Shown one piece after another: positions 1 to 64,000 of a stretch of 64,000 nt of DNA (position 1 is its first letter; each line of letters begins with the position of its first letter). The notes under the pieces were generated by a model. It was given only the letters and a program-made list of their open reading frames with translations, ran no database searches and was not told the origin of the DNA. The stretch spans positions 49,160-113,159 of the forward strand of contig VCJN01001306.1 in NCBI GenBank assembly GCA_006384855.1, given 5' to 3'. The DNA comes from Tetraselmis striata. Taxonomy: Eukaryota > Chlorophyta > Chlorodendrophyceae > Chlorodendrales > Chlorodendraceae. The position numbers were made by a program, and so were the translations under genes.

Positions 1-1231
1 ACACACACGTGCTCGCGTGGCCCGGACTCTGAACCGTGCGCGTATCACTCATCCATCCCGCCTCATGCGGGATGCGGGCCGCTTTTAGGCGGCTTGCTGT
101 GTTGATTTTCTAATTCTCGGGAACTGTCCTTTTTGTAATTCACACCAGCACATGAGCAGTTAAGGCACGATTATTAGATACGATCCTGCGTATGCGCGGC
201 CGAGACAAGCGCAGCGCTCTGGGGTACCGGTCGCTGCGGCAACACGCCACTTAAATCGCATGATCAAGTAGTCTTCGGGGTCGCGACGGCAAAGCGCCTT
301 CAAATAAGACAGCAGACGGTCGGCATGCCTGGTGCGTAACTTGCATGGGCCGAGTCTATTTATCGCAGCTTCCTGGGATAGGGGCGCGCGCGAACCTGGT
401 GGTGTGTAAACCTGCGAGTGTGGAACGGAGTTAAGGGGTTAGGGCGATGGGCAGGGCTAGGGCGTTGAAGATTTGGGGCGTGCTTGGGGCTGCAGTGCTC
501 TATGAAGCAGTGGGGGTGACTGGGTATGTTTAGCACCCGCAGCTCATACAATCTCCCAAGGCTGCCCATAATAGTTGAGGAGGTTGAGATGAGACCTCTA
601 GACCAGTGCCCATATGACATGTGCAGACGCCATCCAATTTGAAACATCCCTCCATATCATGCCCCTGCACAGGCAACCACCTCGTTCACGCATAAATGAG
701 ACCCGTGTGCAACTAAAGGCGGAAGTGGTCGGTACATATACATACATATATATATACGAATATATATGTCTTTTTATATATATTATAATATCATGAGGGT
801 TGCATGTGAGTGTGGTATAGTGAGGACTGTACGCATAGTTCCCACACGCAGGCAGGCGCGGCCTGGCGTTACTGCCGGGAGGCGGCCACCTTCCGACACA
901 CCCCACATCTTTTGTAGGTAGCCGATGCGCTCGCCATTCCGGCAGGCAGCACAGGCGGGACACTTTACACTGCACCGTTAAGACGTAACAGGCACTGCAA
1001 CTGCCGCCCGTCTGCCTCGCCTCCCTCTCTTCCCAGTAGCTCGCCCATGATATGCCCCACGCCCCATGCTGCCATGCTCGGCATGCTCGACTGCATGCCA
1101 TGCTCCTGCAGCAGTGGCGTCTGGAAAGCAACGCGTTGTCACCCCCCTGTTCCACTGAATGTGTGTGTTGTGATGCCCCCAATCGGACAGGCGAATCCAC
1201 AAAGCTTTGATTTTTGAGAACGAGCGGCACT
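1..1231. other. No gene recognised; AT-rich microsatellite
   Basis: I see no supported coding exon here. A short imperfect TA/CATA microsatellite lies at about 735-790. The rest is mixed-composition sequence with only scattered short open frames. Confidence 0.5.
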
Positions 1232-3275
1232 ATGCCGGCTGCCAAGCCATTGACACTCAGCCAATATAGTGCGCTCCTGCAAGCATTGTGCGAACATGAA
1301 AGTCTCCAGAGCGCGGACAAGTCTGAGTATACGCGGGGGATGGCGGCTGCAATTGCCGTACTTGAGGAAACCGGCTTCTATCATGACTTGTCGCAAAGCT
1401 GGCGAAGGAGACTAGACATCATGGCCGAGCTGGTTGGAGGTGGAAGGAGCGCGCACGGGTACACAGGGTGCGGTGTTGCGGGAGCGTGGCGGTGGAGCCC
1501 TCATACTTCCTCGTGAGCAGTGGGGAGATGCCGTGTCCGCGGCCTATCGACGGCGCAATGCATGCAGAGGGGCATTCTGCGTCTCCTGACATGATTTCCC
1601 AGCATGTGTGTACGGCCCTCAGCGCGATGTATTCCATGAGGTCGAAGCGCTTTGGGATTACTATCAAATTTGTAAGGCAGCAGGTGGAAAAGAAATTACA
1701 GAATGACTGCAACAGTCCGGATGCGTCACCCACAAGAATGATCGCCAATGCAAACTGCCTGGGGCGCCAGGGCTCAAGCCTAGACGTCCATTTTTTCCTC
1801 AGTGTGAAAGAGGCGGTTTTCAAGGGTGGTGACATGACAATGGCCCCTCAGATTGCCATTCGAGGTGAGCACCTTGTCTGCTTTATGAAATATACATATG
1901 CTGTATGAGCTCTGCCACGGGTGAAATCCTGCTGTGCTCCATGTATGCTATTTCCGTCTCTGTAACCATGTTTTATGATTTGTTTGTGCAGGTAAATCAT
2001 AACGACTTCTCGCTCCCCACTATCGCCACACTCAAGCCCAGCTGGTGAACCACGTTGACTTCATATTGCCTTACGTTTGGCTGTATGCGCCCGTCCCCTC
2101 CCCCTCCCGTCTCTAGGCGCAGAGTACCAACCAGAAATGTGCGACATGGTCCGGGATGCGATGATACCTGATCACCACTTTGGCGCTGGGTGGATCACTT
2201 TCTCCGCGATTGCAACGGGCATATTTCGCAGCACAACGTTGTGGTACAACTACCAACTCAAGGTTCAGCCAGCAGGACAGCCAGCATCGCTCCTCCACGA
2301 TCATAGTCAGTTGGGGAGGAGCACCAACAAGGTCAGGTGCACTACACACGCAGACTGCAGGTGAACGACCGGAACTTGTATGTGTGCGACGAGTTCAACG
2401 CCAAGTCTCATGAAACCTACAAGCGGATAAATGGGATGGAGCCCGGGTCAGGCAAGTACACATGCCCAATAAACTTTATTTTATAGCCGCCGTGCTTCAT
2501 TTTCCAGTTTCCCGACTGCCACATCCTTGCTTTTGGTTGCCGCACGTCTACCCCCCCCCTCAGGCTTACCCCCCTCCTTTGCACGTACACAGCAGAATCC
2601 ATGTCCAAAGTTGTTATTGAGAGGTGATGTGCTTACTGCGGGCGTGCAGAAAGGGTAGCACTTCATGTGTGCGGAGCGCCTGCCATGGCCAAGCGGCGTT
2701 TGATAGAGAACCTCTCACCCATCATTCAGTTGTCGGCTGCGGCTGGGGAGAGTGATGACCATACGCTCCGTTTCGGTGCCTCATCCCGTGCGGTGCCTTC
2801 ACGGGCCCCCAGACCGGCGGCACGTACAAGTCATTCATGGACGTTGGCTTCTCTGTCGTCAAATCACCAGAAACTTCTCCTAGATAACAAAACGACGCTG
2901 TGCCGCACACCGATACACACGGAGAGCCAGTATCATGTGCTCTTGAGATGGCACTGCTTTCGGGGTCCAGCATGGCGGGTCGATGCCAGCCGCCGGCAAA
3001 GGCTACTCCAGCACGTCCCGCCTGGATGTGCCCCGCCCCGGCGGTCAGTGGGCAAAAATGTTGGGTGTCGCCACTGTGTGTCCGTTCGCTATCCAGACAA
3101 CTACATACCTACACACTGCCCTGTGACTGGAGCGAAGCTCACCGGGGAATGGTTGAACAACCTGAAGATTGAGCACCTGGAACCTTCGGAGCATGCCCCG
3201 GTGAAAGTGACGGTGTATCACGACCACTCAGGGCACACGCCCGGGGACGAGTACGAGTACTCGAATTCCGCGTAG
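1232..3275 (+). CDS. Multi-exon protein of unknown family
   Basis: I do not recognise the family. The 3' half is well supported as three phase-compatible exons: 2117-2262 (contains DHHFGAGWITF and TTLWYNYQLK), 2337-2451 (contains NDRNLYVCDEFNAKSHETYK) and 2650-3275, which reads to a TAG and ends in an acidic, tyrosine-rich tail (DEYEYSNSA). The intron between the last two exons begins GCAAGT, a classic GC-AG donor. The 5' half is weaker. A start ATG at 1232 opens MPAAKPLTLSQY and a helical segment. A second coding block at about 1602-1866 ends at a GTGAGC donor, and a small block at 1992-2044 reads NDFSLPTIATLKPSW. The phases of these 5' blocks do not join cleanly, so small indels or missed exons are likely. 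There is no visible signal peptide or membrane segment. Confidence 0.45.
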
Positions 3276-5324
3276 TACAGATACGTAGTGTGCGAGGGCC
3301 CGTTCTCTGTACGAGGTACCTTTGTCGTAAAGCGGGAGTGATTTGGATACACCACGTGTACCCTTTGTGCTCGCAGAAGTAGCAGTTTCAGAACGGCGAG
3401 CAAGACTGCTGGGCCGCGTGGGGCCGGACCGCTGCGATGTAAGAGAGATCTAGGTGTTCGGAGGATTCCTAGCTTGCAATGACAGTCTCTGGGATCAGAA
3501 TGTTGTAATTACAAATGATGAGAAATGTCCTCGTATATTCTCATCTGCAGGATGCCCTTACTAGGGGCATGCTCCATCTGCACATCTGTCCATTTCTCAT
3601 GCGTCTTGATCTGGTTCCAGTATCTAAGAGGCTATTCAGGTTCAGTGGGACACCTGTCAGAAATCTGGGGTGTGTTTGATCAAGTGTTCACATGCCTCAC
3701 GCTCTGCCGCAAGTCCAGTACATGTCACTAGATACTTTGATAGTACTAGTACATTCTATCATTTCTGGAGTAGCCATATATAAATTTAGACTGCACTATT
3801 ACGGATGTTGTCATCAGACTTGTTTGCCTATAAGCCAGATGGGCACATTTACACTTCAGTGGACTATCGTTGACCAGTGGATCAGCTGCTTGGACCAGTG
3901 TGCTCGCCAACAAGAGACCTGTCACAGCGCTGACTGAAATCATTTTGGGCCGGGGGCTCTCTGGCCGCCCTCCTCACGGCAGTGCTGAGGGTTCAGAGCC
4001 ATTATTTATTAGATGATAGCTGCAACATAGTAAAAAACCAGATGTGTATAATACAGGCAGGCAGGCGTCAGTCAAGCTCTGCCTGGTGTGATTGGATTTG
4101 CGTCGTCCTTTCGTGGATAGGTATATTCCCGGAGTAGTTTCCTCAGTAGCCGCCTCGCGGCGGACCTCCGCCTCATCGCGCAACAGGTACACGTGGGGAG
4201 ATTCCATGCGAGCGGGCCAAGCCCGTGGTGCGGCGGTCGAGCAGCTTCCCAGCCGCAGCCCTATGCAATGGACAGGAGGGCACCGGCCGCGAAATGCTGC
4301 CGGTGCAGGAGCCACCAAGAGAGGGGGCGGGCGGGCCGCCGCTCACACAGGGCGAGTCCGGCAATGCGGCTGGGGCGCGCGGGCGACTTGGATAGCCACG
4401 CGCACGGTGGACAGTGTGTGGGAACCAGCACTGCGAGCTATCCGGCTACTTTCGGACTGCCTTCGGGACATCCACACATGATGCCTCACACATGTGTATG
4501 ACCAGTGTCAATCCGCACGGTTGATTCTGGGTCGGGATGGGTGGAAGCTTCCGGGTATGCAAGAAGGCTATAATGACGGAACCGTCTAGTATGATGAAGT
4601 AATTACTAGTCGCACCTCGCCTTCAGAGGGCTGCATGCTAGCGGCTACGACCGATCTTTGCGGGTTCATGCAACCGGGCCTTAAGACAGCTGGCCTGTGT
4701 TGGTGGAAGACTGGCAGGGATGAAGTTGTGACAAATGTCAACTTTCGAATTTACTAGCCGCTCACGACTACTCATCCTTATTCGTACGGGTGTCGACGCA
4801 CCTAAAAGACAGACACGAGTTAAGACTCTGGGGTCGGTGACCGCACTTTCTTAAATTTCTTAGGATATTCGCTATGACATTCCAATGAGCCAGGAAAAGC
4901 CACCACTTTCCTTATGTGGCGCGCGTGGTTTCTCGTAGCCGCGTCGGCACCCGTTATTGCTACGATATGGTGAAAATTGCCATGCGCCATTTTCCGATTC
5001 CCTCCCCACCACTTGTCGCCGCTAGCGCAAGCACGGTGCAGTCGCCGCGGAACCAGAGGGTACCCACTGCCGAGTCTATCAACCCCGCGGCACTCGATTG
5101 TAGAGAAACGCGTGGTTACATCACGGACGGGCTCGCGAAATGCAGGCCCTGGCCTCCGTGTTGCCGCACAGCGCTACCCCGGTCCACTCGCAGCAGACGC
5201 GGGTGCGCCCGGTGGCGGAGAGCGGGCGACGATGCGCAGCCACGCTGGCGGCTTCCCGGGCGAGTAGGGTGGGGGCGTGCTCCCGGAGCACACCCGCCCC
5301 GTGCCCGGCCCGGCGGCGCGAACC
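3276..5324. other. Intergenic, no gene recognised
   Basis: Short open frames only. A dispersed SINE-like repeat occupies about 4620-4746 (annotated separately). The stretch lies downstream of the unknown gene on the left and of the WD40 gene on the right, so it is a 3'-to-3' gap. Confidence 0.5.
4620..4746 (+). repeat. SINE-like dispersed repeat, copy A
   Basis: One of five copies of a roughly 120-bp family in this window. It opens with CTTCAGAGGGCTGCATGC and has a central GGTTCATGCAACCGGGCC. It ends in a GGGATGAAGTTGT-type tail followed by an ACAAATGTCAA-like A-rich end. Other copies are at 19131-19250 (+), 30783-30900 (-), 38670-38785 (-) and 40963-41096 (+). Confidence 0.7.
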
Positions 5325-8300
5325 TCAGTTCTGACTGTACACCGACAGCCGGCCGTTCTCCATGCTGATGTAGAGCTCCATGGTGTTGGTGTTCCAGGCG
5401 AAGCGCGTCGGGGCGCCGCCCGGGAGGAACGTGCCGGGCGGGGCGATGCACTCCACGTGCCCGCAGCGCTCGCCCACGTCGACCGAGTACAGCCCCTTGG
5501 CGGTCGCGACCGCGCAGAAGCTGCCAAAGGGGCTCTGCGACATGGCCACGATGGGTGTGCCGTCGGGCACCACGGACGCCACGGGCGGTCCGTTGTAGCG
5601 CAGGTCCCACACGCGCAGCGCGCCGTCCGCCGCGGCCGTCACCAGCTGCTGCTCCGAGGTCGCGCAGATGTCCGCGATGCGGTGCTGCAGCCCCCACTTC
5701 CGGATGGGCGCGCTGGGCTTCACCTTGAGGTCCCACCTGCGCGCCGCACGGACATCACAGCAGAGGGGGGGGGGGGGGGGGGGTTCAGGGTTTCTAGGGT
5801 TTGGGCATGCACACCCTTACGGCCTCACTTGATGCATGCAGGAGCGGCCCCGTCATGGTTTGCTTGGGAGTACCGGGGTCAATACACTAGGGCTTCATCC
5901 TTCTAGCCTAATCACATGCCTAGGGCTCATCACCCCGTTGACCTACTGAAGCCCTGTTGGGGGTGTATCTGGGTGCGAACAGCATTTGGTGAGCACTCAA
6001 TCGGTTCTCGCAATTCCTGCTGTGGTACCCCCCCCTCCCCCCCCCCCCAAACGTCTTTTCCAAATCCCTCGAGAGGGAAAAGGTGTGACATAGTTGAAAG
6101 GGATCGGATCACGCCCACAATGGAACACGGAATCATTGGCATGATGCGGCGAAAATACACATTGTTTTGGGGGACCGCCAACTCTTGTACATGGTGCAGC
6201 ATTCACCGCAGTATCCCTAGTAGCCCCTTGTTACTTAGTGTGGTACTGTGGATCCGGAGGGTGTGTGTCAGGGCGGAAGGAGGGGGAGGGGGGGGGGGGG
6301 GGGGCGCACATGTGGATGGATCCGTCCATCGCCCCGCTAAACAGCGCTATGCTGAACCGCGAGCGGTGCAGCGCCGTGATCTGGCTCCCGTGGGCGCGCC
6401 ACTCGGCCTTGGGCCGCGCGGGCAGGGCGCCCTTGGGCGAGGCGGGCAGGTTGTACACCAGGATGTTGCCCCCCAGGCTCGCGGCGCAGCAGTGGCTCAG
6501 CGGGCCGCCAAAGAGGTTCAGTGACACCACCTGCAGCGCAGCGCGACAGTGGCATCAGCCGCGTCAATGGGGGCGCCGGGAGGGTTCTGCCGGTGCTGCT
6601 CCGGGATGTGGGGCACCACTGTGTGAAACAGGGGGTACCACGAGGGGCGGTATTGGACCCCCCCCCCCCCCCCCCCCCCCTTCCCCCCCCCCCCCCCCCA
6701 AAGGAGGCAAAAAGTAGGAAAAGGACGAAATCCTCGGACTGCGCCACAACTTCAGCACGGAACCCTCGACGCAGACAGTACACAGTTTTTACCCGGTGGT
6801 GACACGTTGGACTACTCGTGTGGGTGCGGCTCAAGTGCTGCACGCGTGTTCAACCTTAACACATGAACGGACCGATGGCTGTTTAGCGTTTGCGATTTTA
6901 TGGTTTTAACCATAAACCCTAAATAGCCTAAAATCCGTTGTCTTGGCGTCACACATGTGAAAGGAGTACCCAATTTGAGCGCAATTTTTTGGAGTGCGAC
7001 CAAGTGACAGAAGCGGGTCGCTACGCTGTGTGTGTGTGTGTGTGTTTGCTTGTGTGTGCATTATGGCGGGCGGAAGCGAAAACATTATGACCAAAGTAGA
7101 CGCGAAACGTGCACGAGCTGATTCCTGGCCTGTAGAGGTACCGATAGCTGCGCCACTCGTGAATCAGGGCCGGTGAGGCAGATGATGGAGGGGCGGGCCA
7201 CATATGTTTAATTGGGCCGCCAGGCGCGCACCCGCTGCATGCTGCCGCCGCCCACGTGGTTGCCGGTCACGGGCAGCCGGGCCTTGTATGCGAGGAAGCC
7301 CGAGTCGGGGCTGAGCGTGTGCAGCGAGACGCAGTCGGTGCCGGCGTTGACGTCCACGCTGGAGGCCATCAGCAGCTCCACGTCGGGGTCCATGGAGAGG
7401 TCGTTGGAGCGGAAGTCCGTCACCTGGGAGTGCATCAGCTGCGGCGGGGGGCGTGACGGCGCCCCAGACAGTCAGCACACCGGCGGCGGCGTTCCGATCA
7501 AAGGTGTTGGGGCAGTATGGTTTCGGAGCTTTACAGTGTTCTTGCTGCGATTAAGCGCAATGCCAGAAGGAATATGGAAGGAAATGGGAGGAGAGGAGAG
7601 GAGGACGGAGAAGGGGGGCACCTCGAACTCCGATATCAGACAACAGGTTAGTCCACTGTTCATCGTGGCCATGCGGGTATTGCACGGCTGACAGCTGAAA
7701 GGCGATTGATCATTTTCTGGGCCCACGGCCCCGAGGCAATGGTACAGGGAGTCGCACACCGCATGCATGATCTTTAAGGCCCGGTATTGCTGAACATGCG
7801 GTGTGTGTCCTGAATGGTGCTGCCGCATGTGGTTTGGGGTATAGGGTATATCATTAAGGATATTATTAAACCCTGAAATATAACCTATGATGTGGGAGCA
7901 CAAAAACCTAGAACCTACAGAAACCTAACCCAAAAACTCCGCGGAGAATTGTACAGCCAGAGGTTGAGCGGGGCCGTCAGCCCCCAGCGTCTTGGGGGCG
8001 TAAAACAAGACTGGGCTTTCCCGAGTTCAACCCTCGCAGAGTCCCTGCGACGGACTTTCAGCGGCGAATCGCTTCGGAAGCGATCCAGGTACGGACAGCC
8101 TCGGGCAGGCCACGCTCCGTTGTAGTCGTCAAGCAAACTGCCGAAGCATTCCGCAATACTGATTGCCACCAGCGCTAGCAGTGATCACAGCGGGGTGTGC
8201 GGCGGGGAGGGGGGGGGGGGGTACCATGAGCGAGGGCTGGGTGGAGCCCAGACGCCCGTTACCGGCGCACTCCCACAGGTTGAGCAAGCACCTCGAGGAC

Positions 8301-10667
8301 GACACCAGCCAGCCTGGGCGTGCGGTCAAGAGGGGGGGGGGGGGGGGGGGGGGGGGTTCAGGCTCCGCTGGGCGGCCCATGCCACGGGAAGCCTCGCCTA
8401 GGAAAGGGCAAACTTAGCAGGGGCAGGGGCATGATACATCCTGATTCTGCAGCGCTACAGGAAACCGTGTCATATTCAAATTTGGTTCGCGCTGAGCTGA
8501 GCACAAACCCCCGCACAAAGCGCGCCACGTAATCGGGACCGCGGGTCGAAAGAGCGGTGACTTTCTTTTGCGGCATCGAGTCGGAGAGTCCGTGCATTGC
8601 ATTGGATCGAAAATAGACACAGCCTCTTCTCCCTTCGTCGCTCAGCGCGCGTAAAAAACAGTGGTTTCATGATGTAACAACAGCCCAGAGTGCTGGTAGC
8701 GGTAGGCAATCGGGTCCCGGCGGTGTTTAGTGGATGCTCCGTGGCTGTGTGGGGTCACTTTAGTTGGCGAATAGGGGCAGCAGCAGAAGGAGGGCACAAA
8801 GGGGGGGGGGGGGGGGGGCAAACCTGCGTGGCCCTCCTCGCGGGGCAGCCCCTTGAAAGTGGGCGAGTACAGCAGCGCCGAGACCGGCTTCCCGCTGTGG
8901 TCCTCCGCCTCCGTGGTCCAGCAGTGCCGCCAGGTGGGCTGCGAGTGGGCCAGGCGATCAGGGAAGGCGGTCGGGACGTATCGCTCCTCCCGTCAAGCCC
9001 CCCCCCCCCCCCCCCCCAAACCGGAAATCCCCATCCACGCTGACCATCACGCCGCGCTCACCTGGGGGACCGTGCCCTCCGGGAACACCGGCATCGGGGC
9101 GCCGAGGCCGGGGTCCACCTGCGCTCTGCGTGGCGACAAACACAGGTGTCCCCCGCATGGAGGCGTCAGCCGTGCGGCGACAATCGCGGTGCGAAAAGGC
9201 TGTGCACCATGTCAGGAAGGGGGGCGGGGAGAGGGCAGCGAGGAGCGGGGTCGAGTGAACATGCGCCCTACACTGCGAGGCCGCCATCCATATCCCCGCC
9301 ACCCCCACCGTGTCCTGACCGTCACGTACAACATCGCACAGACACCCAGTCCCCACTGATGACGCGGTGACACGCGATGCGTGTCAACCTGTCACCCCCC
9401 TCCCCCCCCCCCCCCCCCCCCGCTCCCCCGGGGCCCCACATACTCCAGGCTCCCTTAGCGGCATCCAACGCCAGAAAATGCACCACAGCATCCCCGCAAA
9501 TGACGGCATGATGCGGGCCCTGCACCCCGCGCCGGCTCGCACCACCACGCCAAACGGCCGCGCACCATCTGCGCCCGGTGCGGCGCCCCTCAAAAGGGAG
9601 GGGGGTCCCACCACATGAAGGCGACGAGAGGGGGGCGAGGAGGGGATGTTCCGTCTCATGATTTCGGCAACATCACCACCACGTGCATATTAGGACACAG
9701 ACCGCAGCGAGCACCGCCGATGATGCAGTGCTGCCCCGGTGCATGCTCGACGCGACTGTCCATCGAGAGCGATACCTCTCTTACCAAGTACATGTACCAG
9801 GGTACTGGCGCAAGGTGAAGTCTAGGAACCGACAGGGGTGGCGCGGCAGGGGGGGGGGGGGGGGGGGGGGTCGCACCCGGGGGCCTTGCGCGCCGGCGGC
9901 TGCTGCGGGGGCTTGACTGCCACGGGCTGCCTGGCAGGCGGCGCCGGCGCGGCCCCCGCGCGGACCTGCATCGGCGCGCGCGCCCACTGCTGGCTGGGTG
10001 TGACGGGCGGGCCGCCCATGCTGGAGGGCGCCCCACCAGTGCGCATGCCCGCCAGCATGGGCGGCGGCGGCGGCGGCGCGTGCAGCATGTCGGGCGCGCC
10101 CATCATGGGCGGCGGCCCCATCGGGAAGCCCAGCCCCGGGCCCATGTCGGTGCCGAGCCCGGGACGGCCGCTCAGGGACAGCCCCTGCATCGGGTTGAAC
10201 AGGCTGCCGACCATGCCACCGCCCGCCGGCTGCTGCTGCTGCTGCTGCTGCCAGGGGTTCCCGCCCAGCCCGCCGGGAGCAGCGCCGCCGATGGGAGCAG
10301 CGCCGCCGCCGATGGAGTGTCCGCCTGGCGCGCCCGGTGGCGCGTGGAACGAGTTCGGCATGCCCTGGAAGATGGGGTCCTTCCCGGGCGGGGCAGGCGG
10401 GGCGGCAAACCCCGTGCTCCCGCTGCCGGGCGGGCCCACCGGCCGCATCGGTGGCGGCGGCGCCCCCCAGGAGCCCAGTGGTCCCGGCGGACCCGCCAGC
10501 TGCAGGCTCGCGCGGCTGACCTCGTTCAGGCTGCTCCCCGCCTGCAGCTGGCTCAGCGCCAGGCTCAGCCGCTCCAGCACCGCCTCCGCCTCCGGGCGGC
10601 TCAGCTCAAGCGAGCCGCTGTACGCGCCGCCGCCAGAGGGCGGAGCAGGCAGGTTCACCACCCCCAT
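5325..10667 (-). CDS. WD40-repeat protein with Pro/Gly-rich N-terminus
   Basis: A ten-exon model reads 10667-9877, 9821-9785, 9519-9444, 9355-9330, 9118-9062, 8938-8824, 8313-8225, 7438-7232, 6530-6310, 5736-5325. All phases agree and the total is 2031 bp, giving 676 residues. Residues 1-263 are rich in Pro, Gly and Met, with a short Gln run, and are probably disordered. The remainder forms beta-propeller blades: [53 protein letters not shown] and [16 protein letters not shown] are WD-type strands, and the protein ends [11 protein letters not shown]40 proteins act as scaffolds, but the subfamily and partners are not identifiable by eye. The start is uncertain: ATG 10667 is the first in-frame Met, but the exon could continue upstream from a CAG acceptor near 10683. 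The shortest exon (26 bp) and the 55-nt first intron are the weakest parts of the model. Confidence 0.75.
6658..6699. repeat. Poly-C tract (C23-TT-C17) in WD40 intron
   Basis: Two C runs separated by TT lie in the intron between the exons ending at 7232 and starting at 6530. They read as G on the gene's sense strand. Confidence 0.95.
8105..8160 (+). repeat. Diverged repeat shared with 20597-20653
   Basis: About 56 bp here resemble 20597-20653. They share CACGCTCCGTTGTAGTC versus GACGCTCCATTCTAGTC, then GCAAACTGCCGAAGC versus GCAAATTGCCGAAGC. This copy lies in a WD40-gene intron and the other in an intron of the chromatin gene. It is probably an old mobile element. Confidence 0.55.
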
Positions 10668-12624
10668 CCGTTGTTGCTGCGGTCTCCGTCGCCTCGTGCA
10701 CAAACAGCCCACTGTGCGCAGACAGGAGAGTCGGCCGCCGCGGAGCGTCAGATGCTATTCACAAACCGCTCCTGCAGAAGGGTCATCACATGAGGATTGG
10801 ATTGTGTGTATTTTGTTTTTGATGCTCGTATGTATGTATTTTAAAGAGGCGCATTGGATAAGCCACCGCGGGGGGGGGGGGGGGGGGGGGGGGGCAAGGG
10901 GGGCATGGCTCCCCTCACAGCTTAGCCGCCGCCGGTGAGCGAGTCTCGCTCGCGTGCCGGGCCAGCGAAATGCGCCAAGCAGAACGCACGCGACGCCGGC
11001 AGGGGATTTGCTGGAGGCGCGCGGCGGTTTGTGACTGCGCGGCGAGTATCCTCTCCGGTGCTGTTGAGTACACAACCCGACGAATGAGGCCGGGCGGCGC
11101 GAACTAGCGGCTAGCAGAAGCACTAGCGATATTTCGACGGCCGCGACGGCTGTGTCCCTGTCGAAGCTGGTAGCCCGACCGGCGAGAGGGCCCATTACGC
11201 GGCTAGGAGCGTGACATGAGAGGCGCGTTGCGCGGTCGCGGGCGGGTGCGGGAAGCAGGGACTAGACTGCTGCTGGCGTGGACGAGCCGCCCGGCGGCGG
11301 GCGTTGCGCGAAGCCAGCCGGATCATGTCCGTGCGAGTCGGCCTGATGATGGCGCCGCCTGGCGGGGTGCGCAGGAAGCAACGCCCTGCCCCGGCCGAAT
11401 CCTGGAAGCCGGATCCAAAATTACCGTCCGGATCCTCACCTGACTGCCGTAGCTCCACAAATTTCCTTTTAGCAACTGCGGGCAGCCTGTCTGGGCGGAG
11501 GAGTGGTTAGATCTGCCACATCTGCTGGCCTGCGGCGGGCGCATAAGGATGCTCCAGGTCTCGAGCGACTTTACGCGCAACTAAACCCTTCTCATGCTTC
11601 AGGCGAGGGCGGCGGTGCGGTGCAAGGTGGTAGTAGTTACAACAGTACCAAGGTACCGGCACGGGTGCGTGTACTCGTAGTCGGAGTTCGCCGCGCGATT
11701 GTTGTGTTGGTTTATAGCGGGTATATATATATTTCCCCTATCAATTCTTTGTTTTATTCAACATCGATTGATACTCGTACCCATTGTAGATATTGGCATT
11801 ATCGTCGGTAGTCCTTCAGTGTAGTACCGCGCATATACCCGACTGTTCGTACACTGGACACTGGCGCACGGCCGACGGCCAGGGGGGGTGGGAGGGGGTT
11901 GGGGGGGTGATATCAATACAATGTAGCCCCCACAGCGGCGGATGGATATTGCCAATAGCTACATACATCCATTGGTGATTCTCGACATGAAACAATAACA
12001 GTGATGTGAGCCAATGAATATCATACCCTTCGCGCTAAGGATCATATATCCTGGAGTTTCATCACTAGGACAACAGCCGGAAGGATTTCTTTGTCTGCAG
12101 TAGCAATACCGGTTGCGTTATATTTTCTTAAAGGAATGTTTCATGAAACTCCGGAAAATTGTGTTGTCATGGCATTCACTGGCGGCACTGTTGCATCACA
12201 CACAGCTACATGATCCCGTGGGGAGGGAAACGCTGCCAGGGTGGCGACCTTGCATTTCCCTCTCTGCACGCGCTGGCAGGGAGCCGTCTGACACTCTGAC
12301 TCTGTCTGACATGCACTACAGACACAACCTGTGTAGATGTGAATTCATGCGCGCAATTTCTGTGAATTCATGTTTGTACTGTACACATTTGTGGAGCTGG
12401 AAACGTGGCAGTGAAGCACTCCAACTGTTCCTGCTGCTGTGGCCATCTGCATGCATGGGGGTGAAATGTACATATCGCGCAATCCGCCTGTGCGCACAGG
12501 GTCGCTGACAAAAAGTTTCACAGGGGGGGGGGGGGGGCACAACTACTTTGGAGAGCTCAGCAGCCCAGGAGGTGGGTTATTCAAGCTGGCGTCCATGAAC
12601 ACGTGCCGGGAGATCCCGGCGACC
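10668..12624. other. Gap between WD40 and GS-like genes
   Basis: No exon could be tied to either neighbour. A 25-G run lies at 10870-10894 and a 15-G run at 12523-12537. Minus-strand open frames at about 11195-11580 might hold 5' UTR or upstream exons of the WD40 gene, but no clear splice chain was found. Confidence 0.4.
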
Positions 12625-14616
12625 TCAGAGGAAACGAAGCAGCGCCTTCTTCTCCGCCTCAAGCCCACCGAGCGCCTGATCACCCTGTTGCAGCGCGTCG
12701 ATGGCCTTCATCTCCGCCTCCTTGAAGATGCGGAACCACTTGACAAACTGCTCCCCCAGCGCCGCCACCATGTACTTGTCGTTCTCCAGCGCGTCCAGCG
12801 CCTCCGGCAGCGACTTGGGCAGCTCCCGGCAGCCGTCAATGGTGTCTGGCAGCGGCGGCTCGAGCTTGTTCTCTATGCCGTCCAGGCCAGCCGCGACGGT
12901 GGCCGCAAGCACAAGGTATGGGTTCGAGGATCCGCAGCCAAGGCGATTCTCAAAGTAACAGCCTTCCTCCCCGTCCCGCTTAAGCCTCACCTGCAGGGTG
13001 GCACACAGGCAACCGTTACTGGCCACGATTGATACCACAGTGGGGTTGGTTAGCCCGGGGAAGAGGGGGGGGGGGGGGGGGGGGGGGAGGGGGTGCACGC
13101 GCGTAGGGGCGGGATAGCGTGCGGCCGAGGCTGTGAACTGTCGGTAGAAGTGCGGCGCACCATCATGTTCCGGTTCTCCAAGCCCCAGGAGGCATGAGAG
13201 GGCGCCCATGCGCCATGCAGCCGGCGGTAGCAGTTGGGCGTCGGCGCATACAGAGCGGCGAGTGCGGGAGCGTGCTTGGTCAGCCCGCCCATCCAGTGGC
13301 GCGCCAGGGCGTTGAGCTGCCAGTCCACGTACTTGAACTCGGTGTCCGCGTCCTCTGCCAGCTTGCCGTCGCTGAACAGGCCGCCCGCCTCTGTCAGCGG
13401 CTGCAGGCTATGGTTGAAGTGGCAGCTGCTGCTGGCCTCGTCAAGCACCGGCTTTGTCATGAAAGAAGCGATCAGCCCCTTCTGCTGGAACATCTCCTTC
13501 ACACCGCTCTTGAAGCGAAACGCGGCATCTGCCGCGTCCAGCCCCGTGGACGGCTCCAGCGTGAGCTCAAACTGCGCGCTGCCGGCCTCGCTCTGCAGCG
13601 TTTCCACATTCACGCCCTGCATCCGCAGGTTCGCCTCCACTTCGAACAGCTCCTCCTCGTACTGAGCCACCACCAGCGTGTTGAAGATGTTGTTGCCGCG
13701 GATGACTGGCTCCAGGGTTTTGCCATCAAACACTGCCACGATGGCACACACAGGGCGTGTAGTCAGCCCCAGCACCTATGCATCGCCAACGGCAGCTGTG
13801 GCCATATCCAATGCTTGCTGCGGATGTGGATGCCGCACGGCGTGGCATGATAGGAGTACATGCGCTGGGGAGGCGCTCACATCTGAACTCGTACTCATGG
13901 GCGGACTTGAGTGTGAAGCCCAGCCGGCACAGCTTCTCCAGCTGTGCCCGGGCAATGGCGCGCGGGTTGGCGGCCTGCCACGCCTCGTCCCCCGCGGCTG
14001 CAGCTGCCATCGCGGGCGGAGTGCCGGCCTTCCACATGGTGTCGCAGATGACGGACACCACGCGGTGCTTGCCGCCACCGGCCCACGGCACCGGGGCGAC
14101 AGCCGGCAGGGCGCCGCTCACGCCGCGCAGCGCTTCGCGCGGCATTTGCCAGGCAATCGCAGTGGCCGGCTTCCACCACCTCCGGCATCAGCACGATGTT
14201 GCTGTATGCGCCAAACGCCAGCACTCCGCCGTAGAGGCCGACACCACCCTGCGTGTTGCTGGCCACCGCGGCTTTGGTCATTGTCTTGCCCTTCGATACA
14301 CCGTTAAGGTCCGGAACCTGTGGGCGGAGTTGAAGACGCGGTTATCACCACGCAGGTGCCAGTGGATGAGCAATGCGTCTGCTCGACGGGGCTTGTAGCA
14401 GCAAACATGGCGAAGGAGCTGTGGGAAGGGGGAATGAGAGGGTCCGCTTCATTTCTTAGGGGTATGCACTGCAGCGAGAAAATCAAAACACGGCATCGCC
14501 GGCTTTTACGAGCAGTGTAGGGAGAGACTTTACCATTGGATGTGGCGGATAAGTCTGTCATTACTTAAGTGATTTATGGTCATCTGCCATCACGAGCTCT
14601 ATAACACGAAGCCCCC

Positions 14617-14659
<43 letters not shown>

Positions 14660-14908
14660 CGCGCTTTAAAATCATACAGAGGCACACAAATTATATAACA
14701 ACAAGCCATGACTTCGTGCACACCGCGACCAAATATATGCCGCAAATACCTCGGCGCCCAGGTGCTCGTCTTTGCAGAGGGTGCGCACCTCCCATCGCAC
14801 GTAGTCTGCGTCCTCCAGGCGCCGAATTTCCTCCGCACCGAAGGGATACTTGCGCGGGGCCTGGCGCGCGTCCTGGCTCTTGTGGCTGCTGCTGCCGAAC
14901 ACGCGCAT
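12625..14908 (-). CDS. Glutamine synthetase class-I-like (lengsin-type) protein
   Basis: The exons are 14908-14789, 14317-13881, 13732-13161 and 12990-12625 (stop TGA). Joined ends read through the family landmarks: ADYVRWE|VPDLNGVSKGKT (the DxxGxxRxK-like beta-grasp segment), HEYEFR|LFDGKT (E-x-EF), SEAGSAQFEL, SSCHFNHSLQ (matching the HxHxSL signature), LYAPTPNCYRRL, WGLENRNMM|VRLK, and SSNPYLVLAATVAAGLDGI near the C-terminus. The corrected length is about 497 residues, normal for the family. Active members ligate ammonia to glutamate; lengsin-like members often use other amines or are inactive, so the substrate is not claimed. The second exon needs a single +1 shift between about 14188 and 14145 to keep frame. 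This could be a sequencing indel, a polymorphism or real damage. Start ATG 14908 is the first Met of an exon that ends exactly at a GTGCGC donor. Confidence 0.85.
14618..14658. repeat. 41-nt poly-C run in GS-like intron 1
   Basis: An uninterrupted C run lies in the 471-bp first intron of the GS-like gene and reads as poly-G on the sense strand. A shorter C run immediately precedes it after a single T. Confidence 0.95.
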
Positions 14909-17900
14909 CCTGTTGCCCTAGCCCAGAGCAGCTGCGACTGAAAGTAGGCGGCAGGCGCGCAGCAGTACCGTCGGGTGTCCAGTGTCGGTGCAGCGCGAAC
15001 CGTCGGTGAGAAGATATATACTTCAGCGAGGGTTGCCGTACGGGCAGTGTCGTCCCCGGCGCGTTGCTCTACCCTGCTGCTGCGGGCGGTGAGCACGAGC
15101 AGCGTACGACGCCGCGCTTTGAGCAGTGAGTGTATGGCTGTGGCGCGAGAAGCTGGATGTAGTGGGCTGCAGAGGGCAGCGCCGGTTGGATGTGTTGTTC
15201 GGGATTCTGGTCGCGGAAGAGCAGGTGGGTCGCAAATATACTGAAGGTCCAAATATGGGTCGAAAATGTGCTACATGGCAATTTTATTCGATTAAACGAA
15301 CTCGGAATCGCTTGAATATTTAAGGTACCGGAATTATATAAATATTACTTGGTATTTAGTCGATACGCTGCAGGTAGCGCACAGGCGGCGGGTGGAATAA
15401 CGAATGTTAAAAACGATACGACACGACATGGCGCGGGCGGCAAGATCATGGTGCAAAGCGGGTTTATATCCCCGATAAAACTTTTGTAGCCTGGTATATA
15501 CATCGCATGCTGGCGCGCTACTAAGTAGTTCTACGCTAAACTATTAATTACATTAACGTGTGCACTTCGCAATAAGAGCGGATTATATTTTTGGTTCATA
15601 TCAAAAACCAAGCTATGCTGGGCCGGACCATCAATTGCCCCCCCCCCCTCCCCGAAGTTATGCTAAAACACTAAATCAATGTTGAGTTCAAGGTCCCGAA
15701 TAGTCGTGCATAATGTACTGAGGTCTAGCTTGGAGTCACTATACATAGTATAAGTACGAGTACTGCCCATCACTCAACGTCGTCCGTCCCGCCGCGCATA
15801 TATACATGTACATGCCACGTTGTAACCAGGGTGCATTGCCACGTGTAGGCGGGCTCGACTGGACCAAGACACCCTAGAGTCGACCTGACCTAGGGACGCG
15901 GTGTGACAGGGTCTCCATACCCTGACGACCACCTGCCCTACCCACCTCGTGTAGTGGGTACCCCATATGTTGACCGAGAATGCTTCACTTGGACATGTCG
16001 CCCCACCAATTGGCGATTAGACAATTAGAGGGTAGCAATCATCTGCCGCGACTATACTTATGCGCCCCCGCCTACTATCGCGTTTCTACCTTTAGGGCTC
16101 CACCCGCCCGCAAGGTCGCCATGCATGCCGACTTCGCCCGACCAGCGAGTCGAGCAAGCACCGCCGCCGCCGGATCCATCGGGCGTGGCCGGTAGCCATG
16201 CGCCTTGGGTATCTAATGTGTACGGGCGACGCGAGGTTGTCGGCCCATGCGCGGCGGCGGTGTGGCGGCATTGGAAGTTGATACGCCATGTCGTGGGTAG
16301 CCCGGCATGGGGGCAACGGTACTCATATCGGCATGCTACGGATTAAAAAAACCTCGGTCGGCAGTCGACACAGAAGATACACGCTTCCGGACGCGGGCTG
16401 TGGTTGGTCAGACTGGGCTCGGGCCTTGCCCTGCCGTTCCAAGTGCTTCCAACAGACGTAGGGTCCTTGGGAACGCGAGCTACGGAGGCCGCCCGGAGGG
16501 CGCTGGGCTGGGTGGATGGCGGCGGTTCTAGAGGCAGATCCGGTATGACGCGCAGCTGGCCGCGGGAGGCGAGAATCATCTTGCCATCGTCCCACTATAT
16601 ACCCCGTCGTACGTACTTGCCGTTCGCTACCGACGCAGCTACCATACTTTGGAGCCTTGCCCTCTGTATGCGGTGCTGGCTGTTCCTCCGCCCCATTCCG
16701 GGGCCCCGTGCCGGGCCGAGACCCGTGAGCCGACAATTAATGATGCGGCCGGCTGGGCCAATATTGGGCTCGACGCGGGGCGGCGGCGACATGGGGATTC
16801 TAGAGGCGGCCATGGTGACGGATATTTCTGGAATTTTAAGGTCATCTAACCTTAAAAAAATGTTGCCTGGTTTAGTAGTGTTTATTCCGGGGTCGATCGG
16901 CCGCTGGGTGCCCCCGATTGGGGGGGCAGATTCCTGCGGTACGCGCACCGCTGGCGTGGTACGTGTACCGCAAAAACATCAAGGCACTAGACTCGGCGTT
17001 ACCGTGGCGCCATGATTGCTTAAATGAAAATCGGGGGTAGGGCAAACCCGGGCTACCAAACGCCTTTTTATTTGTTGCCTCGAATTGACCCACGCGTACA
17101 TCTCATCAATGTATACACGGTTGAATCAATATTCTTCCCCATGTATGTTGGCAAGTGTAGTCAACGCTTTACACTCTGTAATCAACCCTCGGGCACCTGA
17201 AATCCCATTCAGGTTTGGCGCCCCTTGCCTTGGCTCGAGTAAGGCGCGACCCTGCCTGAACTAAGGTTTGCCAATAATTTTGAACTATAGTGTACAATTG
17301 TTTCCAGCCCATCATCCGCGCTGCGCGCGCGGCGGCGGGCGCAGTGTGCGCTGCTGCTACCCGGTCTCCGCCCCAAAACCACCCAGTGGCGACGCCGCCG
17401 CCCTGCTCCAGTAATCTCGATTTCCTATAGACCGAGCCAAGAGCACTCACCGACACGTCGCTCCGTAGCTTGGCGCGAGCCAGAGACGAAGCTACCGCCG
17501 CGCTGTCGTGCAGAGCGCACCGACACTCCGAACGCCCGCGCCAGTCGCCGGGCAGCACACCGTCGCTGATCGCTTCTTCTCGAGCGTAACGCAGCGAGCC
17601 GGAGCGAACAGCCCTGGGCCTGCGCCACTGGCACTATGGGCGGGACAGGGGGGGAGCACGGTGAGCATCAGGCAACAGGTTGCGGGGCGGTAGCTCGTGT
17701 CTCCTACCAGGAAGGCGGTTCCGCCCGCCTCGGTGCATACGGAAGAGGGCCGACGAAACAGTCGAAATATTCGTTTTGTCTTTTTAATTGTCGCCGGGGA
17801 CTGGCAGGAAACCACGCAGCCACTGAAGAAACTCTGTGCGTAAACCCCAGCAGACCATGAAGCGGGGCCATCCACTGCACCGCAACCAGCGGGGCCGTCT

Positions 17901-17930
17901 GTTGCGCCCCCGGAATCGGCGCCGGCTGAT
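14909..17930. other. Divergent intergenic region between GS-like and chromatin genes
   Basis: This 3-kb gap lies between two divergently transcribed genes and so should hold both promoters. The section from 15250 to 15850 is AT-rich with several TATA-like stretches. Sections at 16000-17080 and 17300-17850 are GC-rich with open frames on both strands, but nothing recognisable or splice-consistent. An upstream exon of the chromatin gene could lie at about 17857-17930, since the frame stays open upstream of its first ATG. Confidence 0.4.
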
Positions 17931-19056
17931 ATGTACGGGTCAGACCACGACGTGTTCTTCATTGACGTCGATGACGAGGACGGGGAGGAGCCAGTGCCCC
18001 ACAACAAGTTCCGGAACATCAACATCGAGGGCTCACAAAGCGGCAAGAAGCCACATGAGGTGCGGTGTATTCCTGCTGCCGATGCAATGCTCTGCCCTCG
18101 TCTGGCGGCCATGCCCGTGCCATGCAGGCATGACTGTGCGCACTGCCGCTGTCCTCACAATGCTTGAGTAAGGGCGAGCAGGCAGTTGGGGCATTGCGGG
18201 GTAAATTCCCTAAGCCGTCAGCATGCTGGCGACCTCAGCAGGGTACCACAGCCTACTAGCGTGAAGCCTGCGCATAAAGGGGGGCGCAAGCTCACCGCCA
18301 GTACGGGCACACGTACCGATCTCTGCTGCCCACCGGCAGCTCTATGGCGGAATGCATAGCCATTGTCGATGTCAGCTGGGCCAGCACTCCGGGTGAACGC
18401 GGCAGACGCTGGCAGCTGGCGCCCGCCGCACCCCCCCGGACGTCACGCCCCTCTCATGGCACGCTTCTGGCTTGGGTGCGCTGCAGGCAGCGAAGACCAT
18501 CGAGCGCCGGACGGTCCGGAAGGGCATGTGCGCGATGGTGAAAGGCGATTCCTCCGCGACGCCGCTGCTCGTGCTCATCAACGAGGTCTACGAGCTGCAC
18601 AAAGATGACGAACATAAAAAAGGCGAACAGAAGAAGCAGGGCGCCAAGATGGTGAACATTACCTGGCTGAACCGCTGGTCGGAGGTGCCGGCCGACTGCC
18701 ACTGGACGGACTCTGCCAGGAGAGCCGAAAAGCTGTCGGTCGACAAGGTGGGCGCGGGGCTGCGTGCCCGGGAGGGAGGCGGGGGCCTCCCGCACCCACT
18801 CCCACACTGCGGGCCTGACGCCCCCGCTGCTCTCCCCGCCCGCTGCGCAGAAAGGCGCCCAGGACCGGCAGCGGCGCCAAGTGTTCCTGACCGGCCACAA
18901 GGACGACATCCCGGTCGCCTGCATCATGCACCCCTGCCAGGTCTGATCCCTCCCAGGCCCTGTGATTGCCGCCGAGCTGTGCAAAGGGGGTAAGGTGCAG
19001 GATTATTACCCTCCCAGTGCCGGTCTGTCTCTCCTTGTCTACCCCCCTTTCTCCCG

Positions 19057-19103
<47 letters not shown>

Positions 19104-22100
19104 TGCAGAATTAGTCTCCTAGCCTGGACTTGGCCTTCAGAGTGCTGCATGCTACGTGCTACGGCCAAACCCATGCGCGGGCTCATGCAGCCGGGCCAAA
19201 AGACACCCGACCTGTGAGGGTTTCAAACCGGCAGGGATGAAATTGCCCCTGCCGCGGCGCCTGCAGGTGTTCTTCCTGGACAGCGCTCCGGGGCAGCCCT
19301 GCAAGCGGCTGGACATCCAGGACAGAGCGGTGCTCCGCCCGTGGCCGGGCTTCATCTGCCGCCACTTCTACAGCGTACGCCTGCGCCCCAACCCTCGGCG
19401 CCCGCTTGGCCCAGTTGCTGCGGCCATATCGCTTATATATATGTATATATAATATTCATATATATATATATATATATGTATATGTATATGTATGTATGTA
19501 TGTATATATATGCATACATGTACATTCTGCAGTCAAATCTAATGGAGATATGTTGTGGCGTTAACAGTCTCAGTCTGGTGTGCATGCGTCACTTTGTACT
19601 TTTCCTAACTAGCGACAGGCAACGTTTCTGACCCCTTCCCACATTTACATGGAGTACCCGGTGATGTATGTGTATTTAGGATGTATGATATAGGAAGGGG
19701 CTAACATGTTGGGGGCAACGTTTAACCGCCCGTTGCTACCGTCAAACTAAACAGATGGAGTTAATTAACGCTGTAATTAACACACGCCTTTACAAAAGGG
19801 GGGGGCAGTATTTGTTTTTGGCCTGGTATATAATATGCACGATTAGTGGCGCGCGGCGCGGTAGCGGCGGAAACAGTGGCAGTCGGCAGTGGGCCACGCA
19901 ACACTAGGCGGCGTTGTCGAAGGAGCTCCGAGTCGGCGCGCTGTTTGGTGCTACGGGCAACCCCAAAGACTCATCGTATGTTTGGCGCGTGAAAAGGCCC
20001 TACAGTTTTTGGTATGTAAATCTTTGGGATAGGGATTAACAACGAATACCTGTGTCTTGAAGCTGGGACAACATGCCCAATGCTAAGAGAGGGTCAACAG
20101 TGCAGGGCACTCTGGACGGGGAGGGCAACGTTACCGACGTGCGCTACAAACGCAAATGCCCCCTCTGAACGTTTAAGTTACTGCCTTCCCAGTGTATACC
20201 ACCGCAAGCATCGCCGCATAATATAAGTATGTGTGCACTATTCCCTGGCACCATTTACTGCTCCAAGTAAACAGTTTCTCTTTCATCCTTCAAGTGTCGT
20301 CGGGGATAAACCGAACTTATGAGGAGGCCAAATTACTGGTCTACACAACGACGATTTATCGTTTTCGTGGTTCGCATGCCGGATGTAATACCGGCTTTTA
20401 TCGCCGGCGGGCTGCGGTATAATACGTTATAAGTTCCTACTTGTATATGATACTGGTAAGACGCATCACTACTTAGTCGATACTATGTGCCAGTCCCGTA
20501 TTTTTTCGCCCCCCGAATAGGACTGGCACCAGTGAAATCCTTGGAGCGTCTCTACGGCGGCCGTTTAAGCAGTGATCCAGTTGCGCAAAGCCCTGGGTAG
20601 GCGACGCTCCATTCTAGTCATCGAGCAAATTGCCGAAGCGTTCCCCAAGACTAAGTGGAGGCCGGTGACTGAATCCCCAACACTGTTGGATCACTGTGTA
20701 AAACACTGCCATCAAAGCGTCCGGCACTTACCACAAAAGGTCCGCCCTACCCGTTTTGGGCGTCGGCCCATTCGAGTGATGCGAGTTGGGGGAAGCCCCA
20801 TCCTGTGGAGCAAAGTATTTCAGCAGTGCGATATACACGTGCAACAAAAAACGCAATGTGAGGGAGGCCCGGACGCCATAACTGGAAAATTTTCCCACTC
20901 CCAGTAAAATCCAGGGCGCCATGAAGGGAAGGGAGGACCCCGCTCAAAAGTAAAGGCAGTTAAGTCCTCGGGTGGTGACTACGTGTAGACTACGCAACGT
21001 GACTACTAACAAACACTGTAAACTCCGGAACACAAAAAAAACCCCAAAGCTATGACGTTGCTACCCCCACCGCGGGCACTCCACTGCCATGTGTTCGATT
21101 ATCTCAGTGTGCCAGCCCTGTCCCCGGGGCGAAAAAAAAAACGATTTACTGTCCGGCGGGCGGGAGTCTGAATATATGTTGACACGTGGCTAGCTGCAAA
21201 GAAGTATTCTTTTGAATGGCACCGAGCGCTATACATAGTAACAATTCATCTTACGGAGCAGTGCAGTACGGTACTAGTAAGAGTAGCGTGTGTTGATTTC
21301 TAGTACTACTTTTTGTAGTAGGTAGGTGTATTTGTAATTCACACTAGTAGGAGTAGCGACTTCTTGTCGTGGCGGCGGGGTGCACCGTCCAGGATTTCAG
21401 GTCTTAGTGACTAGTCGACTGTACCCATAAAGGCCAAGCAGCCTGGACGACCCCTTCCGCCCAAACGTAGATCTGAAATGGGGCGCGGTGAAAGTGTCTA
21501 AGATAAATTGTCCGCGGTGGGCAGCCTGAGATGCAGGAGGTGTACAGCCTGGACGAGGACGGCGTCTACACGGACGACGAGTGCTTCGACATCGAGACCC
21601 TGCTGACGGATACCAAAACCTTCATGACGCAGCTCGATATTGTTCTTGGCGACCCGGAGGAGGCGCCGTCGTTGGTGAGCGGCGATGAGGCCCTCCGTCG
21701 CTGTACTCCCGTGTAGTGTATCGGCGTGGTGCGCCCCCTCGCCCCGTTGCCTGCTTGTCGAAGCGGCTTTCTGAGGCTACGCGTTGCGACACGTGGCACT
21801 GTCGCTCGACCAGAAAACGCCGGCGCAGTTGGAGCAGGACAAGCTCAGCCGCGCGGCCGAGAAGCTGGCGGAGCTCATCGACGCGGGCAGCTTCGCCGGC
21901 GGCACGACCGCGGCGCGCAAAGAGAAACTGGCTGCTTGCGAAACCCCCATAACGGTACGGCGACTGCAATGCTTGAGCCGTTCGTCGCAACAGCGCGCGC
22001 GTGCCCGCCTTTATGTTTGTATCACGTCTATCGGCGTCGAGTCGGCACTTGTCACCGACCTCGAGGGGTGTTCGTGTAACTCCGATACATATGTAAATAA

Positions 22101-23086
22101 ACAGTATAGATGCATGTAAACAGTATAATGTATTCATATATGGCTCTGACAGGGGTATTTTTCAGTATCACTATTTCCACATACAATGGTGTTAACATTT
22201 CCGAATCATTGTGGCACTCCGATATATTTACCCCTAGGGACTATCTGAATGGTCTGTAGTGTCTACACCACGAGCATGGGCATTCTTAGTAACAAATTTG
22301 GGACATAATGAAGTGATATTAAGCACCATTTACTGAACATTGTTACGATATGTATTTCTCTTGGTGATTTCTGCCTACAAATTCCGCACCCCGGTGATGC
22401 TGGTTTCTCTGGTGCAATTAAGAATGCCCCTGTGATAACTGGGAAATGGTGTAAGCTGCACCTATTCAAGCATGTGTTGATATCAAACGTGTGGATGCGT
22501 TGACGTACCGCCCTGGTTCATGCCTCTGCCGCTGAGGCGCCATCCCTGGACCTCCTCTCCCCCCCTCCTCCCCTCAAGATTTTGCGCGCCTCCGTCGACA
22601 CCAAGGGACTGAGGGGCAAGTTTGAGTCGAGGTGGGCAAAGGCCCGGAAGATCAAGGACAAGGAGGCAATCAAGATGCTGACGAGGGAGGCGAAGGCCGC
22701 TCTGAAGGAGTCGGCGCGCCCCTCGACAAGTGCGCCCGGCTCCCAACCTCCCTCAACCTCCTGCGCAATGGCAGCTGAGGCAAGCAGAGAGCGCGGCCTG
22801 TGAGATTGGCCATGAAGCGCTTGACTGTGGAGTGGCGGTGGCCCTGTTATGGTGCGCAGGTGCGTGCCGCAAGCTTGCCTTGAGCCTGAGCAAGCAAGGC
22901 GCGGACTCGGCGGTGTGTCGCCTGCTGCACAGACGCGACTTTAGCGTTGTGTTGATGGTCTGGACGGGCACGATGGAGTACCTGATTGAAGAGCAGGCCA
23001 CGTGCAAGGCCGCCGACTACGAGCTGCTCCATTCGCTGCTGCTGTGCATGGAACGGTGCGCCCACCGCCAGTGGTAACCATCATCT

Positions 23087-23121
<35 letters not shown>

Positions 23122-24454
23122 TTTCTCTCTATGTATCTATATATATATATATATATTTATTTACATGTAAATATAAGCATGCATATATGTATGTATATTA
23201 TATGTTTACATATATACATATGTATGTTTGTATGCGCTGCAGCCCGTGCCTCTGTGTCTCAACGCAAGAGCGGTGACTGTCGATTTCCTCCCCTGCGGTG
23301 TCCCTCCCCTGCTGTTGCGTGATCCGGCAGGGTGCCTCAGAGCATGGACGACCTTGACTGGGTCGTCGCCATCCCCGGCCTGGGGAAAGTCGTGCAGCGG
23401 CTGACAAAGTGGGAGATCTGTGAGTGCGCCCGGGTCAATGCGCCCTGCAGCCCGCGAGAACAACGCATCACACGGTGGATGAAGCTGTGGAGAGTGCCGT
23501 TTGTTCACTTGGACCATCTAGTGGTGTATCGGCACTTAAGAGGATGCATGGGTTGGTGCATTGCTCGGCAGGGCTCGCCAAGCAGCTCGAGAAGGCGCGC
23601 AACAGCCCGGACTACGGCTCCCTCCACCTGCTCATGAGGAACATCTTTGAGACCGCAAAGGTGGTGTTGGAAATGATGCGCGACATCACGAACGAGGCCC
23701 CGGCGCCCTCAGCGCCCCCCGCGCCCAAGGGCCCCACCCCTGGCGCGGAGCCCAGCGGTGCGAGACAGGAGGCTGCCGCACAGCGTCCCGGCGCCGCCGG
23801 GAACGCCAGCGCCGCTGGCACTGTGCCCGCACGAGCGCCGCTGACCGCGCCGCCCCCTGCGCCAGCGGTACCCGCGCCGCCCGTGGCAGTGGTGCCGCCG
23901 CATGTGCCTGTGCCACCCCCGCCGTCTGCGCCTGCGCCTGTAGAGCGAATTCCCGGCAAAGCACACCAGAAGATCCAAGCCAAGAAACGAACCAAGATCG
24001 CCGGTGACCTGCGCTGTGCGTTCCTGCCCATGCTATACGCCACCTCGACAGCACTCATCTGTGTTTGTACGGCAACGCGCTACCGGTTGCCCGACCTATC
24101 CAAGTTCCACCCCCTTCCCAGCCGCGTGCTGCGGCGTTTATTCATCCAAGAGAATAACGTGCCTTGGGTTCGCTACATAATAATATTATGGCCTTCATCC
24201 CCTTTCCCCTCAAGAAGGAGGCGTTACATTCATGTGGAAGTCCATCAGAGTACAGTAAGACAACTGAACGGATGCCCTGACTCGATGCTGCGACACAGTT
24301 CATGGCGTTTTGGTACTACCCGGGAACCCAGTGGATCGGGGTGGCGCGTGTGTGCATTCCGTTCACCGTATGCGTATTCTCTGCATCTCGGCAATCAGCG
24401 CACCTCGCAAATGCTACGAGTTCATGTACAATGTGTACCTGAGGTTATATATGT

Positions 24455-24519
<65 letters not shown>

Positions 24520-26829
24520 TTACATCGAGATGTAGGTGGTTAGGGGGCATCACCACATCCCAATTTGGTAGGCAGTTAAAGCCCTTCGGAAAGAAACAAT
24601 ATATATTATATATAACTACGTATGTAGATATATATACATATATATGTATATATATACATATATAACTAAACATATAAATATAACTAGACATATAAATAAA
24701 TAAATAAAAATCTATATATGATGTCACGCTGCCGTGTGGCAAGCGTTGTGCTTTTGAGACGATTATCGCGTAGATTGTTACACCCCCCATGTTGAGACTT
24801 GCGGAGTATTGGGAGTGCGTCGGCACCTGAGGTTGCCCAGGGTATGCCGGGTGGTCCACTGGTATAACGGACTGGCTGGCTGGCTTCCCTTTGCCAACAG
24901 TGCAAGCTCCCCAGGGTGTTTCACGCCCGGCCGTGGCTCCGCCAGACACGGAGCCGCCACCAAAACGCCAAGCGACGCCGCGCGCGCAGACACGCAGCAA
25001 CATCACAGGTGACGGCTGTGTTGGGGGCGCCTGCTGGCGTATTTATTCGTGGTTTCGGAGCAATTCAGCCGGCTGTTCCCGGCGCACGCACTGACTGCGG
25101 TGGCCAACCTGCGCGTGCAGGCGTGGAGTGGGACGACCATTCGCAGACATTTGTCGTTCGCTACACGGCAAGCAGCCTACGCATGTGCAGCTCTATCGTG
25201 CCTGCGCTGTAGCAGGTGCCCCGGTGTTTGTCACGTGCATATTCCGTGGCGGTGATGGTGCGGTCGGTGCCTGTGCTGCCGACCCACAGCCGCAGGGGCA
25301 GGCTGAGTCGGTGTATGTGGGGCGGCGAACGAGTCTGGAAACGGCGATGGAGCTGCTGGGGGAGAGCATCCGGGTGGATGCCAACAAACTTGCCGGTATG
25401 GACGGGTTGACTTTCTGGCCAGGAAGCTCATTCAATCCAGAGAAGAGAGAGAGAGAGAGGGAGAGAGTGCTTCGTGCATAATGCTGGTATATTCCATGCT
25501 GATTCCGGTGTGTTGCTGTTGTGGATGATAAGGCGGCGATCCGGTACTGTTCAGAGCGAAGAAGAAAGCGATATGGGCGGCGCTGCGGGGAAGCGGCGGC
25601 GGCAGCGGCGTCAACAAGAGCAGTAAGGGCACGCAGCCAGAGCGAGGCGCAGATGCCAAGGGCAGCATCGTGGAGCCAGGCCGTGCCGGCGCCTCAGAGG
25701 ACGATGTGCCGCTTGTCATCCTCGCGTCTCAAGAGGGGCCTGCCCATGAAAGCGGCAACGGCGACGAGAAGGACCCCCCGCCGCCTCTTAATCGTTCCGC
25801 AAATCCCCGCCTCAAGGTGAAGGCGAAGGACAAGCACGACAAGTTTGTGCACGCGGAGTATGACGTCAAGCTCGAGGTGCGGCCCTCGCATGCCCCAGCA
25901 ACGGAATTGTGGCGGTACACGGCTACTTGCAGAGGTCGGAGAAGCCTTGATGTCGCCACCCGACACTCGCCACATGCGCCGCAAGTGGCGCAATCCAGTT
26001 ACGGCTCTACCTGCAGCTCTACCTACGACATCACGGTCGACAAGTTGTGAGAGGAGACGGAGTGGCGACGAAACTGACGCAGTGCCGCATGCGCTATTCG
26101 CTGCAGGAGGTCTTTGTGAATGGGAAGGGGATGACCCCGAAGCAGTGGCTGAACAGCATCGGTGTGGGGCGCAACCAAACCCCAAAGTCGACGCAGGTTT
26201 GTGCTGCTGCGGACGACTCGCGCAGCAGACATCTTGAGGCATAAATCCGTATTCGCGATTTCGTGGATAGTGTTTGATTTCGTGACGCCTCTCCCCCGGC
26301 GTACGTGACGCCGCTCAGGACAAAATCATTGTGGAGCTCGAAGAGGAGCGCTCCCTGCACGACTACTTGCTGGAGGCGTGCTCGGAGTGCAAGTCCCCAT
26401 TGGACGAGGTAACCCCGAGGAGTCGCCGTACATGCGGGTCCAGACGGTTAACGCCAAGAGCCAAAACCGAAACCGAATATGCACAAACGGCACTCGTTTC
26501 AGCGGGCTTGTTCCAAAGGCCAAGTATTGGCTGCACAAACATTTGGTTGTCCAACCGAGTGGATGGCAAATGCATTGACATTCTCTTCTTTTCTGCTTTG
26601 AAAAGGCGGTGCGTTTATCGGGTTGGTGTGTCCCGACATGCAGGACCACCTCATGCTGTGCGACGGATGCAATTACCTCTGGCACACGTACTGCCTGAAG
26701 CCCCCGCTGGATGCGGTCCCTGAGGACGCGTTTTTCTGCCTCGAGTGCTCCAAAGCACAAAAGCGCGAATCACACCAGAGCTTCAAGACGCCACAACTCG
26801 TCGATGACACCCAGCTACAGCTCGAATAA
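17931..26829 (+). CDS. BAH - TFIIS-N-like - SAND-like - PHD chromatin protein
   Basis: The exons are 17931-18059, 18487-18747, 18851-18940, 19267-19374, 21537-21674, 21814-21954, 22579-22729, 22860-23073, 23331-23419, 23572-24003, 24901-25008, 25216-25395, 25557-25876, 26083-26196, 26319-26408 and 26644-26829. All phases agree, and 2751 bp gives 916 residues. Residues 44-196 form a BAH domain (MVNITWLNRWSEV, VFLTGHKDDIPVACIMHPCQ, ending FICRHFYS). Residues 390-470 resemble the TFIIS/LEDGF N-terminal bundle (VVAIPGLGKVVQRLTKWE, LAKQLEKAR). Residues 470-620 are Pro/Ala-rich. Residues 788-825 are SAND-like (EVFVNGKGMTPKQWLNSIG). Residues 846-890 form a PHD finger with C846, C849, C861, C864, H869, C872, C887 and C890. 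The expected role is nuclear reading of nucleosomes and link to elongation. Plant SUO proteins also pair BAH with TFS2N. Exon 25216-25395 is least certain: an alternative exon at 25121 (VEWDDHSQTFVVRY) would need a frameshift. Confidence 0.8.
19057..19101. repeat. 45-nt poly-C run in chromatin-gene intron
   Basis: The longest homopolymer in the window. It lies between the two BAH-domain exons ending at 18940 and starting at 19267, immediately upstream of a SINE-like repeat in the same intron. Confidence 0.95.
19131..19250 (+). repeat. SINE-like dispersed repeat, copy B
   Basis: It lies in the intron before the exon at 19267. It carries GCTGCATGC, GGCTCATGCAGCCGGGCC and GGCAGGGATGAAATTGCC, and ends about 17 bp before the splice acceptor. 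Confidence 0.7.
20487..20529. repeat. 10-bp inverted repeat with 23-nt loop
   Basis: GTGCCAGTCC at 20487-20496 is perfectly complementary to GGACTGGCAC at 20520-20529. The loop contains a T run followed by a C run. It lies in an intron about 70 bp upstream of the diverged repeat. Confidence 0.6.
20597..20653 (+). repeat. Diverged repeat shared with 8105-8160
   Basis: Partner of the repeat at 8105-8160. It sits in an open frame of 111 codons (20572-20907) that I cannot assign to a family and that lies within the long intron of the chromatin gene. Confidence 0.5.
23089..23118. repeat. 30-nt poly-C run next to a splice donor
   Basis: It starts 15 nt after the donor of the exon ending at 23073 and is followed by a TA-rich microsatellite to about 23225. 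Confidence 0.95.
24469..24575 (+). repeat. (GA)n microsatellite with conserved flank
   Basis: About 23 GA units at 24469-24515 are followed by a flank (24528-24575) carrying GATGTAGGTGGTTAG and CATCCCAATTTGG. The same flank recurs at 31989-32034 next to a (CT)n tract. Both lie in introns. Confidence 0.65.
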
Positions 26830-27212
26830 GAGTCCACGACCACACGGTGGGGGATTGGTAATTCGATACCGTTTCACTTGGTAACAGCGGCGATAGTCGG
26901 TGTTATTGTACAGTAGCAATGGTGCTGAGTGGGCTTGATACGTTTGCTTGATGATGCATACGGAAATAGGCGGCAAATGCCACTCCACTTTGACATTCCA
27001 CCTCTGCGCGGCGAGGAGGGCAGCTTGTCCCTTCAGTGCGTGCCCGTCATGGAGGCGGCGCTCCTCAGGAAGGTCAAGCAACGCCGGAGAGTTGGGCCGT
27101 AGTGAAGAGGGCATGTTATCATGGTGTACCAACACAACCTCATATATACCCGCTACTCCCTATCAACAACCGTCTACCCCATCCCTCTAATCTCCTTGTC
27201 TCCCTCTTGAAG
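26830..27212. other. Convergent 3' gap
   Basis: About 380 bp between the stop of the chromatin gene and the stop of the minus-strand gene. It presumably holds both 3' UTRs. Nothing else is recognisable. Confidence 0.5.
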
Positions 27213-28917
27213 TTATTCGGGCGCGGTCTCCATCCATCTCTCCACCTCTGCGGCCAACCCGTCGTCCAGGAACGGTTGCATGCCACAGAGCCGGCTGTAC
27301 GTGTGCAGGTGCTCCACGTCCGTCTCGAGCCGCGTGTCTCCCCCACGCCGCCACCTTTTCACATGTGCCCATCGAGCCATGACCGTAGTTAGCCCCTCCC
27401 CCCAAACGATGCATGAACCTGCCTTGCATTGGTTGGTAGTTGGGTGATGTTGGGTTCACCTGCATGTCGAAGTCCCGCTGCACCATGTCCATGACGGTGG
27501 CCATTAGCAGCGCCGCATCACGCGCATAGCAATCTGGACTTCCCTCCCGATGCCCTGAGCACGAGCAAAAGGAAACGATGGGTCATTTTGTGCTCTACTT
27601 TAGGGCATTGTGGCACAATCGTTGCGGTGCAGCAACGGACTGCGGTCGATAGATGTGACACCTGCTGGGCGTACCATATCCGGGCTCGCTTGGCGCCATC
27701 TGAGCGTCTTCCAAGTCAAGTGGTGTGCCGCATGCCGGCTCGCAAGAGCGGCAACATGGCGAGGACTCCATGTACTGTTGGCCAGACACAAGGCAAAGGA
27801 AGCGATCAGGATGTTTTGTTAGGCCGCCGGCCCACGAACAAGCAACGTCAATCCCCCAAACCCCCTTTGCCTTGCCTGACCTGGCCAACCTGTTGAGCGT
27901 TGTCCACAATTGCATGCATCGCCGCCAACGTGCCGGGCGCCTGCTCCAAGCGGCGCGCCAAGGATGCGAGGCTAGCGCTCAGCGCATGTGCGTCGCACTC
28001 TGCGTTCGCACGGTCCATGTACAAGGAGAGGCCAGCGGAGGGGGCCTACGCACATTGGCGCATGCGCACAGCTCACTGGACCGCTATGGTATGGGGCGCG
28101 CTTGGGGGTTGAGGCTCAACAACAAGGCATGTAGAGGCACCCACCTGGAGCGCAACCTTCCGTAGCGCCTTGCCGGGGGCAGCCGGCTGCGTGTTGGCCT
28201 GGATGGCCCCGGCCTGTTGGTGCACCACTGCCACTGCCGCCGCAGCCGCGCTGACATGAGAGCGCCACGCCTGGTGTAGTTACGGCCAACGAAGCATGAG
28301 GTTAGAGGGCGCTTGCATGGTAACGGCTGCCGAGCACGTTGGCCATGACGGATGTCTGAGGCGGTGCTGAGGGAGGATGTCAGGTAGTGGGATTCATCGT
28401 CAATGGTGTCGGCACAGTTGGTACATCGGCATTGGAAACTTGGCATGTGCTATGATCACCTCCTCAGCGAAGCCATGGCGCTTGTCGCCGAGGCGGAGAG
28501 AAAGACATGGAATGAAGGAAGGAGGCATGCCCGCTCGACGGCATCTGAGAGCACTTGAGACATATGTTCTAGGGTATTGATTGATAGGTAGGCATTCACT
28601 GACTTTCCGGAGGTGTAAGTCGGTAGCGGCGATTTCAACACTGGTATCGGCATGGGCAGGGGCATGGGGCATGGGTATGGCTTTCCGAATGCCACACCGG
28701 TAACTGCTAGTATTGACCCCTGCCTCGAGCTGCTTTAGTAAGCCGATGGCGTTCCCTGGGCGTTGCGTTCATCGCGTCACAAGCAGCCGCCGCGTGCCCC
28801 CACCTGCAGCTGGGTGGCGAAGTCGCGCATGGCAGCTCTCAGCCCGGCGTGCGCGGGGCAGAGCGTGGGCTTTAGGGCTCCAGGGCTTTCCTCCAGCCCC
28901 GCCGCCGCCGCCGTCAT
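27213..28917 (-). CDS. Six-exon Ala-rich helical protein of unknown family
   Basis: The exons are 28917-28804, 28270-28145, 28045-27890, 27774-27675, 27533-27460 and 27323-27213 (stop TAA). Every phase agrees and 681 bp gives 226 residues. An alternative acceptor at 27554 lengthens exon 5 by seven residues without breaking frame. The N-terminus is MTAAAAGLEESPGALKP. Residues 39-130 are Ala-rich and predicted helical (AAAAAVAVVHQQAGAIQAN, SLASLARRLEQAPGTLAAMH). Exon 4 has a Cys-rich patch (SPCCRSCEPACGT). The C-terminal half carries CYARDAALLMATVMDMVQ and PFLDDGLAAEVERWMET. I see no signal peptide, membrane span or named domain. The family is not recognised; a small subunit of a coiled-coil complex is one guess. 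The Cys-rich exon is the least certain, because its only support is phase and splice sites. Confidence 0.6.
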
Positions 28918-29911
28918 CCTTGCTGCTGCTCCGCGACGCTGCCCAATTTACGCCGCGACGCTCCCCGATGATAACGCCGGCAGCGACGAAACGCACCGCC
29001 TCAGCGCCGCCGAGACCGCCTACGCTGCCACGCGGCCATGCCGCTTATGGAATATACAGACTTTCCGATGGGTGGGTGTGCGCGGGAGTGGGGTCGGAGG
29101 GGCGGTGGTGTCCGACGAGCTATCCGAAGCAACCTCTTGCGGGCACTGATGCGACGCAGGATAAATAGGTGCTGTGGGGGCGTCCTCGTCACTAAGCTTT
29201 GTGTGGGGATGGATGGGTATTGGGGGAGAAGGCGCAAGCAGATAATGGGTGTAAGTCGGGACTCCTGAAGCTCCTGAACCCATGAAGCATTATCTGATGA
29301 ATTACGCGGCGGTCGTATCAGCGACAATTTGCACGCGCTTCGATAAATGTATCATGCAAGACTGCTGGCTCCGCCATATAACTGAACGACTGTAGTTAGT
29401 GTGGGAGGGGTCGATAGTAGTTTGGGCTGGTTCGTTCCTGATAACCTGAGGCGCCTCGGACGATGTGTGACGAACCTCCGCGGACGAACGAGGCGTCGCG
29501 CCCGTTATAATATTTAGCGACTAGTCGATATGTAGGCTTTTTCCTTTTAAATGTAGGCTTTTTCCTCCCCCAGTACTTTGCGTGCATTCTCCGGACGCTC
29601 TCCCTGTAACCAAAAAGTTACTAGTCGATATCGCCGGCCTCATCACCGGCTCGCGGCGGGAAGGTCTGTTCTACCTCGCCGCCAGCGGCACAGCGCCCAG
29701 GTGCAATAAATAACGAACGACCTCTCCCCCCCCCCCCCCCCCCCCCCCCACACACACACAGACTCCTTTCCTCCATGCACGTTCTTCTTTCTTCTTGAGT
29801 GGACAGTGAGCCACCAGCTCAGACTCGCTGGGAGCTTACCTCCCTCTCGCCAACTCCGCGGTCCGAGGTTAGTACTTCGGCGCCGCGCTGCGACAACGAT
29901 AAACAGTCGCT
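28918..29911. other. Divergent promoter region with poly-C/(CA)n
   Basis: It separates the unknown minus-strand gene from the GH1 gene, so it should contain both promoters. A 24-C run (29726-29749) runs directly into a short CA repeat about 160 bp upstream of the GH1 start. No exon is recognised. Confidence 0.5.
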
Positions 29912-32900
29912 ATGGTTCCCGTCAGCCCGCCCAGGAACTCGACCGAGTCGCTGATGACCGCGAGTTCGCGCGGGGGCGTCGCTGTCGACGGTTCGCCCGA
30001 GTCCACTCCGCCCGCGAAGGCCGAGGGCGCTCCCGGGGCGGCTGAGGTGGAGCTGGCGCAAGTGCAACTGCGCGTCTCTGCAGGTGGGACGGGATCACGG
30101 GATAGCCGCCCCGCCGGGGGATAAAAACAAACATCAGCAACGTTAACACATACAACACCCTGCCCGCTCTCCCCTTCCTAGCTTTAATGACTAGTCGCTG
30201 CCGTACCTTTACATGTGGTGTCGCGTTTGGGGGGGGGGGGGGGGGGGGGCAGCTAACAACCGGTGACTATCTGGCGATATCGCTGCTAGTTGCGGTTATT
30301 TACTGGCGACTTACTGAGCTTACTTCATGCTGTTACGGCGCGCCCCCCCTACAGCCCATGTGGGTCTGATGTGTGTTTAAAGCTCTGCTATATTATCTGG
30401 CCGCATCTATATTAACATTACAACTCGCCTAGTTGGTTGCTTAATTAATTAGTACCCAACGTTAAGGTAATAATTATGGTTGCAGTCGGTGCGCACCTGC
30501 CCCCCCCCCCCCCCCCCCCCCCCCCTCTCAGCCTGGTTTCGGGGCGCCTAGGATGCGATATGGACCACCATGCGCGGTAGAAACTGTCCGGGGGCCTAAG
30601 ACGACCCGGCTAAGGTAGCGGTATAGGGGCGGCCGAGGACCACGTGCTCCGTGCGGCAGACCACCGGGGGCAAAGCCGGCGATTATGTCGTGCCTGGAGG
30701 CAGGCGGAGCGGAGGACATCCAAGCAAACACACGGGGAAGGGGCGGGGTGGAGGGGGGCTCGAGCGCCGCTTGTTGTGCTACTGAAATTGAAATCTGTTA
30801 CAACTTTATTCCCGGGCCAACCTGGCCGGCTGTCTCACGGTCCGACTACCTGAGCCCGCATAGGGTCGGCGGTGCCCGAAGCATGCAGCCCTCTGAAGAC
30901 CAAGTCCCTTTACCTTAGAAAGAGTGGTGTCGTCCTCCCCCCCCCACCCCACACACGCCTTCTGGGTGGCGGCGTACAGGTGTGTTTCTCTCGCAGTCTC
31001 GCCCTCGAGATCTATCCCGGCGCGTTTCGTTTTCTGTTGCGTCTGGCTCTGTGTCGTCCCCTACTGCCGTTGTTGCTTTAACAGAGGCCATGACTCGCTC
31101 CCCTTTATTCCGTGTCAGCCTCAAAATGGTCTTGCATGCCAGCTATTGGAACATTCGCTGCAGTTCCGCTGCAGTTTCGTCTGCCATTGGCCTCTTGACA
31201 GGCATGGCGGGCTCGCCTCTTTTGCGGTGCTCTTATCACCGCTCGGCGCCCGTACTGTTTTCGTGCGACTATTGCGGCGTTGGCATAGTCGCAATAGTTC
31301 CGATAATTGTATGGCTGTGTTATATGACCGTGTCACAATTACCATCGCACCGTCACAGGAATCAGCTGTGTCCCTAGTAGCGCATGCAGGGCACCGGCGT
31401 TGTTTCATCGTCTGCCGAACAGCTGACAGATTTGGGGGCGTCGCATGACATTCCTAGCCCGCAATGCACCGCAGCAGCCGCAGGTGCAGGAGGGGAAGGT
31501 GAGGGGTTGACACCGCTGCCCTGACCGCCCGGCCCCCGGCAGACGGGAGCCTGCCGTCCGAGGCCCCGCCGGCGCCCTTCCTCGTCGGCGTCTCCCTCTC
31601 CACCTGGCAGAACTCGGGCGACGCCGCGCCGGGCGGGCGCCCGGAGAGCAACTGGGGGCAGTTTGCGCCCGGGACTCACTGCGGCTGCATCCCCCGAATC
31701 CGCAGCGGCAAGAAGCTCAACGGGCGGTACTGGCCGTACCGTCGCACCGTCGGCAGCGGCCCCGACTTCTGGAACCGGTGCGGCGGACGCGATTGCCGGG
31801 CTTGCGTTGTCCTGCCCCATCCTGCTCGCCAATGCGCCGGGGATGGCTTTGTGGTTTGGTGTAATGGTTCCTCTCTCTCTCTCTCTCTCTCCTCCCTCTC
31901 TAGAATGTATATGTATATGTACATGTACATGTAAATGTAAATTTAAATGTAGAGGTAGAAGTGGGAGAAACAGAAATATTCCATGGAGCTGTAGGTGGTT
32001 TGAGGCCATCAAGGCATCCCAGTTGGGTAAACAGAAATGTATGTGCATATCATGTGTCTACGTACATGTATGGGTACATTAAGCCTCAAGCAGGGGGTGC
32101 ATGCAACCCATAAAAGCATTCGCTATAATTTTGTCTACGTTTGACCCCCGAAGGTAAGGTACGTTCTTATTTGCAGTGTTCTTGCTCCGCTCCCGTATGT
32201 GCACATGTCTATGTATGAATGTAGGGAGAGAGGGAGAGAGTGGGCAAGGGACCTCCTCCCCGTTTCAGAATCGGACCTCACCGCCACCTGGGACCCCATC
32301 CCTGCCGTCTGCTCACCGCTGCCGTTGCCCTGCGGCCGGCAGGTACGAAGAGGACGTGAAAGCCGCCAAGGCGCTGGGCTGCAACAGCTTCCGCTTCTCC
32401 CTGGAGTGGGCGCGCATCGAGCCGCAGCGCGGCGCCATCGACGAGGCGGCGCTGACCCGCTTCGGCGAGATCTTTGACTGCATCCGGGCGCACGGCATGG
32501 AGCCAATGCCGACGCTATACCACTTTGTGTACCCCGCGTGGTTCCTGCGCCTGGGCGGCTTTGCGCGTGACGCCAACATCGCGCTGTTTGTGGCCTTCTG
32601 CGAGCTCATCTTTGACCGCTTCCACACCAAGGCTAAGCTGTGGGCCACCATTAACGAGGCCAATGTGAGTACCGGCCTTGAGCCCTCGCTCGGGGGCAGG
32701 GGCAGGCGCGCTGGGGGGGGTGACAGTTGGGGCGCAGCGAGAGGGGGCCGACAGCGCGTGCAAGCGGGGAAATCCGGCGCAATGGCGACATGGCGGTGTC
32801 GGAACTATAACAAGTTCTGATTGCATGTGCTTTGCCAGCCAGAAAGACACATTGCCACATCGGTAGCCGGACGGCACGTGAATAGTAACGTCGCCATATA

Positions 32901-35900
32901 CTTTGTCATTAGGTGTAAATCGCCTACAAAGTACATGTCAGGTTACCATTGCGTAATAAGGTTAAGTGATAAGATTATTCAGTGCTATGGTATTACATGC
33001 AAGGTTACCATCGCTTAATAAGATTAAGAGAAGGTTAGTAAGTGCTATGGTATTACAGACATGAGGAATAGCATTCCAACCTCACAGCACTTTCATTGCC
33101 GCTTCGACCTTCGACTATCGACTTTGTGCAGTGACTTAAAACTTAGAATCAACCAGTGATAGAGTACCCCACGCTGCTATGCTGAGATGTGAAATACCCA
33201 TCGCATGGGAAGAGACTGGTGAAGGGCGCGTCCCCCCCCACCCCCCCCCCCCCTATCCCATCGGGCTGGTTTGATTCCAGGTCCAGGTGTTTTTCGGCTA
33301 CATCTGCGGCAACCACGTGCCGGGCGACCTACTGGCACTGCACAAGGCTGGCCGAGTGTTCTGCAACCTCCTCGTCGCGCACGCGCGGGTGTACCGCGCC
33401 CTGAAAGCCATGCCAGGTGGTGCCCCGCCGCCAGCAGCAACCCCGGGTTTAGGGTTTCTAGGGTTTGAACCCTACAAGGGTTAAATCCTAAAATCCCCTT
33501 CTACTGGCACCACAGGTGGTGCGGAGGCGCAAATCGGCATCGTGCACAACTACATGTGGTTTGAGTCCAAGGGCCGAAGCCCGATTTATGCCTTCACCAG
33601 GTAATTGCTCGCCACCGCCACAGCAACGGCCGCCAACCTGCCAGCCGCCTGTTCATGGCTGTTGCCCCATCCGGCGGGCCCAGACCGCAGCGCCTATAAT
33701 GACTGCGCGTTGCGTTATGCTGCTGTGTACTGCCGTGGAATTGCTACGCGATAGTGCTCCGTCACCAGCCTGGCACCCCAGTATAGGACCAGCGGCATCA
33801 TTGCACTGATTGACCGATCTAAGAATGGCCCGTGTAGCAATTTACGGCATTTTGTAGCCCCAGGAACAACCCCCGATCAGCTGCTTAACCACGATTGTTA
33901 TAAGCTACCTAGTGGATGCAATGCTCATGAATTACACATAATGCCACATAGTCGTTTGTAGATATGTTTGCCGCGCTTGTCCGCGTGTTAGCGGTGGTGC
34001 GTCGCATGCTGTAGCAAGGCGTGCGTTTCGCCACTGGTGCTATGCAATTGTATACTACACGCAAACTGAAAATTAGATTTCACCTTATCTGATAAGAGTC
34101 GGAATTACAAACCGCGCTGCCAGTGCTTCAAAACCGGGTGTTATCGTGCGACGAGTCTAAAATAGTGCCCCCGTCGTCGTCAATGTTGCTGTTTTGCGCA
34201 TCAGCGCACTACCGCAGTAGCTACATAAATAGCCGTATTTGAATCGGAAATCTGCGCATTTTCCAGCATTCCGAAGCCGTGCATTTCCCGCCCGAGGGGT
34301 CGTATCACGACGCTACGCAGTCAGTGCACTGATACAGAACCGGGGTGCTTTGAATATTCAAACACTATCGATACGAATCCCACACTGCTCCAAACCATAT
34401 GATAATGCTGCTGAAAACTCGATTCAAGAATTAGCGAATCACTGGAACCGACATTGGCGCCATCGACCCAATGCGTTTAGCGATGGGTGTCCGGCCTATG
34501 ATGTCATTGTCCACGTGGTGTCGCGGGAGTGCGAATATGTCGAGTAGCATACGGGCGCCAACGCGGCTACAAGAAACCACCCTATAAAGAAAGTGGTCGC
34601 TGGTCCTATCTCATTTGAATACGATATTACAACAAATGTGCAACAAAATCTACGATAAAGTGCGGCGGAAACCGACTCCAAAATGTCAAACAGTTTTTTT
34701 TCTCGTTGGAACACCAGCATCCGAACTAGTCGGACGAAAACTACTCTCGCCGCGCCAACTGCTCCGAAACCACAGCGTTAGCTTATCTTACGTTGGAGAG
34801 CATCGTGCGCCGAGTTTCGTATTGAAAGGTCGTCTGCGACGAGAGCAGTCAGGTCTGACGACTATACTGCATCGCCAGCAAGCAATCGAGGACGAGTCGA
34901 AAAACAAGTCATGTCGACAACGAGATTGCTAAAAAAAAAAACAGAATATTAAATACGTGTTCGAAATTTAGTCTACGCTATTTCCTGGTGATGTCGGTTC
35001 CGGACATCGTCGTCGAATGCCAACGACGATGCGGCAGCAGCAACCGCGTCATCGTGAATCGCCATCGACTGCATGGTAGACACCATGGCATAATGTGCGG
35101 TTTGGGGTTTCGGGTTTTCCTGCTCGTGATGATGTTCTCACAATTTCGCGCTCACTCGACATTGTGCTGGTTTCGGAGCAATTAAGTCGCAAACTTCGCA
35201 ACCCTCCTACATTTCCAGAGTTTTTGTTTAACCACACTTACAATATCGATAAGCGATAAACAGCGGTTTGAAACTGTCTGTGTTGAGTACTCCGAAACCA
35301 TCACATGATTACATCATACGAGTAGATACCCGTAGTCCTGTGGAGCAAGTATCAATGCGGCGGTTTCGGAGCAATCGTTTCATCGAAATCGAAATTATCG
35401 AAATTTCTTTCACGGCTGCTGTTTTGAAACCGTTTGCCAGCACGCCAAGAACTCGTCATAAGCGCACCAATACCAATGGGGTTATTCCTGTCGTCACTGA
35501 GTAGTTGGAAACGTCATCACTGACTACTCAACCATATGTCTTGTGGTAGTGGTAGTAGTAGTACAATGCCGCGCGGGCCTTATTGTGTTTCGACACGTAG
35601 GATCCCGCACACGACATTCCACATATCATACACTTGCCTGCAGTTGGCATGTAGCCATGCACTAGGTAGCACTGCTAACCTATCAAGCGAACTACCCTTC
35701 CTGCCAGCATTGAAGGACCCCTCTTGCTCATTGTCAATGTGCTGCGTCCAGGTACCTTTCGCGCCGGCTGAATCACTGGTACGGCAACCAGCTCGTCCTC
35801 GACTTTTTCACAACCGGGACATTCAAATGGGAGCACCCACTCTGGGGACACTTTGAGCACACCGAGGCGGAGCTGCCGCGCACCGACTGGATAGGCATCA

Positions 35901-37865
35901 ACTACTACACCCGCAGCCTGCACAACCCGGTGTTTGTGCCCACCTGCCGCAAGGGCGAGTACATGACGGACATGCCGTACCGCGCCTACGCCACCGGGCT
36001 GTACGACGCCGTGCAGCACATGTCGCAGTTGAATGTGCCGATGTACATTACAGGTATGTGGACCGGTGAGCCGCCCACCGTGTCACCCCCCTCCCTCCCC
36101 TATAGATTGGGTATCACTTATCTATCTCATCTCGTCTGTTCGCCCCGAGCACATGCAGTAATCGTCTTTTGTGAGATGTAATTACGGACGTAGGATTAGA
36201 TATATAGTTGCATTCTGCTGTGGATGCTTTCCGCGTTGTGCATTCTATTAGTGGCGTTGATACCAGCTCAAGTGCAGTGTCTTGTTAGGTTTTTAGCATC
36301 CTAACAAGACACGGGGATATTCATAGCATTGCAGCTTTGCAACAGGGAATAAGTATCCAAGATCGCCGCGGCTCACAGTTTTTGTGATATCAGGGTGTTT
36401 CCCACACTCCATCCCCAAAGCTTGAACACACCCCCCCCCCCCCCCCCTGCCTGTGTTTTCTTCTTGTCCGCGCGTCCTCGCAGAGACGGGCATTGCCGAT
36501 CGCGATGACACTCACCGCGAGCACCACATTCAGCAGTACATGCAGCAGGTACGGAGGCGCCCATGCCTGTCCGCCCCCCCCCTTGGCCGTGGGGGCATCG
36601 CGTTGGGGACACTTGATGGATGTAAGCGCGCGAGGAAGGGCGGTGAGTTGATGTGCGCCCATGCGCCTCCGGCGGGTATGGGCTTGCACCGCTCGGGATG
36701 AGAGGGTGGATGCTTGGTGGCCGTGCGCAGATTGAGCGCTGCGTGCAGGACGGCCTGGACCTGCGAGGGGTCACCTACTGGACGCTGACGGACAACTTTG
36801 AGTGGGACCAGGGCTGGACGATGCAGTTTGGCCTGTACGAGTTTGACCCCACGACGAAGGTGCGGAGGAGGGGATGAGGGCATGCGGTGTTGCGACGGAG
36901 TGACAGGAGAAACTTTCTCATGGCAATTAACGTAAAACCCTTAAAACTCGCGGCAATCACACTCGAATCACAGTCCCGACATAAACATTGATGTGTTACA
37001 TCGTTTAGGGCTTTAGGGTTTACGGTTTGCAACACCCTCAAATCCCCACCCGTAAAGCCAACACCCTAGATACACACACGACATGCGGTCAACCCTACTA
37101 AAACCCTGCTAAAACACTACCGAAATGAGACAACTACCCGTGCCCATATGATAATTTGTTGGTGGGGGGGGGGGGGGGGGGCGATGACTGAGATAGTGGG
37201 CGGGCAATTCACTTAACCATTATTTACTTCGGCACGCTCCATGGCTACGACTTCTCTGCGATGGCATGGTGCGGCACTGCGACGGCGCTGATGTTGCCCG
37301 ATGGTCCGCCTGCTCGCCGATGGCCGACGCAGGAGCGGACGCTGCGAGTTGGCGCCAGGATCATCAAGAAGATATACCGGGTGAGTGCGGCGTGCAGGGA
37401 TGATGACGGCCCGGCACCTGTGTTTGAAACTGAAATGCAGTTCTTGTGTGTGGGGGGGGCACGGCAGTGTATAAATATATTGAAGGGGTCCTTTTTCTGC
37501 GGTGCAACCTTTTCGCGACATTTTCCCGCGAAAGCCGCATACAGTACATTCGTGCTCTGCTCAACACGGGCGAAGAGCGCCGGCCCGGCGCGATTCCAGA
37601 AATCCTCTCCCAGCAACCTCACGGCGGCCGGCATCCCGAGGCAACCCGGCAACCCGTGCTCAGCTTGATCGACTTAGGCAGGACACGCCCTCAACCCCCG
37701 CCCGCCTTGGAGGGTAGCACTACCTTTACCTTGACCATCGTGATGGCGTGCTATGACCCGCGTGCGCTGACGCGATGCACGTGTTCTTATTGTCGCGCAC
37801 TGTACAAGGGGTTCCTGAAATGCCGATATCGGGTTTTCCTCGTACATGACGCGAAGCCGGTCTAG
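29912..37865 (+). CDS. Glycoside hydrolase family 1 (beta-glucosidase-like)
   Basis: The exons are 29912-30083, 31543-31777, 32343-32664, 33281-33416, 33516-33600, 35752-36053, 36484-36548, 36731-36859, 37333-37380 and 37545-37865. All phases agree, and 1815 bp gives 604 residues. The GH1 barrel runs from about residue 68 to 498: PFLVGVSLSTWQNSGD, SFRFSLEWARIEP, the acid/base loop WATINEAN (E241; most relatives have NEP), GIVHNYMWF, DWIGINYY, the nucleophile loop YITETGIAD (E418; usually ITENG) and GVTYWTLTDNFEW (E463, W464). Both catalytic glutamates are present, so retaining hydrolysis of beta-glycosides is likely, but the substrate is unknown. The first 57 residues are Ser/Ala/Pro/Glu-rich with no clear signal peptide. 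The last exon adds about 107 residues beyond the barrel; part of it could be intron or UTR. Intron 5 is 2.15 kb. Confidence 0.88.
30229..30249. repeat. 21-nt poly-G run in GH1 intron 1
   Basis: It lies in the 1.46-kb first intron of the GH1 gene. A 26-C run follows in the same intron at 30500-30525. Confidence 0.95.
30783..30900 (-). repeat. SINE-like dispersed repeat, copy C
   Basis: Inverted copy in GH1 intron 1. On the minus strand it reads CTTCAGAGGGCTGCATGC, then TATGCGGGCTCA, and ends AATAAAGTTGTAACAG followed by TTTCAATTTCA. Confidence 0.75.
31989..32034 (+). repeat. Microsatellite-flank repeat, second copy
   Basis: It resembles 24528-24575: GCTGTAGGTGGTTTG and CATCCCAGTTGGG. It lies next to a (CT)n tract at about 31869-31891 in GH1 intron 2. 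Confidence 0.6.
33601..35751 (+). other. Long GH1 intron 5 (2.15 kb)
   Basis: No exon fits between the flanking GH1 exons, whose phases already match. The intron carries several copies of GGTTTCGGAGCAAT or its complement (34760-34771, 35169-35183, 35288-35298, 35362-35375). Open frames at 34239-34547 and 34615-34932 are not recognisable. Confidence 0.5.
36277..36312. repeat. Perfect 13-bp hairpin in GH1 intron 6
   Basis: GTGTCTTGTTAGG at 36277-36289 and CCTAACAAGACAC at 36300-36312 are exact reverse complements separated by 10 nt. No U tract or gene end is nearby, so it is not a terminator. Confidence 0.8.
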
Positions 37866-39695
37866 TACTTGGTGCATGATATCGAGGTGTCAAAATTGAA
37901 AGCGAAAATTGAAATTCCGGCTCGGTCAAGGTCATACCCTAGTCGTTGTCGAATATTAGATGGGAGCACCTCTCTGTCGTCGGGCAAGATCGGTCCCGGA
38001 ACCCCCTACTCCCTCCTGCGCTAAGTACTAACGGGATATTGCGCAGTATATCACGCGACGAAAATGGGCGGACCGTCGAAAACGGAACGAGAGATCTGAA
38101 AACGGCATCCCGCGGACGGAGATTTTACCCGGGCTAGAGCTTCACCGTGCCGCTTTTTACATAATTTCTGGTGAAATTCGATGGGCTGCAATACTTACGC
38201 TAGTACATCGGGTACTCGTACACGATGACGGCGTGCCCGGTATCGGCCGGTCCGGAACGCCGTGTGCGATTTTTGATGCACAAAAGATAAACAGGCCCTC
38301 CAAGTTCAAAAACAGCAATCCACAAACATGATTAATACACACTGTTCTCGCTGTGTTATTTGATGGCGAGTAATATCGTTTAGCGGTGTTGAAGGGGGAA
38401 ATTCCTTGCGCCATGAGAGGCGGTGGCGGCGCTGAGACTGCGGCGGGTGTCATCCGGCAGGAAGTTGCCGCTGAAGGTGGCGGAGATCATGTCTGAGCGC
38501 AAGGAGAGCCCGGCGGTGCCGGCTGTGCCGTCATGTACCCGGGACGCGTAGCCCCAACCGGTCCTCCCCACGTAGCTCATGCCGGCAGCGCGCTGCGTCC
38601 CCGGGGTGGTGCACGAACGTTTAGTGCGATGGAAACTCAATGTATTGATGCAAGCCATATGTCCTTGGAATTAGAATTGGAATTGGAATTTGTTACAACT
38701 TTGTTCCTGGGCGACTCAAGCCAGCTGTCTTACAGCCCGACTACTGGAACTCGCATAGGGTCACTATTTAAAGTGCATAGAATATGTCATCATGTAAAGG
38801 CCATGCCTCGCACTCCAACAAGGGAGGCGTGTCATCCCCGCCATCCTCCCCCTCCCCGCAATCCCCTGACTCCAGCACCGTGGTGCACATCTATGGCCGC
38901 ACACTACGAGTGTGCAGCTGCTGACATGTTGTAGTACGAGATAGCCGAGATCCGAGTAGTACGAGATCCGTCGCCATCATATATCGAGGATACAATGTGG
39001 CGTCTACTATATATCTCATACTAGTACAATAGCAATGCCGTATCCCATATCACTCGCGATGATAAATACCCACAGCACAGCATGAAGACCTTCAATATCA
39101 TCCAAGCGCGTACCCGTAGTACTGAATTATTGTTACTGCATTTAGCAAACTACTATCTTACTTAGCGCGCCTGTGTGTGTGGGGGGAGAGGGGGGGGGGG
39201 GGGGGGGGGAGGATGGTGTGCGCCCGCCATCAGGCAGCGGCCCACCAAGAGCGGAGGATCTTGGGTGTCAAGGTGGGAGCTGATGACAGCATCGCGACGG
39301 CTGAGCAGCCTTGCTGATTGGCCATGGCCGGTGGAGCTAAACGCTGGAGCAGGCGGCGACTTCTGGGGGAGAATCACGGCGGGATCATGCGCAAGTATGG
39401 GGCGGTCACGTTATCACGGATTTCGGCGGCCATGCTAGCGAGTACATGCTGGCGCCCTTGAACGAGCGTAAACCCTCGTATGACTCACGTGTAGCGCACC
39501 GTACCAACGATGCAAAATGTGAGGAGATTCTCGCGATATATGGACGATACACTCTCGCAGTGTGTCAGCCACGGATCCCCCGCGCTTGTGATGGAGCGCG
39601 GACATCAAAAGCCACCTCCTTGCACCAAATAAGTACATGTGTTCCTTCCTTGCATCAGTGCTTCGCTATATGCGCACTAAAAGCAGTACAATAAG
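37866..39695. other. Intergenic with SINE-like copy D
   Basis: No gene is recognised. A minus-strand open frame at 38380-38658 is short and unassigned. A 19-G run lies at 39191-39209. Confidence 0.45.
38670..38785 (-). repeat. SINE-like dispersed repeat, copy D
   Basis: Inverted copy that lacks the clear CTTCAGAGGGCTGC start. It retains TATGCGAGTTCCAGTAG, GTAAGACAGCTGG and the AACAAAGTTGTAACAAATT tail, then a short (CCAATT)n-like end. Confidence 0.65.
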
Positions 39696-40962
39696 CACTT
39701 GTGAAAGGTTGCCAGCAAAAAAGAGATACTTGCTTGAAACCACGGGTCAAGCACGGGGCTAGGGAGCCAATCAATAACCAAGGAAGAGCCGCTTGAACCA
39801 GGAAGCCGCCAAGTAAACATTGAAGCCAAGGAACGACCAGGAAAAACCGAAAGGGAAACATTAATCCAATGGGGACCACCGCCCAGGGGTTGGTCATCAG
39901 CTGCGGCGAGTGCGCTTGTAGCCGATGACCCCGGGTCATTGCGACACATGCTGACGAGCGACGCGACGCAAGCGCAGGAGCACCATCACGTGCCGCGCGC
40001 GCCGCCGCGACCCCGCCAAGAACGTTGTCCATGTTGATGAGCAAGGAGAAAGGCTGCGGCGTGATTGGGGTCGTCCCCAGAGCAATGTGCCTGTGATCAA
40101 CCCTAGCCGAAGGAGTTAACTCCACGCCAGCAGCCTTAAAACGGGCCAGCATGCCTTGTACCAAGAAGGAGCAAAAAAGCACAAGCATGGTTCGCTACGT
40201 GAGAGGACGTGAGCCGCCGAAAGGCCGAATGGGCGGCAAGTTGCAACGCGGAATATGGAATCGCAATGCTCTGGGAACGCTCACGGACATAACCAAGGCG
40301 ACCCTCACTTGGAGGATCAATCATCAGGAACGCCGTCGCAACGCGTACCGACGCGACCCCGGAAGTGGTTACTGTTAGGGCCGCTTGTAGGCATACGCGC
40401 AGCTGGCTTTGTGAAGCGGGCCGTGTGGATGCGGTGGCTCAGGGTCTCCTTGACTTCCCGCATGGAATGCAAGGGGAAGTCCAAGTAATGCGGGATAGCT
40501 TGAAGGTCGGCCGCCGAGCGCATCGCCGATGCCGCCTCAGCCCCAGCGGCCGAGCAGCCAACACGAGCAATGGAAGAGCGTTTAGAGGGGAGCAACTTTA
40601 GAGCAAAGGCCAACGGCCCCGCTAGATCCTCGAGCACCTCGTCCCCACACTCGTCAACGATACGGGTATGAGCAGCGCGAAGCTCGACAGCGAACATCGG
40701 CGCCGACACGTTGGCGTCGGCCTCGGGCGCCAACGTATGGCGTGTTGAGCACGGAGGAAAGTCACTGCTTGGCCAGCGACAAGGGCCGCAGCGCCGACGT
40801 GGGAGGCATCTGCGACAACCGCAATATCGCCGATGCCGAGGCCGCCAAACTGGATTGGGAGGGACAGCTGCGTGCGCATGGAGGACGTTTCCAAGACGCC
40901 GTGGCTAGCACCCCAAACGCTAGTGAGCATTGAAAAAGTAGTACATGTACTGCAACATACCT
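39696..40962 (-). mobile_element. Decayed non-LTR retroelement, C-terminal part
   Basis: Minus-strand pieces in three frames match the better-preserved element at 46590-48500: SMRTQLSLPIQFGGLGIGD, then VELRAAHTRIVDECGDEVLE, then FSLLINMDNVLGGVAAARA. The LPxQFGGLGI motif is typical of the region after the palm/fingers of non-LTR reverse transcriptases. Frameshifts and at least one internal deletion (the middle of the C-terminal domain is missing) make it inactive. The 3' end shares GTGAAAGGTTGCCAGCAAAA with the other copy. A SINE-like copy abuts its 5' end. Confidence 0.65.
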
Positions 40963-41096
40963 GACCCTCAGAGGGTTGCACGCTACGCGCTTTAATTAAA
41001 GCAGACCTCACGCCGGTTCGTGCAGCCAGGCCGAAAGACACTGGCCCGCTTAGTAAAAAGATTGAGCGAGGATAAAGTTGTAAGAAGTTTCAAATT
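40963..41096 (+). repeat. SINE-like dispersed repeat, copy E
   Basis: It carries CCTCAGAGGGTTGCACGCTA, GGTTCGTGCAGCCAGGCC and GGATAAAGTTGTAAGAAG, then TTTCAAATT. It sits exactly between the retroelement remnant and the PhoH-like pseudogene block. Confidence 0.7.
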
Positions 41097-42405
41097 GTGA
41101 TGGATGCGCAAGCTGGATTCGCAGACGCTCGGCATGCAGTACAGGAGCTGGTGCCCGACACGGACATCATGATTCGCCATGATCTACACCATGATCTCGA
41201 CGCCATGGAGCCGACACACAAAACTGTGATCGACACCGCGCTTATGGTTGCCAGGATGATCAGTGGTTACGCCAATCCTTACTTCCACCGGCCAAGCCTC
41301 AAGTCAGCCATGCAACTGTGTCCTTCCATGCCTCTCAGGAGACGAAGGAGCGGGTTGAATCGTTCCAGGCCTCCGGCGAGTCTCATGGCAGTGCGTTGTA
41401 CACTTCTTGGGCTGCCAATACGGTGCTGGCATTCATGGAGCTTGCCATGTCCCCGCGCTAGTGCCCCCTGCACCACAGAAGCACAGCTTTGCCTCAATGG
41501 CCGCATGAAAGCACTGCATGAGGGTCCCCCTCTCATTCACAGCGTCCAGAGTGGCAGATTTCCCCCTGCTCGCTAACCCAAAAGCGATATGCCGAGCCCC
41601 TGCATAGCAAGGAGGACGGCAGATTTTGCTTTTGGTCAAGCATTTGATCCCCTGCCTTTTCGTCTTCCTCCGCTCACAATGTTCAACTGCGTTTACTATT
41701 GCCGCTCGCCATGCTCTGGTTGCAATCGCCCCATGTCCTGCGTCATTGTGGCCACTGGCAGTGGCAAATCCGTACTTGCCTGCCAGGCCGCCGTGGGGCA
41801 CTTGTATTTTCCCGTTCAGCTACCAAGATCATCATTACCCGGCCTGCGGTGACAGCGGACGAAGACAAGGGCCGAAAGCTGTCACCCAACTTGCAGCCCA
41901 TTGTGGACTACGTGCGGGAGATCCGGGACAAGAATGACCTCCAGGGACTCATGGCAGCTGACACCGCGGAGGAGGCTCCTCTGGCCTTACGGCGAGTCCG
42001 CACCTGCAGAGACGCTGTGATCATTGCTGGTGACATGCAGAACTGACAAGATAAAGTTCCTCATGGCAGTGCCTGGGAAGGGCAGCAAGTTGATGGTGAC
42101 AGGTCCGCCGTGGGCACCGCATGGTCTGCGCGCGAGCACATCTTTGCTGAATACATGAACGCTAAAGCCGCGCTCCATTACGTTGGCATGGATTCACACG
42201 TGACCTTGAGGAGACGGACCGCGGTACCACAACAAGCGGTCTAGAACACCGTGTCTCGACCTTGGAGCCTTGGAGCCTCGACCTTGGAGACGGGCTTGCT
42301 GGCGCTGTTCGAGATGAGCGCAAAAAAGGTTCAGCGGCACGAGGCTGTGGTTGAGGTAATGGAGCGCTTCACTGCATCCGAGGACTGCCATGTGATCAGG
42401 TGACA
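41097..42405 (+). pseudogene. PhoH-like ATPase pseudogene
   Basis: From about 41740 the plus strand matches the PhoH-like ATPase family through several frames. These are a P-loop segment VIVATGSGKSVLACQAAVGH; then, after a frameshift near 41830, IIITRPAVTADEDKGRKL, PIVDYVREIRDKNDLQGLMA, EEAPLALRRVRT and DAVIIAGDMQN (the usual DEAQN-type Walker B, altered). After a stop, KFLMAVPGKGSKLMVTG follows, and finally KKVQRHEAVVEVMERF at about 42325-42372. Frameshifts, stops and altered motifs show it is dead. No introns are evident in the matched part, so a retroposed or horizontally acquired copy is possible. The leading part (41097-41600) includes an open frame, MDAQAGFADARHAVQELVPD, whose family I do not know and which may belong to the same gene. 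Confidence 0.65.
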
Positions 42406-43594
42406 GATGTCCATTCTTACTGCAATCAATGGTCCGTAGGATCGGTGGCTATGAACCATTCAATCGAAGCCCAGCGACGGGATGTAATGCCATGTGCATA
42501 GCCTCATTCATTGCAGTGGCGCAAGACCACCTAGAGCCTTATTGTTCCATCGAGTACTTGGCTAACTGTGCTGCTACTGCTCTTAACTGTATTGCTACTG
42601 CTCTTCGATCGCGTGAGGAGTTTTACGGTGGGACAAACTAGGGGGCCGGCGGATCCAGAGGTACTTCCTCCGTCGACGACATCGCCGAGTGGATCTGATT
42701 TTGGGGGATGGGGGGGGGGGGCAGCTCGGCACGGTCCATCATGACCACTTGCGCCGGTCCACGCTGCAGCTCTGCTAGTCTGCGCCCGCCATCTCGCAGT
42801 CCCCATCGCAGCTCACCGCACTGCGGGCGGCACACCCTGCTCCACGCCCGCAGTGACCCACCCTCCCACACCCTATCCTAGTGGGTGCACCCGCCGGCAC
42901 TGGGGATCCTCCGTCGTTGACCCCACCCCTGCGCCTCGCCCAATCTCCCATAGCCACCAAAGCCGCCCCCCACGCCCGCTCGCGTCATCCGCAGGGGCAC
43001 ATCACACCATGGGGAGCAACATCACGGACGGTGTGAGTCACGACCCACTTTAGACATGTCCATACCAATGCTACAGGGGCGCCAATCAGCATGGCAATGC
43101 CACACTGATGGCTCTGCCTACTTGCATGAGGCGTACAAAGCTCGCTGCCACCCCCGCGCCGCCTCTCCGCTAAATTTGCCACTCACTCCGCCAATTTATG
43201 GCATCAGAAGAGCTGCCAATCAGTCATGCTGCCTGCCAGTGGGGCCATAGCAGTGCAGCGGATGTTTGCCAGAGTAATGCAAGCAAGCAAGGCCCAGAGC
43301 ACCGGGCCGCATGCACCCGCAGCATGACTCACGGCGGCATTGATGATCTGCCGGCATGCACTGACTGGCATGGGTGTCAAGTATGGGAAGAGCGAAAGCG
43401 GGCCATCCAGCCAATGTGGCGCCTGTCAGAAGGGTTGACATGCGTTAAAGCAGTGGCCGTATCCAACTGTGAAAGAGCCTAAAACTTGTGTATTCAAGGC
43501 ACACTCCTGCGTGTGCGGCCCCACCGACTCGTAGCGCGACTCCGTTAGGCTCCCTAATCTCAGGGGCAACCCCCCTCGAGAGACTGGACGTCGC
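42406..43594. other. Intergenic, no gene recognised
   Basis: GC-rich with short open frames on both strands and a 12-G run at 42710-42721. It lies downstream of the mTERF-motif gene. Confidence 0.45.
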
Positions 43595-45424
43595 TCAGCG
43601 CTGCGCCACCGGGCGCCAGGGCGACACCGGTGCGGTCTCGAAGGCCGCGCCTTCACGCCACTGGCTAACAACGATGCGCCGCGAGTCGTCCGAGCCGGTG
43701 ACGTCGACCTCCATTCTCGCCTGCTGAAAACCCAGCGTCGCGCCATCGGCCGACACCGCGTAGAGCAGAATCCGCGGGTACGTCACCACTTGGCGACGCG
43801 CCTCCTCGATGCTGAGCCCGCGGGACCGGAGGTAGTCGATGACCGCGCGCAGCTGCGCCCCGCTAGTCGCGAGCACCGCCGGCGCGCGGCTCGCCTGGCA
43901 GATACAGGCGGCGACAGCAGGCGTATGTCAGTAGGCATGCCCAGCAGCACATCAGCCGTACTCCTACCCAGCACAAGCAGTACTGAAAAGGACGACTTAC
44001 GGTTTTTAAGTATTAACTCATGATAGGAACCGACAACCTAGTGATGCCCTACTCCCATCCGAATCCTATAGCGGTGCCAGCCCTACAGGTAGTCGGCCTT
44101 GTGCAATCGGCGCAAAGATGCTCCGGAAGTTTCCGGAATCATATCGTGCGCCGATCCGTAGAACGGCCACTGGCATCCCCGCCCGGCACCGCCGGAGGGT
44201 TGGTGGCAGCAGCTCAAGGCCCTTCGACAGCTCCGGCCGCCCTCTGCGTAGCGACTAGTGCCTCCCTGCCCCGTCATGGAAGTATTAAAGGCCCTCAATA
44301 CTCGTACTGCTCCGCCCGACGAGCAGCGCTGCTGCCAACAACTAACGTCATATATAGTCGCTAACATCAGCCATATTCCGATTTCATCCGTGAAATAAGA
44401 TGCTGAGACTCCTTAGTATAATGCGGGCTGATATCACGTACAGTTGAATAACGCACAACCGGCACGACTGCGGTCATCTGCCACATATTTAGCCACGTTT
44501 ATTCCGTCTGACGCGTTTATATCCGTACCACGTTCTCCATCTCCGACACGCTCAGCCCGAAGTTCGCCAGCTCCGCAGCAGCTTCGCGCGCAACCGCCAC
44601 GTTCGTGACGAGCTTACCCTTCTTGGCCTCGTCGATAATTCCATCAACCCACGTCGGACGCCAGCCTGCGAGACACAGCCCCACGGAGGCGCGTGCGCGT
44701 CAACATTGCCGCCCCGCCTCTGGCGAAAGCGCGAAGCTTCTAGACGAGGTACGAAACGATGCGATGTGTGCTCATGCTCAACAGCAGATAATGATAGTAA
44801 AATGACATCGCCGTGTAGTCATAATTTGGCCGTACTCACGATCTGATTCGTCCGATATTACATCAAATTCGATAATAATTTGATACGAGCTCATCAAACC
44901 TTATTCAATTCAATGATAAGCTTTCGTTCATTCGTCCGACATAACATCAAATCCAATAATAAGGTTTGATAACAGCTCGGGCGCGGAAATAGCCGATGAG
45001 AATTGTAGGCTGATTTCCCACCGGGCCCGGACAGGCGGCACAGTAAGCACTCCACTTCTTTAGAGAATCTGTAGCGATCTCTATTATTATCCCTACCTCT
45101 ATGAGTATGAGGAAAGTATGCGCTACATGTAAGGATTAAGTACTCCCTACGCGCTTTGTCAGTCAGCCAGTGCCGACAGGCACGAGCGCAGGGCGCACCT
45201 AGCTCCGCCACCAGCAACTCGCGAATCTGCATGGGAGAGGACGTAGGGATCTCCGTCTCGGGAGCGGCGTCCATCGCCACAGCTTTCAGCAGGCGGGGGG
45301 GCTGCTGTAGCGCGCGGTGGGTGCCACTTGGCAAGCGGCGGCCGGGCACGGCGCGGTGAGCCTGAGCGCCAGCAGGTTTGCGTGGCAGACCCACGCGCAT
45401 TGCGGTGCAGCCCAGGGTAGCCAT
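43595..45424 (-). CDS. mTERF-motif protein, probably plastid-targeted
   Basis: A three-exon model reads 45424-45199, 44665-44529, 43894-43595. The phases agree and 663 bp gives 220 residues. The N-terminus (MATLGCTAMRVGLPRK, then Arg/Pro-rich to about residue 48, then LLKAVAMDAAPE) looks like a chloroplast transit peptide with a VAMDA-type cleavage context. The middle exon is charged and helical (WVDGIIDEAKKGKLVTN, EAAAELANFGLSVSEME). Residues 122-160 hold one clear mTERF-type repeat: QLRAVIDYLRSRGLSIEEAR followed by VVTYPRILLY. mTERF proteins bind organellar nucleic acids and affect transcription or RNA processing. Most have many repeats, so this is a short member or only distantly related. 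It ends EGAAFETAPVSPWRPVAQR. The start is the first Met of the transit-like stretch. Confidence 0.72.
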
Positions 45425-46129
45425 ATCTCGCGGTATAGCAACTACAACTGTGGCTCGCTAAGAACGACTATGAGCTTCTTGGAGTGCAAGCGGTGCGTGA
45501 GTTTCGAGGGTCGTGGTAGAGATACGGAGGTGCTGAGAAGAAGCGGGGCGAGGTGATTCTGGTGATTCTGGGTATTGCGGTCGCACTATCAACCCGGCGC
45601 CGTGGCGGCGGGCGCGCGGCGGTACTGGTATTCGCTTGAGCGAAATTATAATCCTTTAGCGACTATTTATAATCCTTACTCCGCCGTTGAGCGGAGACGA
45701 TGATGACGAATTGGAGCGCGGGCTGACGGTGGGTCCCGGTCTTTTCACCATCATCATCAGCATCATCATGTAAGTCCTTATACATAGCGACTAGATATAA
45801 TGAGAAATCAGCATATCAATCATATGATGAGCATCATCACGTATCGATATAATGGATATCGATGCAATCCTCTGTCCCTAGATAATGGGGATTTTGTAGT
45901 GTCCCTGTCGAGTAGAGCATGACGACGCGATCGTCGGGGATGTACAGGTATTCCGTAGCGACCAGCGTGATTAGGAATGAAAAGCAGCTGTTTCGCGTTG
46001 TAACGCACACAACATGTTATTTATCGGTACTACTCGTACTGGTATTCGTAATGATATCGTCGGATTGTTCACATCCTGTTCTGGCAGGAGTAGACTATCT
46101 GGTTCTAAAAGTAAAGTAAAATTCGCCCC
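45425..46129. other. Upstream of the mTERF-motif gene
   Basis: It holds the presumed promoter of the minus-strand gene, an imperfect CATCAT-rich patch at about 45740-45840 and no recognised coding exon. Confidence 0.45.
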
Positions 46130-46352
46130 GGGACGTCGGCCGAAGCCGCCCCAGCACTTGACCTCTTGCGCCAATTGCAGTCTCAGGTCTGGCATAGCAG
46201 GTAGACCATTCCCCCATTCGAACCCCAAAGGGCAAATGCATCAACCGGGCAAACTCATGACACGCCGGGACGAAATTGCCGAAAATGCATCGGCTAGGAT
46301 TTGATACCCGGACCTCGCGCGTACGAGACGACCGCTCAACCGAGCGGACAAG
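46130..46352 (-). repeat. tRNA-headed SINE-like element
   Basis: On the minus strand, TCGGTTGAGCGG (46343-46332) resembles a tRNA A box (TRGYNNARNGG-like). GGTATCAAATCC (46309-46298) resembles a B box (GGTTCRANNCC), and the spacing is as in a tRNA. The body then runs towards 46130 with CAATTTCGTCCCGG and ATGAGTTTGCCCGG. These weakly echo the tail region of the five-copy family in reverse orientation. It does not form a full cloverleaf by eye, so I call it tRNA-derived and not a tRNA gene. Confidence 0.5.
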
Positions 46353-46589
46353 GGATGTAATGGTCCGCTTTTACCATCTGGTTATATCTCCATGTACCGG
46401 TCCTTTTCTTACATCAGTGCTTTCTATTCCCACACTGGTTCTACCTTACCCCTGGTTCTGACGGGATCATGGTTTTTCTCCTGGTAATGCCCCTGGTTTT
46501 CATGATCATGGAACCTCAGCTGCCATGAGAAATATATATTAATTACATAAGGGCTTTCACAAAAGCGCACTACAAACAGAACTAACTTC

Positions 46590-48500
46590 AACTGTGAAAG
46601 GTTGCCAGCAAAAGAGAGACATAAGCCTGAAACCAAGGTCGAGCCGGAGGACAGGGAGCCAAGAACCAAGAAGGAGCCAAGGGAACCACGAAATCACTTA
46701 GCATCCAGGGACCAAAGGGACCCCCGCCCCGGGGTAGGCTATCAACCGCGGCGAGGACGCTTGCAGCCAATGACCCGGGTCATAGCAACACATGCCGACG
46801 AGCGACGCGACGCATGCGCAGGAGTACCATCACGTGCCGCACGCGCGGACGCGACCCCGCCAAGAACGTTGTCTGCATGTGCCATGTTGATGATGAGCAA
46901 GGAGAAACGGCGGCGCCACGCAGACAAGAGCTGGCCGATTTTTTGGCCAGTGTGTGTGTTGCTAGCTTTCGCGAGCTCCACCAAGAAAGCCTCGGCGTGC
47001 GGGGCCAACGAGCCAAACTCGGAAACGGCGAAAGGAACAAAGCGAAGCATGCCGGCGGCGTTTTGGACACCCTCGTCATACTTCTGGATTTTGTGGCGCT
47101 CTGCAGCCCTCAAAGCAGTCGTTGGATCCGAGCTTGACACGCCGAGGATGGGGGCAATGGTGGTATCGATAGCAACCGTGTTTCCGCGGATACCGCCATA
47201 TCCGAAAAGCCCAACATCGGCCGGCCGGCCGTCGCTGCCCTTCGGGAGAGAAACAAGCACCGACGGGTCCGTGAGGATCTGGACACCCACGCCTAGCGCG
47301 GACTTCACGTCGTGGCAAATGTCGGAAAGGCCATGTGCGGCCCATTCGTGTGCGGCGTGATTGGAGACGCCCCCAGAGCAACGTGCCACGTGATCAGCGT
47401 ATGCGACCGCCCAAGTTGAAGGAGTGAACTCCACGCCAGCATCCTCAAAACGGGCCAGCATACCTTGTACCGAGAAGGAGCAAGAAGCACAAGGGCATGG
47501 CTCGCCAAGGGAGAGGACAGGAGCCGCCGGAAGGCCAAATGCAAGCGGCAACACGGAACATGGAATCGTGGTGCTCAGGGGAACGCTCACGGACTTCACC
47601 AAGGCGACCCTCGCTTGGAGGATCAGTCACCAGGAACGCTGTCGCAGCGCGTAAGAGGCGGCCTCGGAAGCGGTTGCTGTCAGGGCCACTTGTAGGCATA
47701 CGCGCAACGAGCTTTGCGAAACGGACCGTGTGAATGCGGTGGCTCAGGGTTTCCTGTACTGTCCGCATGGAGTGCAAGGGGAAGTCCGAGTAATGCGGGA
47801 TAGCTCGGAGGTCGGCCGCCGAGCGCATTGCAGACGCCGGCTCAGCCCCGGCGGCCGAGTAGCCGGCACGGGCAACGTGGGAGCGCTTGGAGGGGAGCAG
47901 CTTTAGGGCAGAGGCCAACGGCCCCGCTAGATCTTCGAGTACCGCGTCTCCACACTCCTCAACGACACGAGTATGAGCGGCGCGAAGCTCGACAGCCCAC
48001 ATCGGCGCCGACGCGTTGGCGCCGGCATCGAGCTCCAACGTTGGGGTGGCCATGGCCTGGTGGATCGAGGACGCCCCAACAAGGTAGAGGCTATGAGGGC
48101 TGGATACGCCGGACGGGTCGGAAAAGAACGCCCCGGCGTCGCTCAAGGTGGCGTGTTGAGCACGGAGGAAAGTCACCGCTTGGCCAACCACGAGGGCGGC
48201 AGCGCCGATGTGGGAGGCATCTGCTATAACCACATTATCGCCGATGCCGAGGCCCCCAAATTGGACCGGGAGGGACAGCTGCGTGCGCATGGAGGGCGTA
48301 TCCAAGAGGTCGGGGCTAACACCCCATATGCCGGCAAGCGTTGAAAATGCGGCGGCGTCTGCATCTTCGAGGAAAGACGTAATAGTGTCGCCATACCCCT
48401 CGGATCGAGATCGAGCTGCCATGAGAATATATGCCAACAAGGCACTAAGGCAGCAATCGGTTTGGAGACATGTGGTGTGCAGCCTGGGCACGGATTAAGT
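46590..48500 (-). mobile_element. 5'-truncated non-LTR retroelement remnant
   Basis: A 348-codon minus-strand frame (48491-47445) begins mid-protein. It contains TPSMRTQLSLPVQFGGLGIG, VELRAAHTRVVEECGDAVLE and SMRTVQETLSHRIHT. A frameshifted continuation (47602-46742) contains ADHVARCSGGVSNHAA, DVGLFGYGGIRGNTVAIDTT, EGVQNAAGMLRFVPFAVSEF and SLLIINMAHADNVLGGVAS. This pattern (GGLG motif, then an AxDxT strand, then FVPFAVxxFG) is seen after the reverse-transcriptase domain in many algal and animal non-LTR elements. The catalytic RT core is absent, which fits 5' truncation. The 3' end carries CTGTGAAAGGTTGCCAGC, as in the 39.7-kb copy. Confidence 0.7.
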
Positions 48501-49330
48501 CCCACCCGTTACTTATACTTTTGACGCCTGTAGTATTGACCCATACGAAGTGGCTTGGCGAGTCCTCGTACACGCGAGTCCTCGTACAGCCGTAAATTCT
48601 GGTACCCTTTACTATCGACCATTCCCTACTGCACGGAGCGGCGGCGGCGCGATGCCGAGATGAGCTGGCGTAAAATTACCATATAGTTCCCGATGTGGCC
48701 TGACAAAATAGTTATTGCTTGCAACTGTTATTGTCAGTGAAACAACAAACTCTCCCGGCAGTTGAAAAAGTGAGAAAGATGTACCTCTTGAATGGTGAAA
48801 GCGACCGCCCTCCCGCCCTGCAATACATGTGTTTACATACAGGTAATTTACTGTCCTGCCTACACGCCGTGGGGTTGACATGATTCTTGTGATTTTGTTA
48901 ATGTGTTAAACATGAGGGCGTGAGGCTGTGGTCCTTGTATGGAATGAATGCCATCGCGATGCTAGCTCCCATCAGTCTCATCTCCACATGGGCCATTTTG
49001 AGATGATGTCCGGCGAATATGCCAGAGTCAGGCCGCATGCACACCAGTCTTGTCGCCATCCCCATTACATAACACATGATTGTCGCGGAGCGCCTCAGCG
49101 CCATCCATATTACCCTCACGCGGAATGCGTCTTTTTTGAGGCTGTCAACTCCATAGCGAGCATGGGTCCGCAGCCCACGTACCGATTTCTGTGTGTGCGA
49201 TCGCGATCCTTCGCATTGCTGCCGTTCTCCAGGGCTCTCGCCACCGCCAGCACTGTTGTCACCATGCCGCACAGCCCCTACGGCTGCCCCCGTAGCCCCC
49301 ACCACAGCGCGGAAGCCGGGGCAGGTGGGC
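48501..49330. other. Intergenic, no gene recognised
   Basis: It lies downstream of the BtaB-like gene. An open frame on the minus strand upstream of 49353 is a frame shadow of the BtaB-like last exon. Confidence 0.45.
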
Positions 49331-51261
49331 CTACCCCCGCTTGTGCCCCACAAAGTAGTAGTAAGGACACCGGAGGAACGGCACGTACGGGAACGACCCG
49401 TACCCGATCTCGTGCTTCTCCTTCACAAACTTCTGCTCAAGCACCTTGATGTGCTGTCACATGGGCCACACGCCAGCGCGTCAGTGAGGGTACTGCTTCC
49501 GGCCAGTGTGCGCGCAGAGCAGCAGGGCACACCCCAAGCACCACCCATGATGGGCGCCACACCTCCTCCGACAGATGCACGTGGTCGGTGGCGAACATCG
49601 TTTTCCACATGTACTGCATCGCACGCCACTGGTTTGCGGAGTCCACGGTGAAGTCGCACACGCACAGATGGCCCCCTGGCCGCCCACCGCAAAGGAGAGC
49701 CACCCTCGTCAGGGTCCCAGCCTCCCAAGGATTAGGAAAGGCGGATCGATTTGGTGGGTTACATATGGTGGATCACACATGGCCGATAACGCGCGATGGG
49801 TTATATTGCGCAAGAGTCCCATGCAGCGGAACACGTATGTGGGGTACGTGAGACGGGTCGCGCTTTGCGGGTTATGTGCTCTGGGTGTGGAAACTACGTT
49901 GAAATGTAGCAACTGTGACTCAGGGAAAGCTCACACCTAGATGGCCAGGGATACCCACTCATAAAAAGCGCTGATAGAGAGGGGTGGGGGCACCTGGCTT
50001 GAGCAGTCGCAGGGCGTTGGCCAGCGCCGCCTGCCAGTCCGGAATCACTGTCACAGCCGAGCATGCCCATGTTGGTGAACGCACTCACACGCAAGCGTCG
50101 GTGATGGCAAGTGCGGCATGATGGAAAGTGGGTTTCGGTATGGCGCGCACTGGATAGCGAGTAGCTGAAGGTAACGATGTCCACGGAGCCACTGGCCGGG
50201 AGGCCGGGCAGCAGCGGGTCCGTGGCATCGCCCTGCAGGACGGTCACGCGGTCCCCCCAGCCCCGCTCCTCCACGCGCTTCTTCGCCACGTTGACGAGCG
50301 AGGGGGTCAGGTCGACCACGTAGACCTGGTCACAGCAGTTGCCGGCGCGCGGCTCAAGCTCAGCAGGGTTGCATTCAGCCTCAGACTCGCCAAAATGCCG
50401 GTCTCTTGAAACCCCACGGCAAGCCAGACCTTGCTGAAGACGTCCATACACTCCCGAAAGTACTCCACGTTGGAGCCAGTGCCCCCGCCCATGTCCACCC
50501 ACACTGCCCCCTACATGCAGCATCACAGCCCAGCCAGCGTCTCAGCGCCAGCAGCCCCCGCCGCCAAGCGCATCAAATAAGAGGGCTGCAGTGTGCAAGG
50601 CAGAGCAGCGACGGCGCCGTGATGACGCGCCTTCTTGACGGGCATGTTGCTGACCATGGGCTTGCGCCCGTGCAGCATGCGGTGCCTGTACCCATCGTAC
50701 AGGTGCGCCTGGGATGCGTAGAAGCTCTCTAGCACCTCCTCGTGCTCCCCGCCCTCGATCTTACCAAACCACATGGTCTTCAGAACCTGTGCACCAACCG
50801 AGGCGGGGGGGGGGGGGGGGGGGATCATAGCCAGGGGTGGTCGCACTTGGCGAGACAGACGCGGCGCCGACGAGAGTGCGCGACGACCTTGCAACCGCAG
50901 TCCTACGCGTTCGAGAAGTTCGGTGTCAAGAGCTCCCGCCAGTAACGCGCACGGCCAAACCACTCCTGTCGCTCCGTCGCTGGGGCGAAGGAAAAAGCGC
51001 GCGAAAGCGCTGCGGCAGGATCGCAATTCTCCGCGATTCTGACGATCGGGCGCTAGTCGGCCGCGTTCACACGGGTGCTTGCGTGAGCAGAGTGCGCTGC
51101 GAATGCCGAGGGTCGCGACAAAGCCAGCGCCAGGTCGCTCGCCGCCAGATGCGCTCTGTTAGCCTATTGTGCCCTCCCTCCCGGCAGCCGCGCACCTCCA
51201 GATCCTGCCACAGTGTCAGCTGCGGCGCATAGTCAACCACCTTCACCGCGGGGTCGGCCAT
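49331..51261 (-). CDS. BtaB-type betaine-lipid (DGTS) N-methyltransferase
   Basis: Seven exons read 51261-51196, 50786-50627, 50503-50430, 50325-50151, 50047-49994, 49675-49563 and 49453-49331. Phases agree throughout, and 765 bp gives 254 residues. Landmarks in order: VLESFYASQAHLYDGYRHRM and LHGRKPM; the SAM-binding loop WVDMGGGTGSNVEYF (residues 77-91); the post-I strand YVVDLTPSLVNVAKKRVEER; LQGDATD; the joined segment TFSYSLS|MIPDWQAAL; ALRLLKPGGHLCVCDF; and the C-terminal GSFPYVPFLRCPYYYFVG. These match the BtaB half of algal and fungal BTA1, which transfers three methyls from SAM to diacylglyceryl-homoserine. No BtaA (aminocarboxypropyl-transferase) exons are visible on either side, so here the methyltransferase appears to stand alone. 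The donor at 50626 (GTCATC) is unusual but keeps frame. Confidence 0.9.
50805..50823. repeat. 19-nt poly-G run by a splice acceptor
   Basis: It reads as poly-C on the sense strand and ends 18 nt before the acceptor of BtaB-like exon 2, so it may serve as the polypyrimidine tract. Confidence 0.9.
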
Positions 51262-52118
51262 CGTGAGCCGTCTGGCCTCGCGTGGGCTGGCGCGCGTCAC
51301 TGCCTGAGAACCACACGGGCAGCTGTCGGCGTAAAGCTCTGAAACGCAGCCGGGGCAGAGCTGCAGGATGTTTTCAGAGCTGCAATAGCTGCGAACGTGA
51401 GATCAAACCTACAATAGCTGCGAAAACGAGATCACACCTGTTCCACCGCACGCCTATATCGCTACAACGTCATTTGATGCTGGGCTGCAATCGCACCAAT
51501 ATCGCACACCGCTAACTAGGAGACCCGCCACACGCCCGCCTAGCAGCAGTTGGGTTATCCGGGTATAAGGATTACAGTTACGGGTACGGGGGCGGGTACC
51601 TGTACCTCTAGTAGCGATTATTATTACCGGTACCAGCAGCGACTAAATTAATTCACACAAGCAGCGCGACTGAAGGTGCTATGCAGAAGTTTTTGCGAGG
51701 CCCGGGATTTAAGTTCCGGGACGCCTCCTGCCCATTTGGCGAATAATGCAACGACCTAATCCTACAATTTCGATAGGGACTATCTTTCAGGCGGCTATCT
51801 TTCGTTCATCAGGCCATCACAATTTATCTGTCGCTGTAGGCCCCCCCCCCCCCCCCCCCCCCCCCCCACCTTTTCTGAGCCCCCCCCCACCGACAGTACA
51901 GTCTGAATTACTGTTAAGGGCCTGGCTCTGTGTTAAAATGAACGAGCATGCATGCCATACTCATTATGCAACATCGGCATACATACGTCAGAGTAATACC
52001 GCGTTACTACATACTAGAAATATATATGTGAGTTCTATGTATAATATCTGGGTATTATAGATGTGTACAAATACATCTATAATTTATATATAACATACAT
52101 TATATATACATGACTATA

Positions 52119-52167
<49 letters not shown>
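51262..52167. other. Upstream of BtaB-like gene; poly-C run
   Basis: It contains the presumed BtaB promoter, a 27-C run (51841-51867) with a second short C run after it, and the AT-rich approach to the TA block. No exon is recognised. Confidence 0.5.
51841..51867. repeat. 27-nt poly-C run
   Basis: One of the few long C/G runs not assigned to an intron in this annotation. A short C8 run follows at about 51881. Confidence 0.95.
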
Positions 52168-52170
<3 letters not shown>

Positions 52171-52210
52171 GAGGGGGTTGATAGACAGTTTGAAGACTAG
52201 AACTGCATGT

Positions 52211-52261
<51 letters not shown>

Positions 52262-52291
52262 ATATTTAAACTGTCTATCAATCCCCTCACA
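52168..52291. repeat. Inverted repeat arms around (TA)n
   Basis: The arms at 52168-52191 and 52268-52291 are reverse complements over 24 bp with one mismatch (shared core TTGATAGACAGTTT). They enclose about 40 bp of TA repeat, and another long TA tract lies just outside the left arm (about 52118-52167). The structure could fold into a cruciform or mark a small foldback element. Confidence 0.8.
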
Positions 52292-52455
52292 TAGTCCCTC
52301 ATAGTCGTCCCGGGGGCATTGGCACGCCGCGTTGGAGTACATGCGCCCTTGTATTACTAGCGGTTCCACACTCAATGGTTGTTGCAGCATCCTTGTTGAA
52401 CAACATCAACAATTGGGTTGTTTGCTGAGCGGCGCGCTCTGCATCAGCAGACCGC

Positions 52456-52950
52456 TCAATGCACATTGTTTGTCTGCCCGCAGCGGCGGCAATGATAGCA
52501 ACACCAATGTTGTTCTTGCCGCGGTAGATAGGTTGAGCGCCATTGGATGTACAAACAATGCAGACTGGCATCACCGTTTTCCAAGACAAGCAGCGTCAAG
52601 GCTTCATCAATAACACCATTGACATTCTCATTGCCGGCACAATACGCACACATTGTGGGGCCAAACCACATTGCTCCCGCCTTGTGCTGGTAAGTGTGAC
52701 ATTCAAACTTAACAGGGATGATGCCGCAATCCACTTTTGATCGTAGTGTCATTCGCGTGTCTGAAGCTGACATGCACGAATGCATGCAAGCAAGGGTAGA
52801 GGGCACGTACCAGGTGGACTGTTTCATGTGAGCTGTGTATTGCGACACGTCGAGGATGTTATTGTAGTGCTCCGCATCGCATAATGGGCCGAGTACGAGG
52901 CCGATCGACACAAACGCAGACGACGCCGTCATCTGCCCCCCAACCCGCAC
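52456..52950 (-). pseudogene. Unassigned minus-strand ORF
   Basis: A 164-codon open frame contains SIGLVLGPLCDAEHYNNILD, KVDCGIIPVKFECHTYQ and paired Cys residues (MCAYC). The content looks coding but is not a family I recognise. It sits next to the inverted-repeat/TA block and overlaps the start of the broken plus-strand ORF at about 52.93 kb. It could be a piece of a mobile element. Confidence 0.25.
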
Positions 52951-53900
52951 CCTGTTGGCCCTCCCGGAGGTCCGCGAGGTGTGGAAGGCCCGCCGCTCGG
53001 CCGACTCGGTGCGCCTCGAACTCCTTGATCCCGTGGCGGGCGCCTACTACATGATGTGTGCTGCGATGCCGTACTGGTGCTGCCGTTTGGCGACCATACG
53101 CAGGGCCGAGCGGTGGTGCATGTCATCGTCGAACACAGCGAAGAACGCGAGGACCCGCCAACCACCCCACAGCAAGGAGTGCTGCCCCCAGCCATGTCCA
53201 AGCAGTTCTTCCGATGCGCGTTGACGGCCAAAGCGATCTGCACCGGCCCCCTAGCTAACCTGGAGCTGCCGACGGTCGAGCAGCTAGCAGAGGCCGTCGC
53301 AGCCACCATTAGCTAGCGTATCAACACACCCCCGGAGATGCAGCACGCCCAATGGCTGACGGACACCATGATGGCTGCGGGCGTCGAGATGCAGCAACAC
53401 CACACCGAGCCGACACTCCTGCGCGTGGGAGACGACAATCTCTGCGCCATCTCCCTCGGCGAAGAGGACGAGGAGTTCGCGGACACCCTACGCATGGCAG
53501 TGGCCCTCACTTCTCCTGCCGCACTGCTGCTGGCGGTACCCCTCAGAACCATCGTCATCTACCTCACGGAGTCCGAGTTCGATCACTCGGAACTCCTCGT
53601 ACACCCCTTCAGCCAGACGGTCAGGGAGGCGGGAGAACTCGGCGGCAACGTTGGCCACAACCAACTCCGACGCACAGCGAAGGCTTGCGCAAGAAGGCTC
53701 GAAAGACCCCTCCAGCGTCCCTCGCCCTCCGGGCCGAACAGCGCCCAGTCTACATACTCACCCTGCAGCTGACCGCCCACCACCACAGCATCATCGGCGG
53801 CACCCGCGGGGCGGACAGAACGGAGCAGTGCCGCAAGACAGTCTCGACACTGTGCGGGGAGATCAAGGCCGCGCCAGCTGAGGTACCTGCCGAGCTGTAA
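52929..53900 (+). pseudogene. Broken intronless ORF of unknown family
   Basis: Consecutive coding-like segments lie in changing frames: LPEVREVWKARRSADSVRLE, a shift near 53056, AVLVLPFGDHTQGRAVVHVI, one in-frame TAG at 53314, MQHAQWLTDTMMAAG and LLAVPLRTIVIYLTESEFDH. A further shift near 53690 leads to QRPVYILTLQLTAHHHSIIG and a TAA at about 53900. The absence of introns in a gene-dense, intron-rich genome suggests a mobile element or retrocopy. The family is unknown. Confidence 0.45.
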
Positions 53901-53964
53901 TTACACCTAGTGTTCCCTACCATGGTTAGAGATAGCATACCCTAGGAACAACTCAGTCTGGGCC

Positions 53965-54120
53965 AGTGGAAGGAGTAGATTAGCATTTGTAATCAATTTC
54001 AAATTCATGTCATGTCTTGCGGGAAAACGTGCTTTCCCGTGAAAGTGGAAGGAGTAGATTAGCATTTGTAATCAATTTCAAATTCATGTCATGTCCTGCG
54101 GGAAAACGTGCTTTCATGAC
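53965..54120. repeat. 79-bp tandem duplication (two units)
   Basis: Unit one starts at 53965 and unit two at 54044. Both contain GTGGAAGGAGTAGATTAGC and GGGAAAACGTGCTTTC and differ at only a few bases. The high identity implies a recent duplication. Confidence 0.85.
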
Positions 54121-54899
54121 AAACCCACGCCCCACCGCAAGCCTTAACCTCCGCCACTCGTTGTAGCTAAAGGCTTAAGCCTCGCGTTTCAGCCGCCGTA
54201 TATCATTCATGCATGTTTGGCATGCCCCGGGGGGGGGGGGGGGGGGGGGGTCAACGCTTATCAAAAGCCCATTTATTTCTTGAAACAACTTCTGGACATA
54301 GTCGTACCACGTACGCCGTTGTCGCGATACATGGACGTCCCTAGCGGCGCCGGGACAACACGGGTGAGTACATTTAACCACGGCGCCGCAAATAAATACC
54401 GGGGCCACACCAGCCTTCCGGACGGTCAAAACAACCCATGGAATATGCCCGGATTTATTACGCATTCAAAACATTCCATGCCAGTCCTAGCCCCGGATCC
54501 AGTCATTTCTTTGCTTCCCCTCGAGACCGTTCCGTCAATGCCTCCAGCTGCTACCGCCCGGTGTCCGGAGGGGTCAGCGAGGCCCGGACGGGCCTCGTTA
54601 GCACCCCGGGTCGCTAGTCAGCAGTCAGAGAGGTGCTGCGTGAGGCAGATGATGGAGCTTGGCCGGCGGCGATCTGGGCAGGGACGGTCCAGAACCGGCC
54701 ATCCACAACACGTCTCAGCCCCTGGGCGGTCAACAACCCCTGCGCCGTCTGTAATAGGCACCCGCCTCACCGCCCTGACGGTAAGCTTCCCGCTCGGCAT
54801 GTTCTATGCCTTGTTGTTGGTCTCGGGGGTGGGAGCTCGGGTAGATCGGGCGTGAGTATGGTCGCGAGTGAAGACTAGTGGGTGTTGGCTTGACCGATA
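54121..54899. other. No clear gene; poly-G run
   Basis: A 22-G run lies at 54229-54250. A 212-codon plus-strand frame (54217-54855) passes through the run, but I see no recognisable domain, so I do not call it a gene. Confidence 0.4.
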
Positions 54900-56721
54900 C
54901 TATTTGGTATAATTCCGCATCGTACTCTTCACGCACCAACTTACAGCCACACCGCCCCATATGCCCGCCCCAAAAGTGAGCGATAAGAGGCGTGCCGAGC
55001 GTGAAGCAGCCAAGGAACGGCAGCCTGGGGAGTGGGCTCTCATTCCATTATAGGGCAGGAGCGTATGTCCGCGCCTCGTAGCTTTCCTGAAAGAGCAGAG
55101 CTTTGGGGGCGTTTTTTTATGCACGAGTTGGACGTCTCGATCCACCATCTCTCCCGTGCTAGTAGCAGATATTGAAACCATGCAAGCGTAAATAAAAAAA
55201 GCACGCACTGCCCGATGTGTCCGCCCATTTCGATGGTAGAATGGGTCCTTGCCTTCGTAACCAGAAATGCAACACTTCGCCTTGTCCCCGAGCAGCTCAT
55301 GGCATTTGGAATGGTCACATGCATAGTGGTTTGTATCATTGCATGCGCGGCGCACATTCTTGTCCATGATGTACGCAAAGGCTGCTGTGGTGGGTGGTGT
55401 TGTCATCCTCCGGCGGCCACCATTGGAGGTATCAACCAGCAAGTAGTCTGCATCCATGCGGCAGACCTTGTAGAGCCAACCCCTCAGGCTGTTTTGAACA
55501 TAATGCTTATTCATCTCAGGGTACTCTAATGTTGGGAGCTGCTTGTCAGCATTTTCCTGCTGGCACTGCCCGCGGTCCACGAGCACATTCCGTACCCGGC
55601 CAACCAGGTCCTCTTTCCCGCCGCTAGATGAGAATTAAATGCCGTTGTCTTTCAGCCACTGAGAGAGGGCATGGGCAGAGAGGTCTCGCAAGTGAGCTTT
55701 GCATTCTGCGATGGATAAGTCTGTGCATTTGGAACGCTTCTTTGCCACCAGCTGCTCCACAAAGCACTTGATCATGTCCTCTCTATTTACTCCATTCTGC
55801 TCTTGAAAACCATCTTCAATGCATCGCACCATAATCGAACTTCCATGTCTACATATCCCACCAACGCCACCATTTGCAAGCGATGAAAGCCCAACGTCTG
55901 GAATAGCTGACGCAATTGTGTGAATGCCATGACTCCGCATAACGCACAGTGGATGGTTTTGCGCGTGAGGTAGTCCATGCTCCCCCGCTGCTGCAGCATT
56001 TCAGGGCTACTAGACCACGAGAAACCCCAAGGGCAGTGCATGCACCGCAGCCACAGTCTAATGGAGAAATTGTGCTGAACAACGTCGGCGCCTTCCTGGC
56101 CAAGAGGGGCCTTACACTGGGGCAGGAGGGCTGCAACCAAGTGAAAAACATGTCTAGCATCATCCTCAGCTGCGTGACAGCACAAAGTAAAAGCAGAAGA
56201 GACACGTTTTCATCCTTGTTTGGCGAACTTGGTGGGGTGTCGAGTGGCCTTCTTCCTGCGCTTGGCTGGCGGGTCTGAGTCAGCAACCTCGCTATTCTGC
56301 TCTGTTGCCTCCTCTGAGGTCTTCAGCAAGTCTTGGTTTGAGGCTATGGCCTTCTCCACCACCTCATGTTGGTCCTTGGCACCTCCTGACATTACGTGTG
56401 CGGTGATCCAGGCGTAAGTTTCCCGGGAGTTTCTGACGGTCATATTTGGCCGCTCTTTATGCGGCTGCGATTTCCCCTGCCTCCAGCGCGGCCGCGGCCG
56501 CCACCTCCGCCGCCGACGCGCCCGCCACCTCCATCGCCGGAGCCGCGCCTCCCAGCTCGCCCACGGCCGCTAGCCGCAGGTTGGCGTTGCTGCGGGCCGG
56601 GGGGGATGGCTTGGGTGGCGTCGCCGTCCATACTCAGGCGTGTTTGTCTGTGTTGGGTGCGTTGATGACCTGTGGATCTGGCGACAAATGGCGGCTCTGC
56701 GGGCGGCGCCGCGCCGACCAC
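54900..56721 (-). pseudogene. Fragmented ORF of unknown, possibly mobile, family
   Basis: Coding-like minus-strand pieces follow one another with frame changes. First comes a Gly/Arg-rich start (MDGDATQAIPPGPQQR). Next, MTVRNSRETYAWITAHVMSG is followed by a basic, NLS-like PPAKRRKKATRHPTKF. Then come GLSSLANGGVGGICRHGSS and KCTDLSIAECKAHLRDLSAH, and finally YLLVDTSNGGRRRMT and YACDHSKCHELLGDKAKC. The last piece has a Cys/His pattern that might bind metal. No introns are evident. The pattern suits a decayed transposon-type gene, but no named family can be assigned. Confidence 0.35.
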
Positions 56722-57179
56722 CCGTCATCACCGGCATCGCCGGGTAGCGGGGACCGAGAGATATCCTATTCGAGTGGTTTCCGGGGTATACGGGTATTGC
56801 GCCGCGCGGCCGGCCGCCCCGCGTGGCCCTGCTGGGTCACACGGGGCATACCAGTCGGGTGTGCGGCCAGCCGCACATTTAATGGGCGGGTTACCCGCCC
56901 GGTATTTATATGGGGCGCCGTGGTTTACTGATAGCACCGCCTCCCATTTCGCAAATAAGTGAACGCTGCTTAGTTACTTATTGACTGATTCATATCAATT
57001 GTTTCAGTTCCATTGACTTTACATTTCCGCGATTGCATTAGAATAAATGATGCATCGGACAACGAGGAGGGCCGCCGGCAGTTCAACTTTCCCAGTCTTG
57101 CCATGATGATCTTGGACAAGCAGCGCTGCGGCTGTTGAAAGCGCGTTCAAGTGAATGAGGGTGGCTATCTTTAAACGGC

Positions 57180-57705
57180 AAACAAGAACATCAAGGTCAA
57201 ACAATAGAATGCCTATGGCAAAAAAATATTGGAAGAGTTGAGGAACATGAACAACGGAGCCGTCGAGATGTTCGAAATGAAGTGTCAGCTTCATTCTCGG
57301 GATGTGCCAGCATGCATTGTCAGTGGGTCTAAGAATTCAGCCCCGAGGATGTTCAAACCCGCCCCCATTACAGGTAGGATGCCAAGGATGGAGGACCAAG
57401 AGATCGAGGCGGACAACACACTTGCCGCCATCATGGCTCGTCGTGCGAACTGCGAAACGCGGGATGCGCGGCTGCCGCGGCATCGGGAAGATTGCGCTCA
57501 AGATCAAGGAGAATGAAGTAAATAAGACGGTCGACGCGATGCATGTTGCTATCGACGCCGAAAAGAAAAGAAGGTTAGCGAGGAAGCCAAGCTCCGGGTT
57601 CAGGCCGAGAGGGATGAGAAGCAGAAGATTGCAATCACAAAGCGCAACAATGAGCAAGTTAATCGGGGAGACCATAGCCAAATAAGAGGGGCCGACGTCG
57701 CATAG
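57180..57705 (+). pseudogene. Charged coiled-coil-like ORF remnant
   Basis: In overlapping plus-strand frames I read EELRNMNNGAVEMFEMKCQL, then IKENEVNKTVDAMHVAIDAE, then SEEAKLRVQAERDEKQKIAI and TKRNNEQVNRGDHSQIRG. This is a Lys/Glu-rich helical run interrupted by frame changes. The family is unknown. Confidence 0.3.
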
Positions 57706-59215
57706 GGTAGACATTCAAGTGCTGTCACTACGCAATACACTGTAAGCAACATCAAGTCTTGTTGCTTTAAACATGAAAAAAATCCCGCACGACATGGATT
57801 ATTTACAAATAAAAATGGAAGAATAGATTCATCGGCACTTGAACTGCAACATGAACTATTTACGTTTCACGTACTGAAGAATCATAATTCATAAATCTAT
57901 CTCAATGCCAAATGCCTCACAGTCATGCTTTGTGTTAAGTACTATACAGTTTTGAGTACTTAAGACTGTAGTGGGGTGGGCGACCTCCATTTTGTTTGCA
58001 TCCTTCAAATTAAAATTAAATGGTAGTTGAGATGGTCAACTTACAAATGTTTGCGATTGTACATGTAATAATAAGTGATGATAAAGAGTGGTGACTGGTT
58101 TCTAGCGACTGCTCGCTTACATATTTTGCCAGACGACTCGTGTAGAACGGTCATCAGATACACGTCGGCTAAACGGCGGGACGGTCAATAACCATCAATC
58201 TCAGGTCAATGTCGGGAAACATGCTCCGTACATATTCTTCATCATTCGCCAAATCCGACATCCGCCGCCTTGTGCTCGTATAGAATGAGCGAGCCTTAGG
58301 ATTTCCTGATGTCTACTGTTACAAATATGACAAATACAACTAAATCCTACTCGTACGAGTTACCTATATGTACATTATTCTCGAGGTAGTTGTCATTTAG
58401 AATAATCCGTTGTATATATATATGGAACGTAAAAGGGTTATTAGGGCGTTCATTACCCTAGGTCATCCAAAATCCTAAAATGTGATTTCACATGCATGCC
58501 ATAACGGATTAAGTATCCTGAGAGATATAATTATTCTATCTGAGGCCATCACAATTGGATTATTCGCTTTATGGGCCTCACAAATCCAGAAAAGCGGGGG
58601 AAAGGGAAATAAAGTTCATGCCCGATAAAAAGCTTGCTTCCTTATAACGCCACTTTATGTAGTGCTTGAGCGTAATACCAACCACGCATCGTCAGCGCGC
58701 GGCGCATGCGGCTACTGTGGCGGCTCCGCGTATGGCGGCATCGCGTCGGATGCGGCGGCACATAGCCGCGTAGCCCACCGCGTAGCCCACCGAACCGTAT
58801 TGGCCTCACCTAGGCGACAGCCTTGCTCTCCGTTAACATGCCGGTATCGGTACCAGGCGGCGATATTCTTGTATCCTTCAGCGTGAGTTTCGATTGGCGG
58901 GCGCGTGGTGGCGCCCACGTGGAAGAAAGTGTCAGGGTTTGGTTTTGAGGCGGCATGCGCAACCGTTATGGAGTCACTACTGTAGTCTGCTTCCCCCGAT
59001 TGCATACCTTTGCCGGAGTCTGCGACTCTGGAAATGTACGTACCGAAGCATGGCTCCACGGATGCTGAGGATTTGACGGACTGCATAGAGGATCGCATGC
59101 ACGACGTCGTAAGGACGATGGGCGCGTCGAATCTCCGCTTCATCGTTACACGTCCAACAGAGGCCCTCCCCGCCCCGGCTAACCCTTTCGTAGCTATGAT
59201 GGTGACTGCTACGAC
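57706..59215. other. AT-rich gap, no gene recognised
   Basis: The section 57750-58650 is AT-rich and non-coding in appearance. At 59010-59264 a plus-strand open frame reads MYVPKHGSTDAEDLTDCIED and RTMGASNLRFIV; it looks somewhat protein-like but cannot be assigned. Confidence 0.4.
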
Positions 59216-60197
59216 TCAATGGTCACCTTCGCCTGCCGAACCGCCACGCACTGGGTATCGATGAGGAAGGGGAGTTGTCGAATAAGAACAAACAAGACAA
59301 CGCAATACAAGACCATGCGGGCTAGGCCAGGCTCTCACGCCGGCGCGTGCCAAATTGTCTGCTGGCGTTTCCGCCGATTGGTCTACCGCCGCTTTCCTTG
59401 GTTGGGGTTGGTCGTACACCGGGAGGAGGCCCTCCGCCAGGTGCTGCCACAAGTCGGCTTCTGTAAGGCCCCTAAACGAGGGGGAGCGGAGCCACACCTG
59501 GTGTACCGGGCGCTCGATGTCGTCGAGGTGCGGCGCTCCGAGTAGGCGGGTGGAACAGCGGCGGCCATGGCGGTCGAGGATCGATGTGCCCTCTGCTGTC
59601 CAGTGGGTCTTCAATACGCTAGCGGCCGCCGTTTTTCGGCGGGCCACCCGCAAGATGACGGACCTAGTGGTAGTGGGAAGCATGGTGCCACTCGATCCGG
59701 CTGGGTCAGCGGCGGTGGGTTTGTGAGGGCGGCGAGTCACCACCCGGACGTCTGCCGGTAGGATTTGGACACCGATTTTGGGGCTGAGGGTGCTGATCAG
59801 ATTCGTCACAGTCCGGCCGCGCGACTCCTCGTCTATAGCTTGATGTTGGGCCACCAGATCGCCGAACAGTAGGGCCACATGAGTGGAATCGTCCGTGCCG
59901 GCGCGGAGGCCGGTGAGGAGCAGGTGGGATGGGCGTTGCAGGACGCGTATGTGGCGGCGGGTTGCCGGTGGGAATTGGGTGCCTGCGAGTTTTTTGCAGT
60001 TGCGACCGTGCGGATCGCTGGCTGTTTGTACTCTGTCGCCCGTCGATTTTCATCATCCGTCCGTAGGTTCTTGAACATCCGCCAAATAAGACATACGAAA
60101 CCTTGTATAGAACGGCCCTTAAAGCCCGGGCCCCCACCAAGTACATGGTAGGCTGAATTTGAAATTCCAAGCCATACATACTACACGTAGTTGTCAT
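59216..60197 (-). mobile_element. Possible retroelement ORF1-like fragment
   Basis: A 220-codon minus-strand frame (59878-59216) contains LFGDLVAQHQAIDEESRGRT, TRSVILRVARRKTAAASVLK and ADLWQHLAEGLLPVYDQPQP. A frameshifted upstream piece (60078-59833) starts MFKNLRTDDENRRATEYK. The RSVILRxxRRKxAxxVLK segment recalls the nucleic-acid-binding strand of LINE ORF1-type proteins. This rests on a short motif only. Confidence 0.3.
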
Positions 60198-63100
60198 CCT
60201 TGGCAGGATTGCGAATATATAATCCGGACATAAATTGTGAAAACATAGTCATAAGTAGCAATACGCGCGATATTGCGTGATACCCGAGCACATGCTTGCT
60301 TCGAAATGCCGTGGCGACCACTACTGTGCTGTCCCACAAACCCTCAAACCCCCGACAAACGCCAAACACACTAAAACAAACGCCCCACGGACATCTGGTG
60401 CGTGTGTTGGAAACGCTAGTGGTCACGAAAACGCAACGGGGCGCTGTCGGCGCTCGCCCATCGCTAGTTCCCGCCGGTATACACCGGTCCCCGCCAATCA
60501 AGGTATCGCGTAGTTGCGCGATGTGTACTAAAGTCAAAATATGCTTAATTGAATAATAGTAATAACAATAATAACAAACCTAATATGGGGTTTCTCCCAC
60601 CAAATGCTAGCTGCCCTGGAGCGCCTTGTACGGGTCTGACGGTTTCATCAGGTTAAGTTACCGGCACCGCATCACGACGCACCCGCCATATATGTCAAAA
60701 ATAGTGGCTCTATCGTGCGTACGGTGTCTTTGTACACGTACGCACACCCACCCCACCCTACCCCGATTGGCCACCGTCGCGAGTTGTAGCAGTGGCCTCG
60801 ATAGTTTTTTTAGAGCTCAAAACCCTCACCCCTGGCCCATATGAGGCCGAGTGTGGTTAATGGGCTGTGTCGGGTGGGATTCGGTGGAGCACGGGTCCAG
60901 AATCACGCGATTCGCGACCGCCCGTGTCTCTTTCCGCCCGGTAGTATTTCCGCCTATTTTCAAGATTATGATCGCCGCCATCACGCCCACGGACCTCGAC
61001 ATGCCCATAGGTTAGCAACTCCACCCCTTCCGCTCGATATCGCGAAATCAAGAGTATGTTGGGGTGTGGGTGGTGTGGCTTGACAAGAGGCGCGTCGACC
61101 ACGCACCGCAGGTTTGTGATTAGCCGAGGCCTCTCGAATGACGTTTTTCGAATCTCGGCCGGAAATGGGGGATCGATGGGGCACCGCGCATGATCCAACT
61201 CAAAGGTACCTCTTTGGTTGTACCGAGCCGCTATGAGCTAGACTAAATCTTAATCGGGCTGCGGAGGATTGAGAACGATATGGGGTCGGCGGGGGGTCGG
61301 TGAGTGGAGGGGGGTCGGAACCGTGAAAACTCCGGGTCATCAACTTGGCTCATCGGGCTAGCATCGACCGAGCTCGGCCATAGGGCCGACGCCATCGGTC
61401 GTCAGCCCTCCATACGTGTACAGGCTAGGGCAATTTAGGCTGGGTATGGCAATTATTGCTTCGGCCGCGCGCGGGCGAGGGGCTGAGACAAGGGTGTTTT
61501 TTTCTGAAAACTAAAGCTCGCGGATCGGGCCGAGTAGACATGCGGGGGGACGGGGCGCGGCACCATCCTTGCACCCTCCGACCCGCATGACAAGGGTTGC
61601 ATCCAATCTGTACTCATATAGCTAAAGATCTATCATATTTCCGGGGCAGGTGGGTGTCCGTTCTGCTCGGGGATGGGGTCATGAGCATGGCCTCCTCCGC
61701 GAACTGAACGGGCAGTGTCCGGCCGCAGTTATACCGCAGGTGGGAGGCCGTTTACAACACCGTTATTACGTAGCATACGAGCGGCACACACCGGCGAAAC
61801 CATAGAAAATAGCACATGTGAAGTTTCAACATATGTCGTTAACGTATCGCAAGATTTTATTTGCGCCCATCTCGCGATTTGGGGTCGTTGGGGTGATGCG
61901 CCGTGATGTTTATGTATATGGGCTACCCCACCTCCCGTGAGTTCTGCTATCCCCGTCGGGGAGTTGCTTAGCGGTAGCCGCGAAAATACTAGCGTGAGCA
62001 TCTCCTTAGCTCGTTGCCTTCGGCAGCCGCTTCGTGTCCTTGAACTAACGCGTGAAAGGTCATCCCGGCAATGTAAATTCCAGAATCGTGCGCCCCGGGG
62101 TGGTTTCCTATAGTCATCCCATGGCTTTGCAGCCGGGACATTTTTGGGTGGCCATGTCCACGAGGTGGAGCCGGAGCTAGGAAGTCGCCATTGGGCGCGA
62201 GCGAGCGGCGGGGGGGGGGGGGGGGGGGGGGTTTCTACGCCGTCGGGACAACCGCTTGCCGCCCCGCATGCTGACACAATACCCCATTTTGCGTGCCATG
62301 GCAAGCATGCACTACGATAACATGTATAGGGGGTATTCCGCCGCTCATGCGCATGTGTTCTGAGAGGGCTCGGTGCCCTACCAGTTACCGTGCCACAACA
62401 ACGCTCGCTGTGGTTGCATTAATATGAAACGCCCGCGCGATGTTTTCCGTCGCGCGGCCAGCGATTTTTGGATCAACAACTTAAGTTGCAAGCACCGGGG
62501 GGCAACTGGACCATGCATTTGACCGACGTCTCGTTACCGTCACGACCTTCCGACCGTGAGTTGTGTGCTACGGCGGTCGTTGCTAGTGCAACACACTAGC
62601 CTCCATGCGAGAGCATTCACAAACCCGTAGTAACAACTTGTAAGCATACCGTAACGGTACGAGGTTCTCGTAATGATTCTGCCGTCGCATCCTCGCATTC
62701 CCGGATCAACGGGGCGCTCTCACCATATCAACGCGAACGCGAACCTAAGCCACTATAGGTACAGACATCTATAGAGCTTTAGATCAGACCAGCGTTGCCG
62801 GCCTTGCCCGTACTGTAGGGGTGAATACTAGTCGGTGGTTGGGTACCTCGCCACATGGCACCACCGTCCCACGCAGTACTTAACGCACTACTGGTCGCGA
62901 CCGTCAACCGTTCCTACTGTAAGTTACCGTAGCACTTCGCCGCCTCGCACGCGCACGAATGAGCAAGTACGTGCACGGATGAACAAGCATGCTCGCGTCG
63001 GTCACACAAGCAGGCAAGGTATAGCGGTCACCTCCGATCCTCGATCTTCACGCCTATCTACTCCGTCTCTTACACCGTCTCTGTCCCGTGAACATTCTCA

Positions 63101-63398
63101 TGCCTATGCGTCTCGTCACATGCAAGAGAAGGGGGAAGAACGATCACCCATGTCGGGGGGCGGGCGGGGGGGCGGGGGGGGGGGGGGGGGCTCTAGAAGC
63201 ACGCGATCACTGGAGGGCTGCGCGTCACGCTACGTTCTAGACGCACGCGTGCATTGTTCACGCGCCGGGCCGCGTCCGCATTAGGTGTTGTCCTTGTCTA
63301 ATTGATCTCATGGGATTTTATACTGCTACTAAGTTGCGGCTACAATCTTAGTCTTGCGCGCCGTACTAGCGACAATACAGTGTTGCGCCTGCGTAATA

Positions 63399-63543
63399 GG
63401 GGTCCTCGTAGAGGCCCACTTAAAGGTACCACGTACCCATGTTCACTTAGAGGTCCCACGGAGGTGTGTTTGGGTGGGGTCTATGGCCTCGGTTATGGTC
63501 TCTGTTAGGGGTCCTTGTTGAAGGCCCAAATTAGAGGTACCAC
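63399..63543 (+). repeat. Diverged direct repeat pair
   Basis: GGGGTCCTCGTAGAGGCCC ... AAAGGTACCAC at 63399-63431 is echoed by GGGGTCCTTGTTGAAGGCCC ... AGAGGTACCAC at 63508-63543. A partial third echo (CTTAGAGGTCCCAC) lies between them. Confidence 0.6.
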
Positions 63544-63574
63544 CCACGACCCGCAGGTCCCGCCTTAGGATGTT

Positions 63575-63643
63575 GCGACACCGTCATGTCGCGCCGCCTC
63601 GCTACTTGGTCCTGCTTGGCGGCGACACGGTGATGTCGCCGCC
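63575..63643. repeat. Two nested stem-loop sequences
   Basis: GCGACA-CCGTCA-TGTCGC at 63575-63592, and GGCGGCGACA-CGGTGA-TGTCGCCGCC at 63618-63643, which is a perfect 10-bp stem with a 6-nt loop. The stems share the GCGACA/TGTCGC core. Confidence 0.75.
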
Positions 63644-64000
63644 ACATCGTACACCTCGCCATTAAATCCTACACTTTGCCACGAAACTTCAGCGAGGGCT
63701 TGCTGTAGGTCTCCTCGTGCCCTACTTGGGGTTTTGAACAGGGTGTGAACCCTAGCCAATCAGGTGCCCTATCTAGATCGCTACCATGGTGTGAATCTCT
63801 GGCTGAAAACCTAGGCTACCAAGTAGGCAAGTGGGTCGTGCGCCCGCGAATATGGCAGACGCTACGGCAATTCCGTAGTCCTAAAATCCGAAGACAAAAT
63901 CAAACCGAACTTTCTCAAAAAAAGCCATGTGTAGACTATGTGGTAGTAGATGCGAAAGCCGGCGGGCAACAACATCCAATAGCAGCATGGCGACGTCGAC

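What the first reader, a model, noticed from the sequence alone, without database searches (positions are those of the whole stretch)
5737..50823. Long C or G homopolymers lodged inside introns
About 29 runs of at least 12 C or G occur in the window. Roughly 20 fall in introns of the models built here, for example 6288-6304, 6658-6699, 8209-8221, 8332-8356, 8801-8818, 8998-9017, 9402-9421, 9849-9870, 13065-13087, 14618-14658, 19057-19101, 23089-23118, 30229-30249, 30500-30525, 33241-33253, 36431-36447, 37164-37181 and 50805-50823. Several lie within about 20 nt of a donor or acceptor and there read as C on the sense strand, as if serving as or replacing a polypyrimidine tract. Others read as G. 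None interrupts a coding exon. Such runs should be unstable and may form i-motif or G4 structures, so their retention suggests a splicing or structural role, or an element that inserts with a C/G tail.
Basis: partly seen in the sequence, partly recalled or inferred. Interest (0 to 1): 0.8.

Follow-up and report, generated by a model that had tools for sequence, protein, structure and literature searches.

The report
Long C/G homopolymer tracts, alga-wide
A green alga's nuclear genome is peppered with very long runs of a single base, C or G, which appear to grow and shrink in place by DNA-copying slippage in its non-coding DNA; such tracts are known from worms but are far denser here, and there is little to suggest that they are splicing parts or tails of inserted elements.

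Summary
The runs are real. The window holds 30 C/G runs of at least 12 (about 0.025 expected) and none of A/T; all 18 listed spans check. They are genome-wide: C16 occurs at 551,872 positions in the 224 Mb assembly, A16 at 1,549. In 221 kb they make up 0.94% of the DNA, 290 tracts of 18 or more per Mb against about 4 in C. elegans. Predicted exons avoid them; a special liking for introns is not settled.

Copies show how they arise. At three tract sites in 11-13 copies of a repeat family, and at 31 of 31 sites in four pairs of matching contigs, tract length differs; both flanks align well at 21 of the 31, and at 13 of 31 one copy has under 12 bases. They behave as mononucleotide microsatellites made by slippage.

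An inserting element with a C/G tail is rejected. A polypyrimidine role is not supported: acceptor-like GCAG follows C runs less often than G runs, and only about 1.1-fold more after a word control. A sense-strand lean to C in introns (33:12) is suggestive, as reported for C. elegans. The kind is known; the density is extreme. Why C/G and not A/T is open.

The parts
5765..5783 (.). G19 run (C on the sense strand of a minus-strand gene model with a weak WD-like exon)
   Evidence: models
6037..6048 (.). C12 run
6288..6304 (.). G17 run; 19 nt past a coding-like segment (6324-6539, minus strand), C on sense
6658..6680 (.). C23 run, first half of C23-TT-C17
6683..6699 (.). C17 run, second half of C23-TT-C17
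8209..8221 (.). G13 run
8332..8356 (.). G25 run
8801..8818 (.). G18 run; 12 nt past coding-like segment 8831-8980 (minus strand), C on sense
8998..9017 (.). C20 run; 17 nt before coding-like segment 8831-8980 (minus strand), G on sense: against a pyrimidine tract
9402..9421 (.). C20 run
9849..9870 (.). G22 run; lies in an open proline-rich, codon-biased segment, so coding or not is undecided
10870..10894 (.). G25 run
12523..12537 (.). G15 run
13065..13087 (.). G23 run in an intron of the glutamine synthetase gene (minus strand); C on sense; both flanking exons align to solved relatives
14618..14658 (.). C41 run, between predicted exons of the same gene; G on sense
19057..19101 (.). C45 run, longest in the window
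23089..23118 (.). C30 run
29726..29749 (.). C24 run
30229..30249 (.). G21 run
30500..30525 (.). C26 run
33241..33253 (.). C13 run in an intron of the GH1 beta-glucosidase gene (plus strand), 27 nt before the predicted acceptor
36431..36447 (.). C17 run in an intron of the GH1 gene, mid-intron
37164..37181 (.). G18 run
39190..39209 (.). G20 run
42710..42721 (.). G12 run, intergenic in my model
50805..50823 (.). G19 run; 21 nt before coding-like segment 50628-50783 (minus strand), C on sense; my HMM calls it intergenic
51841..51867 (.). C27 run, intergenic in my model
54229..54250 (.). G22 run, intergenic in my model
62210..62231 (.). G22 run, intergenic in my model
63174..63190 (.). G17 run, intergenic in my model

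Best explanation
The runs are mononucleotide microsatellites of C/G. In a GC-rich genome, short C- or G-rich seeds (about 4-9 bases, sometimes interrupted) arise often; past a threshold of roughly 9-10 bases, replication slippage lengthens them in place to a broad equilibrium of about 12-45 bases, and point changes interrupt and shorten them again. Selection removes them from coding exons, so they remain in introns, intergenic DNA and repeats. Within introns the orientation with C in the transcript may be favoured, plausibly because long G runs in RNA or on the displaced strand are harmful. SHOWN: excess, base specificity, scarcity in predicted exons, length change between copies at the same place. 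INFERRED: slippage during replication as the agent, the equilibrium, and selection as the reason for the exon deficit and sense bias.
For: Length spectrum of C/G runs falls as by chance up to about 8, is 12, 1, 8, 8, 4 at 9-13, and then 93 runs have 14 or more. C16 at 551,872 positions, A16 at 1,549. Three run sites in 13, 11 and 11 copies of one repeat family, 92-95% alike to the query: flanks conserved, longest run 14-34, 15-27 and 8-26. Four contig pairs: 31 of 31 sites differ in length; 13 of 31 have a copy under 12 (such as C25/C7, G17/G4); indels 28.4 per kb of alignment in run zones against 3.2 outside; both 30-column flanks are at least 80% identical at 21 of 31 sites, and at 17 of these only run bases are gained or lost. 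Predicted exons 0.03 per kb against 0.40 intergenic and 0.66 in model introns.
Against: At 10 of 31 paired sites one flank aligns poorly (neighbouring run, gap or start of the alignment), and a few of these, mostly in L062/L063, gain or lose other bases too. No reads were available, so exact lengths, and part of the differences between copies, could be homopolymer error of the assembly; many differences are of 5-18 bases, larger than I would expect from error. Why C/G expands about 350 times more than A/T is not explained by composition alone: expected seeds of 8-9 differ about 13.6-fold in the sample. An MSH6-like exon with its mismatch-contact motif is present, so plain loss of that repair gene is not the reason. 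The intron sense bias is not predicted by slippage alone.
Confidence: 0.86

Rival explanations
1. The runs serve as, or replace, the polypyrimidine tract or another splicing signal in introns and are kept by selection.
For: All 8 runs within 30 nt of a splice site in introns with supported flanks read C on sense (exon score over 6; 7 of 7 at over 8, 3 of 3 at over 12). Intronic runs lean to sense C, 33:12, 24:11 or 12:4 by exon score threshold. AGGTGCG is followed within 30 nt by C12 1,276 times and by G12 514 times. With GACG as control word, GCAG prefers C over G runs about 1.26-fold 5' of the run and 1.09-fold 3' of it. An MSH6-like exon is followed by GTG then C26.
Against: Acceptor side, raw: GCAG follows C12 13,241 times, G12 18,884 times, and after control the preference is only about 1.1-fold. 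The reversed-word control for AGGTGCG has nearly the same C:G ratio (608:302). Position counts near splice sites, 6 donor and 2 acceptor, are not far from the 3.7 expected each for uniform placement. The donor matrix of my gene finder slightly favours C next to a donor, so the 8 of 8 is partly circular. In the window one near-acceptor run reads G (8998-9017). Runs are also frequent outside genes, and copies gain and lose length freely.
Confidence: 0.08
2. A mobile element inserts with a C/G tail and leaves the runs behind.
For: Runs occur inside a high-copy repeat family, and many genomes have elements with homopolymer tails (recalled).
Against: Among 4-base words within 40 bases of 105 sampled runs, the enriched ones are C-rich or simple (CCCC, TCTC, CCCT, CACA), not a shared body; at 17 of 31 paired sites only run bases change between well-aligned flanks; in the repeat family the runs are internal and keep both flanks.
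Confidence: 0.02
3. Assembly or sequencing artefact: long homopolymers invented or lengthened by the assembler.
For: Assembly of 2,903 contigs, read type unknown; homopolymer lengths are error-prone in several read types (recalled).
Against: C/G runs are long while A/T runs are not; a bacterial-looking stretch in the same assembly, L007, has none in 10 kb; predicted exons have almost none; runs recur at the same sites in separate copies.
Confidence: 0.04

Closest known systems
Poly-G/poly-C tracts of Caenorhabditis, guarded by DOG-1/FANCJ (PMC2211496, parts 1-2 of 5 read; PMC6896191, passages)
   Same: C/G homopolymers of 18 and more far above chance, almost absent from exons, in introns and between genes, G preferentially on the non-coding strand of genes (84 against 47), i.e. 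C on sense.
   Different: About 290 tracts of 18 or more per Mb here against 396 in 100 Mb there; maximum 45 in the window against 32; lengths here differ at 31 of 31 paired sites, whereas the tracts tested there (one per chromosome) were the same in two isolates. Dependence on a FANCJ helicase was not tested here.
C/G-dominated mononucleotide repeats of green algae, Chlamydomonas and Volvox (PMC4668000, passages)
   Same: C/G makes up 74.55-91.07% of mononucleotide repeats there; the present organism has green-type LHCII proteins.
   Different: That survey starts at 6 repeats; no density of long runs comparable to this was seen in the passages read.
[quoted passage not shown]
   Same: Poly-C repeats as a recognised class of genomic tandem repeat.
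   Different: The highest value there is 547.8 (Daphnia; bp per Mb as I understand the table, whose unit was not in the section read), and 4.0 in the green alga Ostreococcus; here about 9,380 bp per Mb, by a somewhat different rule.

Membership tests
Mononucleotide microsatellite | Uninterrupted run of one base well above chance | tested here: met
Mononucleotide microsatellite | Length differs between alleles or copies with conserved flanks | tested here: met
   length differs at 31 of 31 paired sites, both flanks well aligned at 21; three sites in 11-13 family copies
Mononucleotide microsatellite | Grows from short seeds in place | tested here: met
   13 of 31 sites with one copy under 12; direction of change is inferred
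Mononucleotide microsatellite | Measured slippage mutation in lines or reads | not testable with these tools
   no reads, no mutation-accumulation lines
Caenorhabditis-type G/C tract | C/G tracts of 18 or more, over-represented, A/T not | tested here: met
   64 in 221 kb
Caenorhabditis-type G/C tract | Depleted in exons | tested here: met
   1 run in predicted exons (30.6 and 27.2 kb)
Caenorhabditis-type G/C tract | G on the non-coding strand of genes preferred | tested here: inconclusive
   33:12, 24:11, 12:4 by threshold; 11:5; added loci were not a random sample
Caenorhabditis-type G/C tract | Kept by a DOG-1/FANCJ helicase | not tested
   no search for the helicase was made; needs a mutant
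Polypyrimidine tract of introns | Pyrimidine run upstream of acceptors in preference to purine run | tested here: inconclusive
   raw contrast opposite (GCAG after C12 13,241, after G12 18,884); 1.09-fold in favour after the GACG control (5,129 and 7,944)
Inserted element with homopolymer tail | Shared body at one flank, run arriving together with it | tested here: not met

The most novel reading that the evidence does not exclude
This alga tolerates on the order of 100,000 potential G-quadruplex/i-motif homopolymers because its replication or repair machinery handles them differently, and selection orients them in transcribed DNA so that C runs, not G runs, enter the RNA, with donor-proximal C tracts tuning splicing.
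Probability: 0.15. Interest if true: 0.7.

Novelty: new member of a known kind. Interest (0 to 1): 0.42.

Why it matters
Long C/G homopolymers are thought to be dangerous because they stall replication, and the other genomes I saw figures for have far fewer. A genome with nearly one per cent of its DNA in such tracts would be a natural test bed for how cells copy, repair and transcribe G-quadruplex-prone DNA, for why C/G rather than A/T slips, and for whether transcription selects tract orientation. It also warns that length differences in this species will cluster at these runs.

Tried and rejected
Intron-specific enrichment: in window plus sample (L007 included), introns with strong flanking exons had 16 runs in 28.8 kb (0.555 per kb) against 0.403 in intergenic DNA, 0.657 in model introns and 0.52 in non-coding DNA as a whole. 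With L007 dropped and five gene loci added, supported introns had 45 runs in 45.2 kb against 92 in 169 kb (p 0.0015), but those loci came through a MutS search and are not random. I leave it open.

Acceptor test, four genome-wide patterns within 24 nt (matches, not runs, and repeats not removed). 3' of C12: GCAG 13,241, GACG 5,129. 3' of G12: GCAG 18,884, GACG 7,944. 5' of C12: GCAG 17,135, GACG 6,949. 5' of G12: GCAG 17,055, GACG 8,711. The C/G ratio of GCAG over that of GACG is 1.09 on the 3' side and 1.26 on the 5' side.

Donor test: AGGTGCG before C12 1,276, before G12 514; reversed-word controls 608 and 302. Suggestive only.

Composition alone: rejected, since A/T runs do not grow in proportion to their expected seeds. 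Loss of MSH6: not supported, though only one exon was seen. Literature: ten searches listed nothing whose title, abstract start or passages read report such a density; that covers only this library. Passages of PMC8156620 and PMC11686069 were not used.
Full report
What was checked.

The trait is genome-wide. The window lies in a 224 Mb, 2,903-contig assembly. Twenty stretches from evenly numbered contigs (167 kb) have 75 such runs, 0.45 per kb, against 0.47 in the window. One stretch, L007, looks bacterial (66% GC, no runs); without it, window plus sample is 221,059 bases with 105 runs, 9,382 bp per Mb in C/G runs against 63 bp per Mb in A/T runs, and 64 runs of 18 or more, 290 per Mb. Genome-wide, C16 is found at 275,788 forward and 276,084 reverse positions, A16 at 872 and 677. 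Scaling the sample gives on the order of 100,000 runs of 12 or more (inference). The length spectrum in the 221 kb is 408, 111, 41, 18, 12, 1, 8, 8, 4 for C/G runs of 5 to 13, then 93 of 14 or more; A/T runs give 191, 59, 24, 3, 2, 2, 1, 0, 0, then 1. That break near 9-10 is typical of slippage above a threshold (established knowledge of microsatellites, recalled).

How they arise. (a) L010 and L023 are copies of a repeat, 93% alike over 3.3 kb; at most of their runs the flanks are the same and lengths differ, for example C8 against C14 and C6AC7AC6 against C19GAC21 (the first run shown there lies outside the similar part). A search listed dozens of further matches. I read three run sites in short stretches of 11 of these copies plus L010 and L023: site 1 in 13 of 13 copies, sites 2 and 3 in 11 of the 11 for which that part was fetched. 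Longest runs span 14-34, 15-27 and 8-26. (b) A MutS-domain search brought up pairs of matching contigs. Four pairs, 98.2 to 90.8% alike (alleles or duplicates, not known which), hold 31 run sites in the parts that align (the first 860 and 815 bases of L062 and L063 were left out, with one L063 run of 15). Lengths differ at 31 of 31, and at 13 one copy is under 12, often a short or interrupted seed at the same place (C25/C7, G24/G8, G17/G4). Both flanks are at least 80% identical over 30 columns at 21 of 31 sites, and at 17 of these nothing but run bases is opposite a gap; at the other 10 one flank aligns poorly because of a neighbouring run, a gap or the start of the alignment, and a few of these, mostly in L062/L063, gain or lose other bases too. 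Indels are 26 in 916 alignment columns of run zones (28.4 per kb) against 53 in 16,648 elsewhere (3.2 per kb); mismatches are also denser in run zones (80 against 463), partly an effect of aligning imperfect runs. Among 4-base words within 40 bases of the 105 sampled runs, the enriched ones are C-rich or simple (CCCC, TCTC, CCCT, CACA). So the runs grow and shrink in place, and an inserting element is rejected.

Where they lie. I trained a small HMM gene finder on the window and sample: coding GC3 0.87, GT-AG and GC-AG introns (65 and 12 of 103 candidate introns, some of them false ones in L007). Homology supports two gene models: glutamine synthetase at 12.7-14.9 kb on the minus strand and a GH1 beta-glucosidase at 31.5-36.8 kb; a methyltransferase domain lies at about 49.4-50.4 kb. 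Predicted exons have 1 run in 30.6 kb (0.03 per kb), intergenic DNA 0.40, model introns 0.66, well-supported introns 0.555 (L007 still included). With L007 dropped and five further loci added (L054, L057, L058, L060, L062), well-supported introns have 45 runs in 45.2 kb against 92 in 169 kb elsewhere at the laxest threshold; these loci were not random, so intron enrichment is open while scarcity in predicted exons is firm.

Strand and splice sites. In well-supported introns sense C: G is 11:5, and 33:12, 24:11, 12:4 at three thresholds (binomial p 0.002, 0.04, 0.08, not corrected for choice of loci). All 8 runs within 30 nt of a splice site read C (laxest threshold), but the donor matrix slightly favours C there. 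Genome-wide words do not support a polypyrimidine tract: GCAG lies within 24 nt 3' of C12 13,241 times and 3' of G12 18,884 times; the control word GACG gives 5,129 and 7,944, so after control C is favoured 1.09-fold. On the 5' side the corrected preference is 1.26-fold (17,135 and 17,055 against 6,949 and 8,711). AGGTGCG precedes C12 1,276 times and G12 514 times, but the reversed word shows 608 and 302, leaving about 1.2-fold. These small excesses, largest on the donor side, fit a modest sense-C lean in genes. They could hide a splicing role for a minority of runs. Caenorhabditis has the same lean: 84 intragenic tracts with G on the non-coding strand against 47 (PMC2211496). I read the sense bias as likely but modest, and better explained by harm of G-rich transcripts or displaced strands than by a splicing signal (inference).

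Cause of the C/G preference. Composition gives more C/G seeds, but expected seeds of 8-9 differ only about 13.6-fold in the sample, against 356-fold in C16 versus A16. An exon whose best solved match is MSH6 keeps the FYE mismatch-contact motif (the meaning of the motif is recalled), so that part of mismatch repair appears present. The remaining cause is unknown.

Compared with what is known. C. elegans has 396 C/G tracts of 18-32 in 100 Mb, human 200 in 3.3 Gb; only 4 of 396 in exons, 121 in introns (PMC2211496, parts 1-2 of 5 read). In dog-1 mutants such tracts suffer deletions (PMC6896191, passages). G and C mononucleotide repeats folded as G-quadruplex and i-motif in one assay (PMC7441554, passages). 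Chlamydomonas and Volvox have C/G-dominated mononucleotide repeats (PMC4668000, passages). Across 12 genomes poly-C peaks at 547.8 (PMC3152781, Table 3; taken as bp per Mb). A recent survey finds mononucleotide repeats predominantly A/T in protists, animals and plants (PMC12699852, passages). The kind is therefore known; the density here exceeds every value I saw, about 70-fold that of C. elegans for tracts of 18 or more and about 17-fold the Daphnia poly-C value.

Limits. No reads, no annotation, one genome; the gene finder fuses genes and its splice sites are approximate; genome-wide word counts include repeats and count matches, not runs. Organism identity is limited to green lineage by one LHCII-type protein whose best single-domain solved matches are of green-lineage type (lineages of those entries recalled; the two top rows are long multi-domain LHC proteins whose scores sum several domains).

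Noticed in passing
L007 (G000:C240:10001-20000): Looks like bacterial contamination in the assembly: 66% GC, no C/G run in 10 kb, spurious tiny introns in the gene model.
   Followed up: partly
L053 and L056 (contigs C613 and C2605): Long intronless MutS-like open frames (937 and 966 aa), 69-74% GC, 69% alike as DNA, without C/G runs; origin (possibly viral insertion) not examined.
   Followed up: no
L052 (contig C2280): 951-aa intronless MutS open frame, best domain score by far; possibly bacterial contamination.
   Followed up: no
L054/L055, L058/L059, L060/L061, L062/L063: Pairs of contigs 91-98% alike over kilobases: the assembly seems to hold two haplotypes or recent duplicates for part of the genome, while window 12600-13900 shows no second copy.
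   Followed up: partly
L057:1561-1614: MSH6-like exon ending KFYELYE is followed almost directly by GTG and C26: a long C tract starting at the fourth base of the presumed intron.
   Followed up: partly
window 46539-48408 and 40055-40744: Repeat family: 96% alike to L011 over 1.9 kb, with relatives in L017 and L019; carries an open frame with no Pfam match at E 0.05.
   Followed up: no
G000:C1767:222840-280606: Chlorophyll a-b binding genes with equal or nearly equal scores repeated along one contig and on several others: probably an array of near-identical LHC genes.
   Followed up: no
window 53965-54115: 79-bp unit duplicated in tandem, 98% matches.
   Followed up: no
window and sample introns: 12 of 77 GT/GC-AG candidate introns start with GC, and donors lean to GTG[GC]GC, acceptors to GCAG; approximate models, some false ones in L007 included.
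   Followed up: partly
window 53128-53201: tRNA-Ser (GCT) gene on the minus strand, the only tRNA found in the window.
   Followed up: no
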